Program-made: the position numbers and the translations under genes
The notes under the pieces: model-generated
Database searches by the model: none
Told to the model about the DNA's origin: nothing
What the model saw: the letters and a program-made list of their open reading frames with translations, nothing else
Assembly: GCA_964017045.1 (NCBI GenBank)
Contig: OZ024808.1
Span: 31,278,013-31,342,012, forward strand
Source of the DNA: Omphiscola glabra
Lineage: Eukaryota; Mollusca; Gastropoda; Lymnaeidae
Direction of reading: 5' to 3'
Length of the DNA stretch: 64,000 nt
In this document: positions 1 through 64,000 of the stretch, piece by piece
Layout of the letters: every line of letters begins with the position of its first letter
How positions within the stretch are numbered: the stretch's first letter is position 1

Positions 1-300
1 CTGTCTAAGATGGCGACAACAGCATCTGGCTAAGATGGCGACCACAGTACCTGGCTAAGATGGTGACCACAGCACCAGTCTAAGATGGCGACCACAGCAC
101 CTGTCTAAGATGGTGACCACAGCACCTGTCTAAGATGGTGACCACAGCACCTGTCTAAGATGGCGACCACAGCACCTGTCTAAGATGGTGACCACAGCAC
201 CTGGCTAAGATGGTGACAGCAGCACCTGGCTCAGATGGTGACAGCAGCACCTGGCTCAGATGACGACAACGGCACATGACTAGGATGGCGACTACAGCAA
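1..300. repeat. 25-bp minisatellite
   Basis: About 12 copies of ctaagatggcgaccacagc-type units with point changes. Starts at the window edge, so it may extend left. Confidence 0.9.
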
Positions 301-654
301 CTCTATTTGGTTATGCAGGAAAAACAATATTCTAGTAATTAGAAAAGGTCAAACACGGCCATGGCCAGCACTGAGCAATTTGTCGTGAAATCTCTCCCAG
401 GCACGCCCATCGTAGGATGACAGCCCGCCATAATAACGGATCTGAGTTCATGAACTATTCAAGCCCAGGTTCATTTGAGCTCTGTTTTAATTCCAGGCCG
501 CTGATAGAGTTGTGAGGCGGGGGATGTTTGCACGGCATGCATGATGGCGTAGCAGCACGAGCTGAAACAATGACCTTCACTTCCAGGGTCAGCTCAAATG
601 TTGCTAACCAAACTTTGGTTTCGTTTCGATAATATTGTTAATTTCATTATCGAT
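301..654. other. Unique intergenic spacer
   Basis: No array, convincing ORF or RNA gene seen. Confidence 0.5.
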
Positions 655-1345
655 ACCATTGTCAACATCATTGTCAACATCATTGTCAACATCATTGTCA
701 ACATCATTGTCAACATCATTGTCAACATCATTGTCAACATCATTGTCAACATCATTGTCAACATCATTGTCAACATCATTGTCAACATCATTGTCAACAT
801 CATTGTCAACATCATTGTCAACATCATTGTCAATATCATTGTCAACATCATTGTAAACATCATTGTCAACATCATTGTCAACATCATTGTCAACACCATT
901 GTCAACATCATTGTCAACATCATTGTCAACATCATTGTCAATATCATTGTCAACATCATTGTCAACATCATTGTCAATATCATTGTCAACATCATTGTCA
1001 ACATCATGTCATCATCATTGTCAACATCATTGTCAACATCATTGTCAACATCATTGTCAACATCATTGTCAATATCATTGTCAATATCATTGTCAACATC
1101 ATTGTCAACATCATTGTCAACATCATTGTCAACATCATTGTCAACATCATTGTCAACATCATTGTCAACATCATTGTCAACATCTTTGTCAACATCATTG
1201 TCAACATCATTGTCAACATCATTGTCAACATCATTGTCAATATCAGTGTCAATATCTTTGTCAAAATCATTGTCAATATCAGTGTCAATATCAGTGTCAA
1301 TATCTTTGTCAAAATCATTGTCAATACCATTGCCAATATCAACCT
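655..1345. repeat. 12-bp minisatellite (cattgtcaacat)
   Basis: More than 50 copies. The period is a multiple of 3 and the unit has no stop in several frames, which produces long open frames on both strands (for example Asp-Asn-Asp-Val repeats on minus). I do not regard these as genes. Confidence 0.95.
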
Positions 1346-1650
1346 CGTTTGACGCGTAATATTTTCTTTTCTTGGACAGAAATAGACTCAGTTTAAATTT
1401 GTTGTTATACATCTGTAGTTGAAAAAATGGGTGGGATAATATAATATAAATGTAGTTCTGGCGAGATGGCGTCCGGTGAAGTGTGTGTGTGTGTTAGGGG
1501 TTTTGGAAAAAAGGGGGGGGGGGGTAATTGGGAATCTTATAAAGTGTGTTACTTTAATTTATGTTGTGTAAAATAACTTAAGAAGGATGGGAAGCCATTG
1601 TTTGGCAGGCTAGAGATTGACTGTATTATATTTATTGACGAACTACATCT

Positions 1651-1985
1651 CTCGTCATGTCTCGTCATGTCTCGTCATGTCTCGTCATGTCTCGTCATGT
1701 CTTCATAAAAATGTCTCCTTACGCGAGCTGAATTTGTTTTTGTTACTAGATTCAGTTCCCTGGAAACGTCTTATGGTCTCAACGTCTGATGGTCTCAACG
1801 TCTAATGGTCTCAACGTCTAATGGTCTCAACGTCTTATAATATCAACGTCTTATGGTCTTAACTCTTATGGTCTTAACAACTTATGGTCTTAACGTCGAA
1901 AGGTCTTAACGTGTTATGGTCTTAGCGTCTTAAGGTCTTAACGTCTTATGGTTTTAACGTCTAATGGTTTCAACAGCTCAGACCA
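1651..1985. repeat. 10-bp and 16-bp arrays
   Basis: Five copies of ctcgtcatgt (1651-1700), then from about 1768 about a dozen degenerate copies of aacgtcttatggtctc. Confidence 0.85.
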
Positions 1986-2375
1986 ATGAAGCTGCCTTCC
2001 AATCTAAACCGCAATTTAAACAAATAAAATATTCTTAAAATAACAACTTGATTGATTGGAAAAAAAATGTTGACATTCCTGCTTTAATGGTAATCGATCT
2101 TCTACAAAAATATACCTGCTATATCAATAATCAATAACTCGGCTCCAAGAATAATCGATAAATTTTCTTAAACAATAATCAATTAGTCTCTTAAAGTAAT
2201 AATCGATATAGCCATGGATGGTTAGGATGATAGATTTTTTTGGGGCCACCCGCCAAACAAGTCTATTTTCAAAAAAGCAAATATCATTACAAAATGACTT
2301 GATGCATTGCGAGGCTAGATAATGACTGAAAACTCTAGTGAGAAATTAAAAGACACGTTGCAAATAAAGCTGCAC
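1986..2375. other. AT-rich spacer
   Basis: Contains several near-copies of aataatcgata around 2130-2205. No gene seen. Confidence 0.5.
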
Positions 2376-2870
2376 CAGTTAGATTAGAATGTCTAGTTAT
2401 ATCTAAAAGTCCAGGTAGATTAGAATGTCTAGTTATATCTAAAAGTCCAGGTAGATTAGAATGTCTAGTTACATCTAAAAGTCCAGGTAGATTAGAATGT
2501 CTAGTTATATCTACAAGTCCAGGTAGATTAGAATGTCTAGTTATATCTAAAAGTCAAGGTAGATTAGAATGTCTAGTTACATCTAAAATTCCAGGTAGAT
2601 TAGAATGTCTAGTTATATCTAAAAGTCCAGGTAGATTAGAATGTCTAGTTATATCTAAAAGTCCAGGTAGATTAGAAAGGTCAAGTTATATCTAAAAGTC
2701 CAGGTAGATTAGAATGTCTAGTTATATCTAAAAGTCCAGTTAGATTAGAATGTCTAGTTATATCTAAAAGTCCAGGTAGATTAGAATGTCTAGTTATATC
2801 TAAAAGTCCAGGTAGATTAGAATGTCTAGTTACATCTAAAAGTCAAGGTAGATTAGAATGTGTTGTTATA
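2376..2870. repeat. 36-bp minisatellite
   Basis: About 14 copies of a unit containing gattagaatgtctagttat and ctaaaagtccagg. Confidence 0.92.
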
Positions 2871-2876
2871 TCAATA

Positions 2877-3822
2877 TGTCAAATTAGATCAGAATGTCCA
2901 GTTAGATCAGAATGTCCGATTAGATCAGAATGTCCAATTTGATCAGAATGTCCGATTAGATCACAATGTCAAATAAGATCAGAATGTCCAATTAGATCAG
3001 AATGTCCAATAAGATCAGAATGTCCAATTAGATTAGAATGTCCAATTAGATCAGAATGTCCAAGTAGACCAGAATTTCCAGTTAGATCAGTGTCCAGTTA
3101 GATCAGTGTCCAGTTAGATCAGAATGTCCAGTTAGATCAGAATGTCCGATTAGATCAGAATGTCCGATTAGATCAGAATGTGCAATTAGATCAGAATGTC
3201 CAATTAGATCAGAATGTCCAATTAGATTAGGATGTTCAAGTAGACCAGAATTTCCAGTTAGATCAGTGTCCAGTTAGATCAGAATGTGCAATTAGATCAG
3301 AATGTCCAATTAGATCAGAATGTCCAATTAGATCCGAATGTCCAATTAGATCAGAGTGTCCAATTAGATCAGAATGTCCAATTAGATCAGAATGTCCAAT
3401 TAGATCAGAATGTCCAATTAGATCAGAATGTCCAATTAGATCAGAATGTCCAATATATATCACTGAATGAACTCAAGTCCTTTTCATAATAATTATAACT
3501 TTAATATCTAATTATATACACAAGCTTTAATTTCCATAAGCACATTAATGCATATAGCACAGCTCGCTATCAGACATGAAAGATGCACATCTTACTTCCA
3601 CCTAAAGACTGCCGCACGACTCAAAATTACGTCACAACGCAGTCAAGACAATACGTCACAATCAGCATAAAAATACGTCACTAAGTCAAGCGCGGGAAGA
3701 ACGTTCACTAATTAATTAAATATCGCAAACACACACCGCGCGTAATGAACATAATATTTAGAATGTCCAGTTAGATAAGAATGACAAATTAGATCAGAAT
3801 GTCCAGTAAGATCAGATTGTTT
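2877..3822. repeat. 18-bp minisatellite interrupted by about 300 bp
   Basis: Units of ttagatcagaatgtccaa, probably derived from the neighbouring 36-bp family because both share tagat(t/c)agaatgtc. The array stops near 3453 and resumes near 3760 after unique sequence. Confidence 0.9.
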
Positions 3823-4491
3823 AGTTTGATATAGATGTGAAGTTTAAAGAAAGTTGCGACCTGTTCATTCCAGACAAGGAAAATTCCTTGATGCAGATAT
3901 TGCAGGTAATGAACCAATGTGTGATCCAATGATGCAGATATTGCAGAAGATGAACCAATGTCTGATCCAATGAAACAGTTAGGTTTTTAAAACTGTCTTG
4001 ACTATGTTAAGCAAAAGTTTTCCAGGAATGTACAAGATGGCTGCCAATATTGCTAAGATGGCTGCCAATATTGCTCGACTCCTTTCAAAACATTACGATG
4101 AACTTGACTGAGTCTCGCTTGACAATTTCGAATTTCTCAGCAATACCATTTTGCGATTCAACGCCGAAGCAAGGGGCAACTCATGTCAGGGTGGCAACTC
4201 ATGTCGGGGGTAACTCAAGTCAGGGCAACTTTGTCAGGGGGCAACTCATATACTTGAATAACTTCTATAATATTATTCGAAATTAAAATTCTAAATTTGT
4301 CACCATTGAAATTTAACAGGCAAATTTAAATCAGTATAGAAAAAAAACTCTCTTCCAATATGAACATGTCTGCGTGTCGACACCAAATACAAATTAGTGC
4401 ACGCTATTAAGAGATTACAATTGAACGCTTTTAAATGATGGGAACTTCTGTACAGGTGTGTGACTTGATAGGCTGATAGTTGACATGAGCG
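3823..4491. other. Mostly unique spacer with small duplications
   Basis: Two copies of a 40-60 bp segment with gatgcagatattgcag (3890-3980), two copies of aagatggctgccaatattgct (4032-4075), and short gtcagggggcaactca-like repeats (4170-4250). No gene supported. Confidence 0.5.
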
Positions 4492-4856
4492 ACTCAATAG
4501 GTGAATATTACAAGTTATGATATCATGGGCTACTTAATTGTTGGATTATACAAGGCATGATATCATGGGCTACTTAATTGTTGGATAATACAAGGAATGA
4601 TATCATGGGCTACTTAATTGTTAGAAAATACAAGGAATGATATCATGGGCTACTTAATTGTTAGAAAATACAAGGAATGATAGCATGGGCTACTTAATTG
4701 TTGGATAATACAAGGAATGATATCATGGTCTACTTAATTGTTGGATAATACAAGGAATGATATCTTGGGCTACTTAATTGTTGTATAATACAAGGAATGA
4801 TATCATGGCCTACTTAATTGTTGGATAATACAAGGAATGATATCATGGGCTACGGA
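4492..4856. repeat. 40-bp minisatellite
   Basis: Nine copies containing atgatatcatgggctactta. Confidence 0.92.
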
Positions 4857-4894
4857 TACTTAGGTAGAAAACAACTTAACAATGAAAATACAGA

Positions 4895-5312
4895 TAACGA
4901 TGGATGGGTCTAATGAAATATTGGTCACAACACGTTTAACTAACAATTGTTAAGTTTCCATGGACCTAATAAAAGATTGGTCAAAACACGTTTAACTAAC
5001 AATTGTTAGGTTTACATGGGTCTAATGAAAGCTTATACAAAACAGGTTTAACTAAAAATTGTTAGGTTTACATGGGTCTAATGAAATATTGGTCACAACA
5101 CGTTTAACTAACAATTGTTAAGTTTCCATGGATCTAATGAAAGATTGGTCAAAACACGTTTAACTAACAATTGTTATGTTTCCATGGGTCTAATGAAAGC
5201 TTATACAAAACACGTTTAACTAACAATTGTTAAGTTTCCATGGATCTAATGAAATATTGGTCAAAACACGTTTAACTAACAATTGTTAAGTTTCCATGGA
5301 TCTAATGAAAGA
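4895..5312. repeat. About 56-bp minisatellite
   Basis: Seven copies built on cgtttaactaacaattgtta and catggatctaatgaa. The core ctaacaattgttag is palindromic. Confidence 0.9.
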
Positions 5313-5371
5313 TTGGATTAAACCCTTAGAAATGAAGCAAATTTTAACATGAACACTTGGAAAATAAATTC

Positions 5372-5537
5372 AATCATACACCATTCAATCATACACCATT
5401 CAGTCATACACCATTCAATCATACACCATTCAATCATACACCATTCAATCATACACAATTCAATCATACACCATTCAATCATACACCATTCAATCATACA
5501 CCATTCAATCATACACCATTCAATCATACACCATTCC
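5372..5537. repeat. 15-bp minisatellite (accattcaatcatac)
   Basis: Eleven copies; open frames on both strands are by-products of a stop-free 15-bp unit. Confidence 0.93.
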
Positions 5538-5617
5538 TAAAAATTAATACTAAAGATTTTATTAAATGTGGCCAAAACATTATCGTCCAGAAGCCCAACT
5601 TCTTGGTCAAACAGTTG

Positions 5618-6105
5618 CATATGACGAAAACATATGACGGATACATATGACGTAAACATATGACGGATACATATGACGTAAACATATGACGGATACATAT
5701 GACGAAAACACATGACGGATACATATGACGTAAACATATGACGGATACATATGACGTAAACATATGACGGATACATATGACGTAAACATATGACGGATAC
5801 ATATGACGTAAACATATGACGGATACATATGACGAATACATATGACGGATACATATGACGTAAACATATGACGGATACATATGACGTAAACATATGACGG
5901 ATACATATGACGGATACATATGACGGATACATATGACGGATACATATGACGGATACATATGACGGATGCATATGACGGATACTTATGACGGATGCATTTT
6001 ACGGATACTTAAGACAGATACTTATGACGGATACATATGACGGATACTTATGACGGATGCATTTTACGGATACTTAAGACAGATACTTATGACGGATACA
6101 TTTTA
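5618..6105. repeat. 13-bp minisatellite, alternating variants
   Basis: Two 13-bp variants (atatgacggatac and atatgacgtaaac) alternate over much of the array, making a 26-bp higher-order unit. All three minus frames are open for over 110 codons because 13-bp units cycle frames without a stop. Confidence 0.93.
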
Positions 6106-7105
6106 GGTATGTAACGAAAAGTCTTAAGAAGTAATCGAGAAGGAAAAAAAGTAACAAGTTTTTGCGGAGCTAAAACAGACAGAATAATCCGTAAGACAAT
6201 TTGAACAATGATCAAGAGACATCAGACAGCAGACAGCCATCAGACATCTGACAGACTTCTGGCAGACATCTGACATCTAACATCATACATTTGAAGGTAT
6301 AAAAATAAATCCATTAAAATACCATGGTCATCCACGCATCCACTTATCCACTCACCTTTGAGAAGACAACAATCCTGCCCCTATCCATGAACAAATATCC
6401 ACTGATGACAATCTGTCAAACCTTTTTAAGGAACAATTAATTTTTTAATAAAATCAGCAATAAATATATTTTTTTAAATTTAATTTTGAAAAAAATTACT
6501 TACACATCACATTTTTTCCCCACAAGATCTAATGAAACAAACAGAATAATTTCTTGGTTTAATTTTTGTTTTCTAATGTCCCGAAATTTTTTTTTTTTCT
6601 ATTTTTAGCAACACAACACAAATAGCTGGTATTGTTATTCCCGAAGAAATCCGAAGATGACACTGTTATAGATATGTCCAGTAGGAAAACATTTACTATC
6701 TCGGACAAACCGATTGAGTTCCCATCCATCAGATCCCGCGCGTACTCAACACTACCAGCACTACTACGTACGGCGTGAGTTATACCCGGCCTCAGACGTA
6801 CGGTGTGAGTTAGACCCGGTCTCAGACAGGTCTGTTCATCGCATCACTGGAACCCGCGCGTGTGGCACACCGGCCCGCTGACAGATTTCGTAACTAAATA
6901 GTAGAAGAAGGGTGGTTTATTTCAGGCCCGGCATTCATGCAGGACATGGGTCCTCTCGGTGGACTGTGGTTCGGTATTGGATAACGTCTGGGTGACTATC
7001 GACTGGGTGAATAGTGACCCATTGTCTATTTTACCCACCGCTCGGCTTTTTCCGTGGTAGATTTTGATATTGTCTTTAAGTACCGTCACTCATAATATTT
7101 ACTTT
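6106..7105. other. Unique intergenic segment
   Basis: About 1 kb without an array apart from short cagacatctgacag repeats near 6215-6285 and a duplicated acgtacggygtgagtt near 6765-6810. No ORF, tRNA or rRNA recognised. Confidence 0.5.
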
Positions 7106-7690
7106 CTCTATCTTTGTGTTTGTCACTCATTATGTCTCTATTTCTGTCTCTTTTTCTCTCTGTCAGTGTCACTCATTATGTCTCTATTTCTGTCATTTTT
7201 TCTCTCTGTCAGTGTCACTCATTATGTCTCTATCTCTGTCTCTTTTTCTCTCTGTCAGTGTCACTCATTATGTCTCTATCTCTGTCTCTTTTTCTCTCTG
7301 TCAGTGTCACTCATTATGTCTCTATCTCTGTCTCTTTTTCTCTCTGTCAGTGTCACTCATTATGTCTCTATCTCTGTCTCTTTTTCTCTCTGTCAGTGTC
7401 ACTCATTATGTCTCTATCTGTCTCTTTTTCTCTCTGTCAGTGTCACTCATTATGTCTCTATCTCTGTCTCTTTTTCTCTCTGTCAGTGTCATTCATTATG
7501 TCTCTATCTCTGTCATTTTTTCTCTCTGTCAGTGTCACTCATTATGTCTCTATCTCTGTCTCTTTTCTCTCTGTCACTGTCACTCATTATGTCTCTATCT
7601 CTGTCTCTTTTTCTCTCTGTCAGTGTCACTCATTATGTCTTATATCTGTCTCTTTTTCTCTCTGTCAGTGTCACTCATTATCTCTCTGTC
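7106..7690. repeat. 46-bp pyrimidine-rich minisatellite
   Basis: About 13 copies of a unit containing ctctttttctctctgtcag followed by tgtcactcattatg. Encodes apparently long Ser/Leu-rich plus-strand frames that are by-products. Confidence 0.93.
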
Positions 7691-7822
7691 TCTTTTAATC
7701 TGAGTGTGTGTCTCTCTTTCTACTGTCTATTTTATCTTTGCTATTTTACCTCCCCTCCCCCACTCTATTTTCTCCATCTCTCTCACATTACTTGCCAGCT
7801 TACCATTTTGACTCAGTAGAAA

Positions 7823-8612
7823 AAACGTCTCACAAGATTTGACTTGGTAGTTAACACATGTATAACAAGATTTGACTCAACACACGTATCACAAGATTTG
7901 ACTCAACACATGTATCACAAGATTTGACTCAACACATGTATCACAAGATTTGACTCAACACATGCATCACAAGATTTGACTCAACACATGTATCACAAGA
8001 TTTGAGTCAACACATGTATCACAAGATTTGACTCAACACATGTATCACAAGATTTGACTCAACACATGTATCACAAGATTTGACTCAACACATGTATCAC
8101 AAGATTTGACTCAACACACGTATCACACGATTTGACACAACACATGTATCACAAGATGTGACTCGGTAGATGACACATGTATCACAAGATTTGACTCGTT
8201 AGTTAACACATGTATCACAAGATTTGACTCGGTAGTTAACATACGTATCACAAGATTTGACTCGGTAGATGACACATGTATCACAAGATTTGACTCGGTA
8301 GATAACACATGTATCACAAGATGTGACTCGGTAGATGACACATGTATCACAAGATTTGACTTGTAGATGACACATGTATCACAAGATTTGACTTGGTAGA
8401 TGACACATGTATCACAAGATTTGACTCGGTAGATGACACATGTATCACAAGATTTGACTTGGTAGATGACACATGTATCACAAGATTTGACTCGATAGAT
8501 GACACATGTATCACAAGATGTGACTCGGTAGATAACACATGTATCACAAGATGTGACTCACTAGATGACACATGTATCACAAGATTTGACTCGGTAGATG
8601 ACACATGTATCG
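7823..8612. repeat. 26/33-bp minisatellite pair
   Basis: The core cacatgtatcacaagatttg is followed either by actcaa (26-bp period, about 7870-8150) or by actcggtagatga (33-bp period, about 8150-8610). The second form looks like the first with a 7-bp insertion. Confidence 0.92.
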
Positions 8613-9094
8613 CATTGTCTAAATCTATTTCGTATTTAAATATTTTAAAGTATATAGGTTTGTTTGTCATTCTTTCATCCTCTGTCATTCAGTCATCCTT
8701 GGTCTTACCACATGATAGTAATTTAGCCAATGACCAATTATAGTAAATCTTGGTCTCACCACATAGTGATTTAGCCAATGACCAATTATAATAACTTCCA
8801 CTATATATCAAGTGGCAAATGATAGAAACTTTCTTTACAGATCGCCACGAAAGTTATTATTTAAACTAGTGTACATCGGAAGCCGGCCATATCTAATACA
8901 TTTTTATTTCTTTTTTTTAAAATTTGAATGCATTGTATTACCATGTATATACTTTTGTTAAACATTAATTTAGGATGATTCTGATACAAATGAATTTGTT
9001 TAATACATTTCCTTTTATATTTTCTCAATGTCCGACATGCGTCGGTAAACTGGGACACGTGTTGGCCATTTTTAGGCTTACTTATCTAGACTTC
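8613..9094. other. Spacer
   Basis: One duplication of about 50 bp (gatttagccaatgaccaatt) near 8720-8800; otherwise unique AT-rich DNA. Confidence 0.5.
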
Positions 9095-9378
9095 ATCCCA
9101 TCTTAAGGATGGTGATCTAGCCACTGGATCTTAAGGGTGGTGATTTAGCCAATTTATCTTAAGGGTGGTGATTTAGCCAATTGATCTTAAGGGTGGTGAT
9201 TTAGCCAATTGATCTTAAGGGTGGTGATTTAGCCAATTGATCTTAAGGGTGGTGATTTAGCCAATTGATCTTAAGGGTGGTGATTCAGCCAATTGATCTT
9301 AAGGATGGTGATGTAGCCACTGAATCTTAAGGATGGTGATGTAGCCACTTGATCTTAAGGATGGTGATGTAGCCACTG
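9095..9378. repeat. 28-bp minisatellite
   Basis: Ten copies of gatcttaagggtggtgattt plus agccaatt. Confidence 0.92.
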
Positions 9379-9845
9379 GATAATCGTTATCCATTATAGT
9401 TGTTTTGATATAGTATATTAACACATGCTCTATATTTATAATTCAATGTATTTTTTTGTGTTGAAAAGAATTGTTTGCCCTACGTCGTCGTTAGACATAC
9501 ACGCTTGCACCGAATATGGTGAAGACGAATAATGTTATCCACAATGGATAATCACATTGTAAAGCTTCTATCACATTCAATGCCTCATTCTGAATTCGTC
9601 GTTGTTGAAAAGGGAAATCTCCGTATCCCTTGAATACTCATTCACACATAGCCTGGTTACTAGATCGTCGTAACCCTTGTATCATCATTGACATAGAGCA
9701 ATGGTTACTAGGTCGTCGTATAGTCGCATTGCAAGAAATTACCGCACCTTAGCAGTTAGATTGCGAATCAGTTCCTTGAGATTGCTGGATTCCAAGAATT
9801 CCGCCCAGTGCCCATCCGGAAAAGCAAGGCATACCTTGCAACGAT
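9379..9845. other. Unique spacer
   Basis: No supported gene. Two related blocks of ggttactaggtcgtcgta near 9655 and 9705. Confidence 0.45.
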
Positions 9846-10140
9846 AGTATCGCGTGCTAATAGGACCGCGTGCTGATAGGACCACGTGCTGATAGGACCG
9901 CGTGCTAATAGGACCGCGTGCTAATTGGACCGCGTGCTGATAGGACTCACACCCACGACAGAAGCATCGCTGGGAAGTCCACACACACAAACATCACAGG
10001 GTACAAGGGAAAAGCTGTGCCACTACGTACACGAGAAGAGCTGTTCCACTACGTACTGCTGTGACTGCTACGTCCACTACTGATTGATCTCACTACTGAT
10101 TGATCTCACTACTGATTGATTTCACTACTGATTGATCTAG
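9846..10140. repeat. Two 16-bp minisatellites
   Basis: About six copies of gcgtgctaataggacc (9846-9945) and four copies of actactgattgatctc (about 10075-10140). Confidence 0.85.
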
Positions 10141-10447
10141 CGAGATCATTAGATTGTTAAGTCTTAACGGTCTGATTGCCTACAGTTATAATGCAAAGCA
10201 AAGCGGCCTATATGATGAATATTATGCTTTTGGAAAGCCAATGTACAAAATAAAATCTAGACTTAAATTGTATGAAAGTTGGCATTCATATCCTTTGTTA
10301 TCCTAGAATACATGGAAATACTTGTCAATAAATAAGTTCATTTCATTTTTTACTTTGTGCTGTGATGTCTTTGATAGTTAGGTATAAATGAATATGATAG
10401 TTATGTCTCTTGGTGCGTGAATTTGATATATAACATAATACCCCTTG
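10141..10447. other. AT-rich spacer
   Basis: No feature recognised. Confidence 0.45.
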
Positions 10448-10768
10448 ACATGAGCAGGTGGGACACTCGTACGAGACTGGTTCCTAGACACGAGCAGGTG
10501 GGACACTCGTACGAGACTAGTTCCTAGACACGAGCAGGTGGGACACTCGTACGAGACTGGTTCCTAGACATGAGCAGGTGGGACACTCTTACGAGACTGG
10601 TTCCTAGACATGAGCAGGTGGAACACTCGTACGAGAGTGGTTCCTAGACATGAGCAGGTGGGACACTCGTACGAGAGTGGTTCCTAGACATGAGCAGGTG
10701 GGACACTCGTACGAGACTGGTTCCTAGACATGAGCAGGTGGGACACTCGTACGAGACTGGTTCCTACA
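10448..10768. repeat. 40-bp minisatellite
   Basis: Eight copies containing tagacatgagcaggtgggac and actcgtacgagactgg. Little divergence between copies. Confidence 0.93.
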
Positions 10769-10892
10769 CTCATTTCCTTGCCACCGTCATTCCTTTATTC
10801 TCTGTCATTCAGTCATTTTCTGTCATCCCGTCTTCCTATTTCATTCTATTGTCACTGTATTTCCGTAATCCTCCGCCATGTTCTGCCAGATT

Positions 10893-11151
10893 TAGATACA
10901 CCACCAGTGGTGTTTACATAGATACACCACCAGTGGTGTTTACATAGATACACCACCAGTGGTGTTTACATAGATACACCACCAGTGGTGTTTACATAGA
11001 TACACCACCAGTGGTGTTTACATAGATACACCACCAGTGGTGTTTACATAGATACACCACCAGTGGTGTTTACATAGATACACCACCAGTGGTGTTTACA
11101 TAGATACACCACCAGTGGTGTTTACATAGATACACCACCAGTGGTGTTTAC
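10893..11151. repeat. 26-bp minisatellite with internal hairpin
   Basis: Ten nearly identical copies. Each holds acaccaccagtggtgt, a 7-bp inverted repeat around a 2-base loop. Confidence 0.95.
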
Positions 11152-11788
11152 AGAATTTTCACGCCACGAGCAAATCCACATTTTTGGCCTCACGAGCTTA
11201 AAAATGATTTTAAAATTAAAAAAAACAACTTGTACTAATAAAATCAGCCCTTGGGGGCTCACATGCGGGCCCCGAGTGATTTCCTCGGTTTCCTCGGCCC
11301 CCCTGCACTGCCCTGTACACTTATACCCTCTTCTCCACCCTCTCATCCTCTCTCACCCAAACTCGTCTATTAATTTTTATTCCTGCCAAGCAACCTCATT
11401 TCGTTCAAAGCTTTCTCAAATCTTCGACTCGTACCCCACGAGTTAAAGCATCATCGGCTATAGCAAAGTAACCTAGGAACCGTTGGTCTATTTTCCACTG
11501 GTGTTTAGGATTTCTTCCGTGTGTTTGAACGCCAACTTCGTAGCAGAACATCAAGGTTGTACTTATGAATAACAGATTTATCCCAGTTGAACGAGTGCAC
11601 ACTAAACAGTCATTGGTTCTAAAACAGTGCTGCTGGACCCATATCTGGCTATCAAGGCGTACTTCATTGGTTCTAAAAAAGTGCTGCTGGATCCATATCT
11701 GGCTTTTGAAAGCTTAGTGTAGATTTTTTATTTTAATTAGTAGACATGAAATGATGAGTCTGATTTTATTAATTATAAACACTAATGA
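11152..11788. other. Spacer with GC-rich patch
   Basis: 11250-11350 is GC-rich (ggctcacatgcgggccccga). A 60-bp segment around 11610 (attggttctaaaacagtgct) is duplicated at about 11665. No gene supported besides the weak relic listed separately. Confidence 0.4.
11405..11602 (-). pseudogene. Possible retrotransposon coding relic
   Basis: A 65-codon minus-strand frame contains GVQTHGRNPKHQWKIDQR, which resembles the Arg/Asn-rich, Trp-containing region upstream of reverse transcriptase in some invertebrate non-LTR elements. From memory of the family only; too short to be sure. Confidence 0.2.
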
Positions 11789-12205
11789 GCTCGACTCACC
11801 AGCTAGGGTCTTAGATGGGATTGACTCACCAATTAGGGTCTCAGATCAGCTTGACTCACCAGCTAGGGTCTTAGATGGGATTGACTCACCAATTAGGGTC
11901 TCAGATCAGCTTGACTCACCAGCTAGGGTCTTAAATGGGATCGACTCATCAGCTAGGGTTTTAGATGGGACTCACCAATTAGGGTCTTAGATTAGCTCGA
12001 CTCACCAATTAGGGTCTTAGATTAGCTCGACTCGCCAATTAGGGTCTTAGATTAGCTAGACTCACCAATTAGGGTCTTAGATTAGCTCTACTCACCAATT
12101 AGGGTCTTAAATTAGCTCGACTCACCAATTAGGGTCTTAGATTAGCTCGACTCACCAATTAGTGACTTAGATTAGCTCGACTCACCAATTAGGGTCTTAG
12201 ATTTA
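11789..12205. repeat. 30-bp minisatellite
   Basis: About 14 copies of gactcaccaattagggtctt plus agattagctc. A 60-bp higher-order form occupies the left third. Confidence 0.92.
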
Positions 12206-12274
12206 CGTCTTCTGCGCTCATTAAAATTCTTCACGTCAAACTGTGCCCCACCCCTCTTGAACAGGGTAAGTAAG

Positions 12275-12480
12275 TTTATGTCAGTGGTACATGGCTATCC
12301 TGATCCTACACATGTCAGTGGGACATGGCTATCCTGATCCTGCACATGTCAGTGGGACATGGCTATCCTGATCCTGAACAGATTTCAGTGGGACATGACT
12401 ATCCTAATCCTGCAAATATTTAAGTGGGACAGGGCTATCGTGATCCTGCACAGATTTTAGTGGGGCATGGCTCCCTTGTT
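12275..12480. repeat. About 36-bp minisatellite
   Basis: Five to six diverging copies of cagtgggacatggctatcct. It stops at the start of the reverse-transcriptase relic. Confidence 0.85.
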
Positions 12481-12534
12481 CTTGTATATTTATCAAGGTG
12501 ACCATCGTTGGCTTAATATCTCAAGGATACGTCT

Positions 12535-13180
12535 TAAACCGTAAGTTAGTTACAAGCTTTATCTCCAGCTGAATGTCTCAAAAACAAAGGAAATGGTTGT
12601 TGATTTCTGGAGGGGAAACACCAGATTACAGATCTCAACATACAAAATCAAAGTGTAGAGAAAGTAGAGACATATAAGTACTTAGGTGTCACCATTAATA
12701 ATAAGTTAACATGACATGAGCACGGCCAAATGCTGTATACAAAATTCAACCAAAGACTTTGCTACCTTGAAAGACTGACCAATTTCGGCGTAAACAAACA
12801 AGTCGTTAACTTATTCTAAAGTGCAACAATTGGAAGCCTATTTAATTTCAGTATTACCTGCTGGTGTGGGAATTCAACGTCTGATATTAAACACCGAATA
12901 AACCGACTAATCAAGAAAGCTAGGAACATAACACAAATTAAACATCCTTCACGTGAATAACTATTTGTAGAAAGATATTGTAAAATTAAACACATTTTGG
13001 ATGATACATCCCACCCTCTTCATCACATATACTTAGGATCGAACCGTTAGGGACGAATTCTTTCCGTCATGGCGAGGACTGAAAGAAATACAAATTCTTT
13101 TGTTCCCCAATCTGTACGAATTTACCAGCGTGCTCCACCAGAAGTCACACAAATAAATGAGACCTAATAAGTCCTTGATA
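12535..13180 (+). pseudogene. Non-LTR retrotransposon RT C-terminal relic
   Basis: Translating with frame changes gives LNVSKTKEMVVDFWRG, then TYKYLGVTINNKLT, QRLCYLERLTNFGVNKQ, ITCWCGNS, RINRLIKKARNIT and finally RILSVMARTERNTNSFVPQS. These are the successive blocks found after the catalytic core of L2/Rex/RTE-like non-LTR reverse transcriptases. Several stops and frameshifts make it dead. The end lies near tcacacaaataaatgagacc. Confidence 0.75.
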
Positions 13181-13599
13181 TGGCTAAGAGAGTTCACTGA
13201 ATGGCTGTTTTTTTCACTAGTGAAATAATTTAATGTAGATGTCTTTTGTTCCAATTCTTTTATTTATTTGCTGAAAATGTACAATGCAATCAAAACACAT
13301 TTCCATTTGTTTGGATCAATAAAAGAATCTTATCCTTAACTTATATCCACTACACAGCTTAATCCGGTGACAATATTTGCCATCTTGCAAACTTCGACAG
13401 CACTTCTAACAGCACTTCTATTTACCGCTTTACAAATATAAATTTTGAACCGTAAAAAAATAAACCCTAACAGCCCCCAATCCCCCACAGTCAAGATCAG
13501 ATACCGGTAAAATGGGCTTAAAAGAAGATATTTTTAGGGGAGGGGGCGCACAAATAATTGACATTAACGGTACCATGTTTGTGATCATTTTCCACAATT

Positions 13600-13820
13600 A
13601 CCATGACCACCATGTTCCCTAAATACCATGTTCTCTAATTACCATGTTCCCTAATTACCATGACCACAATGTTTCCTAATTACCATGACCACCATGTTCC
13701 CTAATTACCATGACCACCATGTTCCATAATTACCATGACCACCATGTTCCCTAATTAACCTGACCACCATGTTCCCTAATTACCATGACCACCATGTTCC
13801 CTAATTACAAGAACAATCAT
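13600..13820. repeat. 25-bp minisatellite
   Basis: About eight copies of accatgttccctaattacca plus tgacc. Confidence 0.9.
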
Positions 13821-14724
13821 GTTCCACCCAGAGCCGCTGTGGGAAAAGGTGTGGAGTGGGAAAAAAACAACAAATAACTGTGACTGCATTTTTTTTTAAA
13901 AGTGGGGGGTGGGGTGGGCTGCGCGCCTATCTATTTCATTTTCTCCCGCCACCTTTGACATCCACATTAATAAATAGTGTTACCCAATCCACATTTTACA
14001 TCTAAAAAGTGTGTGTGTGTTTGTTGTGGGTGGCTAAGATAATTATTCACCTTTAATGTCAAACAGTTTTCATTAATTTGGAGAACGGTCGTTGTTTCAA
14101 AGTAATCCTTGGATGAAAACACATCTGTGGATACATTTGTTATGTTATCAACCTCATTATTTCAGATCTGTTTACTGCTACGCTTTCGCAGTAGTAACTA
14201 CGTTTTTAAGCCTAACACTAAGGCATTACGTCGAACCTAAAAAAAAAAACTAGGCTAATTAAGATAGATCGTACCTCATTTCATTGGGTTAGGTTTAGGG
14301 ATAGATTTAGGGTTCAGGTTAGGTTTAGGGATAGATTTAGGGTTCAGGTTAGGTTTATGGATACATTTAGGAAATTTTTTCATTATTTTTTAACGTTTTA
14401 TTCTTAATTTTACGGGTCACGTCAATCAAGTTGGCGGCCATGGTAAAAAAAACGCAGTACAATCTATTCAAATTTACCAAAAAATGCGGATTCTGAAAAT
14501 TGTTCTTTCATTAAAAAAAAATATTTGGGGGTATTTTCAGTACAAAACATTACCGCAATTTTTGTGCAACACCGTAAGCAATCGAATAGCAGTGGTTGGC
14601 CTTTGCGGTCTCGATCTCAATAAACCGACCAGAATATTTTTACTTTAGAGAATTGCGATGTTAACACTTAACTGCCAGTGTGCTTGCCTAAGACATTTTC
14701 TAATCATTAAGAAACAAACTAAAG
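13821..14724. other. Spacer
   Basis: Three copies of about 26 bp (ttaggtttagggatagattt) at 14285-14365. Otherwise unique; no gene seen. Confidence 0.5.
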
Positions 14725-15145
14725 AACACAAACAACCACATATCCTGCTGACCACATGATATTGGGAAACCTTCCCATCCTGACCACATGATATTGGGAA
14801 ACCTTCCCATCCTGAACCCTGCTGACCACATATTGGGAAACCTTCCCATCCTGAGCCCTGCTGACCACATGATATTGGGAAACCTTCCCATCCTGAACCC
14901 TGCTGACCACATGATATTGGGAAACCTTCCCATCCTGAGCCCTGCTGACCACATGATATTGGGAAACCTTCCCATCCTGAGCCCTGCTGACCACATGATA
15001 TTGGGAAACCTTTCCATCCTGAGCCCTGCTGACCACATGATATTGGGAAACCTTCCCATCCTGAGCCCTGCTGACCACATGATATTGGGAAACCCTCACA
15101 GTCTGGGCCCTGCTGACCACATGATATTGGGAAACCCTGTCATCC
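14725..15145. repeat. 42-bp minisatellite
   Basis: Ten copies containing ccacatgatattgggaaacc and atcctgagccctgctga. As 42 is divisible by 3, frames of 126-142 codons stay open on both strands; I treat them as by-products. Confidence 0.93.
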
Positions 15146-15350
15146 AAGGCCCCTTTAGAATCAGGGCCCTTGAACTAACTCAATCTGGTCCTGTGAATAG
15201 TGTAACATAAAACCCTTTAAACTATATTTGACTACTGGGCTCATCTTAGTTTTGTTTCTAGCTGATACAAAAAAAAAATGAAAAAAATTAAAGTTCAACT
15301 ATTGGTCAGATAAATTAATAAAAAAGGCAAAGACATAAAAATCAGATAAG

Positions 15351-16381
15351 TTTATTTCAAACATTTGAGGGAAACATTGATTCAACAACTCATTTCTGAT
15401 GATGTCCAGGGTTCTTGGCAGTATATCCAACTAAGCAAATTTTCATGATATGCAGATATAAACATAGACAGTAGTGAACAAAGACATCAGTAAACATAGA
15501 CAACTGCTCTGGATCAAAGATTAAATTTCATCAGCAGATTAGTTATATGTCAGTACAATCTTGTTTTGTCAATCCAATAAGAAAGAAGGGGAGCTAAACG
15601 TTGGTAGGTTTCAAAGATAACAAGATCAAGTCAATTCAAGTTATTATCTTCTTTTATTTAGTTTCAAGCTGAAGCTTAGAAGTAAATTATATAAACAAAC
15701 AATATTTGATCTCAAATTATTTTTAAAGCCCCCAACCTTGCCCCCTCCCACTTTTATATAATAAATCAATGGAAGATGTATCAACAAGTGAGAATTTGAT
15801 AATGCACATCTCAAAGCTATGTAAATGGCAGGTCATGATATCCTCTAGGCAGGTCATCTCATCCTATCCTCTAGGCAGGTTATCCTAACCTCTAGGCAGG
15901 TCATCCTATCCTCTATAAGAATTAAAAGCTGCACTGCTTCTGCAACACAACAAATTTATAATATAAACATTAGCAAGCCCATGCCACTTGTTTCAACTCT
16001 ATTACGATTATATTTGTAAGCATATCATTTCTAAACTGAAGCAATCCACTCAAGTCATATACAAAACTGAAGCAATCCACTCCAGCCATATATAAAACTG
16101 AAGCAATCAACTTGAGCCATGTATAAACTAATTTAACCATATGTCTTACAGACGTGCAAGGGGAGCTAGCAAATATAGAAATCCATTACCGGGTATTGAA
16201 AAAAAAAATCCCTTGTTCACAATGTCAGAATTTTTAGTAACAAGAAAACTATGGTGATTCTATGAATATCAATGTGTGCTTTGTTAGTTGAGAAAATAGG
16301 ATATGTTTACATCCAGAATTGATGGTATAGATTGTTGCTACTGAGTGAAATAAGAGAAAGTTTACAGAGGTAACTCTTGGC
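15351..16381 (-). other. Probable NUP214 3' UTR with poly(A) signals
   Basis: No ORF of note. AATAAA on the minus strand at 15653-15658 and 15351-15356 are the candidate poly(A) signals. Short duplications occur at 15830-15915 (tctaggcaggtcatc) and 16050-16130 (aaactgaagcaatccactc). The transcript end is inferred, not proven. Confidence 0.45.
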
Positions 16382-16410
16382 TTACCCAAATGATGGACTG
16401 TTACCAAAGC
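16382..16410 (-). CDS. NUP214: NUP214 probable terminal coding exon
   Basis: After acceptor atttcag the sequence reads GFGNSPSFG and then TAA. The stop overlaps a good donor (gg|gtaagc at 16385). If that donor is used, a 45-bp intron with a strong pyrimidine tract ends at 16341 and the tail becomes GFGNSPSFGGSNNLYHQFWM. Both fit phase; I prefer the direct stop because a 45-bp intron would be very short. Confidence 0.6.
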
Positions 16411-19400
16411 CTGAAATGTAATAGTAAAGATTTTGAATTGGTTTTAGCTGTTTTAATATTTATCTACATACTTATTTAACTACATAAATATACATTTATC
16501 TACACACATATGGATTTATGTACATATTTATGGATTTATCTACATATAAATTTAACCAACAATTAACATAAAATGCTAAAAAATTATTTATTTCCCATGA
16601 TGCACTACCAAGTATTTTCCAAAGAGTAATCCGTGTCCAGGACATTGTTCAGGTGACAACTTAAATCCAACTATTCCACGTAGATATAAAGATTATGAAA
16701 ATGTCCATGAGATCTAAAATTTAAATAACATTTTTGTTGAGTTTTACGTTAACGGTGAATATATCTTTTAAAAGTTTCTTGAAGTTTCTATCTTAGTCTA
16801 GAATGTTCTAATTTTTATAAAGGGTTTTATGATTTTATAAATTATAACTAATGTCCGTCTTATGTTTCTTATGTTTTTATAAAATTTGATGATTTTCATC
16901 AATGTTTTTGAAGTTTCTAGAAAGTTCCAAATTAATGTAACGGGTTCTACATTGTATGTTCCTTATAATAGCCTAAACCTTACAGAAAGGCTTAGGTTAC
17001 AATGCAATCATTTATGTAAATTTTTGCATCTAACGTGGAAAACATAGGCTTCATAATCCCTTTTAAAATATGGTAGGATTTCAACAAAATAACTAACCAC
17101 ATCTTTAAGGGAACCCCAAATTTTAGTTTAAATAAAAAGCCTCATCTTTGGAATTTTCAGCCAATTTTTAAAATAAAGTTTGTTCGTTATTTTGGAAAAT
17201 TAACTTGAATATTTATCTGAATGTTTGTTAAAGTGCCCTATCTTTGGGATCATTTTCTATTTTACAAATTTTGGAATGGGGATCCTATTTCATTTTAATT
17301 GGTAAACTGCCATAGCTTTGGCAATGGTGTAAACTGCCATAGCTTTGGCAATGGTGTAAACTGCCATAGCTTTGGCAATGGTGTAAACTGCAGTAGCTTT
17401 GGCAATGGTGTAAACTGCCATAGCTTTGGCAATGGTGAATACATTTTATTAAAATAATAAATCTTTTAAAATTTAGATATGTGACATCTTTTGAGAGTTA
17501 GATATGTCTTTATATTTTTTTTTTAGCTTTGAAATCTTTGGTATACTGAATAGTTTAGTTTGATATATCAGATAGTTTGGTATATTGGATAGTTTGGTAT
17601 ACTGGATAGTTTGGTATACCGGATAATTTGGTATATTGCATAGTTTGGTATATTAGATAATTTCCAATAGAGAAAACTGAACTTTTTTTATTTCTTCTTT
17701 CCATTTTTGTCCAATGTGTAAAAATATAATAATTTTTGCTGCTAACCTCATAATTTTTTAAAATTTTTAAAAACATCTATGGAGGCATTCGTCTTTTGTT
17801 TTTATATTTAAATTAATAAATGACCGACCTGGTGTGGGCTGAGATCCACCAAACCCTGGATTTGAAGCAGCTTGACCAAAGCCAGGCGTAGATGCGGCTT
17901 GTCCAAACAAAGATGTGCCACCGCCGAATGAACTCTGGCCGGAGCCAAATCCACCTCCAAATGGTGAGCTCGGGTTGGGCTGGGATGAGCCGAACCCTCC
18001 TCCTACAGCGGTGCCGCTACCAAAGCCAGGTGAGGCAGGGGTGGTCTGAGCCAGCTGTCCAAAGGTTGGGGACTGGGTGCTGGCAAAGCTGAGAACATGG
18101 AGGGAACAAATAGATTCCATATCAAGCAATCCTATTTCTATCATGTTGTTCTCCTGTCTTCTAAGTTTATTAAGATATATTTACCAAAAAATAAATAAAT
18201 TTTTAGTTGTGATCTGACATAACATTTAACAATAAAGGATATAACATTTTGGCACTGAGCCTCTTTAATCTCATTTATATGAGATTAAAGAGGCGCAACA
18301 GTTTTTTGGGTTGGCCAGAATTCTGACCCTTGATAATATTTATTGATTACTTTGTGTCTTATTGACTTCTATTCTATGTGGACTCCCAAGTTTTCAAGCA
18401 GTGTTCTCCCAAGTTTTCAAGCAGTGTTCTCCCAAGTTTTCAAGCAGTGTTCTCCCAAGTTTTCAAGCAGTGTTCTCCCAAGTTTTCAAGCAGTGTTCTC
18501 CCAAGTTTTCAAGCAGTGTTCTCCCAAGTTTTCAAGCAGTGTTCTCCCAAGTTTTCAAGCAGTGTTCTAAGTAACAAATTAAGTTAGCGGTGGGTGTTTG
18601 CCTACAAACCTGCTGAAACCGCCACCTGAGGCTGTGCTGCCAAATGTGGATGAAGTGCCTCCCAGGCTAGAAAAAGCTGGAGCCGAGCCAAATGCAGGAG
18701 CTGCACCGAACGCTGGGAGTGAGCTGAAGGCCGGCTTGGCTCCGAATGCAGCGGAGCTTCCAAAACTTGGTGCCGTGCCAAAGACAGATGATCCACCAAG
18801 AGCTGTGGGACGAAAACAAAATATTATTGAGGGATCTCCTTCGGTTTAACGGTAAGATGGCTTATTTAGCTGATGGGGTCAAAGGTTATCTGCTGAAGAT
18901 GGTCATACATTTGTTTGAGCCATTTACTGGGAACAATAAGTCTGAGATAAAGTAAAAATTGCTAGTTGTTGTTTATGCTAGTTGTTGTTTATGCTGGTTG
19001 TTGTTTATGCTGGTTGTTGTTATGCTGGTTGTTGTTAAAGTTATTTGTTGTTAAAGCGGTTTGTTGTTGATGCTGGTTGTTCTATCAGTAGTATATGAAT
19101 TCAAGTTAATGCCAGAATCTGTTCAACACACCTAAGTGTTTGTTCTATCAGTAGTATATGAATTCAAGTTGCTACTAGAATCTGTCCAACACACTGAGGC
19201 ATTCAATGAAAGTTTACTTCCAGGAATAAACTAAGTCTGCTTAGACTGTGTTAAACCAGTCTTGACATAGAATATTTTGAACTGCTTGGACTGTGTTCAA
19301 CTAATATTGTATTAGAAAACATTTCTTTTTAAATTTTGTGAAAATCTTTTGCAGAGTTAGTTGTTTAAAAATATATTTTAAATAAATAAAAATTGAAACA

Positions 19401-22400
19401 TGATAAACTGTGTCAGTCCTGCCCTTCTGCCTTGAATGTGCTCACCTCCACTGCTCTGTTGGGTGGACACACCAAAACCTGTGGCAGACACACCTGTGCC
19501 AGCAGAGAAGCCACTCCCACTGTTGCCAGTGCCAGAGAAGGTACCGCCAAGTGTTCCAAATGTGTTACTGCCACCACTACCAAACAGATCTGATTGGAAT
19601 ACACAATGGTAAACATGATTGGAATACACAATGGGAAAGATGACAGGAATACATAACTGTGAAAATAGTCATATAACATTAAGTCATACAGACATAGTCA
19701 TATGCATATTTGTCATAAGGTCATTACAACATGATTGTAAAGATATTTTCTAAGCAACTAGTTTCAACAAGTTTTATTTTCAAAATGTGCCAGGAAAAAA
19801 TAGTCTCTAAAAATTGTGGATATTTGACTCTACATTTCATTTAATTGGGATGACAACCAAACGTCATTAGGATGGAAAGCGTGAGATGTGGTGACAACCA
19901 AACATGTCATGACAAGAAATAGTTTGGACAAATCACTGAGCCAGACAAACCTGACATGCCATAGTTTCAGACAAACCTGACATGCCATAGTTTCAGACAA
20001 ACCTGACATGCCATAGTTTCAAACAAACCTGACATGCCATAGTTTCAGACAAACCTGACATATCTAGAAATATTTCTGACATGTCATTGAGTCCTTTTTG
20101 CTTTTTGAAGATAAAAAAAACTTGGCCCTAATTTTCCCATTGTTTTACAGAAGCTGTTGTAGAAACAATTCTTGGTTAGAGCAATGATGGTGAAAGGCTG
20201 TTACTATTTCATGACATAATTTAAGACAGAAGAATGAATGTACGACCAAACATTGCTTACTGCTGCTCTGAGCTGAGGGGCTGCCAAACACTTGTGGGGT
20301 TCCAAACACATTCTGCTTGGCCTTCTCCTCTGATGGCTTCCCACCGAGACCACCAAACCCAAAACTTGGACCAGAACTAGAGCTGTGAAGCAAATGTTTG
20401 TGTAATAAATGGTTGTGATTGTGAAACAAATGGTTTTGTAATAAATGATTGTGAAGCAAAGGATTGTCATTGTTAAACAAAGGTTTGGGAACCAGTTCTG
20501 TTAAACATCAAAACATTAGAACCTTCCTTCATCTTAAGTCCATTTCAATCAGTCTCTGTGCAGTATCTTACATGAGTGTTGACCAATTTACCTGGATGGC
20601 TGCTGGCCAAAGGCTGGCTGCTGACCAAACAAGGAGGTAGAGCCTGATGAATTTGACTGCTGGCCAAAGAGAGTTGAAGGAGTGGTGGCTGACCCGGACT
20701 GTTGACCAAAGACAGTTGAAGGAGAGGCAGCTGACCCGGACTGTTGACCAAAGGCAAACGACTGACCACCAAAAGCAGAGCCTAAAATACAATTTAGTTG
20801 ACACATTTGAAAAACATTTGTTTACATTAGCATTAGAAAATGTTAGAGAAAGTCTGCTAAACATCTTGCTATGGGGCATTACATGATCATATATTGGTTA
20901 TTGACATAATGCACAGAGGAAAATGATCATTACATGATCATATATTGGTTATTGACATAATGCACAGAGGAAAATGATCATTACATGATCATATATTGGT
21001 TATTGACATAATGCACAGAGGAAAATGATCATTACATGATCATATATTGGTTATTGACATAATGCACAGAGGAAAATGATCATTACATGATCATATATTG
21101 GTTATTGACATAATGCACAGAGGAAAATGATCATTACATGATCATATATTGGTTATTGACATAATGCACAGAGGAAAATGATCATTACATTATCATATAT
21201 TGGTTATTGACATAATGCACAGAGGAAAATGATCATTACATGATCATATATTGGTTATTGACATAATGCACAGAGGAAAATGATCATTACATTATCATAT
21301 ATTGGTTATTGACATAATGCACAGAGGAAAATGATCATTACATGATCATATATTGGTTATTGACATAATGCACAGAGGAAAATGATCATTACATTATCAT
21401 ATATTGGTTATTGACATAATGCACAGAGGAAAATGATCATTACATTATCATATATTGGTTATTGACATAATGCAGAGGAAAATGATCATTACATTATCAT
21501 ATATTGGTTATTGACATAATGCACAGAGGAAAATGATCATTACATTATCATATATTGGTTATTGACATAATGCTCAGAGGAAAATGATCATTACATTATC
21601 ATATATTGGTTATTGACATAATGCTCAGAGGAAAATGATCATTACATTATCATATATTGGTTATTGACATAATGCACAGAGGAAAATGATCATTACATTA
21701 TCATATATTGGTTATTGACATAATGCTCAGAGGAAAATGAGTTGCACTCTTTAAAAAAAATCCTACTTAAATAGACTGTGATACAAATTTGTTTGGAACT
21801 ATTCCAAAGCTTCAATTAAAGAGTCAATTTTATTTTTGTATTATTTCCACACAAAGATGGGTTTCATATTGTATAATTTATTGGTCCTTTTTAAGCTGAG
21901 TTTAATGTCCCAAAAATGATATGCACCTAATGAATGCTCTAAGAGGAGTTAAACAGTGATATTACAGAGTTACATGTAACAACATAGTTAAACAGAGATA
22001 TTCCAGAGTTATGTGTAACAATATAGGTAAACAAGAGGTATCCCAGAGTTACATGTAACAATATATTTTAATTTAAATCATAGATTGCATTGAGAATGGG
22101 AGATGTTACCATGATATTAGTTACCCCAAGATAACAGCGATGTTACATTAAATTTGAGTTACCCCAGTATGACAGGGATTTGACACTGAAATAAGTTATC
22201 CCAGTATGACAGGGATTTAATTGCATTTATCTCAGTTGTCATGATTAATGATGACTTAACATGATTAATGATGACTTTAAAAGATTAATGATGACTTAAC
22301 ATGATTAATGTTGACCTCACATGATTAATGATGACTTCACATGATTAAGATAACTTCACATGATTAATGATGACTTCACATGATTGATGACTTCACATGA

Positions 22401-25400
22401 TTAATGATGACTTCACATGATTAATGATGAATTCACATGATTAAGATGACTTCACATAATTAAGATGACTTCACATGATTAAGATGACTTCACATGATTA
22501 AAGATGACTTCACATGATTAAAGATGACTTCACATGATTAATGATGACTTCACATGAAGTAATAAGACAACATTTCTGGAACATATTTTTTTTAAAATGC
22601 AGCACAATAATATTTCTGTATGTCATCTATATATATAAAAATGAATGTATGTATGTATGTATGTTTGTCTCGTATGCGCTCCCACACCATTCATGCGATT
22701 GCAACAAAACTTTGGTGAGTTGTTGGCCACCTACCTGGGCATTTAACTGCGACATTAAAAAACTTTTCAATTATTTCGTTTTCGGCCGTTGGCCCTTCAT
22801 TCGTTTTTTTTCTTATACGAGCTTTGTAAAAAATATTTCCGTCTGCGCTCCTACGCCATTCGTCTGAATGCGCTAAATCTTGGGTAAAATGTTACGAGCA
22901 CGCCCACAAAGGTTTGGAAATAATTATAAACGTTTTAAAATATTCCGTTTTGAGCCAGGGGCCCCATGTTCGTTTTTTCTTATATGAGCTATATAAATAT
23001 AGTTTCAAACCGTATGCGCTCCTACACCATTCATGCGATTGCGACAAAACATTGGAGAGTTGTATTCTACAAGCTCACGCATTTTACTGGGTCATTATAA
23101 CACTTTTAAAATATTTCGTTTTCGCCGTTGGCCCCAAAATCGTTTTATTTTCTTGTATGAGCTTTGTAAACAATAGATTTCGTCTGCGCTCCTACACCAT
23201 TTATTCGAATACGCTAAAACTTTGACGAGATGTTGCGAGCATGCCCACAAAGATTTCTAAGTTATTACAACCGTTTTAAAATATTCCGTTTTGAGTCAGG
23301 GGCCCCATGTTCGTTTTTTCTTATATGAGCTATATAAATATAGTTTCAAACTGAATGCGCTCCTACACCATTCATGCGATTGCGACAAAACATTGGAGAG
23401 TTGTAATCCATAAGCTCGCGCATTTTACTGAGTCATTATAACACTTTTAAAATATTTAGTTTTGGCCGTTGGCCCCAAAATGGATTTTTTTCTTATATGA
23501 GCTTTGTAAACAATAGATTTCGTCTGCGCTCCTACACCATTTATTCGAATACGCTAAAACTTTGACGAGATGTTGCGAGCATGCCCACAAAGGTTTCTAA
23601 ATTATTACAACCGTTTTAAAATATTCCGTTTTGAGCCAGGGGCCCCATGTTCGTTTTTTCTTATATGAGCTATATAAATATAGTTTCAAACTGAATGCGC
23701 TCCTACACCATTCATGCGATTGCGACAAAACATTGAAGAGTTGTATTCCATAAGCTCGCGCATTTTACTGAGTCATTATAACACTTTAAAAATATTTTGT
23801 TTTGGCCGTTGGCCCCAAAATCGTTTTTTTTCTTATATGAGCTTTGTAAACTATAGGTTTCGTCTGCGCTCCTACACCATTTATTCGAATACGCTAAAAC
23901 TTTGACTAGATGTTGCGATCATGCCCACAAAGGTTTCTAAATTATTACAACCATTTTAAAATATTCCGTTTTGAGCCAGGGGCCCCATGTTCGTTTTTTC
24001 TTATAGGAGCTATATAAATATAATTTCAAACCGTATGCGCTCCTACACCATTCATGTGATTGCAACAAAACTTTTTTGAAAGGTTGTCCATAAAGTCGCG
24101 CATGTTAATGAGTAATTACAATACTTTTAAAATATTCCTTTTTCAGCTGTTGGCCCCAAATTCTTTTTTTTCTTATATGAGCTTTGTACAAAATAATTTC
24201 GGTATGCGCTCCTATACCATTCTTCTGAATACGCTAAAACTTTGACGAGATGTTGCGATCATGCCCACAAAGCTTTTCCAATTATTACAACCGTTTAAAA
24301 TATTCTGTTTTGAGCCAGGGGCCCCATGTTCTATTTTTCCAATATGAGCTATATAAATATAATTTCAAACCGTATGCGCTCCTACACCATTCATGCGATT
24401 GCAACAAAACTTTGTTGAAAGGTTGTCCATAAGGTCGCCCATGTTAATGAGTAATTACAATACTTTTAAAATATTCCGTTTTCAGCCGTTGTTCCCAAAT
24501 TCTTTTTTTTTTTCTTATATGAGCTTTGTACAAAATAATTTCTGTATGCGCTCCTATATCATTTATCTGAATGCGATAAAACTTTAGTAAAATGTTTTAC
24601 CCAAGTCCGCAAAGCTTTTCAAATTGTTACAACCGTTTAAAATATTCTTTTTTGAGCCAGGGGCCCTATGTTCTATTTTTCCTATATGAGCTATACAAAT
24701 TACAATTTCAAATAGAGCTAATGTGTGGATGGATAGATTTTTAATAAAATACAAATAGCGACATTAAATTGTGTGTGTCACATAGTAATTAGGTTTCTGA
24801 AGTAGTTACAACACTTTTAAAATAATCCGTTTTTGGCCGTTGGCCCCAAAATCGTTATTTTTCTTATATGAGCTTTGTAAAAAATAATATCCGTATGCAC
24901 TCCTATACCATTTATCTGAATGCGATACAACTTCAGTAATATGTTTCTCTTTTTTTAATTTTGTGATATAATAAGTAGGTTTCTGAAGTAATACAACAAT
25001 TCTACAATATTCCGTTTCTGGCCGGGGGCCTTAATTCGTTTTCCACCTTTATTATCTATATAATTATCGTATGCATTCCTATACCATTCATCCGATTGCG
25101 ATAAAAACTTTGGTGAATTGATATGAGCGCTCCCGCAAATGTTTCTAAATTAGAACAACATTTTACAATATTTCGCATGGGCCGATGTCCTTAAATTCGT
25201 TTTGTTTTCTTTAACAAACTTTATCAAAATAATTTCAAACGGAGCTATCAACTCAACCGCCCTTGAACAAATGCCAACAGACATCAATTTGTAGCAAGAG
25301 CAGAGAAAACACGTTTTTGCATGTTTAGTGTAGAGAGTATTTTTGTTGTTTTTATTAATAAGCTTGAATTTTGTGAGGTATTTTAGAATCGGATATAGCT

Positions 25401-28400
25401 TTGTAAATGTGTTGTGATTTTGAATAGCAATGATGTAGTAATACATCTATTATATAAGAATGATCTATGCTGACCGTAACTCACAAAGAACCGATACGAT
25501 TTAAATACGTTCCCATTTTTTAAAACAATCATAGTTTTCTTCTATTATTTTAAGGAACTCGAATCAATGGTAATGCGAAAAATATATTGTATATTCGCTT
25601 TAATTTTAATAAAATTTTAAGTATTAATAATATAAATTACAAATAAATCTGGAGTAACAACTGAGGAACTATTTTAAACATTTTATATGTGGTTGAAAGT
25701 TATGAAAATTAATAAAACAAATTATAATCATAGAATTACACTGTAATCACATTTATCGGGGAAACCAAAACATCTGTTGATTGTAGTGCATTTTTTAAGT
25801 ACGTTCCAAATATTGCGTAATAAAAATAAAATTAATTTGTTCTAAATAATAACGCAAATGACCTCAGAACTCAAATTGTCTATTTATTCAATGCAAAAAT
25901 TTATCTGATTTAATAACCGCGCCTAATAAAATTGATAATGTATTTCCCCCTTCCTAAAAGTAAAATTAATAAATATAATAGATTGCTTTTTAAATTGCTA
26001 CAATTTAAAAAATGAAATAAAATTTTTGCTTTTTATTTTTAACGTTTAATAAATTTTTACTTTTATTCTTTCCAAAAATATACATTTATGAAATTTATAA
26101 ATTAATAAAAAAAAATAAAAAAAACCCCTAACCTTTAAATATACTTTTAATACGAAAATGCCGTTTAATGCAATCAGTGCAGCGAAACTACATATCCAAA
26201 TAGCATCCACTAATGCACTTATCACTCATTTAAATAAGAACAAAGCATTTGAAATGCAAAAAAATTGTTTTTGCGTAAGTAAGTGGATTACAATCCCGTG
26301 GATGATTTTATTAATTTCTTTAAAACTCTGTTTGGGGGAGGGGGAAGTTGACAAAATGAATTTGACAAATAATTTGCCTTCTTAGGTACATATATATAGG
26401 GGTTAGGAAATAGAGTGTGTACAATTTTATATCTTTAAATCCAATGATATTACTGTTGTGAAAAATAGATGCTATATTCTCATTTTACGAATTAAGAAAA
26501 TAAAGGACGTTAACACAACGTAAGTACATTTACAAAAGTATATCCATGAATATCAAAACCCATTCATTTTACAAAGAATTACCAGTTTTGGACCGGGGCC
26601 CTATAGTAGTTTTTCTTTCTAATATGAGCTATTTAAATATAATGTCCGTATGAGTTCCTATACTATTCATCTGAATGCGATAAACTTTCAGTGAGTTGTT
26701 GTGTGCAGGCCCGCATTAGGTTTCTAAAGAAGTGCAAATATTTTGCAATATTCCGCTTTGGGCCGGGGGCCTTAAATTTTTTTTTTCTTATATGAGCTAT
26801 GTAAATATAACGTCAAGCAGAGCTATTGCATAAGTGGGTGGAATTACTGTGACATTTCATTTTGTATATGTGACTTAATAAATAGGTTTCTGATTTAGTA
26901 CAAATATTTCACAATATTACTTTTGGGGCCGGGGGCCCTAAATTTGTTTATATGTAATAAATGAGCCATATAAATATAATTTCAAACATAGCTATTGCAT
27001 GGGGGGGGGGGGGATCAATCGCTATATGTTTTGGGACTAAATTTGGAAAATCCATGCTTCGCACAGGGACAGCTGCGTGTGGTCTGCTGACACTTCTTAA
27101 AACCTTCTATTTAATTCGAATACGCACCAGACGGTTAAAAAAAGGTGTTTATTAGAAGAACTTACAAAAAAATTATTAAAACACGGACACTTTATTTCGA
27201 TGAGTGGCATTGCAACGCATGCCGGGTACTCGCTAGTCAGATATAATTTATTGTTATGGTTTTGTTGTGTCATCTGTATGTCATCAGATATAATTTATTG
27301 TTATGGTTTTGTTGTGTCATCTGTATGTCATCAGATATAATTTATTGTTATGGTTTTGTTGTGTCATCTGTATGCCATCAGATATAATTTATTGTTATGG
27401 TTTTGTTGTGTCATCTGTACGCCATCAGATATAATTTATTGTTATGGTTTTGTTGTGTCATCTGTATGTCATCAGATATAATTTATTGTTATGGTTTTGT
27501 TGTGTCATCTGTATGTCATCAGATATAATTTATTGTTATGGTTTTGTTGTGTCATCTGTATGTCATCAGATATAATTTATTGTTATGGTTTTGTTGTGTC
27601 ATCTGTATGTCATCAGATATAATTTATTGTTATGGTTTTGTTGTGTCATCTGTATGCCATCAGATATAATTTATTGTTATGGTTTTGTTGTGTCATCTGT
27701 ATGACATCAGATATAATTTATTGTTATGATTTTGTTGTGTCATCTGTATGTCATCAGATATAATTTATTGTTATGGTTTTGTTGTGTCATCTGTATGTCA
27801 TCAGATATAATTTATTGTTATGGTTTTGTTGTGTCATCTGTATATCATCAGATATAATTTATTGTTATGGTTTTGTTGTGTCATCTGTATGTCATTAGAT
27901 ATAATTTATTGTTATGGTTTTGTTGTGTCATCTGTATGTCATCAGATATAATTTATTATGGTTGTATTGTGTCATCTGCATGACATCAGATATTTATTGT
28001 TATGGTTTTGTTGTGTCATCTGTATGCCATCAGATATAATTTATTGTTATGTATTTTTTGTGTCATCTGTATGTCATCAGATATAATTTATTGTTATGGT
28101 TTTGTTGTGTCATCTGTATGACATCAGATATTTAAAGTTAAGGTTTTGTTGTGTCATCTGTATGCCATCAGATATAATTTATTGTTATGTATTTTTTGTG
28201 TCATCTGTATGTCATCAGATATAATTTATTGTTATGGTTTTGTTGTGTCATCTGTATGACATCAGATATAATTTATTGTTGTGGTTTTGTTGTGTCATCT
28301 GTATGACATCGGATATTTATAGTTATGGTTCATGCTTTTAAAGAGTTACCTGAATTATTTGAAGAGCCAAATCCTGGAGCAGAATCTGACGCCTGGGTTC

Positions 28401-31400
28401 CACCAAAGAGAGGCTTCGATGCTGATTGGCCAAACAATGTGGACGTTGAGCCACCGCCAAACACAGTGGATGTTGAGCCACCGCCAAACACAGATGACGA
28501 TGGTGTGGCAGCTGAACCACCAAAGACAGATGACGATGGTGTGGCGGCTGAACCACCAAAGACAGAAGATGATGGTGTGGCTGCTGAACCACCAAAGACC
28601 GATGACGATGGTGTGGTGTTTGCACCACCAAACAGCGATGGTGTGGAAGTTGTTAAACTGACGCCAAAGGCCGACGGTGCGGATGTAGCAGCTGCTCCAC
28701 CAAATAAAGACTGTCCTGATGTTGCAGAGTTACCACCAAAGACAGTTGACGAGGTGGATGTTGTTGCATTGCCTCCAAACACAGACGATGAGGATGTTGT
28801 AGCGGCTCCACCAAATAATGATGGGGTTGATGTGCTGGCTGCACCAAATGGAGAGGAGGCTGCACCAAATGGAGAGGAGGCTGCACCATTATTCCCAAAG
28901 ACTGATGCATTGCTGCCAAAGGGTGTGGATGATGGGGTCGATGACACACCAAATAACGATGTTGTCATGGTTGGTGCACCAAACGACGGGCCGGAAGGTG
29001 TGGAAATACTGGGTGGTGGTGTTGCCGCTGTACTCCTGGGCGGTGTTGCCGCTGCTGTTGTTGTAACTGAAATATTCTGAGGGAAACAAACATAAATGTT
29101 ATCACTCTTAATAAACAAGTTATGTTGTAGCTTTGCTCTAGTTTTAACAAATATAATATTGATACAAGTGATATTTTGTTGTTAACATTGGATGAAATAG
29201 TTTGACAGTGATATAACATTACAGTTGTCATGTGTTGTAAGAAACTATTTTAAAAATGTGCACTTTGCTCCGAGATTAAGTTAAGCATACATCAAAACTA
29301 CACAACAGTAAAGTCATGTTGAGAAACCCTTAATAACATCATGTCCACCTCATTTGTGAACACTCATTAACCTCAATAGTGGATATTCACCAACCTCACT
29401 AGTGGACACTCACTAACCTCACTAGTGGACACTCACTAACCTCACTAGTGGACACTCACTTACCTCACTAGTGGACACTCACCTCACTAGTGGACACTCA
29501 CTAACCTCACTAGTGGACACTCACTTACCTCACTAGTGGACACTCACTTACCTCACTAGTGGACACTCACTTACCTCACTAGTGGACACAGGGGCAACAG
29601 TCACAGAAGTAGAATCTGCCTCATCAGAACTTCTCTTGGCTGTAGCAGTTGTACTAGCAGATGTGCTTACACTGTCTGGTGCTGTACAATAAACAAAACC
29701 TTTTTCTATGATCTGTTTGGCACAAATGTTCTAAATGTTTGTAGATCAACAAACATGGCAACCTGATGGTATATGATCTGTTTGGCACAAATGTTCTAAA
29801 TGTTTGTAGATCTATAAACGTGGCTACCTAATGGAATATGGCATATGGACCTGAAAAAAAAGGGGGGGGGGGGTTGTAATGTGTTTTTGGACAAAAACTC
29901 AAGCAAAAGAAACAACACCAGAGAAGTCCTTTTAATGTAACATGATATGTAGGTACCTAACTAGTGAGTCAATCATGGTCTGTAGGTACCTAACTAGTGA
30001 GTCAATCATGGTCTGTAGGTACCTAACTAGTGAGTCAATCATGGTCTGTAGGTACCTAACTAGTGAGTCAATCATTGTATGTAGGTACCTAACTAGTGAG
30101 TCAATCATTGTATGTAGGTACCTAACTAGTGAGTCAATCATTGTATGTAGGTACCTAACTAGTGAGTCTAACATGGCATGTAGGTACCTAACTAGTGAGT
30201 CTAACATGGCATGTAGGTACCTAACTAGTGAGTCTGAAGTGATGAGACATTGTTGGTCATCCACATACTGAACAAAATGGAATGGATCAATTAATATTCC
30301 AAATTTTGATGGCATATTGATGGCATAGTGACTAACATATAGTGACTAGCATATAGTGACTAGCATATAGTGACTAACATATAGTGACTAGCATATGATG
30401 ACTAACATTTAGTGACTAGCATATATTGACTAGCATATAGTGACTATCATATAGTGACTAACATATTGTGACAGGCATATAGTGACTAACATTATAGTGA
30501 CTAACATATAGTGGCTGGCATTTAGTGACTAGCATATAGTGACTAACATATAGTGACTAGCATATAGTGACTAACCTATAGTGACTAACATATAGTGACT
30601 AGCATGAAGTGACTAACATATAGTGACTAGCATTTAGTGACTAACATACAGTGACTGGAATATAGTGGCTAGCATATAGTGACTAGATTATATAGTGACT
30701 AGCACACAGTGACTAGCATATGGTGACTAGCATATGGTGACTAGCATATAATGACTAGCATATAGTGACTAACATAGAGTGACTAGCATTTGTGACAGCA
30801 TATAATGACTAGCATATGGTGACTAGCATATGGTGACTAGCACACAGTGACTAGCATATGGTGACTAGCATATGGTGACTAGCCCACAGTGACTAGCACA
30901 CAGTGACTAGCATATAATGACTAGCATATAGTGAATAATATATAGTGACTAGCAAATAGTGAATAGCATATAGTGACTAACATATAGTGACTAGCATATA
31001 GTGACTAACCTATAGTGACTAACATATAGTGACTGGCATATAGTGACTAGCATGAAGTGACTAACATATAGTGACTAGCATTTAGTGACTAACATACAGT
31101 GACTGGAATATAGTGGCTAGCATATAGTGACTAGATTATATAGTGACTAGCACACAGTGACTAGCACACAGTGACTAGCATATGGTGACTAGCATATGGT
31201 GACTAGCATATAATGACTAGCATATAGTGACTAACATAGAGTGACTAGCATTTGTGACAGCATATAATGACTAGCATATGGTGACTAGCATATGGTGACT
31301 AGCACACAGTGACTAGCATATGGTGACTAGCATATGGTGACTAGCATATGGTGACTAGCCCACAGTGACTAGCACACAGTGACTAGCATATGGTGACTAG

Positions 31401-34400
31401 CATATAATGACTAGCATAAAGTGAATAATATATAGTGACTAGCAAATAGTGAATAGCATATAGTGACTAACATATAGTGAACAGCATATAGTGACTAACA
31501 TATAGTGAACAGCATATAGTACAATTTAATAAAGACACCCAAAGTCTTATTATTTATCTCAGAATGCATTATACACTAGTATTTTTTTTTTATTGGAAAA
31601 CACTTTTCCATGCCAATGTTGTTCTAAAATAAGAGCATTGACACATATATCAATTTTGTTTTTAACCCTTCCAGTACCCAGCTCGTCTTTTTGCAGTGAC
31701 TTCCGGTATTCCCTGCGGCCCAAGCGCTTCTTTTTTCACCAGCCGATTTTTTCCCCTATATCTAATATAAACACAAAAAACGAGGCTATAACCTTTCACC
31801 TTAGTCTCGGGCAGACTGTTTATTCGTTAGGGGAATAGTAGAATTTTATTTGGCTTTTTAAATTATGAAAATAAACCAATTACAGAATTAACTTAAAATT
31901 AATCTGAATTTGTTTTTTCCGTGGCGCCACCTAGCGGAATTAATGAAGACTTACACCACATAGAGGGGTGTCAATATAAATACCAAAACGAGGATATAAC
32001 CTTTTACCATAGTCTCGGGCAGAATGTTTATTCGTTAGGGGAATAGTCAAATTTTATTTTGCTTTTTAAATTATGAAAATCTACCAATTACTGAATTTTC
32101 TGTGCGGATCTGAATTTTGTTGTTTCCATGGCGCTACATATCGCTATTGATGACGACTTACGACCACATAGAGGGGTATCTAATATAAACACAAAAACGA
32201 GGATAAAACCTTTCACCATAGTTTCGGGAAGAATGTTATTCGCTAGGGGAATAGTCGAATTTTATTTTGCCTTTTAAATTATGAAAAACAACCAATTACT
32301 GAATTTTTTGTGCTGATCTGTAAACTATCAAATTTTGGCTCATTTCAAAATAATGTCTGGGCCACAGGGAATAGATAGCAAATTAATAACCGGTATTGAG
32401 AGGATGGTAGAGCAAAAAGTAGGGTTAAATATGTTACCAAAGGAGAGAAATTTAAAACAAATGTATTGATATAACTATGGCTACCTGAGGGTGACTTATA
32501 TAACTATGGCTACCTGAGGGTGATTGATATAACTATGGCTACCTGAGGGTGATGTCTTAGTACCAAAGCTGAACCTCCCGCCGTCAGCGCTGCCTTTAAG
32601 ACCAAATATACTGGAGGCTGTGGGAAACAGAAAGAATTCATAAATAGAAATGAATCTAAATAGTTTACAGAAACAAAACCACCAGATAAGAGAGGTGAGC
32701 AATAGATGTGTAATCACTCACTGGAGCCCCAGAGCGTATAGAATAATAGGGGTTGGAAGGAAGCAATGTTGCCAGCTCTCATTAAACATCATCTATACAG
32801 TCTTGCCAGCATCATGTAATGGGATAATACATTCTATTGTAATTCTAACATACAGACTTGTCACCACCAAGTAATAAGATGCCACCATCATGTAATGGAA
32901 TAATGTCACCATCATGTAAAAGGATGTCACCATAATGTCATAGGATAATGTCACAATCATGTATAGGATAATGTCACAATCATGTAATATGATGTCACTA
33001 TCATGTAATAGGATAATGCCACCATCATGTAATAGGATAATGTCACATCATGTAATAGGATAATGTCACCATCACGTAATAGGATAATGTCACATCATGT
33101 AATAGGATAATGTCACATCATGTAATAGGATAATGTCACATCATGTAATAGGATAATGTCACATCATGTAATAGGATAATGTCACATCACGTAATAGGAT
33201 AATGTCACATCATGTAATAGGATGATGTCACCATCATGTAATAGGATAATGTCACATCATGTAATAGGATAATGTCACATCACGTAATAGGATAATGTCA
33301 CATCATGTAATAGGATGATGTCACCATCATGTAATAGGATAATGTCACATCATGTAATAGGATAATGTCACCATCACGTAATAGGATAATGTCACATCAT
33401 GTAATAGGATAATGTCACCATCACGTAATAGGATAATGTCACATCATGTAATAGGATAATGTCACCATCATGTAATAGGATAATGTCACATCATGTAATA
33501 GGATAATGTCACCATCACGTAATAGGATAATGTCACATCATGTAATAGGATAATGTCACCATCACGTAATAGGATAATGTCACATCATGTAATAGGATAA
33601 TGTCACATCATGTAATAGGATAATGTCACCATCATGTAATAGGATAATGTCACATCATGTAATAGGATAATGTCACCATCACGTAATAAGATAATGTCAC
33701 ATCATGTAATAGGATAATGTCACCATCACGTAATAGGATAATGTCACCATCATGTAATAGGATAATGTCACCATCATGTAATAGGATAATGTCACATCAT
33801 GTAATAGGATAATGTCACCATCACGTAATAGGATAATGTCACCATCATGTAATAGGATAATGTCACCATCATGTAATAGGATAATGTCACAATTTAATTG
33901 TAATAATCGCTGGAAGTCCCCACAATTGATATTAAATTTAAGGTTCATCTTAAATAACATACTTGGGGTTGTGTTGGAAGTTGGTGTGCTGGATGCTGGT
34001 GTGCTGGATGCTGGTGTGCTAGATGTAGGTGTGGTGGCAAAACTGAAACGGCTTCCACCTGTTGAGGTTGTAGGAATTCCACCAAATAGACTTGAAGTTG
34101 TAGTGAAAGATGTTCCACCAAATACACTTGTAGCTGTAGTGGAAGGTGTGCCACCAAATACACTTGTATTGGGTGATGATTTGTTTCCTGTTGATGAGAA
34201 TCAATCAAGATAGAGTGAGTAAATTAGAACTGTTTATCAGAATCAATCAAGATAGAGTAAGTAAATTAGAACTGTTTATCAGAATCAATCAAGATAGAGT
34301 GAGTAAATTAGAACTGTTTATCAGAATAAATCAAGATAGAGTGTGTAAATTAGAACTGTTTATCAGAATAAACCAAGATAGAGTGAGTAAATTAGAACTG

Positions 34401-36860
34401 TTTATCAGAATCAATCAAGATAGAGTGAGTAAACTTAAACAGTGATATTAACCCTGATTTCCAATACTATATCCTTATAGAAAACATAGGAAAAAATAAA
34501 TGTTGTCATTATGTTACAATGTTTGGTCATGTGAACAAATGTCATTACGTTACAATGTTTGGTCATGTAAGCAAATGTCATTACGTTACTATGTTTGGTC
34601 ATGTAAGCAAATGTCATTACGTTACTATGTTTGGTCATGTAAGCAAATGTCATTACGTTACAATGTTTGGTCATGTGAACAAATGTCATTATGTTACAAT
34701 GTTTGGTCATGTAAACAAACGGCTGTATTTGACAGGACTCTAGTGGCATGAACAAAACCAATGAGACATTCATAACTGTTATGACAAATAATTTTACAAA
34801 CAAACCTTCTCAATTTTTATATTGTTCTCATTTTGTGGCTCTCAATTTTATGGCATCAATTTTTATTATTCGAGAACCACGTAAAAAAATAATTTTCCTT
34901 TTCTAATTTGATACTTAAAAAATATCTGGTGCCATTGTACCACACCATTTTCATCTCCAATAGAAATAAACATTTCAATTATAAAAAATGAGGCATAGAA
35001 AGAAAGCTAATATGATCAATCAGCTGTTTATATAAATATAGCTGGGGATCAGTTAAGTATAGTTGGGGATCAGTTAAGTATAATTGTGGATGAGTTAAGT
35101 ATAGCTGGGATATCAGTTAAGTATAGCTGTGGATCAGTTAAGTATAGCTGGGAATCAGTTAAGTATAGTTGGAGGCTGCATGAAATATAGCCGGGAATTA
35201 GCTAAGTAAAGTTGAGGGTCAGATACACACCTCCAAAAATAGAAGTACCGGCGGAGGCACCAGTAAAACTGAAGGCATCGGCCGCTGCCTGTGCAGGAGA
35301 CGTGTGGGTGTCAGTTGATTTGTGGGGTGTGCTTGTTGTTACATCTCCTGTTGAAGTCTGACTTGGCATTAAGTCCTGGTCTGGGTGTGTTGAGTCTCCT
35401 AGAAGACAAATATATTTGACCTAATTAATTAAAAGGTTGTGCTGACAATGTGTTCAGGAAAGGTGTGCTATGGAACAGTTATTTCATTTCCCGATGTACT
35501 GTAATTTAGTAGTAGCCTGTACATTGTCCAACTGAACAACCACTACAGTACTACAGGTAACTATGGCAACCACTACAGGTAACTATGGCAACCACTACAG
35601 GTAACTACAAAACATTGAAGTGAGTAAACAATATTTTTGTTAAAATAATTTGTACACAAAATACTTCAAGCCAAAATTTCCCAAATGTTTTGTTTCGTTG
35701 TAGTCTGGTTATTTTTATACCTGTCCTTTGTGACCCACTTACAATTTGATGGCTTATTCTGGCCTATAGGTAACATGGGACAGGTGACCCACTTACAATT
35801 TGAATGCTTATTCTGGCCTATAGGTAACATGGGACAGGTGGGAATGTCCATAAAGATTGTATACATTTCAATTAAAAAAGCAATGACTCATTTTGTAAAG
35901 AAATCAAGGATATACCTGGTACATCATGTGTTCATCATGATAAGTGAGATACATGGTACATCATGATAAGTGAGATACTTGGTAAATCATGTATTCATGA
36001 TAAGTGAGGTACCTGGTACATCATGATAAGTGAGATACTTGGTAAATCATGTATTCATGATAAGTGAGATACCTGGTACATCATGATAAGTGAGATACTT
36101 GGTAAATCATGTATTCATGATAAGTGAGGTACCTGGTACATCATGATAAGTGAGATACTTGGTAAATCATGTATTCATGATAAGTGCAATACATGGTACA
36201 TCATGTATTCATGATAAGTGAGGTGCTTGGTACATCATTATTAGTGAGATACATGGTACATCATGTATTCATGATAAGTGAGGTGCTTGGTACATCATTA
36301 TTAGTGAGATACTTGGTAAATCATGTATTCATGATAAGTGAGGTGCTTGGTACATCATTATTAGTGAGATACATGGTACATCATGTATTCATGATAAGTG
36401 AGGTGCTTGGTACATCATTATTAGTGAGATACCTGGTACATCATGTATTCATGATAAGTGAGGTGCTTGGTACATCATTATTAGTGAGATACCTGGTACA
36501 TCATGTATTCATGATAAGTGAGGTGCTTGGTACATCATTATTAGTGAGATACCTGGTACATCATGTATTCATTATAAGTGAGGTGCTTGGTACATCATTA
36601 TTAGTGAGATACCTGGTACATCATGTATTCATGATAAGTGGGGTGATGTTTTATTTATTTGTTCACTATAAAAGTTTGAAGAAAAAGATTTATTCTTATA
36701 TCCCAGCTTTTCTCCTTGACTCTAACCCAGGGGTGGGGAAACTTTACTTGACAGAGAGCCAAATCTTAAAATTTGTATCTAGTTTTAAAAAATTGAAGAG
36801 ACACATGAAAAAATATCTCATACAGTGTATGAGATATTTTTTTTTCATGTGTCTCTTCAA

Positions 36861-36904
<44 letters not shown>

Positions 36905-39900
36905 AGAGACACATGAAAACATATCTCATACAGTGTAAATGAAATAACAAGATAAAGAAAACATTTACAATGCTGTGTTATTAAACAATAATTCGTCTAA
37001 TTAAAATTTTAATTTACACAAAAATCAGATAAATGTAACTTAGTAACAAGTCAAGAAAATTGATAAGATTTCTGCTGTTGGACTTCATCACAGTCGGTCA
37101 ATAGTTGGTGGCTAGTCTTTTTTATTGGTCATGATACCAGAGAAGCTGTCATAACACCACAGAAGCTGTCATAACGCCACAGAAGCTGTCATAACACCAC
37201 AGAAGCTGTCATAACGCCACAGAAGCAGCTATAAAGCCACAGAAGCAGCCATGACACCACAGAAGCAGTCATGGAAGCCATAATGTCTAAATAAACTTAA
37301 ATTTAATTTACACATTTTTAAATAAAACCATTTCTGTAAAATATTTAAACATGAGTTAATTATCTACACTGATACAGAGACCAGGTGTTGGCAAACAGTG
37401 TGAGTCAATTATCTACACTGATACAGAGACCATGTGTTGACAAACAGTGTGAGCCAATTATGTACACTGATACAGAGACCATGTGTAGACAAACAGTGTG
37501 AGCCAATTATCTACACTGATACAGAGACCAGGTGTTGGCAAACAGTGTGAGCCAATTATCTACACTGATACAGAGACCAGGTGTTGGCAAACAGTGTGAG
37601 CCAATTATCTACACTGATACAGAGACTAACTTATACTTAATGTGATTGGGACATGTAATAAGTTCATAATTGGCTCATCGTGTCTTTTCTGCCCATTGAC
37701 CCAACTCAATTTACACATGGATATATCAATGAAACTTAACACTGAACTAAACACAGGGATTTATAAATGAAACTTAACACTGCACTTAACACATGGATAT
37801 ATCAATGAAACTTAACACTGCACTTAACACATGGATATATCAATGAAACCTTACCACTGCACTAACACACATGAACATCTTACCACTGGATGCAGGAAGT
37901 CCTCCTTGAGAAGCTGTTTTAGTAGACAAGTCTGAGAAGCCAACATTCCTGGAAGGGGTGGCATTAGAGCCAAAAATTGTTGAGGATCCAGCTGATGGTA
38001 CAGTGGGGACAGATTTGTTGCCAAACAAGGCTGGACCTCCAAATGATAGACCTGGATGGAAAGCAAGGGTGTGGTTAGGGGGAGGAAAAAGGAGGTGTTT
38101 AATTCCTGGGAGACTACTGTGTTATATAAAGGTTTGAACAAAATAGAGCCATTTAAACTGTGGTATGTCCATGTTTCCCACTGACTAACTTAGTCATGTA
38201 CCCAGCAATCTAAACTGTGGTCTATCCATGTTTCCCACTGACTAATTTAGTCATGTACCCAGCAATCTAAACTTTTTCTGCCCATGTTTCCCACTGACTA
38301 ACTTAGTCATGTACCCAGCCATTTAAACTGTGGCCTGTCTATGTTTCCCACTTACTAACTTAGTCATGTACCCAGCCATTTCAACTGTGGTCTGTCCATG
38401 TTTCCCACTGACTAACTCAGCCCTGGACCCATCCGTTTGTTTAAGGATCGTACTGTAAAGGGCCAGACAGCTTAAAAATAATATAAAATATTCACCTCGC
38501 CCAAACAAACCTTGTTACATAACACTAAATAACCGAGTGGTCTAAACTGAGCAAATCTCAAGTTGATGGTTCAATCCCCACCAAAGCCCAGTCAAGCGAA
38601 ACCTCAAAAGCAACCCGAGTGGATGGGACTCGTTAACCTTGGATTGCAACTCATCTAAGAGAAGGAAACTCTGAATTCAAACCCTGGAGTTGGAGTACGT
38701 AGGTGGATAACATTGGTACAATGAAACATTCCGACAACTCCTGTGAAGCCACTGCTGCCAAGCTGTATCATCCCCATGATGTTCCCTTGGGGTCATCCAG
38801 CGGCGTGGAGAGAACCAGCTTATTATCATAGAAGAATAATCCCAGGCCTTATTGATTTCGTCCAGCGAAGTCCACACCATCGTCACTTGTGACGGACGGA
38901 TGCCAGCAAACAAAATTTGACCCAATAATGGGATAATAATGGCAGGCCCTTTGCAATAATTTCTACCTAGCATTGCAAAAACTCATCACAAATCTGTATT
39001 TAAAGAAAAGTTCTATGTAATGACTTTTCCAACAACATTAAGTTTTGGGAAGTATTTTTCTGCTTTATATTATACGCCTACCCTACCCTTTTCCGTGCAC
39101 CTAAACTACAATTGTTTTTGTCTAAACATGACTTTAAATTACCAAATCTAAATGATCACTCATTAAATCACTATTCTCCACAAAGGTTTTCATTGACGGC
39201 TGATTTCTAAACTAGAGGAATATTTGAGATGTCTTGAGTTATGAAATGTTGGGCCTATCCTGCCACATTTCGTTATGAAATGTTGGGCCTATCCTGCCAC
39301 ATTTCGTTTAACTGAACTAAAAAACAAATTCTCTAAAAATTGTGAAAACGTAATTTTAAATTTATAACAAAAACTCTATTTACCATTTTAAATAAATTTT
39401 ATATTAACAGAAATTGATATATTGATCAAACACCTTGGCCAGATAGCTAAGACAAAGCTATTGATCAAACACCTAGGCCAGATAGCTAAGACAAAGCTAT
39501 TGATCAAACATCTTGGCCAGATAGCTAAGACAAAGCTATTGTCAAGCATTAACAGACCATGGGGTAACTGGAATCCTACCCAGAGCTTGGCTCAGCTCTA
39601 CCATCGTCAAACATATATGTTTAACCAATTAAGAAATATAGCTTTCTATTATATTATCAGAAAATCATAAAAGAAAGAATTCCTTTAATCCAAGGAAGAA
39701 TTTCTTAACTGTTTTTCACTTCTATAAACGTCTTGAGTGACTTTTTTTAAAATAAATTTTATTTATCTTAAAAAAATATACACCCAATTTAATTTTGGCA
39801 AAGTAAAAACATAAATATATATTTTCATTTATATTGAGGGAACTCTTGGCAAAGTAAAAACATAAATATATATTTTCATTTATATTGAGGGAACTCTTGG

Positions 39901-42900
39901 CAAGTAAAAACATAAATATATATTTCATTTATATTGAGGGAACTCTTGGCAAAGTAAAAACATAAATATATATTTTCATTTATATTGAGGGAACTCTTGG
40001 CAAAGTAAAAACATAAATATATATTTTCATTTATATTGAGGGAACTCTTGGCAAAGTAAAAACATAAATATATATTTCATTTATATTGAGGGAACTCTTG
40101 GCAAAGTAAAAACATAAATATATATTTTCATTTATATTGAAGGAAATCTTGGCAAAGTAAAAACATAAATATTTATTTTCATTTATATTGAGGGAACTCT
40201 TAACCCATCATTGTTCACGTCCGTGAGCTATGAATAAAAAAAATTTCTCTATTTTTAAGATTATGTGTAACATGGTTGGGGTTGGAGGTTTACTTGAGAT
40301 ATTGGTATACTTACGTAAATGTACCCACGGTTTGTCAATGCCATTGAACTATATTTTCTAAATTGGTTAAACATATTTTTTTTAAAGAAAGAGAATGTAA
40401 CAACTATTTTCCATGACTGTAATATTGGATTTTAAGATATTGTCATCCTAGTAAAAATATACACACCCTATTTCCAACCACCAATACATGTGTACCTAAG
40501 AAGGTTATTTATCAAATTCATTTCTTTATTCTGAGGCGAAGCTTGTGCTGCCTGAGGCAAAGTGAAAAATATCGACCCCCCCCCCCCCCCCCCTTAGATT
40601 TTTATAAAAAGTTAATAAAATCATCCACGCAATGGTAGCCCCCCTGCGTTCACAACGACAAATCTTTTGCATGTCCCTGAACTTAATTAAAATTAAATAT
40701 ATTACAATTCTTAAGTCCCAGATCCCTTTTATCACACATTGTTTTACATTTTCTATAGAAATATATATAGATCTATACATAATTGCATACATTGAAATAT
40801 TATGTTTTTTTATTTTCATTACAAACAATACCTATGTTCACATCTGTCACATAATTGGTTCTTTAGATATCAATATGAAAATGAACCAATTGCAACTGCA
40901 TATGGTTTGTTCTTATTTGGATGAGTGATAAGTGAATTAGTGAGCTCTATTTTGCTAAGAAGTTTGGCTGCACAAATTGACTTAAACGTCATTTTCTTTT
41001 TAAAACTATTTTGAAACATTCAGTTTTTATTATTTTATAAATTTGATAAAAGTTTATTTTGGAGTGAAAAATAAGTAAAAATTTAAATGTTCAAATTACA
41101 AAGCTAAAATTTGATGTGTTTGAAGAAATCAGTCATGTTTATTTTTAAAAAGGGGGAAAATGCACTATCAATTTTGTCACACTCGGTTATTAAATCAAAG
41201 AAACTTAAAGCTTATTATTTGCAAGTTTAAATTTTGCTCCTATGAAATTAATATAATTTTTCTTTATTTGAGTTAAATCGGAAATTTTATATGATATTGT
41301 TTGAAGACATTTAGTTCAATCAATTTTAATTTAATTTCGCAATATTAAAAAACGACAGATGTTTGGGTTTTCCCGATAAACTGGATTATGATTTAATAAA
41401 AATAATTCTTCTACCATAATTTATCAAAGAAAAAAAAATCATAAGTTTCAAATTCGGATAAATTTCATTAAATAATTCTTAAATTGTTATTTTTTAAAAT
41501 GTTTTTGTAACTTATAATAATAATACTTTAATATGTAATAAAATAAAAGCTGATATTTTATTTTTTGCACATTTAACTTCATTTGATTTCCGTAAAATAA
41601 TAGAAAATCATTATCATTGTTTTTATGAATCTAAACGTCTTTAAATTAATTTGTTTATTCAGCGTTATATGAATACCCTAGCTCATTCTTATACATATAA
41701 GTACAAAATTTTGAGGCGGAGATTCTCACACCGTCACACGGGGTACATTACCTCCAGTGGCAGCAGCTGGTGCAGTGGTCTTGGCACCAAACAGATCTTT
41801 AGAACTGACTTGCTGCCCTGTTTTACTTTTGACTGGCGTAAAAGCTGTTAATGTAAAGAAAAATATAATTGTTATAATCTATGCCTGGATATAAATATAA
41901 TCATTTCTTTGGCCTTGTAACAATGGTACTCTATTCTATGCCTGAAACAAAAAATAGTTGTTTCTCTGGCCTGTAACAATAATATGCTCTTAAATAAGAG
42001 CATTAGATAATCATTATATATCCATAACATATCTTATGTGTCAAAATACAATTTCGAGATTCATACACTTGGAACTATTTTTTTAATAAAAATTCAAGGA
42101 TAATTTGTTGAGCTTGCGATTAGGTAACAATGCTGGTGGCCACGCCTTGTATAGAAAAGTGTACAATTACCTTGTCCAGAAAAGTGTACAATTACCTTGT
42201 CCAGAAAAGTGTACAATTACCTTGAACATCTAATAATATAAATATCAATACATAGCCTTGAATGTAAAATAGCACAGAGACATTAAACCGTTTAATTAAA
42301 CATGGTAAGGGTCGGGCTTGCTCCCATGTGCCTCAAGCTACGTCATGTGACCTCACCTTGTGTACCTGAACTGGGAACAGAAGTCTGTGGGATTTTGAAG
42401 ATGCCGCCGGTACCGCTGGAAGCTGGTGTGGTTGTGGTGGTGCCAGCACCAAAAGTGAATGTCCCACTGCCACTTCCTCGTGTGCCGAATGCTGAGTTGC
42501 CGGATGGCACCAGTGTTGGAGCTGAACATTGAAACAAAGCAATACTCAAAGTTCAGTTCTATCGCAGCTATACATTTCAGAAATATCAATTACATTTTTT
42601 AAAAACTGTAATAATTTTAGTGCACTTCAGGGATTGCTGAATATGTACATCACCAATAGAAAGTTTTGTTGATATCGAGAGCTGAATATGTGCATCGCCA
42701 ATAGTATTATTATTATTACTATTAGTTGTCTTATATAGCCTAGGGCTAGGCTCATCACGCTGTACATAAAAATATTAGCAAAAGTGACATAATCATGACA
42801 TTAAAATAAAATATATTTATGTAATAAAGAACAGCTGTATAACAACAAAACAAAAACAAATGCATATTCACCCCACCCACCCCAGAACTTTTACATGTCA

Positions 42901-45900
42901 GGCCATTGACGGCAGCCAGCAGCATCATTTATCGGTCAGAGGGGGGGAATCAGTGGGAGTAGTAGAGTTTAACAAGATGTGTTTTGAGTGTAGTTTTGAA
43001 GGCCTGGGTGGTTGGTATATCGCGGATGTGTAGTGGCAGAGAATTCCATTGTTTGGGGGCGCAGAAAGAGAAAGATCGTTCACCATATGTTTTAGTATGT
43101 GTCTTAGCAACGGACAGAATACGCGTGTCTGCGGAGGAACGAAGCTGACGAAGGGGTGAATAGACAGAAAGAAGTTCGGTTAGATAGGAAGGGTAGGAAT
43201 CTTAGAAAAAGTTGTGACAGATAACAGACAGCTTGCAATTGATGTGTGCCTGTAGAGGGAGCCAATGAAGTGAGTGGAGTGACATGATCACGTTTTTTTG
43301 CCTTTAGAACTAGCCTAGCGCCTGATTTTTAAACCTTTTATAGTTTTTCTATGAAGTGTTTTGGTGAACATGACAGAAGAGAGTTGCAATGGTCAAGACG
43401 AGAGAGAACAAGAGCACAGCCTAGGATTTTTGTTGCAATAGAAAGTTGTGTTGATATCGAGTGCTGAATGTGTACACCGTAAACACACAAAGTTTTGTTG
43501 ATATCGAGTGCTGAATGTGTACACCGTAAACACACAAAGTTGTGTTGATATCGAGTGCTGAATGTGTACACCGTAAACACACAAAGTTTTGTTGATATCG
43601 AGTGCTGAATGTGTACACCGTAAACACACAAAGTTGTGTTGATATCGAGTGCTGAATGTGTACACCGTAAACACACAATGTTTTGTTGATATCGAGTGCT
43701 GAATGTGTACACCGTAAACACACAAAGTTTTGTTGATATCGAGTGCTGAATGTGTACACCGTAAACACACAAAGTTTTGTTGATATCGAGTGCTGAATGT
43801 GTACACCGTAAACACACAAAGTTTTGTTGATATCGAGTGCTGAATGTGTACACCGTAAACACACAATGTTTTGTTGATATCGAGTGCTGAATGTGTACAC
43901 CGTAAACACACAAAGTTTTGTTGATATCGAGTGCTGAATGTGTACACCGTAAACACACAAAGTTTTGTTGATATCGAGTGCTGAATGTGTACACCGTAAA
44001 CACACAAAGTTTTGTTGATATCGAGTGCTGAATGTGTACACCGTAAACACACAAAGTTTTGTTGATATCGAGTGCTGAATGTGTACACCGTAAACACACA
44101 AAGTTGTGTTGATATCGAGTGCTGAATGTGTACACCGTAAACACACAATGTTTTGTTGATATCGAGTGCTGAATGTGTACACCGTAAACACACAAAGTTT
44201 TGTTGATATCGAGTGCTGAATGTGTACACCGTAAACACACAAAGTTTTGTTGATATCGAGTGCTGAATGTGTACACCGTAAACACACAAAGTTTTGTTGA
44301 TATCGAGTGCTGAATGTGTACACCGTAAACACACAATGTTTTGTTGATATCGAGTGCTGAATGTGTACACCGTAAACACACAAAGTTTTGTTGATATCGA
44401 GTGCTGAATGTGTACACCGTAAACACACAAAGTTTTGTTGATATCGAGTGCTGAATGTGTACACCGTAAACACACAAAGTTTTGTTGATATCGAGTGCTG
44501 AATTTTAAGTAGAAAATAAAAAGGCAATAACTACAACATAAGGATAAGAATCAAGTCATCAAGTGCAACTCAATAGTTAAGTAGAGAACAGTGTCAAGTC
44601 TAAAATACATGGCAGACATCTAGTGTTATTCAATGGGGAAGAACATCTGTGCAGTTCAGCTAGAAAAGTTCTTGAATGAAGGGCAACAGCAGAACACTAT
44701 TTCCTTTTGTTTGACATTTTAATAAAACAAGTTTTTCTTTACATTTAAAGAATACATTTGTCAATAGGTAAGTCAAATAAAATACATTAAGTAAAACAAA
44801 TGTTAATGAAAACGCTTGAAAGTTGTTTTTAACTAAAAGAACAGGCCTGTATTTTTAACAGATTCAGGAAAGGAAATTATTTTGGAAATAAAAAGGCTCA
44901 CATTGAGGCTGTGCTTGGTTCAGTGATTTCACTGCATGTGGCATGGCATCATTTCTCCCAGGCAGTGGTAAGAGTACACCATCTGTAGAAGTAAGTTCAT
45001 ATCTTTACTAAAAGCTGTAACTTAAATGTCTAATTTCAAAGTACTTGGGGATGGAGGTTAATCTGAATCAGGGGAACTTTGATCTGACATAAACCAAGTT
45101 TAGCTGATGAGCTCCCATACAAACCCATTTTCAATTTAGCCAAGTTTAGCTGATGAGCTCCCAGAAAGCCATGTTTAATAAAGTCAAGTTTAGCTGATTA
45201 GATCCCAGAAACCCATGTTTAATTTAGCCAAGTTTAGCTGATGAGCTCCCAGAAACCCATGTTTAATTTAGCCAAGTTTAGCTGATGAGCTCTGAGAAAC
45301 CCATGTTTAAACCAAGTTTAGCTGATGAGCTCTCAGGAACTCATTGACACCTACAAACCTTCACTAATGCCTGGAAAAGCTGATTCATCTTCATCGTCAT
45401 CCTCATCCTCATACCCATTGTCCTCCTCATCATAATCATCCTCGTCATCATTGGTCTCATCCGTCTCTGTGACATCCTCGTAATATTGAGACTGTTTTGT
45501 AGCGGGCGGGGGCAGAGGCTTACTGTTACTTGGAACAGCGGAACTGACCGGAGTCTGACCAACTAATAACTGACTTTGCTGCAACAAAAAATTGTGCATC
45601 AGAATATAAACTGAAAAGTGTTATTGCTATGCCATTCCCAAACTGAAAAGTGTTATTGCTAGGTCATATGGGAGCCTTTCCACCCAATTGATGTTTGAAA
45701 GGGGAAGGTAGAAACCCACCACAGGCAGTCAACATATTTGTTTTTAACCTTTACATACAACCTTACCCCGTCAAATTGCTTATTGAATTTAACCCCCATA
45801 AAGTTTGTACTTAAGTAATGCTAAAGCATTTTGGTGTGGACTTAACTCTAAGACCCATTTAACTCAATGTTTAACTTTAAACAAAGGAAGAAAACAAAAT

Positions 45901-48900
45901 CACAATGCTACAGGGATCACAAACTTTTCTACATTCTACCCCACTACCTTTTGTCTGACAAAGTCTTGAATGACCTACAAAAGTAATAATTATTTTTACA
46001 AATGAAAAGATAAAATACAAATAGAAGTGTAGAGCTGAAAAAAATTAATTCTAAATTCTTGGATAAAGAAAATTATTAATGAATTTTTAAAAAGTCAATA
46101 ATCATTTATATCATTACTTTAAAGTGAATGGCTGCTCTGTTCTTAAAATGCCTGGTTGCAGCCGTGTGGGTCTGACCATCACAATGGCTGCTCTGTTCTT
46201 AAAATGCCTGGTTGCAGCCATGTGGGTGTGACCATCACAATGGCCGCTCTGTTCTTAAAATGGCTGGTAGCAGCCATGTGGGTCTGACCATCACAATGGC
46301 TGCTCTATTCTTAAAATGCCTGGTTGCAGCCATGTGGGTGTGACCATCACAATGGCTGTTGTTCTTAAAATGCCTGGTTGCAGCAATTTTGGTGTGACCA
46401 TCACATGATGAGAACCCCTGTTATACTAAACAAGGTAGCAGCTGTTTGCAAGTATGTATGTTAGAGAATTTTGGCCAAATGAGGCCCTAAAGTGGTATTT
46501 TTCATTTATTTGGTTCACTTAAGGGTAATTTGTCTATTTTTTAAAAGCTATCATTTTACCCCTAAGTGGGACTCGGATTTAATATTAATAAAAAGCAAAG
46601 AACCAATCAGAGAAAGCGATACAGAAAATAAAGGGACACAAATGAAAAGAAATTTAGCAACCCCTCTCCTTTTAGTCCAAAAATTTTTCTTTGGGGTGAA
46701 ATGTTTCTTTTTGGCCTGAATGACACTTTTGTAATAAAGAGTGAAAAATGAGTGAAATAATGAATTTGATAAATGATTAACTTTCTTCAGTAAACTCATG
46801 TCAGGGGGGGGAGGGAATAGGATGGGTACATTTTTATGTGGATGACAATATCTTTCAATCCAATATGACAATATCTTTCAATCCAATATGACAATATCTT
46901 TCAATCCAATGACACTACAGTCGGGAAAAAGAGGTGTTAAATTTTCTTTTAAAAAATAAAAATATGTTATACCAGTTTTAGAAAAAAAAAGGGCATTGAC
47001 AAACCATCCGTATATTTACATAAGTTAAACCATACCTCAAAGAAAAATAAAACAGCTCAAAACCCAATCATCTTAAAGAAATGAAAATTGAATCTTAAAA
47101 ACAGATCCATATTTTTTTTCCTTCACAGTTCATGGGTGGGGTTAAGATTTTTTTTTCAAAATTAGAAAACATATTTTTGTTTCGCTTTGCAAAAGATAAA
47201 GTTAATGGTAAAATGAGTGTAAATTTCTATGAGATTAATAATATTTCTTTTTTTTTAAAACCACTAACCGCAGTTACAGACGTGGATTAAGAGAGTATTC
47301 TATAGATAAAAGCATTCAATGTTTGATGATTTTCAGATAATATAGAAGAGAAGCTAGGCTTAAGTGTGGTTAAATTGTTTATGAAATACCAATATATCAA
47401 ATTATGGTAATGTAAGAGATATATAATTTAAAATGGGATATACAATTTTAGTTGTAAATTTAAGGACATGTTTTTACAATGGTGTAGGGTAGGCCTATAT
47501 TATATAGCAGATAAATACAATGGTGTAGGGTAGGCCTATATTATATAGCAGATAAATATTTCTCAAAACTTAATGATGTTAGAAACGTAAACATCATTAC
47601 ATAGATAATTCTTTCTTAAATTAAGGAATTATTAACCTATTTTCTTAACATACATTTCAAGGACAAGGAATATTGTCATTGCTTTGTTGTTTGTTTATGA
47701 GTACACAAAACATCAAAACCTGTTTCAGATATAAACTTAAGAATTTGATTGTTAGGTTTGAGACTTCTCAATAGCAGTTAGAAAGTATTGCAAAATGCCT
47801 ACCATTATGATCCCGGTAACATCGAGTCATATATTCTAGTATAATAAGATTACAATTGGGCATTGATGATTCATTAAAATAAACCCATTGGATGTTCTTT
47901 TTTGTTGATTATAACAAAGGTAAAACATTCTGCTGGGAGTTTAACAGCAATCAGATGAAATCAATGCTGGGAAGTTGAGGACCCAACCAAGACCAACCTT
48001 GGGGATCCCTGGCACAGCAAAGGGAGAGGACCGTGCCACTTGTGCAGGGGATGAGATGGTGGTAGGTTTTGTCACGGCCGCTGTCTGAGGTGACGGCTTG
48101 AGGTATGCGACGCCAGAGAATGCTGTCGGGGTGTTGTTTTTTCCAGGCTGGGCCACGGGCGCCGGTTGTGGGATCCTTGACTGGGACAATCCTTGTTGTA
48201 TGGAGGCTGGGTGCTTTGGTGTCTGACCTGATGTGCAATACATACAAAGAATAAACCACTTAAGCCCCATATAAATTTAAAGAAAAAAAAACTTTTCATG
48301 AAGCTCCAACAGTTATCAAACTAAAAAGATTTTATTTAAAACAGTTTTCTACTATTCATCATTGTTCCACTTGCAAGGAAATTCAATTGCAGAAACAATT
48401 TATGAAATATCATTCCATTTCTAACAGCAGCAATGGAAAGATTATTCAATTTCTGACATTTAAAGCCCCAGTAATGAAGGAAAGATCATTCAATTTCTAA
48501 CATTTACAGCAGCAGTAATTGATGAAAGATCATTCAATTTCTAACATTTACAGCAGCAGCAATTGATCAAAGATCATTCAATATTTTAAACCTTCTTAAG
48601 TCTACTAAAGCTTAAACTTTTTTTCAAAATGTCGTCAGTGCCATGTGACAAGACTGTTCTTGATGTAGAGAAATCTCTGGTCTGAATGTATAGAAATCTC
48701 TGGTCTGAATGTATAGCAATCTCTGGTCTGAAAGTATAGAAATCTCTGGTCAGTATAGAAATCTCTGGTCTGATTGTATAGAAATCTCTGGTCAGTATAG
48801 AAATCTCTGGTCTGAATGTATAGAAATCTCTGGTCAGTATAGAAATCTCTGGTCTGAAAGTATAGAAATCTCTGGTCAGTATAGAAATCTCTGGTCTGAA

Positions 48901-51900
48901 TGTATAGAAATCTCTGGTCTGAATGTATAGGAATCTCTGGTCTGAAAGTATAGAAATCTCTGGTCTGAAAGTATAGCAATCTCTGGTCTGAAAGTATAGA
49001 AATCTCTGGTCAGTATAGAAATCTCTGGTCAGTATGTATAGAAATCTCTGGTCTGAAAGTATAGCAATCTCTGGTCTGAAAGTATAGAAATCTCTGGTCT
49101 GAAAGTATAGCAATCTCTGGTCTGAAAGTATAGCAATCTCTGGTCTAAAAGTATAGCAATCTCTGGTCTGAAAGTATAGCCATCTCTGGTCTGAAAGTAT
49201 AGAAATCTCTGGTCTGAAAGTATAGCAATCTCTGGTCTAAAAGTATAGCAATCTCTGGTCTGAAAGTATAGCCATCTCTGGTCTGAAAGTATAGAAATCT
49301 CTGGTCTGAAAGTATAGAAATCTCTGGCCTGAATGTATAGCAATCTCTGGTCTGAATATATAGAAATCTCTGGTCTGAATGTAAAAAAATCTCTGGTCTG
49401 AAAGTATGGAAATCTCTGGCCTGAATGTAAAAAAATCTCTGGTCTGAAAGTATAGAAATCTCTGGTCTGAAAGTATAGCAATCTCTGGTCTGAAAGTATA
49501 GCAATCTCTGGTCTGAATATATAGAAATCTCTGGTCTGAATGTAAAAAAATCTCTGGTCTGAAAGTATGGAAATCTCTGGCCTGAATGTAAAAAAATCTC
49601 TGGTCTGAAAGTATAGCAATCTCTGGTCTGAATATATAGAAATCTCTGGCCTGAAATTAAAAAAATCTCTGATCTGAAAGTATAGCAATCTCTGGTCTGA
49701 AAGTATAGAAATCTCTGGTCTAAATGTAAAAAAATCTCTGATCTGAAAGTATAGAAATCTCTGGTCTGAATGTATAGAAATCTCTGGTCTGAATGTAAAG
49801 AAATCTCTGATATGAAAGTATAGAAATCTCTGGTCTGAAAGTATAGATATCTCTTGTCTGATTGTACAGAAATCTCTGGTCTAATTTTATAGAAATCTCC
49901 TGTCTAAATGTACAGAAATCTCTGATCTAATTGTATAGAAATCTTTGATCTAATTGTGTAGAAATATGTGATCTACTTGCATATAAAATCTCTAGGATGA
50001 AGTTACCATAGGTTAATATACTCAAAGTTCTCTCTATAATCAGAATTTCAAGTTGCCCACAGCTAATAAGGGGAACATAAAGATATGTACCCAAGAGTTT
50101 CCTATGGGTTACTGGCCACACTATTTATCCATAAGGATTGGAGCTACTAAACTAGATAATATGATCATGAATTGATAAGTTATGACTCTTTAGCTTCCTG
50201 AGACATTCCCCCAAACGGCAAGAACGGTTAACAGTGACATAGCATACGATGCTCCTTTTCCACCAGTTCATGCCAAAGCATACGATGCTCTGTTTCCAAC
50301 AGTTTGTGCTAAATCATACGATTCTCTGACTGTTTCTACCAGCGTGTCAGATTCCATAAGTATCCACTCACCATTTGCCAACTTGAGCAGACCAGTGGGG
50401 ACTGGTAGCTGAGATGGAGGGGGGCCAGTGGGGGTCTGCTGATTGTCTAGTGGATGCTTCCTCTGGGGGGGTTTTTGCTGCTCCTGTGGGCTGTTTGTGG
50501 AATTAGGGCTTCGTCCTGGAGTCTGGGCAACTATCCTTGACATGGACAAGTTAGCTAAAAATAAGAGGGGAGAGAATTGTGACAGACCTACTGGTGACTA
50601 AAATAATCACAGAACTACTATTGGTTAAAATATTCACAGATCTACCAGTGACTAAAATAGTCACAAACCCACTAGTGACTAATATAGTCACATCTACTAG
50701 TAACTACTATAGTCACAGGCCCTATAGTGACTAACATAGTCAAATACCTACAAGAGACTATTATACTCAAATACCTACTGGTGACTAAAATAGTCACAGA
50801 CCTACTAGTGACAGCTATACCATAACACACCAGGAATAGTAACTCAACAGAACTTACCAGGTGTTGAAGATTTAACTCTTGGCACTTTTCTCTGTGAAAG
50901 AATGTCTCTGAGCCTGGCTATCTTCTCTGGGGTCATGTTGTTGGTCACAACCGATGCTAAGGTCACTCCAAGATTCTGTGGGACCCTCAAGGGTGATGGT
51001 GTGTCTCTAAATGATGAAAGGAGTTTGATAAAGCAATTATCTGTAAGCAAATAAACTGACTACCTATTTCCTAATCAAACTATCCATTACTGTCTTCTTT
51101 TTTGTGAATCTACTGAAAAAGTTTTGGCAATCGTTTGTGAAGCTATAGACAAAGTTTAGGCAATCGTTTGTGAAGCTATAGACAAAGTTTAAGCAATCGT
51201 TTGTGAAGCTATAGACAAAGTTTAAGCAATCGTTTGTGAAGCTATAGACAAAGTTTAAGCAATCGTTTGTGAAGCTATAGACAAAGTTTAAGCAATCGTT
51301 TGTGAAGCTATAGACAAAGTTTAGGCAATTGTTTGTGAAGCTATAGACAAAGTTTAAGCAATCGTTTGTGAATTTACTGACAACGTTTAAGCAATCGTTT
51401 GTGAAGCTATAGACAAAGTTTAGGCAATCAATAATAACTGTTCTTTTTATTAACAATTTTCTTTTGCTAACAGCTTAACATAAAAAAAAAAACTTTTTTG
51501 TTAGTGTTCCATTTGTTTGGATCAATAAATAATTCTTAATATCACAATATAACATCATCACATCATGACAACATCTCATCATTACAACATCTGACAACAT
51601 CACATCATAACATCAATATAAACTGATAACAGCTGACAAAATCCCATCTTGCAAACATCCCATCATTAAAACCTGACAACATCACATCATGACATCATCA
51701 TATCATTGACAACATGAAAACATCACATCATGACAACATCCCATCATCACAACTTGAAAACATCACATTAGAACAACTTGACATCACAACATGACAACAT
51801 CAGATTATTACAACTTGACAACAACATATTATCACATCATCACAACATCCCATTATCACAACCTGACATCACATGTCAACGTCACATAATAAAAAAATGA

Positions 51901-54900
51901 AAACATCACATCATGACAACATCATGTCATCACAGCATGACAACATCACATGAACACAAGTATAGCAGCACAGCTTTCAAACTCTATCCATAGAACAATT
52001 TATTTACCCGTTCAGAACACTCCTGGACACAATATCTATATCCCTGTTGGAGGCTGTGGTGTACAGTTTGAGATTCTTGAGTTGATTCTCCAACTTTCTT
52101 AGCTGTTCACGTTGACTCACTATGACAATATTGTTGTTTTTAATCGTCTTAAAGATGGTGTCACCTGTCGGAGTGTGGAGCCTGCAGAACAATATCAAAC
52201 TCATCATAACACAGGGTAAAACATTGAGTAGAATTGCCTTGATAAGACAGGGTAAAACATTCAGTAAAAATGCCTTCACAAGACAGGGTAAAACACTAGA
52301 GTAGAATTGCCTTCATAAGACAGGGTAAAACACTAGAGTAGAATTGCCTTCATAAGACAGGGTAAAACACTAGAGTAGAATTGCCTTCATAAGAAGGGTA
52401 AAACACTGGGTAGAAATGTCTTCACAAGACAGGGTAAAACATTGAGTAGAAATGAATTCATAAGCAGACCAGACAGAAATCAACAGGCCAGAATGGCATG
52501 TTCAATAGAAGAAAGACAGCCATTGTGTAAGTTTGTTGTGTAGGAACATTGTTTTTGATGTTACGATATAGGACTAATTGTATTGATGGAAGAATGCTTC
52601 TTAGATTTTACTTTAGTCAATTTCAACCAAAAATATGCAGGTATTGAAGTTAATGTGACAACATATACCTGTGACCAGACCTTATAGTCTATAGTTTGTT
52701 TCAATTTAAGCAAAGGTTAGGGCACAATTAATGTTAAAAATAATAATTTAAAAAAAGGAATGGTCAAATATACTTTTCATCTTTTCTTTTCTTGTCCAGG
52801 TGTTCTTGCCAGACAGCATCCAACACTCTGTCCACTTCCAGAATGCTGTGTTCAAGAGTCTGAGCCATCTGTTGTACAGACCTTAACTTCTGGGCGCTGG
52901 ATGGATCCAACACTCGTTTCTGTGGGACAGATGTGCAGCAGATGTAAACGTATTTACTTCAGAATATTACATGGCAGACAGCATGTTTAAACATACAAAG
53001 AGTTGATTTTCAAAATGCTGTATATCCATTGTGGGGGTTTTGAGTTTATTCAACTTTTAACAAAAAATTAATAACGCGTTTAGAAAATTAAATCCTTTTT
53101 AGACAAGAATAAAATAGGTATATAATATGTTTAGCATATAAAATTTACCATGTCCTAAAGGAATCTGGTTTGCTCTACAAAAAGGTAAGGTTTTTTCATT
53201 TTTTTAAAAATGGTGGATACCACATTTTGAAAATAAGCTCTTCAATATCAATTTCATAAAACATTTATCGTTTAAAAAAAAACATTTTATAAACAATAAG
53301 TATCACCAATATGATTATTGTGGCCTGTCTTATTCTTAGTAATAATTCTTAGTAATAATTATTATTATTATTATTCCAGGTGAACCAATCTGGACATCAC
53401 ATAGACGACTTTTGAAAATGAATTTCCTAGTCAGTTCTTCATACATCACTTTTATTATAAATGACTTCACATAAATGACTTCATCAATGTACCATGTCTT
53501 AATTCAAGCTGGATGAAATTTGTAAAGTAATATAACATCTCTTGCTATAAATCCATTGACTTCTTCAAGAAATTTAATTATATCATGTCACTGAAAACTC
53601 TACATTATGTCCACACTTATGAATTGACTTAACTGATTAAACATGCTTTCAAGTATGGCTGCCAATAAAGTTCCTTCTTACAGCCAATTAATCACTTGTA
53701 TTCTTCCGCCTCACATTAATTGGTGAGTTGAACTCGGTGATAAACAAACACCCTATATCTTGATGTTACAATGATCAAATAATACCCGGGGGGTTGGTGG
53801 GGTGGGGACATTTCATAATTCAAGGATTTATTGTTGGGTATAAATACGACATTAGTTCTTGCTTTCTTTTAAATAATGAGTCTTTAAAATATAAATCTTC
53901 AGTTTAGAGCAGGCCAATGATAAGGAGCAGGCCAATGATATGGAGCAGGCCAATGATATGGAGCAGGCCAATCAAATGGAGCAGTGGGGATTATTTTGTT
54001 TGTTAAATTCCTCTGTTATAAGAAATTAAAGAAGGGGGTTCGGATGATTTAAGAAAAGGTTCTCACCTGTAACAAGGAATTGTAGTAGGGGTCAGCCTCT
54101 CTATGAAGGCTGGCCTTACATTCCTCGGCCATTGCAAAAAGGTTAAAGCAAAGACTTTTCTGCTCTTGGGCCTCTCTTTGTTGATCCTGAAATCATAGAT
54201 CAATCATCAGATAGACAAATACTCCTAAATCATAGTTCAGTCATCATTAGACAAATACTCCTGAGATCAAAGATCAATCATCATATAGACAAAATACTCC
54301 TGAAATCATAGATCAATCATCATATAGACAAATACTCTTGAAATCATAGATCAATCATCATGTAGACAAATACTCCTGAAAGCATAGATCAATCATCATA
54401 TAGACAAATACTCCTGAAATCATAGATCAATCATCATATAGATAAATACTCCTGAAATCATAGATCAATCATCATATAGACAAATACTCCTGAAATCATA
54501 GTTCAGTCATCATATAGACAAATACTCCTAAAATCATAGTTCAGTCATCATATAGACAAATACTCCTGAAATCATAGTTCAGTCATCTCATACTCCTCAA
54601 TGAGCGTGAACAATAAAATAAATGTTTGTAATAAAGTGTCTATGTGATAATGAAGTTACAATGAGTTGTTTAAATGAACAATAACTTTGTTTCGTACGTG
54701 GTACTCGGGAATTATAGAAGTTAAAAGATATCAAGAAACATTTTTTTTTCCATACCTTAACAGAAACAGCAACAACCTAGAGAATCATACTTATAGTTCT
54801 ATGATAGTAATAGTTCTATGATAGTAATAGCTCTATGATAGTTATAGTTCTATGATAGTTATAGCTCTATGAAAGTTATAGTTCTATGATACTTATAGCT

Positions 54901-57900
54901 CTATGATAGTTATAGTTCTATGATACTTATAGTTCTATGATAGTTATAGTTCTATGATAGTTTGTCCTACCTTTGTGGCATCTTTGATTTCAGTACAAAA
55001 CTGAATCATCTGTTCTGTTTCCCTTCTCAGAAACTGCTTCTCGTCCTGTGTCCCAACTTTCATAAACACCTTCTTGGAACGAGTTCTAAGCTCATTGAGC
55101 TCTTTTTCAAAGTCAGTTATCTGAAGACAAAATTAATATCATTGGTAGAAACAAAGTCAGTTATCTGAAGACAAAATTAATATCATTGGTAGAAACAAAG
55201 TCAGTTATCTGAAGACAAAATTAATATCATTGGTATAAACAAAGTCAGTTATCTGAAGACAAAATTAATATCATTGGTAGAAACAAAGTCAGTTATCTGA
55301 AGACAAAATTAATATCATTGGTAGAAACAAAGTCAGTTATCTGAAGACAAAATTAATATCATTGGTATAAACAAAGTCAGTTATCTGAAGACAAAATTAA
55401 TATCATTGGTAGAAACAAAGTCAGTTATCTGAAGACAAAATTAATATCATTGGTAGAAACAAAGTCAGTTATCTGAAGACAAAATTAATATCATTGGTAT
55501 AAACAAAGTCAGTTATCTGAAGACAAAATTAATATCATTGGTAGAAACAAAGTCAGTTATCTGAAGACAAAATTAATATCATTGGTAGAAACAAAGTCAG
55601 TTATCTGAAGACAAAATTAATATCATTGGTAGAAACAAAGTCAGTTATCTGAAGACAAAATTAATATCATTGGTATAAACAAAGTCAGTTATCTGAAGAC
55701 AAAATTAATATCATTGGTATAAAAGCATAAATGATTATGAAAACAATGTATAATTCCTAGAAAATACTTGAGAGCAAAAATGTGTTTTTCAATTTCTTTG
55801 TAAAGGCCAGTGATATAGAGCATGCCAATCTTATGGTAGACAAGTTTATTATAGTTGAATAAGTGCCACTCTGTTTGTATTTATTTAACAGGTAAGCTTT
55901 TAAAATACTAGTAGATGCAAATGCAGCCACTACAGATCAAATAGACATATATATTATGTCAGAAATAAGTGAAACAAATAAAGAAAAAAACACAATCAAG
56001 CCACATACAATATTTGTAAGACATAATTTCAACATAAAAACATGAACTTTTATCTACAATGGCATTTTTTTCTGATGCCATTAAATAAAATTCAAAAATT
56101 TAATTTTGTTCAGATATAAACTACCTCTTCAATGATATTCTGTGTAAAAGCGCTGTCCACAGTGGCTTCAATATTGGCTGTTGCTGGCTGTTGGATGGCT
56201 GCAGAGAAAAAGAAATTTTTATAAAAACAATTTAAAGAAATTGATGAAAATGAGGGCTACAAACTGTCTGTTGAACCAGCTGCAGTTTTACAGCTGCACA
56301 TCCACAAATCCAATTTTACAGCTGCAGTTTTACAGCTGTACATCTACAGGTGCAGTTTTACAGATATACTTCTACGGCTGGTGGACTAAATACACAACAG
56401 GGGTCCTTAAACTTTTTAAACAAGGGAGTCCGATTAGTGTCCATCAGACATGGTCGGGGCCATGATTTGAATGAATTATATGCACACTGCACGTAATACT
56501 TGTGTAGTGGAAACGAAATATTTGAAAATACAATACAGTATTTAAAAACAAGAAAATATATGTCCAAGATAAGCTTAATAGTATTACAAAGGGAAGTAAA
56601 GGGCTAATCAGTGTCAGTGCCATATTTGTTTATTTGTTCCTGCTGGCCAGGTACCCTAAAGGTGGCCAGATAGGCCAATTAAAGACCCCTGGCGGGCCAT
56701 AGTTTGTGGACCCCTGATGTAGAACATTTAAAAGATATATTTTGGCTACAAAAGCCACTTTGATTGATGGATCTCTTTCTATTTTGAATCTTACCCTGAG
56801 CTAATCCTGTAAGAGAGGGCCTTGTGTATGCTGGTGGAATGGGTGCTAATCCTGATGTTGGAACAGTGAGTAGACCATTACCAGGGGGAGTAAGCCCTTG
56901 ATATGCTTGACTTTGAGGAGTTGTCTTAGCAGTAAAAGCAGATGGTGCATGTGGCTGAGCCTGGGGTGTTCCAAACACACTTGTCAGCTGGCCCTGGGGT
57001 GTTCCAAAAACACTGTTTGGCTGAGCCTGGGGTGTTCCAAATACACTTTTCAGCTGGCCCTGGGGTGCTCCAAGCACATTGGTTTGCTGGCCCTGGGGTG
57101 TTCCAAACAAACTTGTCGGCTGTGACTGTGGTATCCCAAACAGACTTGTTGGTTGTGTTGTTGCACCCTGACCTGTCACTTAAAATTTTTAAAAATTAAA
57201 ATATAAAAGGGAGCTAATGAATGATTTATATACTATATCGATTTTTTTCTCCTCCTTCACCTCCCTTTAATTTTAAGACTTATGTGATGTGTTAATAAGA
57301 TACCACAACATAAAGACTTAATAACACATTTACTTAAAAGCATATATTGGTGTTTCATTTCAAATATATTACTAGCTTATTTATCTACTAAACATTTTAA
57401 ACGTGGGGGGAGGAGGTGAGCCCTAGTAAAATATCTCATCCTGGTGTGTGGTGGTGTATGCCCTCCCTTTAGGCCTACCGCAGAAAGCTTATGTTGCGAT
57501 GATGACAGCTACATGCTAATATTGACACACTCTAAGACTGACACACTCTAAGACTGACACATTCTAAGACTGACACTAAGACTGACACACTCTAAGACTG
57601 ACACACTCTAAGACTGACACACTCTAAGACTGACACACTCTAAGACTGACACATTCTAGGACTGACACACTCAAAGACTGACACATTCTAAGACTGACAC
57701 ATTCTAAGACTGACACACTCTAAGACTGACACATTCTAAGACTGACACATTCTAAGACTGACACATTCTAGGACTGACACACTCTAAGACTGACACATTC
57801 TAAGACTGACACATTCTAAGACTGACACACTCTAAGACTGACACACTCTAAGACTGACACATTCTAAGACTGACACATTCTAAGATTTACACATTCTAAC

Positions 57901-60691
57901 ATTTACACATTTTAAGACTGACACGCTTGTTTTTGTACCAGTACATATACACTTCTACAAAACAACCCAACCTCTCCTGTATGCTTCCGTTAGCCAGATT
58001 TTTAAACTGGGCTATCTCCGAGAGACTTGATTTTTGAGTGAACTCCACTAGATTTTTAAAAAAAAAAATATGACATTTTGATTTGTCAAACTAAAGCATC
58101 TTCACCCCCATGAAAACTTCAACTGACCTACAGTCTTGGGGGTGACCTGGCTCACATTAAACAAGTTGAAGGGTTGTGTAGATGAGGACGCTGTAGTGGT
58201 GGCTGTAGTCAGAGAAGGTGGCATAGGTTGAGATCCACTTGCTTTTGACCCAAATGTACTGAAAGCCGTCGTCTGCAAACAATGAAAACGATGCTATATT
58301 CATAGGAATATAAAACCTCTTCACATATATGTCAAACATATAGTGTAGCTTATCATACAAATCATCCATTGCCCAGCTCATCATACACCTCATCCAGTGC
58401 CTAGCTCATCATACACCTCATCCAGTGTCTAACTTATCATACACAGCATCCAGTGCCTAGCTTATCATACATATCATCCAGTGCCAAACTTATCATACAT
58501 ATCATCAATTGCTTAGCTTATCACACACATCATCCAGTGCCTAGCTTATCATACACATCATCCAGTGCCTAGCTTATCATACACAGCTTCCAGCAACTAG
58601 CTTATATAAAGCATCCAAATATTTAATAGAATTTATAAAAGCGCATGTGCGCCTCCCCCCCCTCCCCCAAACCCTCCGCACTGTCCAGCAAGTTATCTGA
58701 CTGTGATACTTCCCCCCCCCCCTGCACTGTCAAGCAAGTTATCTGACTGTGATACTTCCCCCCCCCCTGCACTGTCCAGCAAGTTATCTGACTGTGATAC
58801 TTCCCCCCCCTGCACTGTCCAGCAAGTTATCTGACTGTGATACTTCCCCCCCCCCTGCACTGTCCAGCAAGTTATCTGACTGTGATACTCCCCCCCCCCT
58901 GCACTGTCCAACAAGTTATCTGACTGTGATACTTCCCCCCCCCCCCCTGCACTGTCCAGCAAGTTATCTGACTGTGATACTTGACCAGTTGACAGATTTC
59001 TCACCAACCATCCAAACTAACATTCAAGTCATTTGGGAGTGCCAGACTGTGTTTTATAAATTCTATTAAATTTTAACTTATCTGTTGGATAGTTGGAGCG
59101 AAATATGTCACCTGGTCAGGTATCACAGCCAAATAACTTATCTGAATAGTGTGGAAGGTTGCAGAAAAATCTGTAAAGTGGTCAACTCTCCTCAGCATCA
59201 GTAAGCTAATTTTTTATTGTTGGCTTGTTTTTGCTGGCTGAATAACTTGTTATGCAGTCATGTCAGTTGTTTCCTTTTTGCCTTTTTTCAGGTTCTTCCT
59301 TTGTACTACTTATTACTTTTTACCTAATCGTATCACAGTCTCTTCCACCCTCATTATTATCATCTGCCACACTGTTTACTTCCAAATGATGCACACTAAA
59401 AAAAAATCTGCCACTTTATTAATAGAAATTAAGCCAATGTAATTCCTTAATATTTTTAAACCAACAAAACAATATTTGCAGATAAAAGAAAGTCTCAGTG
59501 TTATAGAAAGAAAGTATCAGTGTTATAGAAAGAAGGTATCAGTGTTACAGAAAGAAAGTCTCAGTGTTATAGAAAGAAAGTCTCAGTGTTACAGAAAGAA
59601 AGTCTCAGTGTTATAGAAAGAAAGTTCCTGTGTTATAGAAAGAAAGTCTCAGTGTTATAGAAAGAAAGTCTCAGTGTTATAGAAAGAAAGTCTCAGTGTT
59701 ATAGAAAGAAAGTATCAGTGTTACAGAAAGAAAGTCTCAGTGTTATAGAAAGAAAGTCTCAGTGTTATAGAAAGAAAGTCTCAGTGTTATAGAAAGAAAG
59801 TCTCAGTGTTATAGAAAGAAGGTATCAGTGTTACAGAAAGAAAGTTCCTGTGTTATAGAAAGAAAGTCTCAGTGTTATAGAAAGAAAGTATCAGTGTTAC
59901 AGAAAGAAAGTCTCAGTGTTATAGAAAGAAAGTATCAGTGTTACAGAAAGAAAGTCTCAGTGTTATAGAAAGAAAGTCTCAGTGTTATAGAAAGAAAGTC
60001 TCAGTGTTATAGAAAGAAAGTCTCAGTGTTATAGAAAGAAAGTCTCAGTGTTATAGAAAGAAAGTCTCAGTGTTATAGAAAGAAAGTCTCAGTGTTACAG
60101 AAAGAAAGTCTCAGTGTTATAGAAAGAAAGTATCAGTGTTACAGAAAGAAAGTTCCTGTGTTATAGAAAGAAAGTCTCAGTGTTATAGAAAGAAAGTCTC
60201 AGTGTTACAGAAAGAAAGTTCCTGTGTTATAGAAAGAAAGTCTCAGTGTTATAGAAAGAAAGTCCCAGTGTTATTGAAAGAAAGTCTCACTGTTATAGAA
60301 AGAAAGTCCCAGTGTTATTGAAAGAAAGTCTCAGTGTTATAGAAAGTCTCTGTGTTATAGAAAGAAAGTCACAGTGTTGTGTTATAGAAAGAAAGTCTCA
60401 GTGTTATAGAAAGTCTCTGTGTTATAGAAAGAAAGTCACAGTGTTGTGTTATAGAAAGAAAGTCTCAGTGTTATAGAAAGAAAGTCCCAGTGTTATAGAA
60501 AGAAAGCCCCAGTGTTATAGAAGTAAAGCCCCAGTGATATAAAATGAAAATCCCAGTGTTACTGAAAGAGAGGCCCAGTGTTATACTACAGAGATAACTT
60601 ACTGCAGTGTCTGCTTTAGTTGTTGCTGTAAATCTTGTTGTGGTGGGCGTACCACCAAAGAGAGGAGTCACTGTTGTGAAGCTCTGAGTAG
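16382..60691 (-). CDS. NUP214: Nucleoporin NUP214 (CAN), 27 exons, 5' end outside window
   Basis: Spliced gene. Exons in transcript order: 60691-60603, 58272-58128, 57172-56795, 56198-56125, 55120-54971, 54186-54067, 52919-52774, 52181-52008, 51006-50858, 50554-50372, 48227-47998, 45578-45359, 44982-44902, 42521-42357, 41844-41752, 38051-37884, 35398-35231, 34187-33963, 32617-32543, 29681-29575, 29076-28350, 20781-20592, 20382-20261, 19589-19446, 18802-18610, 18088-17829, 16410-16382. I checked every border by hand: all introns are GT-AG and all phases match, giving about 1600 codons. Human NUP214 is about 2090 residues; the missing part equals the beta-propeller and early linker. Family knowledge: it sits on the cytoplasmic face of the nuclear pore, binds NUP88 and NUP62 through its coiled coil, binds the DDX19 helicase through its propeller and binds export receptors such as CRM1 through its FG repeats. 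The coil, the post-coil block (NMTPEKIARLRDILSQRK) and the GLGGKPS motif near the C terminus support the identification. Confidence 0.93.
16411..17828. other. Last NUP214 intron
   Basis: AT-rich intron with five 27-bp copies (ggtgtaaactgccatagctt) at 17315-17440 and about six 17-bp copies (gatagtttggtatactg) at 17548-17665. No further exon needed by phase. Confidence 0.7.
17829..18088 (-). CDS. NUP214: NUP214 penultimate FG exon
   Basis: 260 nt, phase 2 to 1. Encodes SFASTQSPTFGQLAQTT, then several GFGSG and PFGGGFGSG motifs, SLFGQAASTPGFGQAAS and ends GGSQPTP. Donor g|gtcggt is unusual but phase-consistent. Confidence 0.87.
18385..18568. repeat. 23-bp minisatellite (intron)
   Basis: Eight virtually identical copies of ccaagttttcaagcagtgtt plus ctc. 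The 23-bp period makes all three plus frames open. Confidence 0.95.
18610..18802 (-). CDS. NUP214: NUP214 FG exon, PAFG type
   Basis: 193 nt, phase 1 to 2, strong acceptor (tcccacag). Encodes ALGGSSVFGTAPSFGSSAA, then FGAKPAF, PAFGAAPAFGSAPAF and STFGSTASGGGFS. Similar to the human APVFGSPPTFGGSPGFGG segment. Confidence 0.88.
18955..19215. repeat. Short intronic repeats
   Basis: About seven copies of gctggttgttgttta (18960-19080), then two roughly 65-bp copies containing tctatcagtagtatatgaat (19080-19200). Confidence 0.8.
19446..19589 (-). CDS. NUP214: NUP214 Gly-rich FG exon
   Basis: 144 nt, phase 1 to 1. Encodes NLFGSGGSNTFGTLGG, then TFSGTGNSGSGFSAG and ATGFGVSTQQSSG. Three FG motifs. 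Donor g|gtgagc. Confidence 0.88.
19590..19650. repeat. Two to three copies abutting an acceptor
   Basis: The unit tgattggaatacacaatggt begins exactly at the acceptor of the 19446-19589 exon. The second copy has lost the AG. Confidence 0.75.
19945..20070. repeat. 26-bp minisatellite (intron)
   Basis: Four to five copies of catgccatagtttcagacaa plus acctga. Confidence 0.88.
20261..20382 (-). CDS. NUP214: NUP214 exon with GLGGKPS motif
   Basis: 122 nt, phase 2 to 1. Encodes SSSSGPSFGFGGLGGKPS, then EEKAKQNVFGTPQVFGSP and SAQSS. FGGLGGKPSEEKAKQNVFG corresponds to human FSGLGGKPSQDAANKNPFS, a conserved landmark near the C terminus. Confidence 0.93.
20383..20470. repeat. Degenerate copies next to an acceptor
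   Basis: Three copies of tgtgaagcaaatggttttgt-like sequence. In the copy touching the exon this is the acceptor (cttcacag); in the others the final G is A. Confidence 0.7.
20592..20781 (-). CDS. NUP214: NUP214 FG exon, FGQQ type
   Basis: 190 nt, phase 1 to 2. Encodes GSAFGGQSFAFGQQSGS, then repeats of FGQQSGSAASPSTV and ends FGQQPAFGQQPS. Six FG motifs. A 42-bp coding period. Separated from the previous exon by a 7.6-kb intron carrying the Helitron. Confidence 0.9.
20880..21740. repeat. 51-bp minisatellite (intron)
   Basis: About 17 copies containing atgatcattacatgatcata and ttgacataatgcacagagga. Two variants (catgatcat or cattatcat) are ordered: the first dominates near the exon, the second distally. 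atgatcattacatgatcat is itself an inverted-repeat-like core. Confidence 0.95.
21741..22204. other. Intron spacer
   Basis: Loose repeats of agagttacatgtaacaa (21960-22060) and ccagtatgacagggattt (22160-22215). No exon. Confidence 0.6.
22205..22556. repeat. About 20-bp minisatellite (intron)
   Basis: About 17 copies of catgattaatgatgacttca with 1-4 bp indels. Confidence 0.9.
22626..27236 (+). mobile_element. Non-autonomous Helitron, about 4.6 kb
   Basis: The left end reads tctatatatataaaaatgaa, a usual animal Helitron 5' terminus (TC start). The right end has the stem ggcat-ttgcaacgc-like loop-atgcc followed by gggtactcg and ctag, i.e. a 3' hairpin about 9 bases before CTRR. The flanks are A on the left and T on the right, the Helitron A|T target. 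The inside holds about six pairs of degenerate 180-bp blocks (each with gcgctcctacaccattcat and ttcttatatgagct) at 22670-25130 and more at 26580-26990. No Rep/helicase ORF is visible, so it must have been mobilised in trans. Confidence 0.85.
27237..28325. repeat. 47-bp minisatellite into which the Helitron inserted
   Basis: About 23 copies containing tcagatataatttattgtta and gttttgttgtgtcatctgta plus tgtca. It ends about 20 bp from the donor of exon 28350-29076. The bases left of the Helitron (tctgtatgtca) are the end of one unit and the bases to its right start the next. Confidence 0.95.
28350..29076 (-). CDS. NUP214: NUP214 large FG-repeat exon
   Basis: 727 nt, phase 0 to 1; the largest exon here. 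Encodes more than a dozen FG motifs, mostly S-x-F-G-G separated by Ser/Thr/Ala spacers, and ends APGFGSSNNS. A 12-residue unit (VFGGSAATPSSS) occurs three times with near-identical codons, a 36-bp coding minisatellite. Disordered hydrogel-type domain that binds transport receptors. The plus strand is also open for 251 codons as a by-product of base composition. Confidence 0.92.
29365..29590. repeat. NUP214: 23-bp array made of 5' splice-site copies
   Basis: About nine copies of cactagtggacactcactta plus cct. On the minus strand every unit reads tccactagtgag|gt(a/t)agtg, identical to the true donor at 29574. Confidence 0.93.
29575..29681 (-). CDS. NUP214: NUP214 spacer exon with tandem donor array
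   Basis: 107 nt, phase 1 to 0. Encodes APDSVSTSASTTATAKRS, then SDEADSTSVTVAPVSTSE. No FG. The 3' edge (tccactagtgag|gtaagt) is the unit of the 23-bp array that follows. Confidence 0.82.
29942..30232. repeat. 33-bp minisatellite (intron)
   Basis: Nine copies of gtaggtacctaactagtgag plus tcaatcatggtct; three successive sub-variants. Frames stay open on both strands because 33 is divisible by 3. Confidence 0.95.
30318..31525. repeat. 14-bp array with 448-bp higher-order duplication
   Basis: About 85 copies of catatagtgactag. A variant string starting at catgaagtga recurs at 30603 and 31051, with matching variants for several hundred bases. Confidence 0.93.
31735..32310. repeat. Three degenerate copies of a roughly 207-bp segment
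   Basis: Copies near 31780, 31985 and 32195 share aacgaggatataaccttt and ggcagaatgtttattcgtta, with gcgccacctagcg-like sequence between. Origin unknown. Confidence 0.8.
32464..32551. repeat. NUP214: 29-bp array of 5' splice-site copies
   Basis: Three copies (one native) of ataactatggctacctgagg plus gtgat. On the minus strand each reads tcaccctcag|gtagccatag. Confidence 0.92.
32543..32617 (-). CDS. NUP214: NUP214 short FG-domain exon
   Basis: 75 nt, phase 1 to 1. Encodes TSSIFGLKGSADGGRFSF then GTKTSPS. The last bases (tcaccctcag) and the donor gtagcc are repeated twice more at 29-bp intervals downstream. Confidence 0.86.
32868..33890. repeat. 23/24-bp minisatellite (intron)
   Basis: About 43 copies of aataggataatgtcacatca plus tgt; variants differ by an extra c (cacca) and by tgt or cgt. 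Confidence 0.95.
33963..34187 (-). CDS. NUP214: NUP214 FG-domain exon with 12-residue repeats
   Basis: 225 nt, phase 1 to 1. Three tandem units like TSVFGGTPSTTA (36-bp period) and then STPAS repeats. Donor a|gtatgt. The native acceptor (catcaacag) is the last unit of the 42-bp array in the upstream intron. Confidence 0.88.
34188..34437. repeat. NUP214: 42-bp array of 3' splice-site copies
   Basis: Native acceptor plus five copies of ctgtttatcagaatcaatca followed by agatagagtgagtaaattagaa. Minus strand: ttgattctgataaacag, against the native ttgattctcatcaacag. Confidence 0.9.
34500..34720. repeat. 36-bp minisatellite (intron)
   Basis: Six copies of atgtcattacgttacaatgt plus ttggtcatgtaagcaa. 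Open in several frames because 36 is divisible by 3. Confidence 0.93.
35030..35225. repeat. About 21-bp minisatellite (intron)
   Basis: Seven or eight copies of gctggggatcagttaagtat; it decays toward the donor at 35230. Confidence 0.85.
35231..35398 (-). CDS. NUP214: NUP214 FG-domain exon
   Basis: 168 nt, phase 1 to 1. Encodes GDSTHPDQDLMPSQTSTG, a Thr-rich middle, and DAFSFTGASAGTSIFG at the end. One FG plus one FSF. Donor g|gtgtgt. Confidence 0.85.
35738..36645. repeat. Two intronic arrays
   Basis: Two copies of about 56 bp (gacccacttacaatttga, 35738-35845), then a 58-60 bp array (ggtacatcatgtattcatga, 35920-36645) with two segregated unit variants (taaatcatg early, ggtgcttgg late). Confidence 0.9.
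36728..36935. mobile_element. hAT-like end fused to a foldback
   Basis: Begins caggggtggggaaacttt, like many hAT termini. Then an inverted repeat of about 35 bp per arm (ttgaagagacacatgaaaaa, 36788-36868), a T/A homopolymer run, and a third direct copy of the arm from 36900. No matching 3' terminus seen. Confidence 0.55.
37133..37868. repeat. Three intronic arrays
   Basis: About eight copies of ccacagaagctgtcataac (37133-37275); five copies of a 49-bp unit with ttatctacactgatacagag (37350-37627); three to four copies of a 38-bp unit with ggatatatcaatgaaactta (37720-37868), reaching the donor of exon 37884-38051. Confidence 0.9.
37884..38051 (-). CDS. NUP214: NUP214 FG-domain exon
   Basis: 168 nt, phase 1 to 1. 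Encodes GLSFGGPALFGNKSVPT, then STIFGSNATPSRNVGFSD and ends GGLPASS. Three FG motifs. The donor (agtg|gtaag) is echoed once, intact, 30 bp downstream within the adjoining 38-bp array. Confidence 0.88.
38140..38420. repeat. About 60-bp minisatellite (intron)
   Basis: Five copies of gtccatgtttcccactgact plus aacttagtcatgtacccagcc. Confidence 0.9.
38515..38970 (+). mobile_element. Probable tRNA-derived SINE
   Basis: aaccgagtggtctaaactga resembles a tRNA-Leu/Ser A-box region and ggttcaatcccc 40 bp later fits a B box (GGTTCRANNCC). A GC-rich body follows (38640-38960) unlike the neighbouring AT-rich intron. Confidence 0.5.
38971..39417. other. Intron spacer
   Basis: Two copies of a 36-bp segment (gttatgaaatgttgggccta) at 39238-39310. 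No exon. Confidence 0.6.
39418..40205. repeat. 39-bp and 51-bp minisatellites (intron)
   Basis: Three copies of a 39-bp unit with cttggccagatagctaagac (39418-39545) and about eight copies of a 51-bp unit with ggcaaagtaaaaacataaat (39790-40200). Confidence 0.92.
40206..41751. other. AT-rich intron stretch
   Basis: Contains a minus-strand piece gtggatgattttattaa followed by a G run (40560-40635) that recurs inside the Helitron near 26297, so both may share a dispersed repeat. No exon found. Confidence 0.5.
41752..41844 (-). CDS. NUP214: NUP214 FG-domain exon
   Basis: 93 nt, phase 1 to 1. Encodes AFTPVKSKTGQQVSSKD, then LFGAKTTAPAAATG. One FG motif. Donor g|gtaatg. Confidence 0.85.
42150..42225. 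repeat. 25-bp triplication (intron)
   Basis: Three copies of gtgtacaattaccttgtcca. Confidence 0.88.
42357..42521 (-). CDS. NUP214: NUP214 first exon of C-terminal FG domain
   Basis: 165 nt, phase 1 to 1. Encodes SPTLVPSGNSAFGTRGSG, then GTFTFGAGTTTT and GGIFKIPQTSVPS. Two FG motifs. Symmetric phase-1 exons run from here to 32543, so exon gain or loss here would keep frame. Confidence 0.88.
42705..43435 (-). mobile_element. 5'-truncated non-LTR retrotransposon
   Basis: Minus-strand reading gives KILGCALVLSRLDHCNSLL then SCSPKHFIEKL (43338-43437) and later GERSFSFCAPKQWNSLPLHI, RDIPTTQAFKTTLKTHLVKL and YYSH with a stop (about 42940-43085). These are the C-terminal RT blocks of L2/CR1/Jockey-like elements. 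The 3' end is tagcctagggctaggctcat and an (att)n-like tail at 42705-42725. Flanked by caatag on both sides (target-site duplication). Confidence 0.85.
43441..44502. repeat. 47-bp minisatellite (intron)
   Basis: About 22.6 nearly identical copies containing gttttgttgatatcgagtgc and tgaatgtgtacaccgtaaac. All three minus frames are open over 360 codons because a stop-free 47-bp unit rotates frames. Confidence 0.97.
44902..44982 (-). CDS. NUP214: NUP214 short spacer exon
   Basis: 81 nt, phase 1 to 1, acceptor cttctacag, donor gtgagc. Encodes DGVLLPLPGRNDAMPHAV then KSLNQAQPQ. Accepted because borders and phase fit between two secure exons; no distinctive motif. Confidence 0.75.
45085..45340. repeat. 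About 45-bp minisatellite (intron)
   Basis: Five to six copies of agccaagtttagctgatgag plus ctcccagaaacccatgttt. Confidence 0.9.
45359..45578 (-). CDS. NUP214: NUP214 acidic-tract exon
   Basis: 220 nt, phase 0 to 1. Encodes QSQLLVGQTPVSSAVP, then KQSQYYEDVTETDET and about 24 residues made almost only of Asp, Glu, Tyr, Asn and Gly, ending SAFPGISE. The QYYEDV motif matches human SQRYYEDLDEVSS after the coil. The acidic run is encoded by GAT/GAG-rich near-microsatellite DNA. Confidence 0.88.
46125..46420. repeat. About 57-bp minisatellite (intron)
   Basis: Five copies of tggctgctctgttcttaaaa plus tgcctggttgcagccatgtg. Confidence 0.92.
46421..47997. other. AT-rich intron stretch
   Basis: Small duplications only (tgacaatatctttcaatcca at 46850-46910; acaatggtgtagggtaggcc at 47475-47550). 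No exon or element identified. Confidence 0.55.
47998..48227 (-). CDS. NUP214: NUP214 disordered spacer exon
   Basis: 230 nt, phase 1 to 0. Encodes QTPKHPASIQQGLSQSRIP, then Pro/Ala/Thr-rich sequence with TAFSGVAYLKPSPQT and ends SSPFAVPGIPK. Donor aag|gttggt is non-canonical beyond GT; phase with the next exon supports it. Confidence 0.82.
48460..48590. repeat. About 55-bp duplication (intron)
   Basis: Two to three copies of gatcattcaatttctaacat plus cagcagcaattgatgaaa. Confidence 0.85.
48660..49990. repeat. 23-bp minisatellite, 1.3 kb (intron)
   Basis: More than 55 copies of aatctctggtctgaaagtat plus aga, with shorter 18-bp variants lacking tctga. Longest array by copy length in the right half. 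Confidence 0.96.
50372..50554 (-). CDS. NUP214: NUP214 low-complexity Pro/Gln exon
   Basis: 183 nt, phase 1 to 1, after acceptor ttatttttag. Encodes NLSMSRIVAQTPGRSPNS, then a Gln/Pro-rich stretch ending PVPTGLLKLAN. No FG motif. Disordered spacer after the coil. Confidence 0.85.
50570..50815. repeat. Degenerate 27-28 bp array (intron)
   Basis: Eight or so diverged copies of gactaaaatagtcacagacc plus tactagt. Confidence 0.8.
50858..51006 (-). CDS. NUP214: NUP214 post-coil conserved exon
   Basis: 149 nt, phase 2 to 1. Encodes DTPSPLRVPQNLGVTLASVV, then NMTPEKIARLRDILSQRK and VPRVKSSTP. The block matches human [23 protein letters not shown], a diagnostic NUP214 segment just after the coil. 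Confidence 0.94.
51120..51430. repeat. 33-bp minisatellite (intron)
   Basis: Nine copies of gaagctatagacaaagttta plus agcaatcgtttgt. Confidence 0.94.
51540..51950. repeat. Irregular catca/acatc-rich array (intron)
   Basis: Loose repeats of catcacatcatgacaacatc without a strict period. Confidence 0.8.
52008..52181 (-). CDS. NUP214: NUP214 coiled-coil exon D
   Basis: 174 nt, phase 2 to 2. Encodes LHTPTGDTIFKTIKNNN, then the helix VSQREQLRKLENQLKNLKLY, then TTASNRDIDIVSRSVLN. Corresponds to human ...[21 protein letters not shown]...LQQLRLYKQT, the last coil segment. Confidence 0.94.
52200..52465. repeat. 37-bp minisatellite (intron)
   Basis: About seven copies of agacagggtaaaacactaga plus gtagaattgccttcata. 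Confidence 0.92.
52774..52919 (-). CDS. NUP214: NUP214 coiled-coil exon C
   Basis: 146 nt, phase 0 to 2. Encodes KRVLDPSSAQKLRSVQQM followed by a helix with VLDAVWQEHLDKKRKDE. Matches the human region KRPLDPKSEAQLQ...VNDVLDLEWDQHLEQKK. Donor aaaa|gtatat is weaker than average. Confidence 0.93.
52985..53904. other. AT-rich intron stretch
   Basis: An (att)n tract at 53350-53375 and no array or exon. 53905-53985 then carries five copies of ggagcaggccaatgatat. Confidence 0.6.
54067..54186 (-). CDS. NUP214: NUP214 coiled-coil exon B
   Basis: 40 codons, phase 0 to 0. Encodes DQQREAQEQKSLCFNLFAM and then AEECKASLHREADPYYNSLLQ. Continues the coil. The acceptor (gatttcag) is repeated many times in the 38-bp array immediately upstream in the intron. 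Confidence 0.9.
54187..54597. repeat. NUP214: 38-bp array of 3' splice-site copies
   Basis: About ten copies of cctgaaatcatagatcaatc plus atcatatagacaaatact. Minus strand of most units: gatctatgatttcag|ga, the same as the native acceptor at 54187. Confidence 0.92.
54795..54962. repeat. 18-bp minisatellite beside a donor
   Basis: About nine copies of atagttctatgatagtt; ends 7 bp short of the donor at 54970. Confidence 0.88.
54971..55120 (-). CDS. NUP214: NUP214 coiled-coil exon A
   Basis: Exactly 50 codons, phase 0 to 0. Begins ITDFEKELNELRTRSKK and contains KVGTQDEKQFLRRETEQM. This aligns with the start of the human NUP214 coil (pattern F-x-K-E-L-x-E-L-x-x-R-x-x-K then V-G-T). Heptad-like Leu/Phe spacing with many Glu, Lys and Arg. 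The acceptor is the template of the 44-bp array that fills the upstream intron. Confidence 0.95.
55121..55727. repeat. NUP214: 44-bp array of 3' splice-site copies
   Basis: Thirteen extra copies of caaagtcagttatctgaaga plus caaaattaatatcattggta(g/t)aaa beside the native one; spacing exactly 44 bp. Each copy holds the last intron bases (ttttgtcttcag) and the first 15 or so exon bases. Confidence 0.96.
55728..56124. other. Intron spacer
   Basis: Unique AT-rich intron without recognised elements. Confidence 0.6.
56125..56198 (-). CDS. NUP214: NUP214 exon entering the coiled coil
   Basis: A 74-nt exon with a very strong acceptor (tttttctctgcag). It encodes AIQQPATANIEATVDSAF then TQNIIEE, the lead-in to the coiled coil. 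Phase 1 in, phase 0 out, donor gtagtt. Confidence 0.88.
56398..56716. mobile_element. hAT-type MITE, 319 bp
   Basis: Terminal inverted repeats caggggtccttaaact and, reversed on the right, caggggtccacaaact (14 of 16 match). No coding capacity. The flanks atacacaa and atgtagaa give only an imperfect 8-bp target duplication. Confidence 0.75.
56795..57172 (-). CDS. NUP214: NUP214 linker exon, tandem FGTPQ repeats
   Basis: Encodes about seven tandem units of the form TSVFGTPQGQL (one reads VLGAPQ), then a Pro-rich segment ending SLTGLAQ. DNA period is 33 bp, i.e. 11 codons, so copy-number change stays in frame. Acceptor placed at tgacag|gt (57172); a nearby aag|tg (57178) is also phase-compatible. 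Phase 1 in and out, donor g|gtaag. Confidence 0.85.
57520..57925. repeat. 16-bp minisatellite (intron)
   Basis: About 25 copies of actctaagactgacac, with attctaag variants. Confidence 0.95.
58128..58272 (-). CDS. NUP214: NUP214 linker exon with single FG
   Basis: Starts in phase 0 after tttgcag and encodes TTAFSTFGSKASGSQPMPP, then Ser/Thr-rich sequence ending NLFNVSQVTPKT. Two donors overlap: gtaggt (exon end 58132, phase 0) and tag|gtcagt (exon end 58128, phase 1). Only the second keeps frame with a good acceptor of the next exon, so I chose 58128. Confidence 0.78.
58345..58605. repeat. 28-bp minisatellite (intron)
   Basis: About nine copies of cagtgcctagcttatcatac plus acatcatc. Confidence 0.9.
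58680..58985. repeat. C-run minisatellite, 43-48 bp (intron)
   Basis: Seven copies of ctgcactgtccagcaagtta plus tctgactgtgatact and a C run of 7-13 bases. On the transcribed (minus) RNA these are G runs. Confidence 0.93.
58986..59474. other. Intron spacer
   Basis: No array, exon or element recognised. Confidence 0.55.
59475..60590. repeat. 22-bp minisatellite, 1.1 kb (intron)
   Basis: About 50 copies of agaaagaaagtctcagtgtt plus at, ending about 10 bp from the donor of exon 60603-60691. Variants ttcctgtg and tatcagtg recur in blocks, indicating segmental amplification. Confidence 0.96.
60603..60691 (-). CDS. NUP214: NUP214 visible exon 1 (FG linker)
   Basis: Acceptor attcccag and donor gtaagt flank 89 nt. 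The first two bases complete a codon begun in an upstream exon that I do not see. It encodes TQSFTTVTPLFGGTPTT followed by a Thr/Ala-rich stretch and ends in phase 0. One FG motif (PLFGG). This is the most 5' exon I can support; it belongs to the linker between propeller and coiled coil. Confidence 0.8.
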
Positions 60692-60751
60692 CTGGGAATA
60701 AGTATAAGAGTCACAAGAGTTACACACTGGTTAGATTTTGCTGGTAAGTAA

Positions 60752-60890
60752 ATGTTTAGCTGAGTGTTTCTCAAACTGTGGTTTGGAGACCAGTGTAAAA
60801 AAAACATAAAGTGATTATTCCACAATGAACCAAACTCAAGACAACATTTTCTACTGCACTTGATTTTGAACAATTAATTACAGATGAACA
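60752..60890 (+). mobile_element. Possible hAT-derived fragment
   Basis: gagtgtttctcaaactgtgg followed by tttggagaccagtgt resembles the 5' terminus of many hAT elements. No opposite terminus found. Confidence 0.4.
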
Positions 60891-62151
60891 ACTTAAATTA
60901 TTTCAATGTAGCCCATTTGAAGACAGTGCAAATTGTAACAATTAAATTATTTAAATACAGCCCATTTGAAGACAGTGCAAATTTTAACAATTTAAATACA
61001 GCCCATTTGAAGACAGTGCAAATTGAGGATACATTTTCAGGGTTACAAAATTATGTATCTGTTATAAAACAGAGATTTATCAAGATGAAAATTTCATCAA
61101 TTTTATTTAAAAAACTTTAAATCAATGAAATTTAGATTTAATTTCACAATGAATGCCTCACTAAGTTAACAATGAATGCCTCACTAAGTTAACAATGATG
61201 AACACCTCAGTAAGTTAACAATGAATGCCTCAACAGCTAATCTCTATCTTAATCTTGATAATATCTCAAACGTACTAGCTTTCTATTACAACCTTCATCA
61301 GAAGAATGAATTATTTCAAATATATTTATTTTAGTAGGTATTCTAAATGAAAATTTCATAATGAAATTACATAAAATTGAACTATTCCCCTAAATAGAGC
61401 TTGCCTTCATCAGAACAGAACCACAAATGTTAATGCTCTATCTCCAATATTTAGAAAGTTATGATTTTTTTTAAAATCAGGAACAGCGTCAATTTTTAGA
61501 CGCCAGGAATGTATAGTTTTGGCACCCGCTATCTTCTAAAATAACTATGTTGGAACTTTCAAATCTCTTGCACACACAACCAGTTATACATATAACAAAC
61601 TAAATTTTTTTCAGGTTTGTCACTAAATTGTAAATAAAAATTTTATTCATTTGAAAACGAGCCGAAGCTCAATTTGTCAAAATATTAAAAGGGAGACAAA
61701 AAGTAAATTTTACTTCACTTTCAAAAAATCATAAAAAATTAACTAATTAAGCTATTCTTAATATCCAGGAGTCAAGTTAAAGTTAATTTAAAGCACATCA
61801 ATGTGAAATCATTAGGCAAGGGTGAAAACAACCAACTATTTTACAGAAATTATTTCAGCAAGGCATGTTCACTAAAACTAAGAAATTCATAGATTTTTAA
61901 AATTTCGTAATAAATTAACCAAGTAAGATATCCTAACAAATTGTATACAGCATTGTAGAACATGTTAATCTTTTTAATAATAAAGCAACATACTAAGGTT
62001 TAGGAAACAAAATTCTGCTCAATAATAATTATAAAAATGGTCACTTTTGCTCCAAAAATTAAAAATGTCCAACTTCTTAAGAACATTTATACAAGTAAAA
62101 AATCTGCAGGAATCATCAACTATGCATTAGTAATAATGAAAATCAATTTAC
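60891..62151. other. AT-rich non-coding stretch
   Basis: Three copies of acagcccatttgaagacagt (60905-61025) and three of acaatgaatgcctcactaag (61145-61230). No NUP214 exon found despite looking for one ending in phase 1. Confidence 0.5.
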
Positions 62152-63166
62152 ATGAACAAAAGGATTATCTCAGTAAGTCATGTTCATAATAACGAAGGAA
62201 TTTCATTTTTTTTTTTTATTCATAAAGATATTAAGAAGCAAGGTATCTACGTAAAATTTATAGCATGTCTTTTAGATATAGCCATAAATAGTTTAAAGAA
62301 TCTGTCAGTTAATTATGATTCTTTTACTGACAGTACATATGATGATACTAATAAAAGTCTGTTAATAAAAATAACTAGTACTAAGTCTGTTAGGGCAGCA
62401 ACTATGAAGTCATATGAAAAAAATTTGAAGAATTTCTTACATCTTAACTTGGTGAGAAAACAATTATAAATTGTGTATATTGCAATGTCCATTTGCTGTT
62501 GGGACACACGCTGTTAAGTTTGAGAAGAAGACAAACTTTTTAAATCTTATGCTGCTTTAGCTGAAAGCGCTACTACTAATAGAATTATAAAAACAAGTTG
62601 TGATTGTTTTGGTACCAGGGGGTAATACAAAAATGGGTGTATGGTAGAATGGATTACATTTTGTGAGAAGTCAAAAATTCCTAGCTTTAAAGGCAATAGA
62701 CTTTAACTGATTTTGTTTAAAGCTGGTTCATCAAATATTTTCCACTTTATTAAGATGATGACATTTTTCACATGTGGCATCCTAAGTGCATCCAAGTTAA
62801 AAGTACAGAGTGTCATTTTAGATTTAACAATTTAAAGGATAATGTTTTAATGACATTGTTTTGTTGTATTGCTCTTATTTATTTGAAGCTTACTGGCCTA
62901 CATTGGGATATTGTCACTAATTTTAATCTTAAATTTTATAAATATGTAAAATGTATGGTTGAAGTCTGTTTCAAAGTATATTTTACTCATCATACCACGA
63001 GTCAGATGTATATGAATGTGACTATTTTTTTTTCGTTTCAATGTGTTAACTAAACTTTGTCAAGAAGCTTTAAATGTATCAAGAAGACAACTTGGTGAAA
63101 AATTTGTGCGAACAATACCCACAGAAGCAAAACTTTTAGAAATGAAATTAAGCCTTAATCCATGTT
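62152..63166 (+). pseudogene. Decayed AT-rich transposon-like coding relic
   Basis: Plus-strand frames joined by eye give DSTYDDTNKSLLIKITST, KSYEKNLKNFLHLNL, LFKSYAALAESATTNRI, KIPSFKGNRL, IALIYLKLTGLHWDI and QEALNVSRRQLGEKFVR, each broken by stops or frameshifts. The F-K-G-N-R and L-K-x-T-G-x-x-W-D blocks recall large transposon-derived proteins seen in many invertebrate genomes; I cannot name the family. Opposite strand to NUP214. Confidence 0.4.
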
Positions 63167-63840
63167 GAGGAAGTCCTCCAGGATGCAGGGTGCCAATGCC
63201 TTATCCATACGGGACTGTGTCGATCGTGTACAGAGAGCGAGTGTTAGTGTTGGACTCATTGATCTCCATGGTGTCAGGAAAAATGTCTGCAATCCATTTG
63301 CCGAAAACCTGATAAGAGCATTTTTTTTATTAGTCGGGAATTAGAATGGCTAGAAAACATTCATATTATTATTATAATATTCATTTCAATCAACTTGGCA
63401 TGCATATGTGATTTTGTAAGCTACCCCCAAACAAAATACTGCTACAAAAATACTAACCGTTGATCATGGATGATTGCCTTCTCAGGATTAAGGTAAGTGC
63501 ACTAGAATCCTGTTGTTTCTGATGATCTGTTTATGCTTAGGCTATGCTTCTCCCCTTTCCTTTATGTTGAAAGCAGTCTCTAGGTTGTATGTATCATCCA
63601 CTGAAATATAATAAACATCTGATTTAAATAATTATGTAATCCTTTAAAGTATTCCTATTCGTAAATTAAATACAGGCAACTTTAAAATAAGGGTAGCAGA
63701 TCATATTTAGAAGTTACGGAACATTGGAACAATTACCGATAAGCCTAAAAGTGCCGACACTAAATCATAAATAAAAAAAAATTAAAAGCTTCTTTTAAGA
63801 TAAATAAGAATAAAATGTATGAATTAATGTTTTAACTTAC

Positions 63841-63973
63841 CTATGGCAGTTTTTAAATCCATGGGAAGCACTAAATTTAGCAAAACGGCTTATCCAAAAC
63901 AATCAGCTAGTTCAACTTGTGAATTTCTTAATGGCATGCCTTCTATGGCGGATCACGGCAAAAAATTTTTTAT
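63841..63973 (-). promoter_or_regulatory. Possible TATA box and short first exon
   Basis: Minus strand: tataaaa at about 63967-63973, an ATG at 63862-63860 reading MDLKTAI, and a canonical donor (atag|gtaagt) at 63840, phase 1. A following acceptor (atatttcag) at 63599 would add VDDTYNLETAFNIKERGEA and a stop. Phase 1 also fits visible NUP214 exon 1. What it belongs to is unresolved. Confidence 0.35.
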
Positions 63974-64000
63974 AGGAATTTGATGACGCATTTCCGCAGC

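Follow-up and report, generated by a model that had tools for sequence, protein, structure and literature searches.

Mirages, the closest described counterparts of the repeats reported here, were reportedly found at the amphioxus gene Adh3 by Canestro et al. in 2002. In those parts of the amphioxus papers that bear on the comparison, they are tandem repeats lying across exon-intron boundaries, present in Adh3 and the globin genes BflGb6 and BflGb9 (PMC3087553) and further in TnC and PGBD5 (PMC3902484). The same parts describe duplication of both 5' and 3' boundaries, with the AG or GT kept in many, though not all, of the copies (PMC3087553, PMC3902484). The regular splicing of Adh3 and the globins is there reported to be undisturbed (by RT-PCR), and mirages are described as unstable in length between haplotypes, with somatic instability at Adh3 (PMC3087553). 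A further system, as outlined in a portion of its source, is the gain of introns by tandem genomic duplication of AGGT-containing segments (PMC4974935).

Here we describe comparable arrays in the NUP214 gene of a lymnaeid snail, Omphiscola glabra. The window, the whole stretch of 64,000 nucleotides that was analysed, carries the last 27 exons of the gene, the number given in an earlier note made from the letters alone; joined, they stay open in one frame for 1,600 codons, the only stop being the terminal one, and are collinear with Lymnaea stagnalis protein P0001 (1407 of 1572 aligned residues identical). A protein search with the central region gave six hits, the best an unnamed L. stagnalis protein (93%) and the next five snail and sea-slug proteins (51–57%, from three other snail species and one sea slug), two of which are named Nup214. 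Amphioxus was accordingly rejected as the source of this DNA, and L. stagnalis itself is unlikely at the identity found with P0001. Used splice sites were inferred from the protein, and where arrays meet exons 5, 6, 18, 19 and 20 not a single residue is gained or lost relative to P0001. Nine more exons lie upstream of the window in neighbouring stretches (L009 and L010); these were placed by eye and do not join in a single open frame. The gene and the arrays at or near its junctions are listed below, in window positions.

16381..60691, minus strand: last 27 exons of NUP214, from one open frame and collinearity with L. stagnalis P0001
60691-60603, minus strand: exon 1 of the window
16410-16381, minus strand: exon 27 of the window
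55108..55723, minus strand: 44-bp unit, 14 copies, over the acceptor of exon 5 (55120-54971); 13 exon nucleotides, 13 decoy acceptors
54185..54587, minus strand: 38-bp unit, 10.6 copies, ending at the acceptor of exon 6 (54186-54067); 2 exon nucleotides, 8 decoy acceptors listed
34188..34433, minus strand: 42-bp unit, 5.9 copies, ending exactly at the acceptor of exon 18 (34187-33963); 0 exon nucleotides, 5 decoys
32465..32553, minus strand: 29-bp unit, 3.1 copies, over the donor of exon 19 (32617-32543); 11 exon nucleotides, 2 decoys
29347..29589, minus strand: 23-bp unit, 10.7 copies, over the donor of exon 20 (29681-29575); 15 exon nucleotides, 10 in-register decoys
20384..20467, minus strand: short array (36-bp x 2.0 and 15-bp x 3.5 rows) before exon 23 (20382-20261), 1 nt short of the last intron base
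19591..19653, minus strand: 25-bp unit, 2.5 copies, before exon 24 (19589-19446), 1 nt short of the last intron base
37713..37873, minus strand: 38-bp unit, 4.2 copies, after exon 16 (38051-37884), starting 10–14 nt into the intron, without the donor

All eight splice positions named in the earlier note agree with ours when taken as the intron-side base. Five of these exons had been said to have their own splice site within the array unit, which holds for exons 5, 19 and 20 (11–15 exon nt), whereas the arrays at exons 6 and 18 end at the AG. The other three had been credited with few or decayed copies of the site; at exons 23 and 24 the arrays stop short of the junction and their inner copies lack the AG, while the array at exon 16 begins inside the intron, and the likeness between its unit and the junction has a rank p of 0.074. 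Among the eight named arrays, the exon edge is repeated in three, only the acceptor in two, and the whole site is missing in three. At one upstream exon in L009, with its donor at extended coordinate 66463, an array (a 66-bp shift, or a TRF period of 262 with 1.9 copies) reaches 7–8 nt into the exon, in an insecure exon model. The region of the exon 20 donor array (29400–29800) also has matches of 70–77% on seven contigs (C2, C4, C5, C11, C13, C16 and C19; L003–L008). Repeats occur elsewhere in the gene: coding exon 21 has internal tandem repeats at 28429–28632, whose units of 27 and 36 bp are multiples of three and which fall in the phenylalanine-glycine repeat region; the large intron after this exon holds a 340-bp unit in 6 copies (22671–24712); and an AT-rich near-palindromic foldback enclosing a run of T and A was seen by eye at about 36815–36950.

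Boundary-spanning repeats are shared with mirages by the three exon-repeating window arrays and by three arrays of a myosin gene described below (14–31 exon nt). Also shared are the occurrence on both sides of the intron (donors of exons 19 and 20, acceptor of exon 5) and the presence of AG or GT in many but not all copies, as among the decoys of NUP214 and the myosin gene. The likeness is partial at exons 6 and 18, whose acceptor arrays barely or never enter the exon. The snail arrays differ in their lymnaeid host, in having five junction arrays within a single gene, some of them without exon nucleotides, and in copy number, which reaches 14 in the window and 42 in the myosin gene compared to 6 and 3 in two BflGb6 haplotypes, as given in part of the amphioxus account. 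With ordinary intronic minisatellites they share units of 23–44 bp, head-to-tail arrangement, high identity and intronic position, but their unit includes a used splice site and, in three window arrays, coding exon as well. The view that no such class had been described is wrong in the light of the amphioxus cases, on those portions of the two papers that define mirages (PMC3087553, PMC3902484). Novelty seems to lie in the host group and in the numbers of copies; no report of mirages in molluscs was found in the open-licence literature, which does not prove that none exists.

We propose, with a probability of about 0.66, that the three window arrays which repeat exon sequence began by tandem duplication across the junction, grew within the intron only, kept the outermost donor or innermost acceptor in use, and are neutral. 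A short duplication across the exon-intron junction would be the likely start of any exon-repeating array; later growth would proceed into the intron only, the protein barring growth into the exon, and selection on the protein would preserve the exon-side copy. Extra copies, lying in the intron, would be spliced out with it, and growth would be free as long as the exon-side copy is the one used.

The earlier note took the exon-adjacent copy to be the intact one in all cases. By weight matrices built from the same 26 window introns, and hence not independent, many decoys instead score level with or above the used site: decoy and used site score the same in 13 of 13 cases at the exon 5 acceptor and in both at the exon 19 donor, three of ten in-register decoys equal the used donor at exon 20, and two of eight at exon 6 beat the used acceptor (10.4 and 10.3 vs 9.4), while all five at exon 18 are weaker. 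As decoys often score like the used site, strength mostly cannot explain why the exon-side copy is chosen, and it is for this reason that we propose exon definition. The predicted choice is the outermost donor or innermost acceptor, probably by exon definition, which would yield the shortest exon; the exons concerned are 75–257 nt long. Modelled use of the NUP214 decoys led to a premature stop in 37 of 37 (nine of the ten in-register decoys at exon 20 entered this test). We rejected these stops as evidence of selection; they are expected of intron sequence and say nothing on selection.

A second gene with junction arrays lies on a different chromosome from NUP214 (stretch L032, contig C17). 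It is a myosin-VII-like gene of ten exons, A to J, in one open frame, its best match is myosin VIIa, and the alignment is free of gaps at the array-bearing exon borders. We found five distinct arrays (TRF score 50), four of them on junctions.

L032, donor of exon C: 34-bp unit, 27 exon nucleotides
L032, donor of exon D: 41-bp unit, 31 exon nucleotides
L032, acceptor of exon E: 42-bp unit, 42 copies, 0 exon nucleotides
L032, donor of exon E: 25-bp unit, 14 exon nucleotides
L032, fifth array: ends 15 nt before exon A

Exon E has 42 decoy acceptors, 30 above the used site and 12 below; among donor decoys, three of four at exon C and five of ten at exon E equal the used site, and one of four at exon D exceeds it. 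Modelled decoy use gave an early stop in 60 of 60. Taking both genes together, transcripts using a decoy would meet a premature stop in 97 of 97 modelled cases and would probably be degraded by nonsense-mediated decay.

A tandem paralogue of this gene, L034, is open in one frame across the same exon borders (67–89% identity per exon), and none of the four L032 junction arrays is present in it. Its intron D-E measures 117 nt compared to 2,357 nt in L032, its intron C-D contains just a 2-copy repeat distant from the junctions, and its own arrays lie 19 nt past one donor and 16 nt ahead of one acceptor, with none on a junction. The same borders without arrays indicate that in the myosin gene the junction was the likely seed of the array: either the junction predates the arrays, or L034 has lost its arrays cleanly. 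Given coding sequence common to L. stagnalis at NUP214 and myosin borders common to the array-free paralogue, a junction-spanning duplication is the simplest start for arrays that repeat coding exon. The L032 arrays, for which this was tested, introduce no new intron position, the exon borders being identical in L034. They share with the described mode of intron gain the addition of splice signals by tandem duplication, but there, in the portion of the source concerned, the duplication creates a new intron, whereas here arrays occupy introns whose borders are present in L034 (PMC4974935). Another myosin stretch, L033, has a 12-bp array of 3 copies 1 nt from a donor and one array of 2.1 copies; its exons do not join in one open frame. 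A 47-bp array of 12 copies at L029:2260-2823 (minus strand), the unit of which contains CTATAG|GTAAGT, may be a further donor array and is listed as a candidate only.

The paralogue bears on two other explanations. An intronic array might have reached an exon and one of its copies become the acceptor or donor, as would suit the arrays that end at the AG and hold no exon nucleotides (those of window exon 18 and L032 exon E); however, L034 has the same borders without arrays and the L. stagnalis coding sequence is unchanged, such that at most the intron side can have been replaced by array, and we judge this origin improbable. Alternatively, the arrays may be kept for a function, supplying spare or competing sites that tune the speed or frequency with which the exon is spliced. 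Copies of equal score could compete, although nothing direct favours this idea, and with four arrays missing from a paralogue that keeps the same exons open, and early stops in 97 of 97 modelled decoys, we consider it very improbable indeed. Under the junction-duplication model no function would be required, and the arrays look as if they had arisen neutrally, as by-products of a genome in which tandem repeats abound.

That genome is assembled in 744.8 Mb and 37 contigs; of contigs C1–C19, 18 are large. Tandem repeats found by TRF make up 46% of the window, compared to a mean of 22% in 17 stretches of 10 kb, one from each of 17 chromosomes. One of the stretches, chosen by coordinate only (L016, G000:C4:20000000-20009999), is 95% tandem repeat. 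A search for coding exons in the 17 chromosome stretches and their neighbours yielded too few exons to be of use; dynein heavy chains gave 128 matches located in the genome. A mitochondrial contig of 13,783 bp carries COX2, ND4, ND2, COX1 and ND6 on one strand and ATP6 and COX3 on the opposite strand, an arrangement which we take to be of the euthyneuran gastropod type.

With repeats this dense, it is possible that arrays arise anywhere in introns, with no preferred seed, and expand until selection stops them at the exon. We therefore compared array ends with a null in which each array was placed randomly within its own intron (5000 simulations), using 68 introns of four genes, two of whose models are weak (neither L033 nor the upstream part of NUP214 stays open in one frame), and 90 intronic arrays in the main run, or 93 under another merging rule for the split into donors and acceptors. 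Allowing a 15-nt overhang, 24 ends lay within 20 nt of a junction or across it compared to 9.2 expected (0 of 5000 simulations as high), and 13 within 3 nt compared to 4.8 (p = 0.0006). With a 30-nt overhang the same counts were set against 11.9 (0 of 5000) and 7.9 (p = 0.043), and ends at or across the junction numbered 10 against 7.2 (p = 0.18). The excess comes from the donor side (15 vs 4.6 expected, 0 of 5000), the acceptor side alone giving 8 vs 4.6 (p = 0.084).

Within 3 nt, L032 contributed 4 ends (0.42 expected, p = 0.0002), NUP214 with its upstream exons 8 (3.9 expected, p = 0.035), L033 one (0.14 expected, p = 0.14) and L034 none (0.33 expected). The excess holds when upstream NUP214 is removed (12 vs 4.2 within 3 nt, p = 0.0008), as it does for the window introns and L032 only (11 vs 3.7 within 3 nt, p = 0.0008; 17 vs 7.1 within 20 nt, p = 0.0002) and for the 26 window introns only (7 vs 3.3 within 3 nt or across, p = 0.042; 13 vs 6.2 within 20 nt, p = 0.005). 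With L032 removed, 19 ends fall between -31 and +20 nt where 11.2 are expected (p = 0.009).

A selected exon edge would by itself pile up array ends, as the wall explanation requires, and several results accord with it. Twelve ends lie 4–25 nt from a junction in introns of NUP214, L033 and L034, eight of them on the donor side; none has an ungapped in-phase match to the junction, their identity of 0.30 being the same as that of 161 far ends, and a gapped match at p ≤ 0.05 was found in 0 of 12. Since these ends carry no junction sequence, we ruled out the idea that near-junction arrays are decayed mirages. Array coverage of bases falls steadily after donors, from 56% at 401–1000 nt to 10% at 1–5 nt, and from 53% to 8% on nearing acceptors. 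In 221 local array units, donor motifs are not clearly above anagrams of the same dinucleotides (GGTRAG 7 vs 5, AGGTRAG 2 vs 3). Genome-wide, the triplet of CAGGTRAGT gave 2,260 matches compared to 1,840 for the backwards pattern, counted per match and not per array; among the matches listed, 100 such places amount to about 19 arrays of C1. As the single motif already occurs 8 times against 3 for its backwards pattern in 304 kb, the 1.23-fold ratio of the triplets need not mean that arrays favour donors. The acceptor arrays of exon 18 and of exon E, with no exon nucleotides, fit a wall equally well, and arrays that end at the AG, or 8–25 nt inside the intron, would be more simply explained by growth up to the exon edge. 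What such a wall leaves unexplained is the 11–31 nt of coding exon repeated within the intron in three window and three L032 arrays, and for this reason we lean away from it, while regarding it as a serious contender.

The suggestion that junctions seeded these arrays thus stands where exon sequence is repeated, and through the array-free L034, but does not extend to arrays that merely stop at or near an exon. The genome-wide comparison of array units with junctions proposed in the earlier note, run here in part, was likewise divided: more array ends lay at or near junctions than the null predicts in the genes analysed, while coverage drops near junctions and donor motifs are not clearly enriched locally or genome-wide. 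The best reading is that junction arrays are a neutral minority in an array-rich genome. A bolder proposition, that splice-junction minisatellites form a standing genome-wide class in pulmonate snails, with junctions as preferred seeds, arrays that turn over between paralogues, and position rather than strength marking the right site, seems to us doubtful.

Junction duplication in these genes would extend to a distant animal group the structure described in the amphioxus accounts, with more copies than the amphioxus cases for which those accounts give numbers. The L032 and L034 pair provides a comparison with and without arrays inside one genome, and ordinary RNA reads over rows of equally scoring splice sites could ask whether strength or position decides their use. 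If the genome-wide class is real, runs of up to 42 acceptor-like and 10 donor-like copies would be natural tests of exon definition beside constitutive exons.
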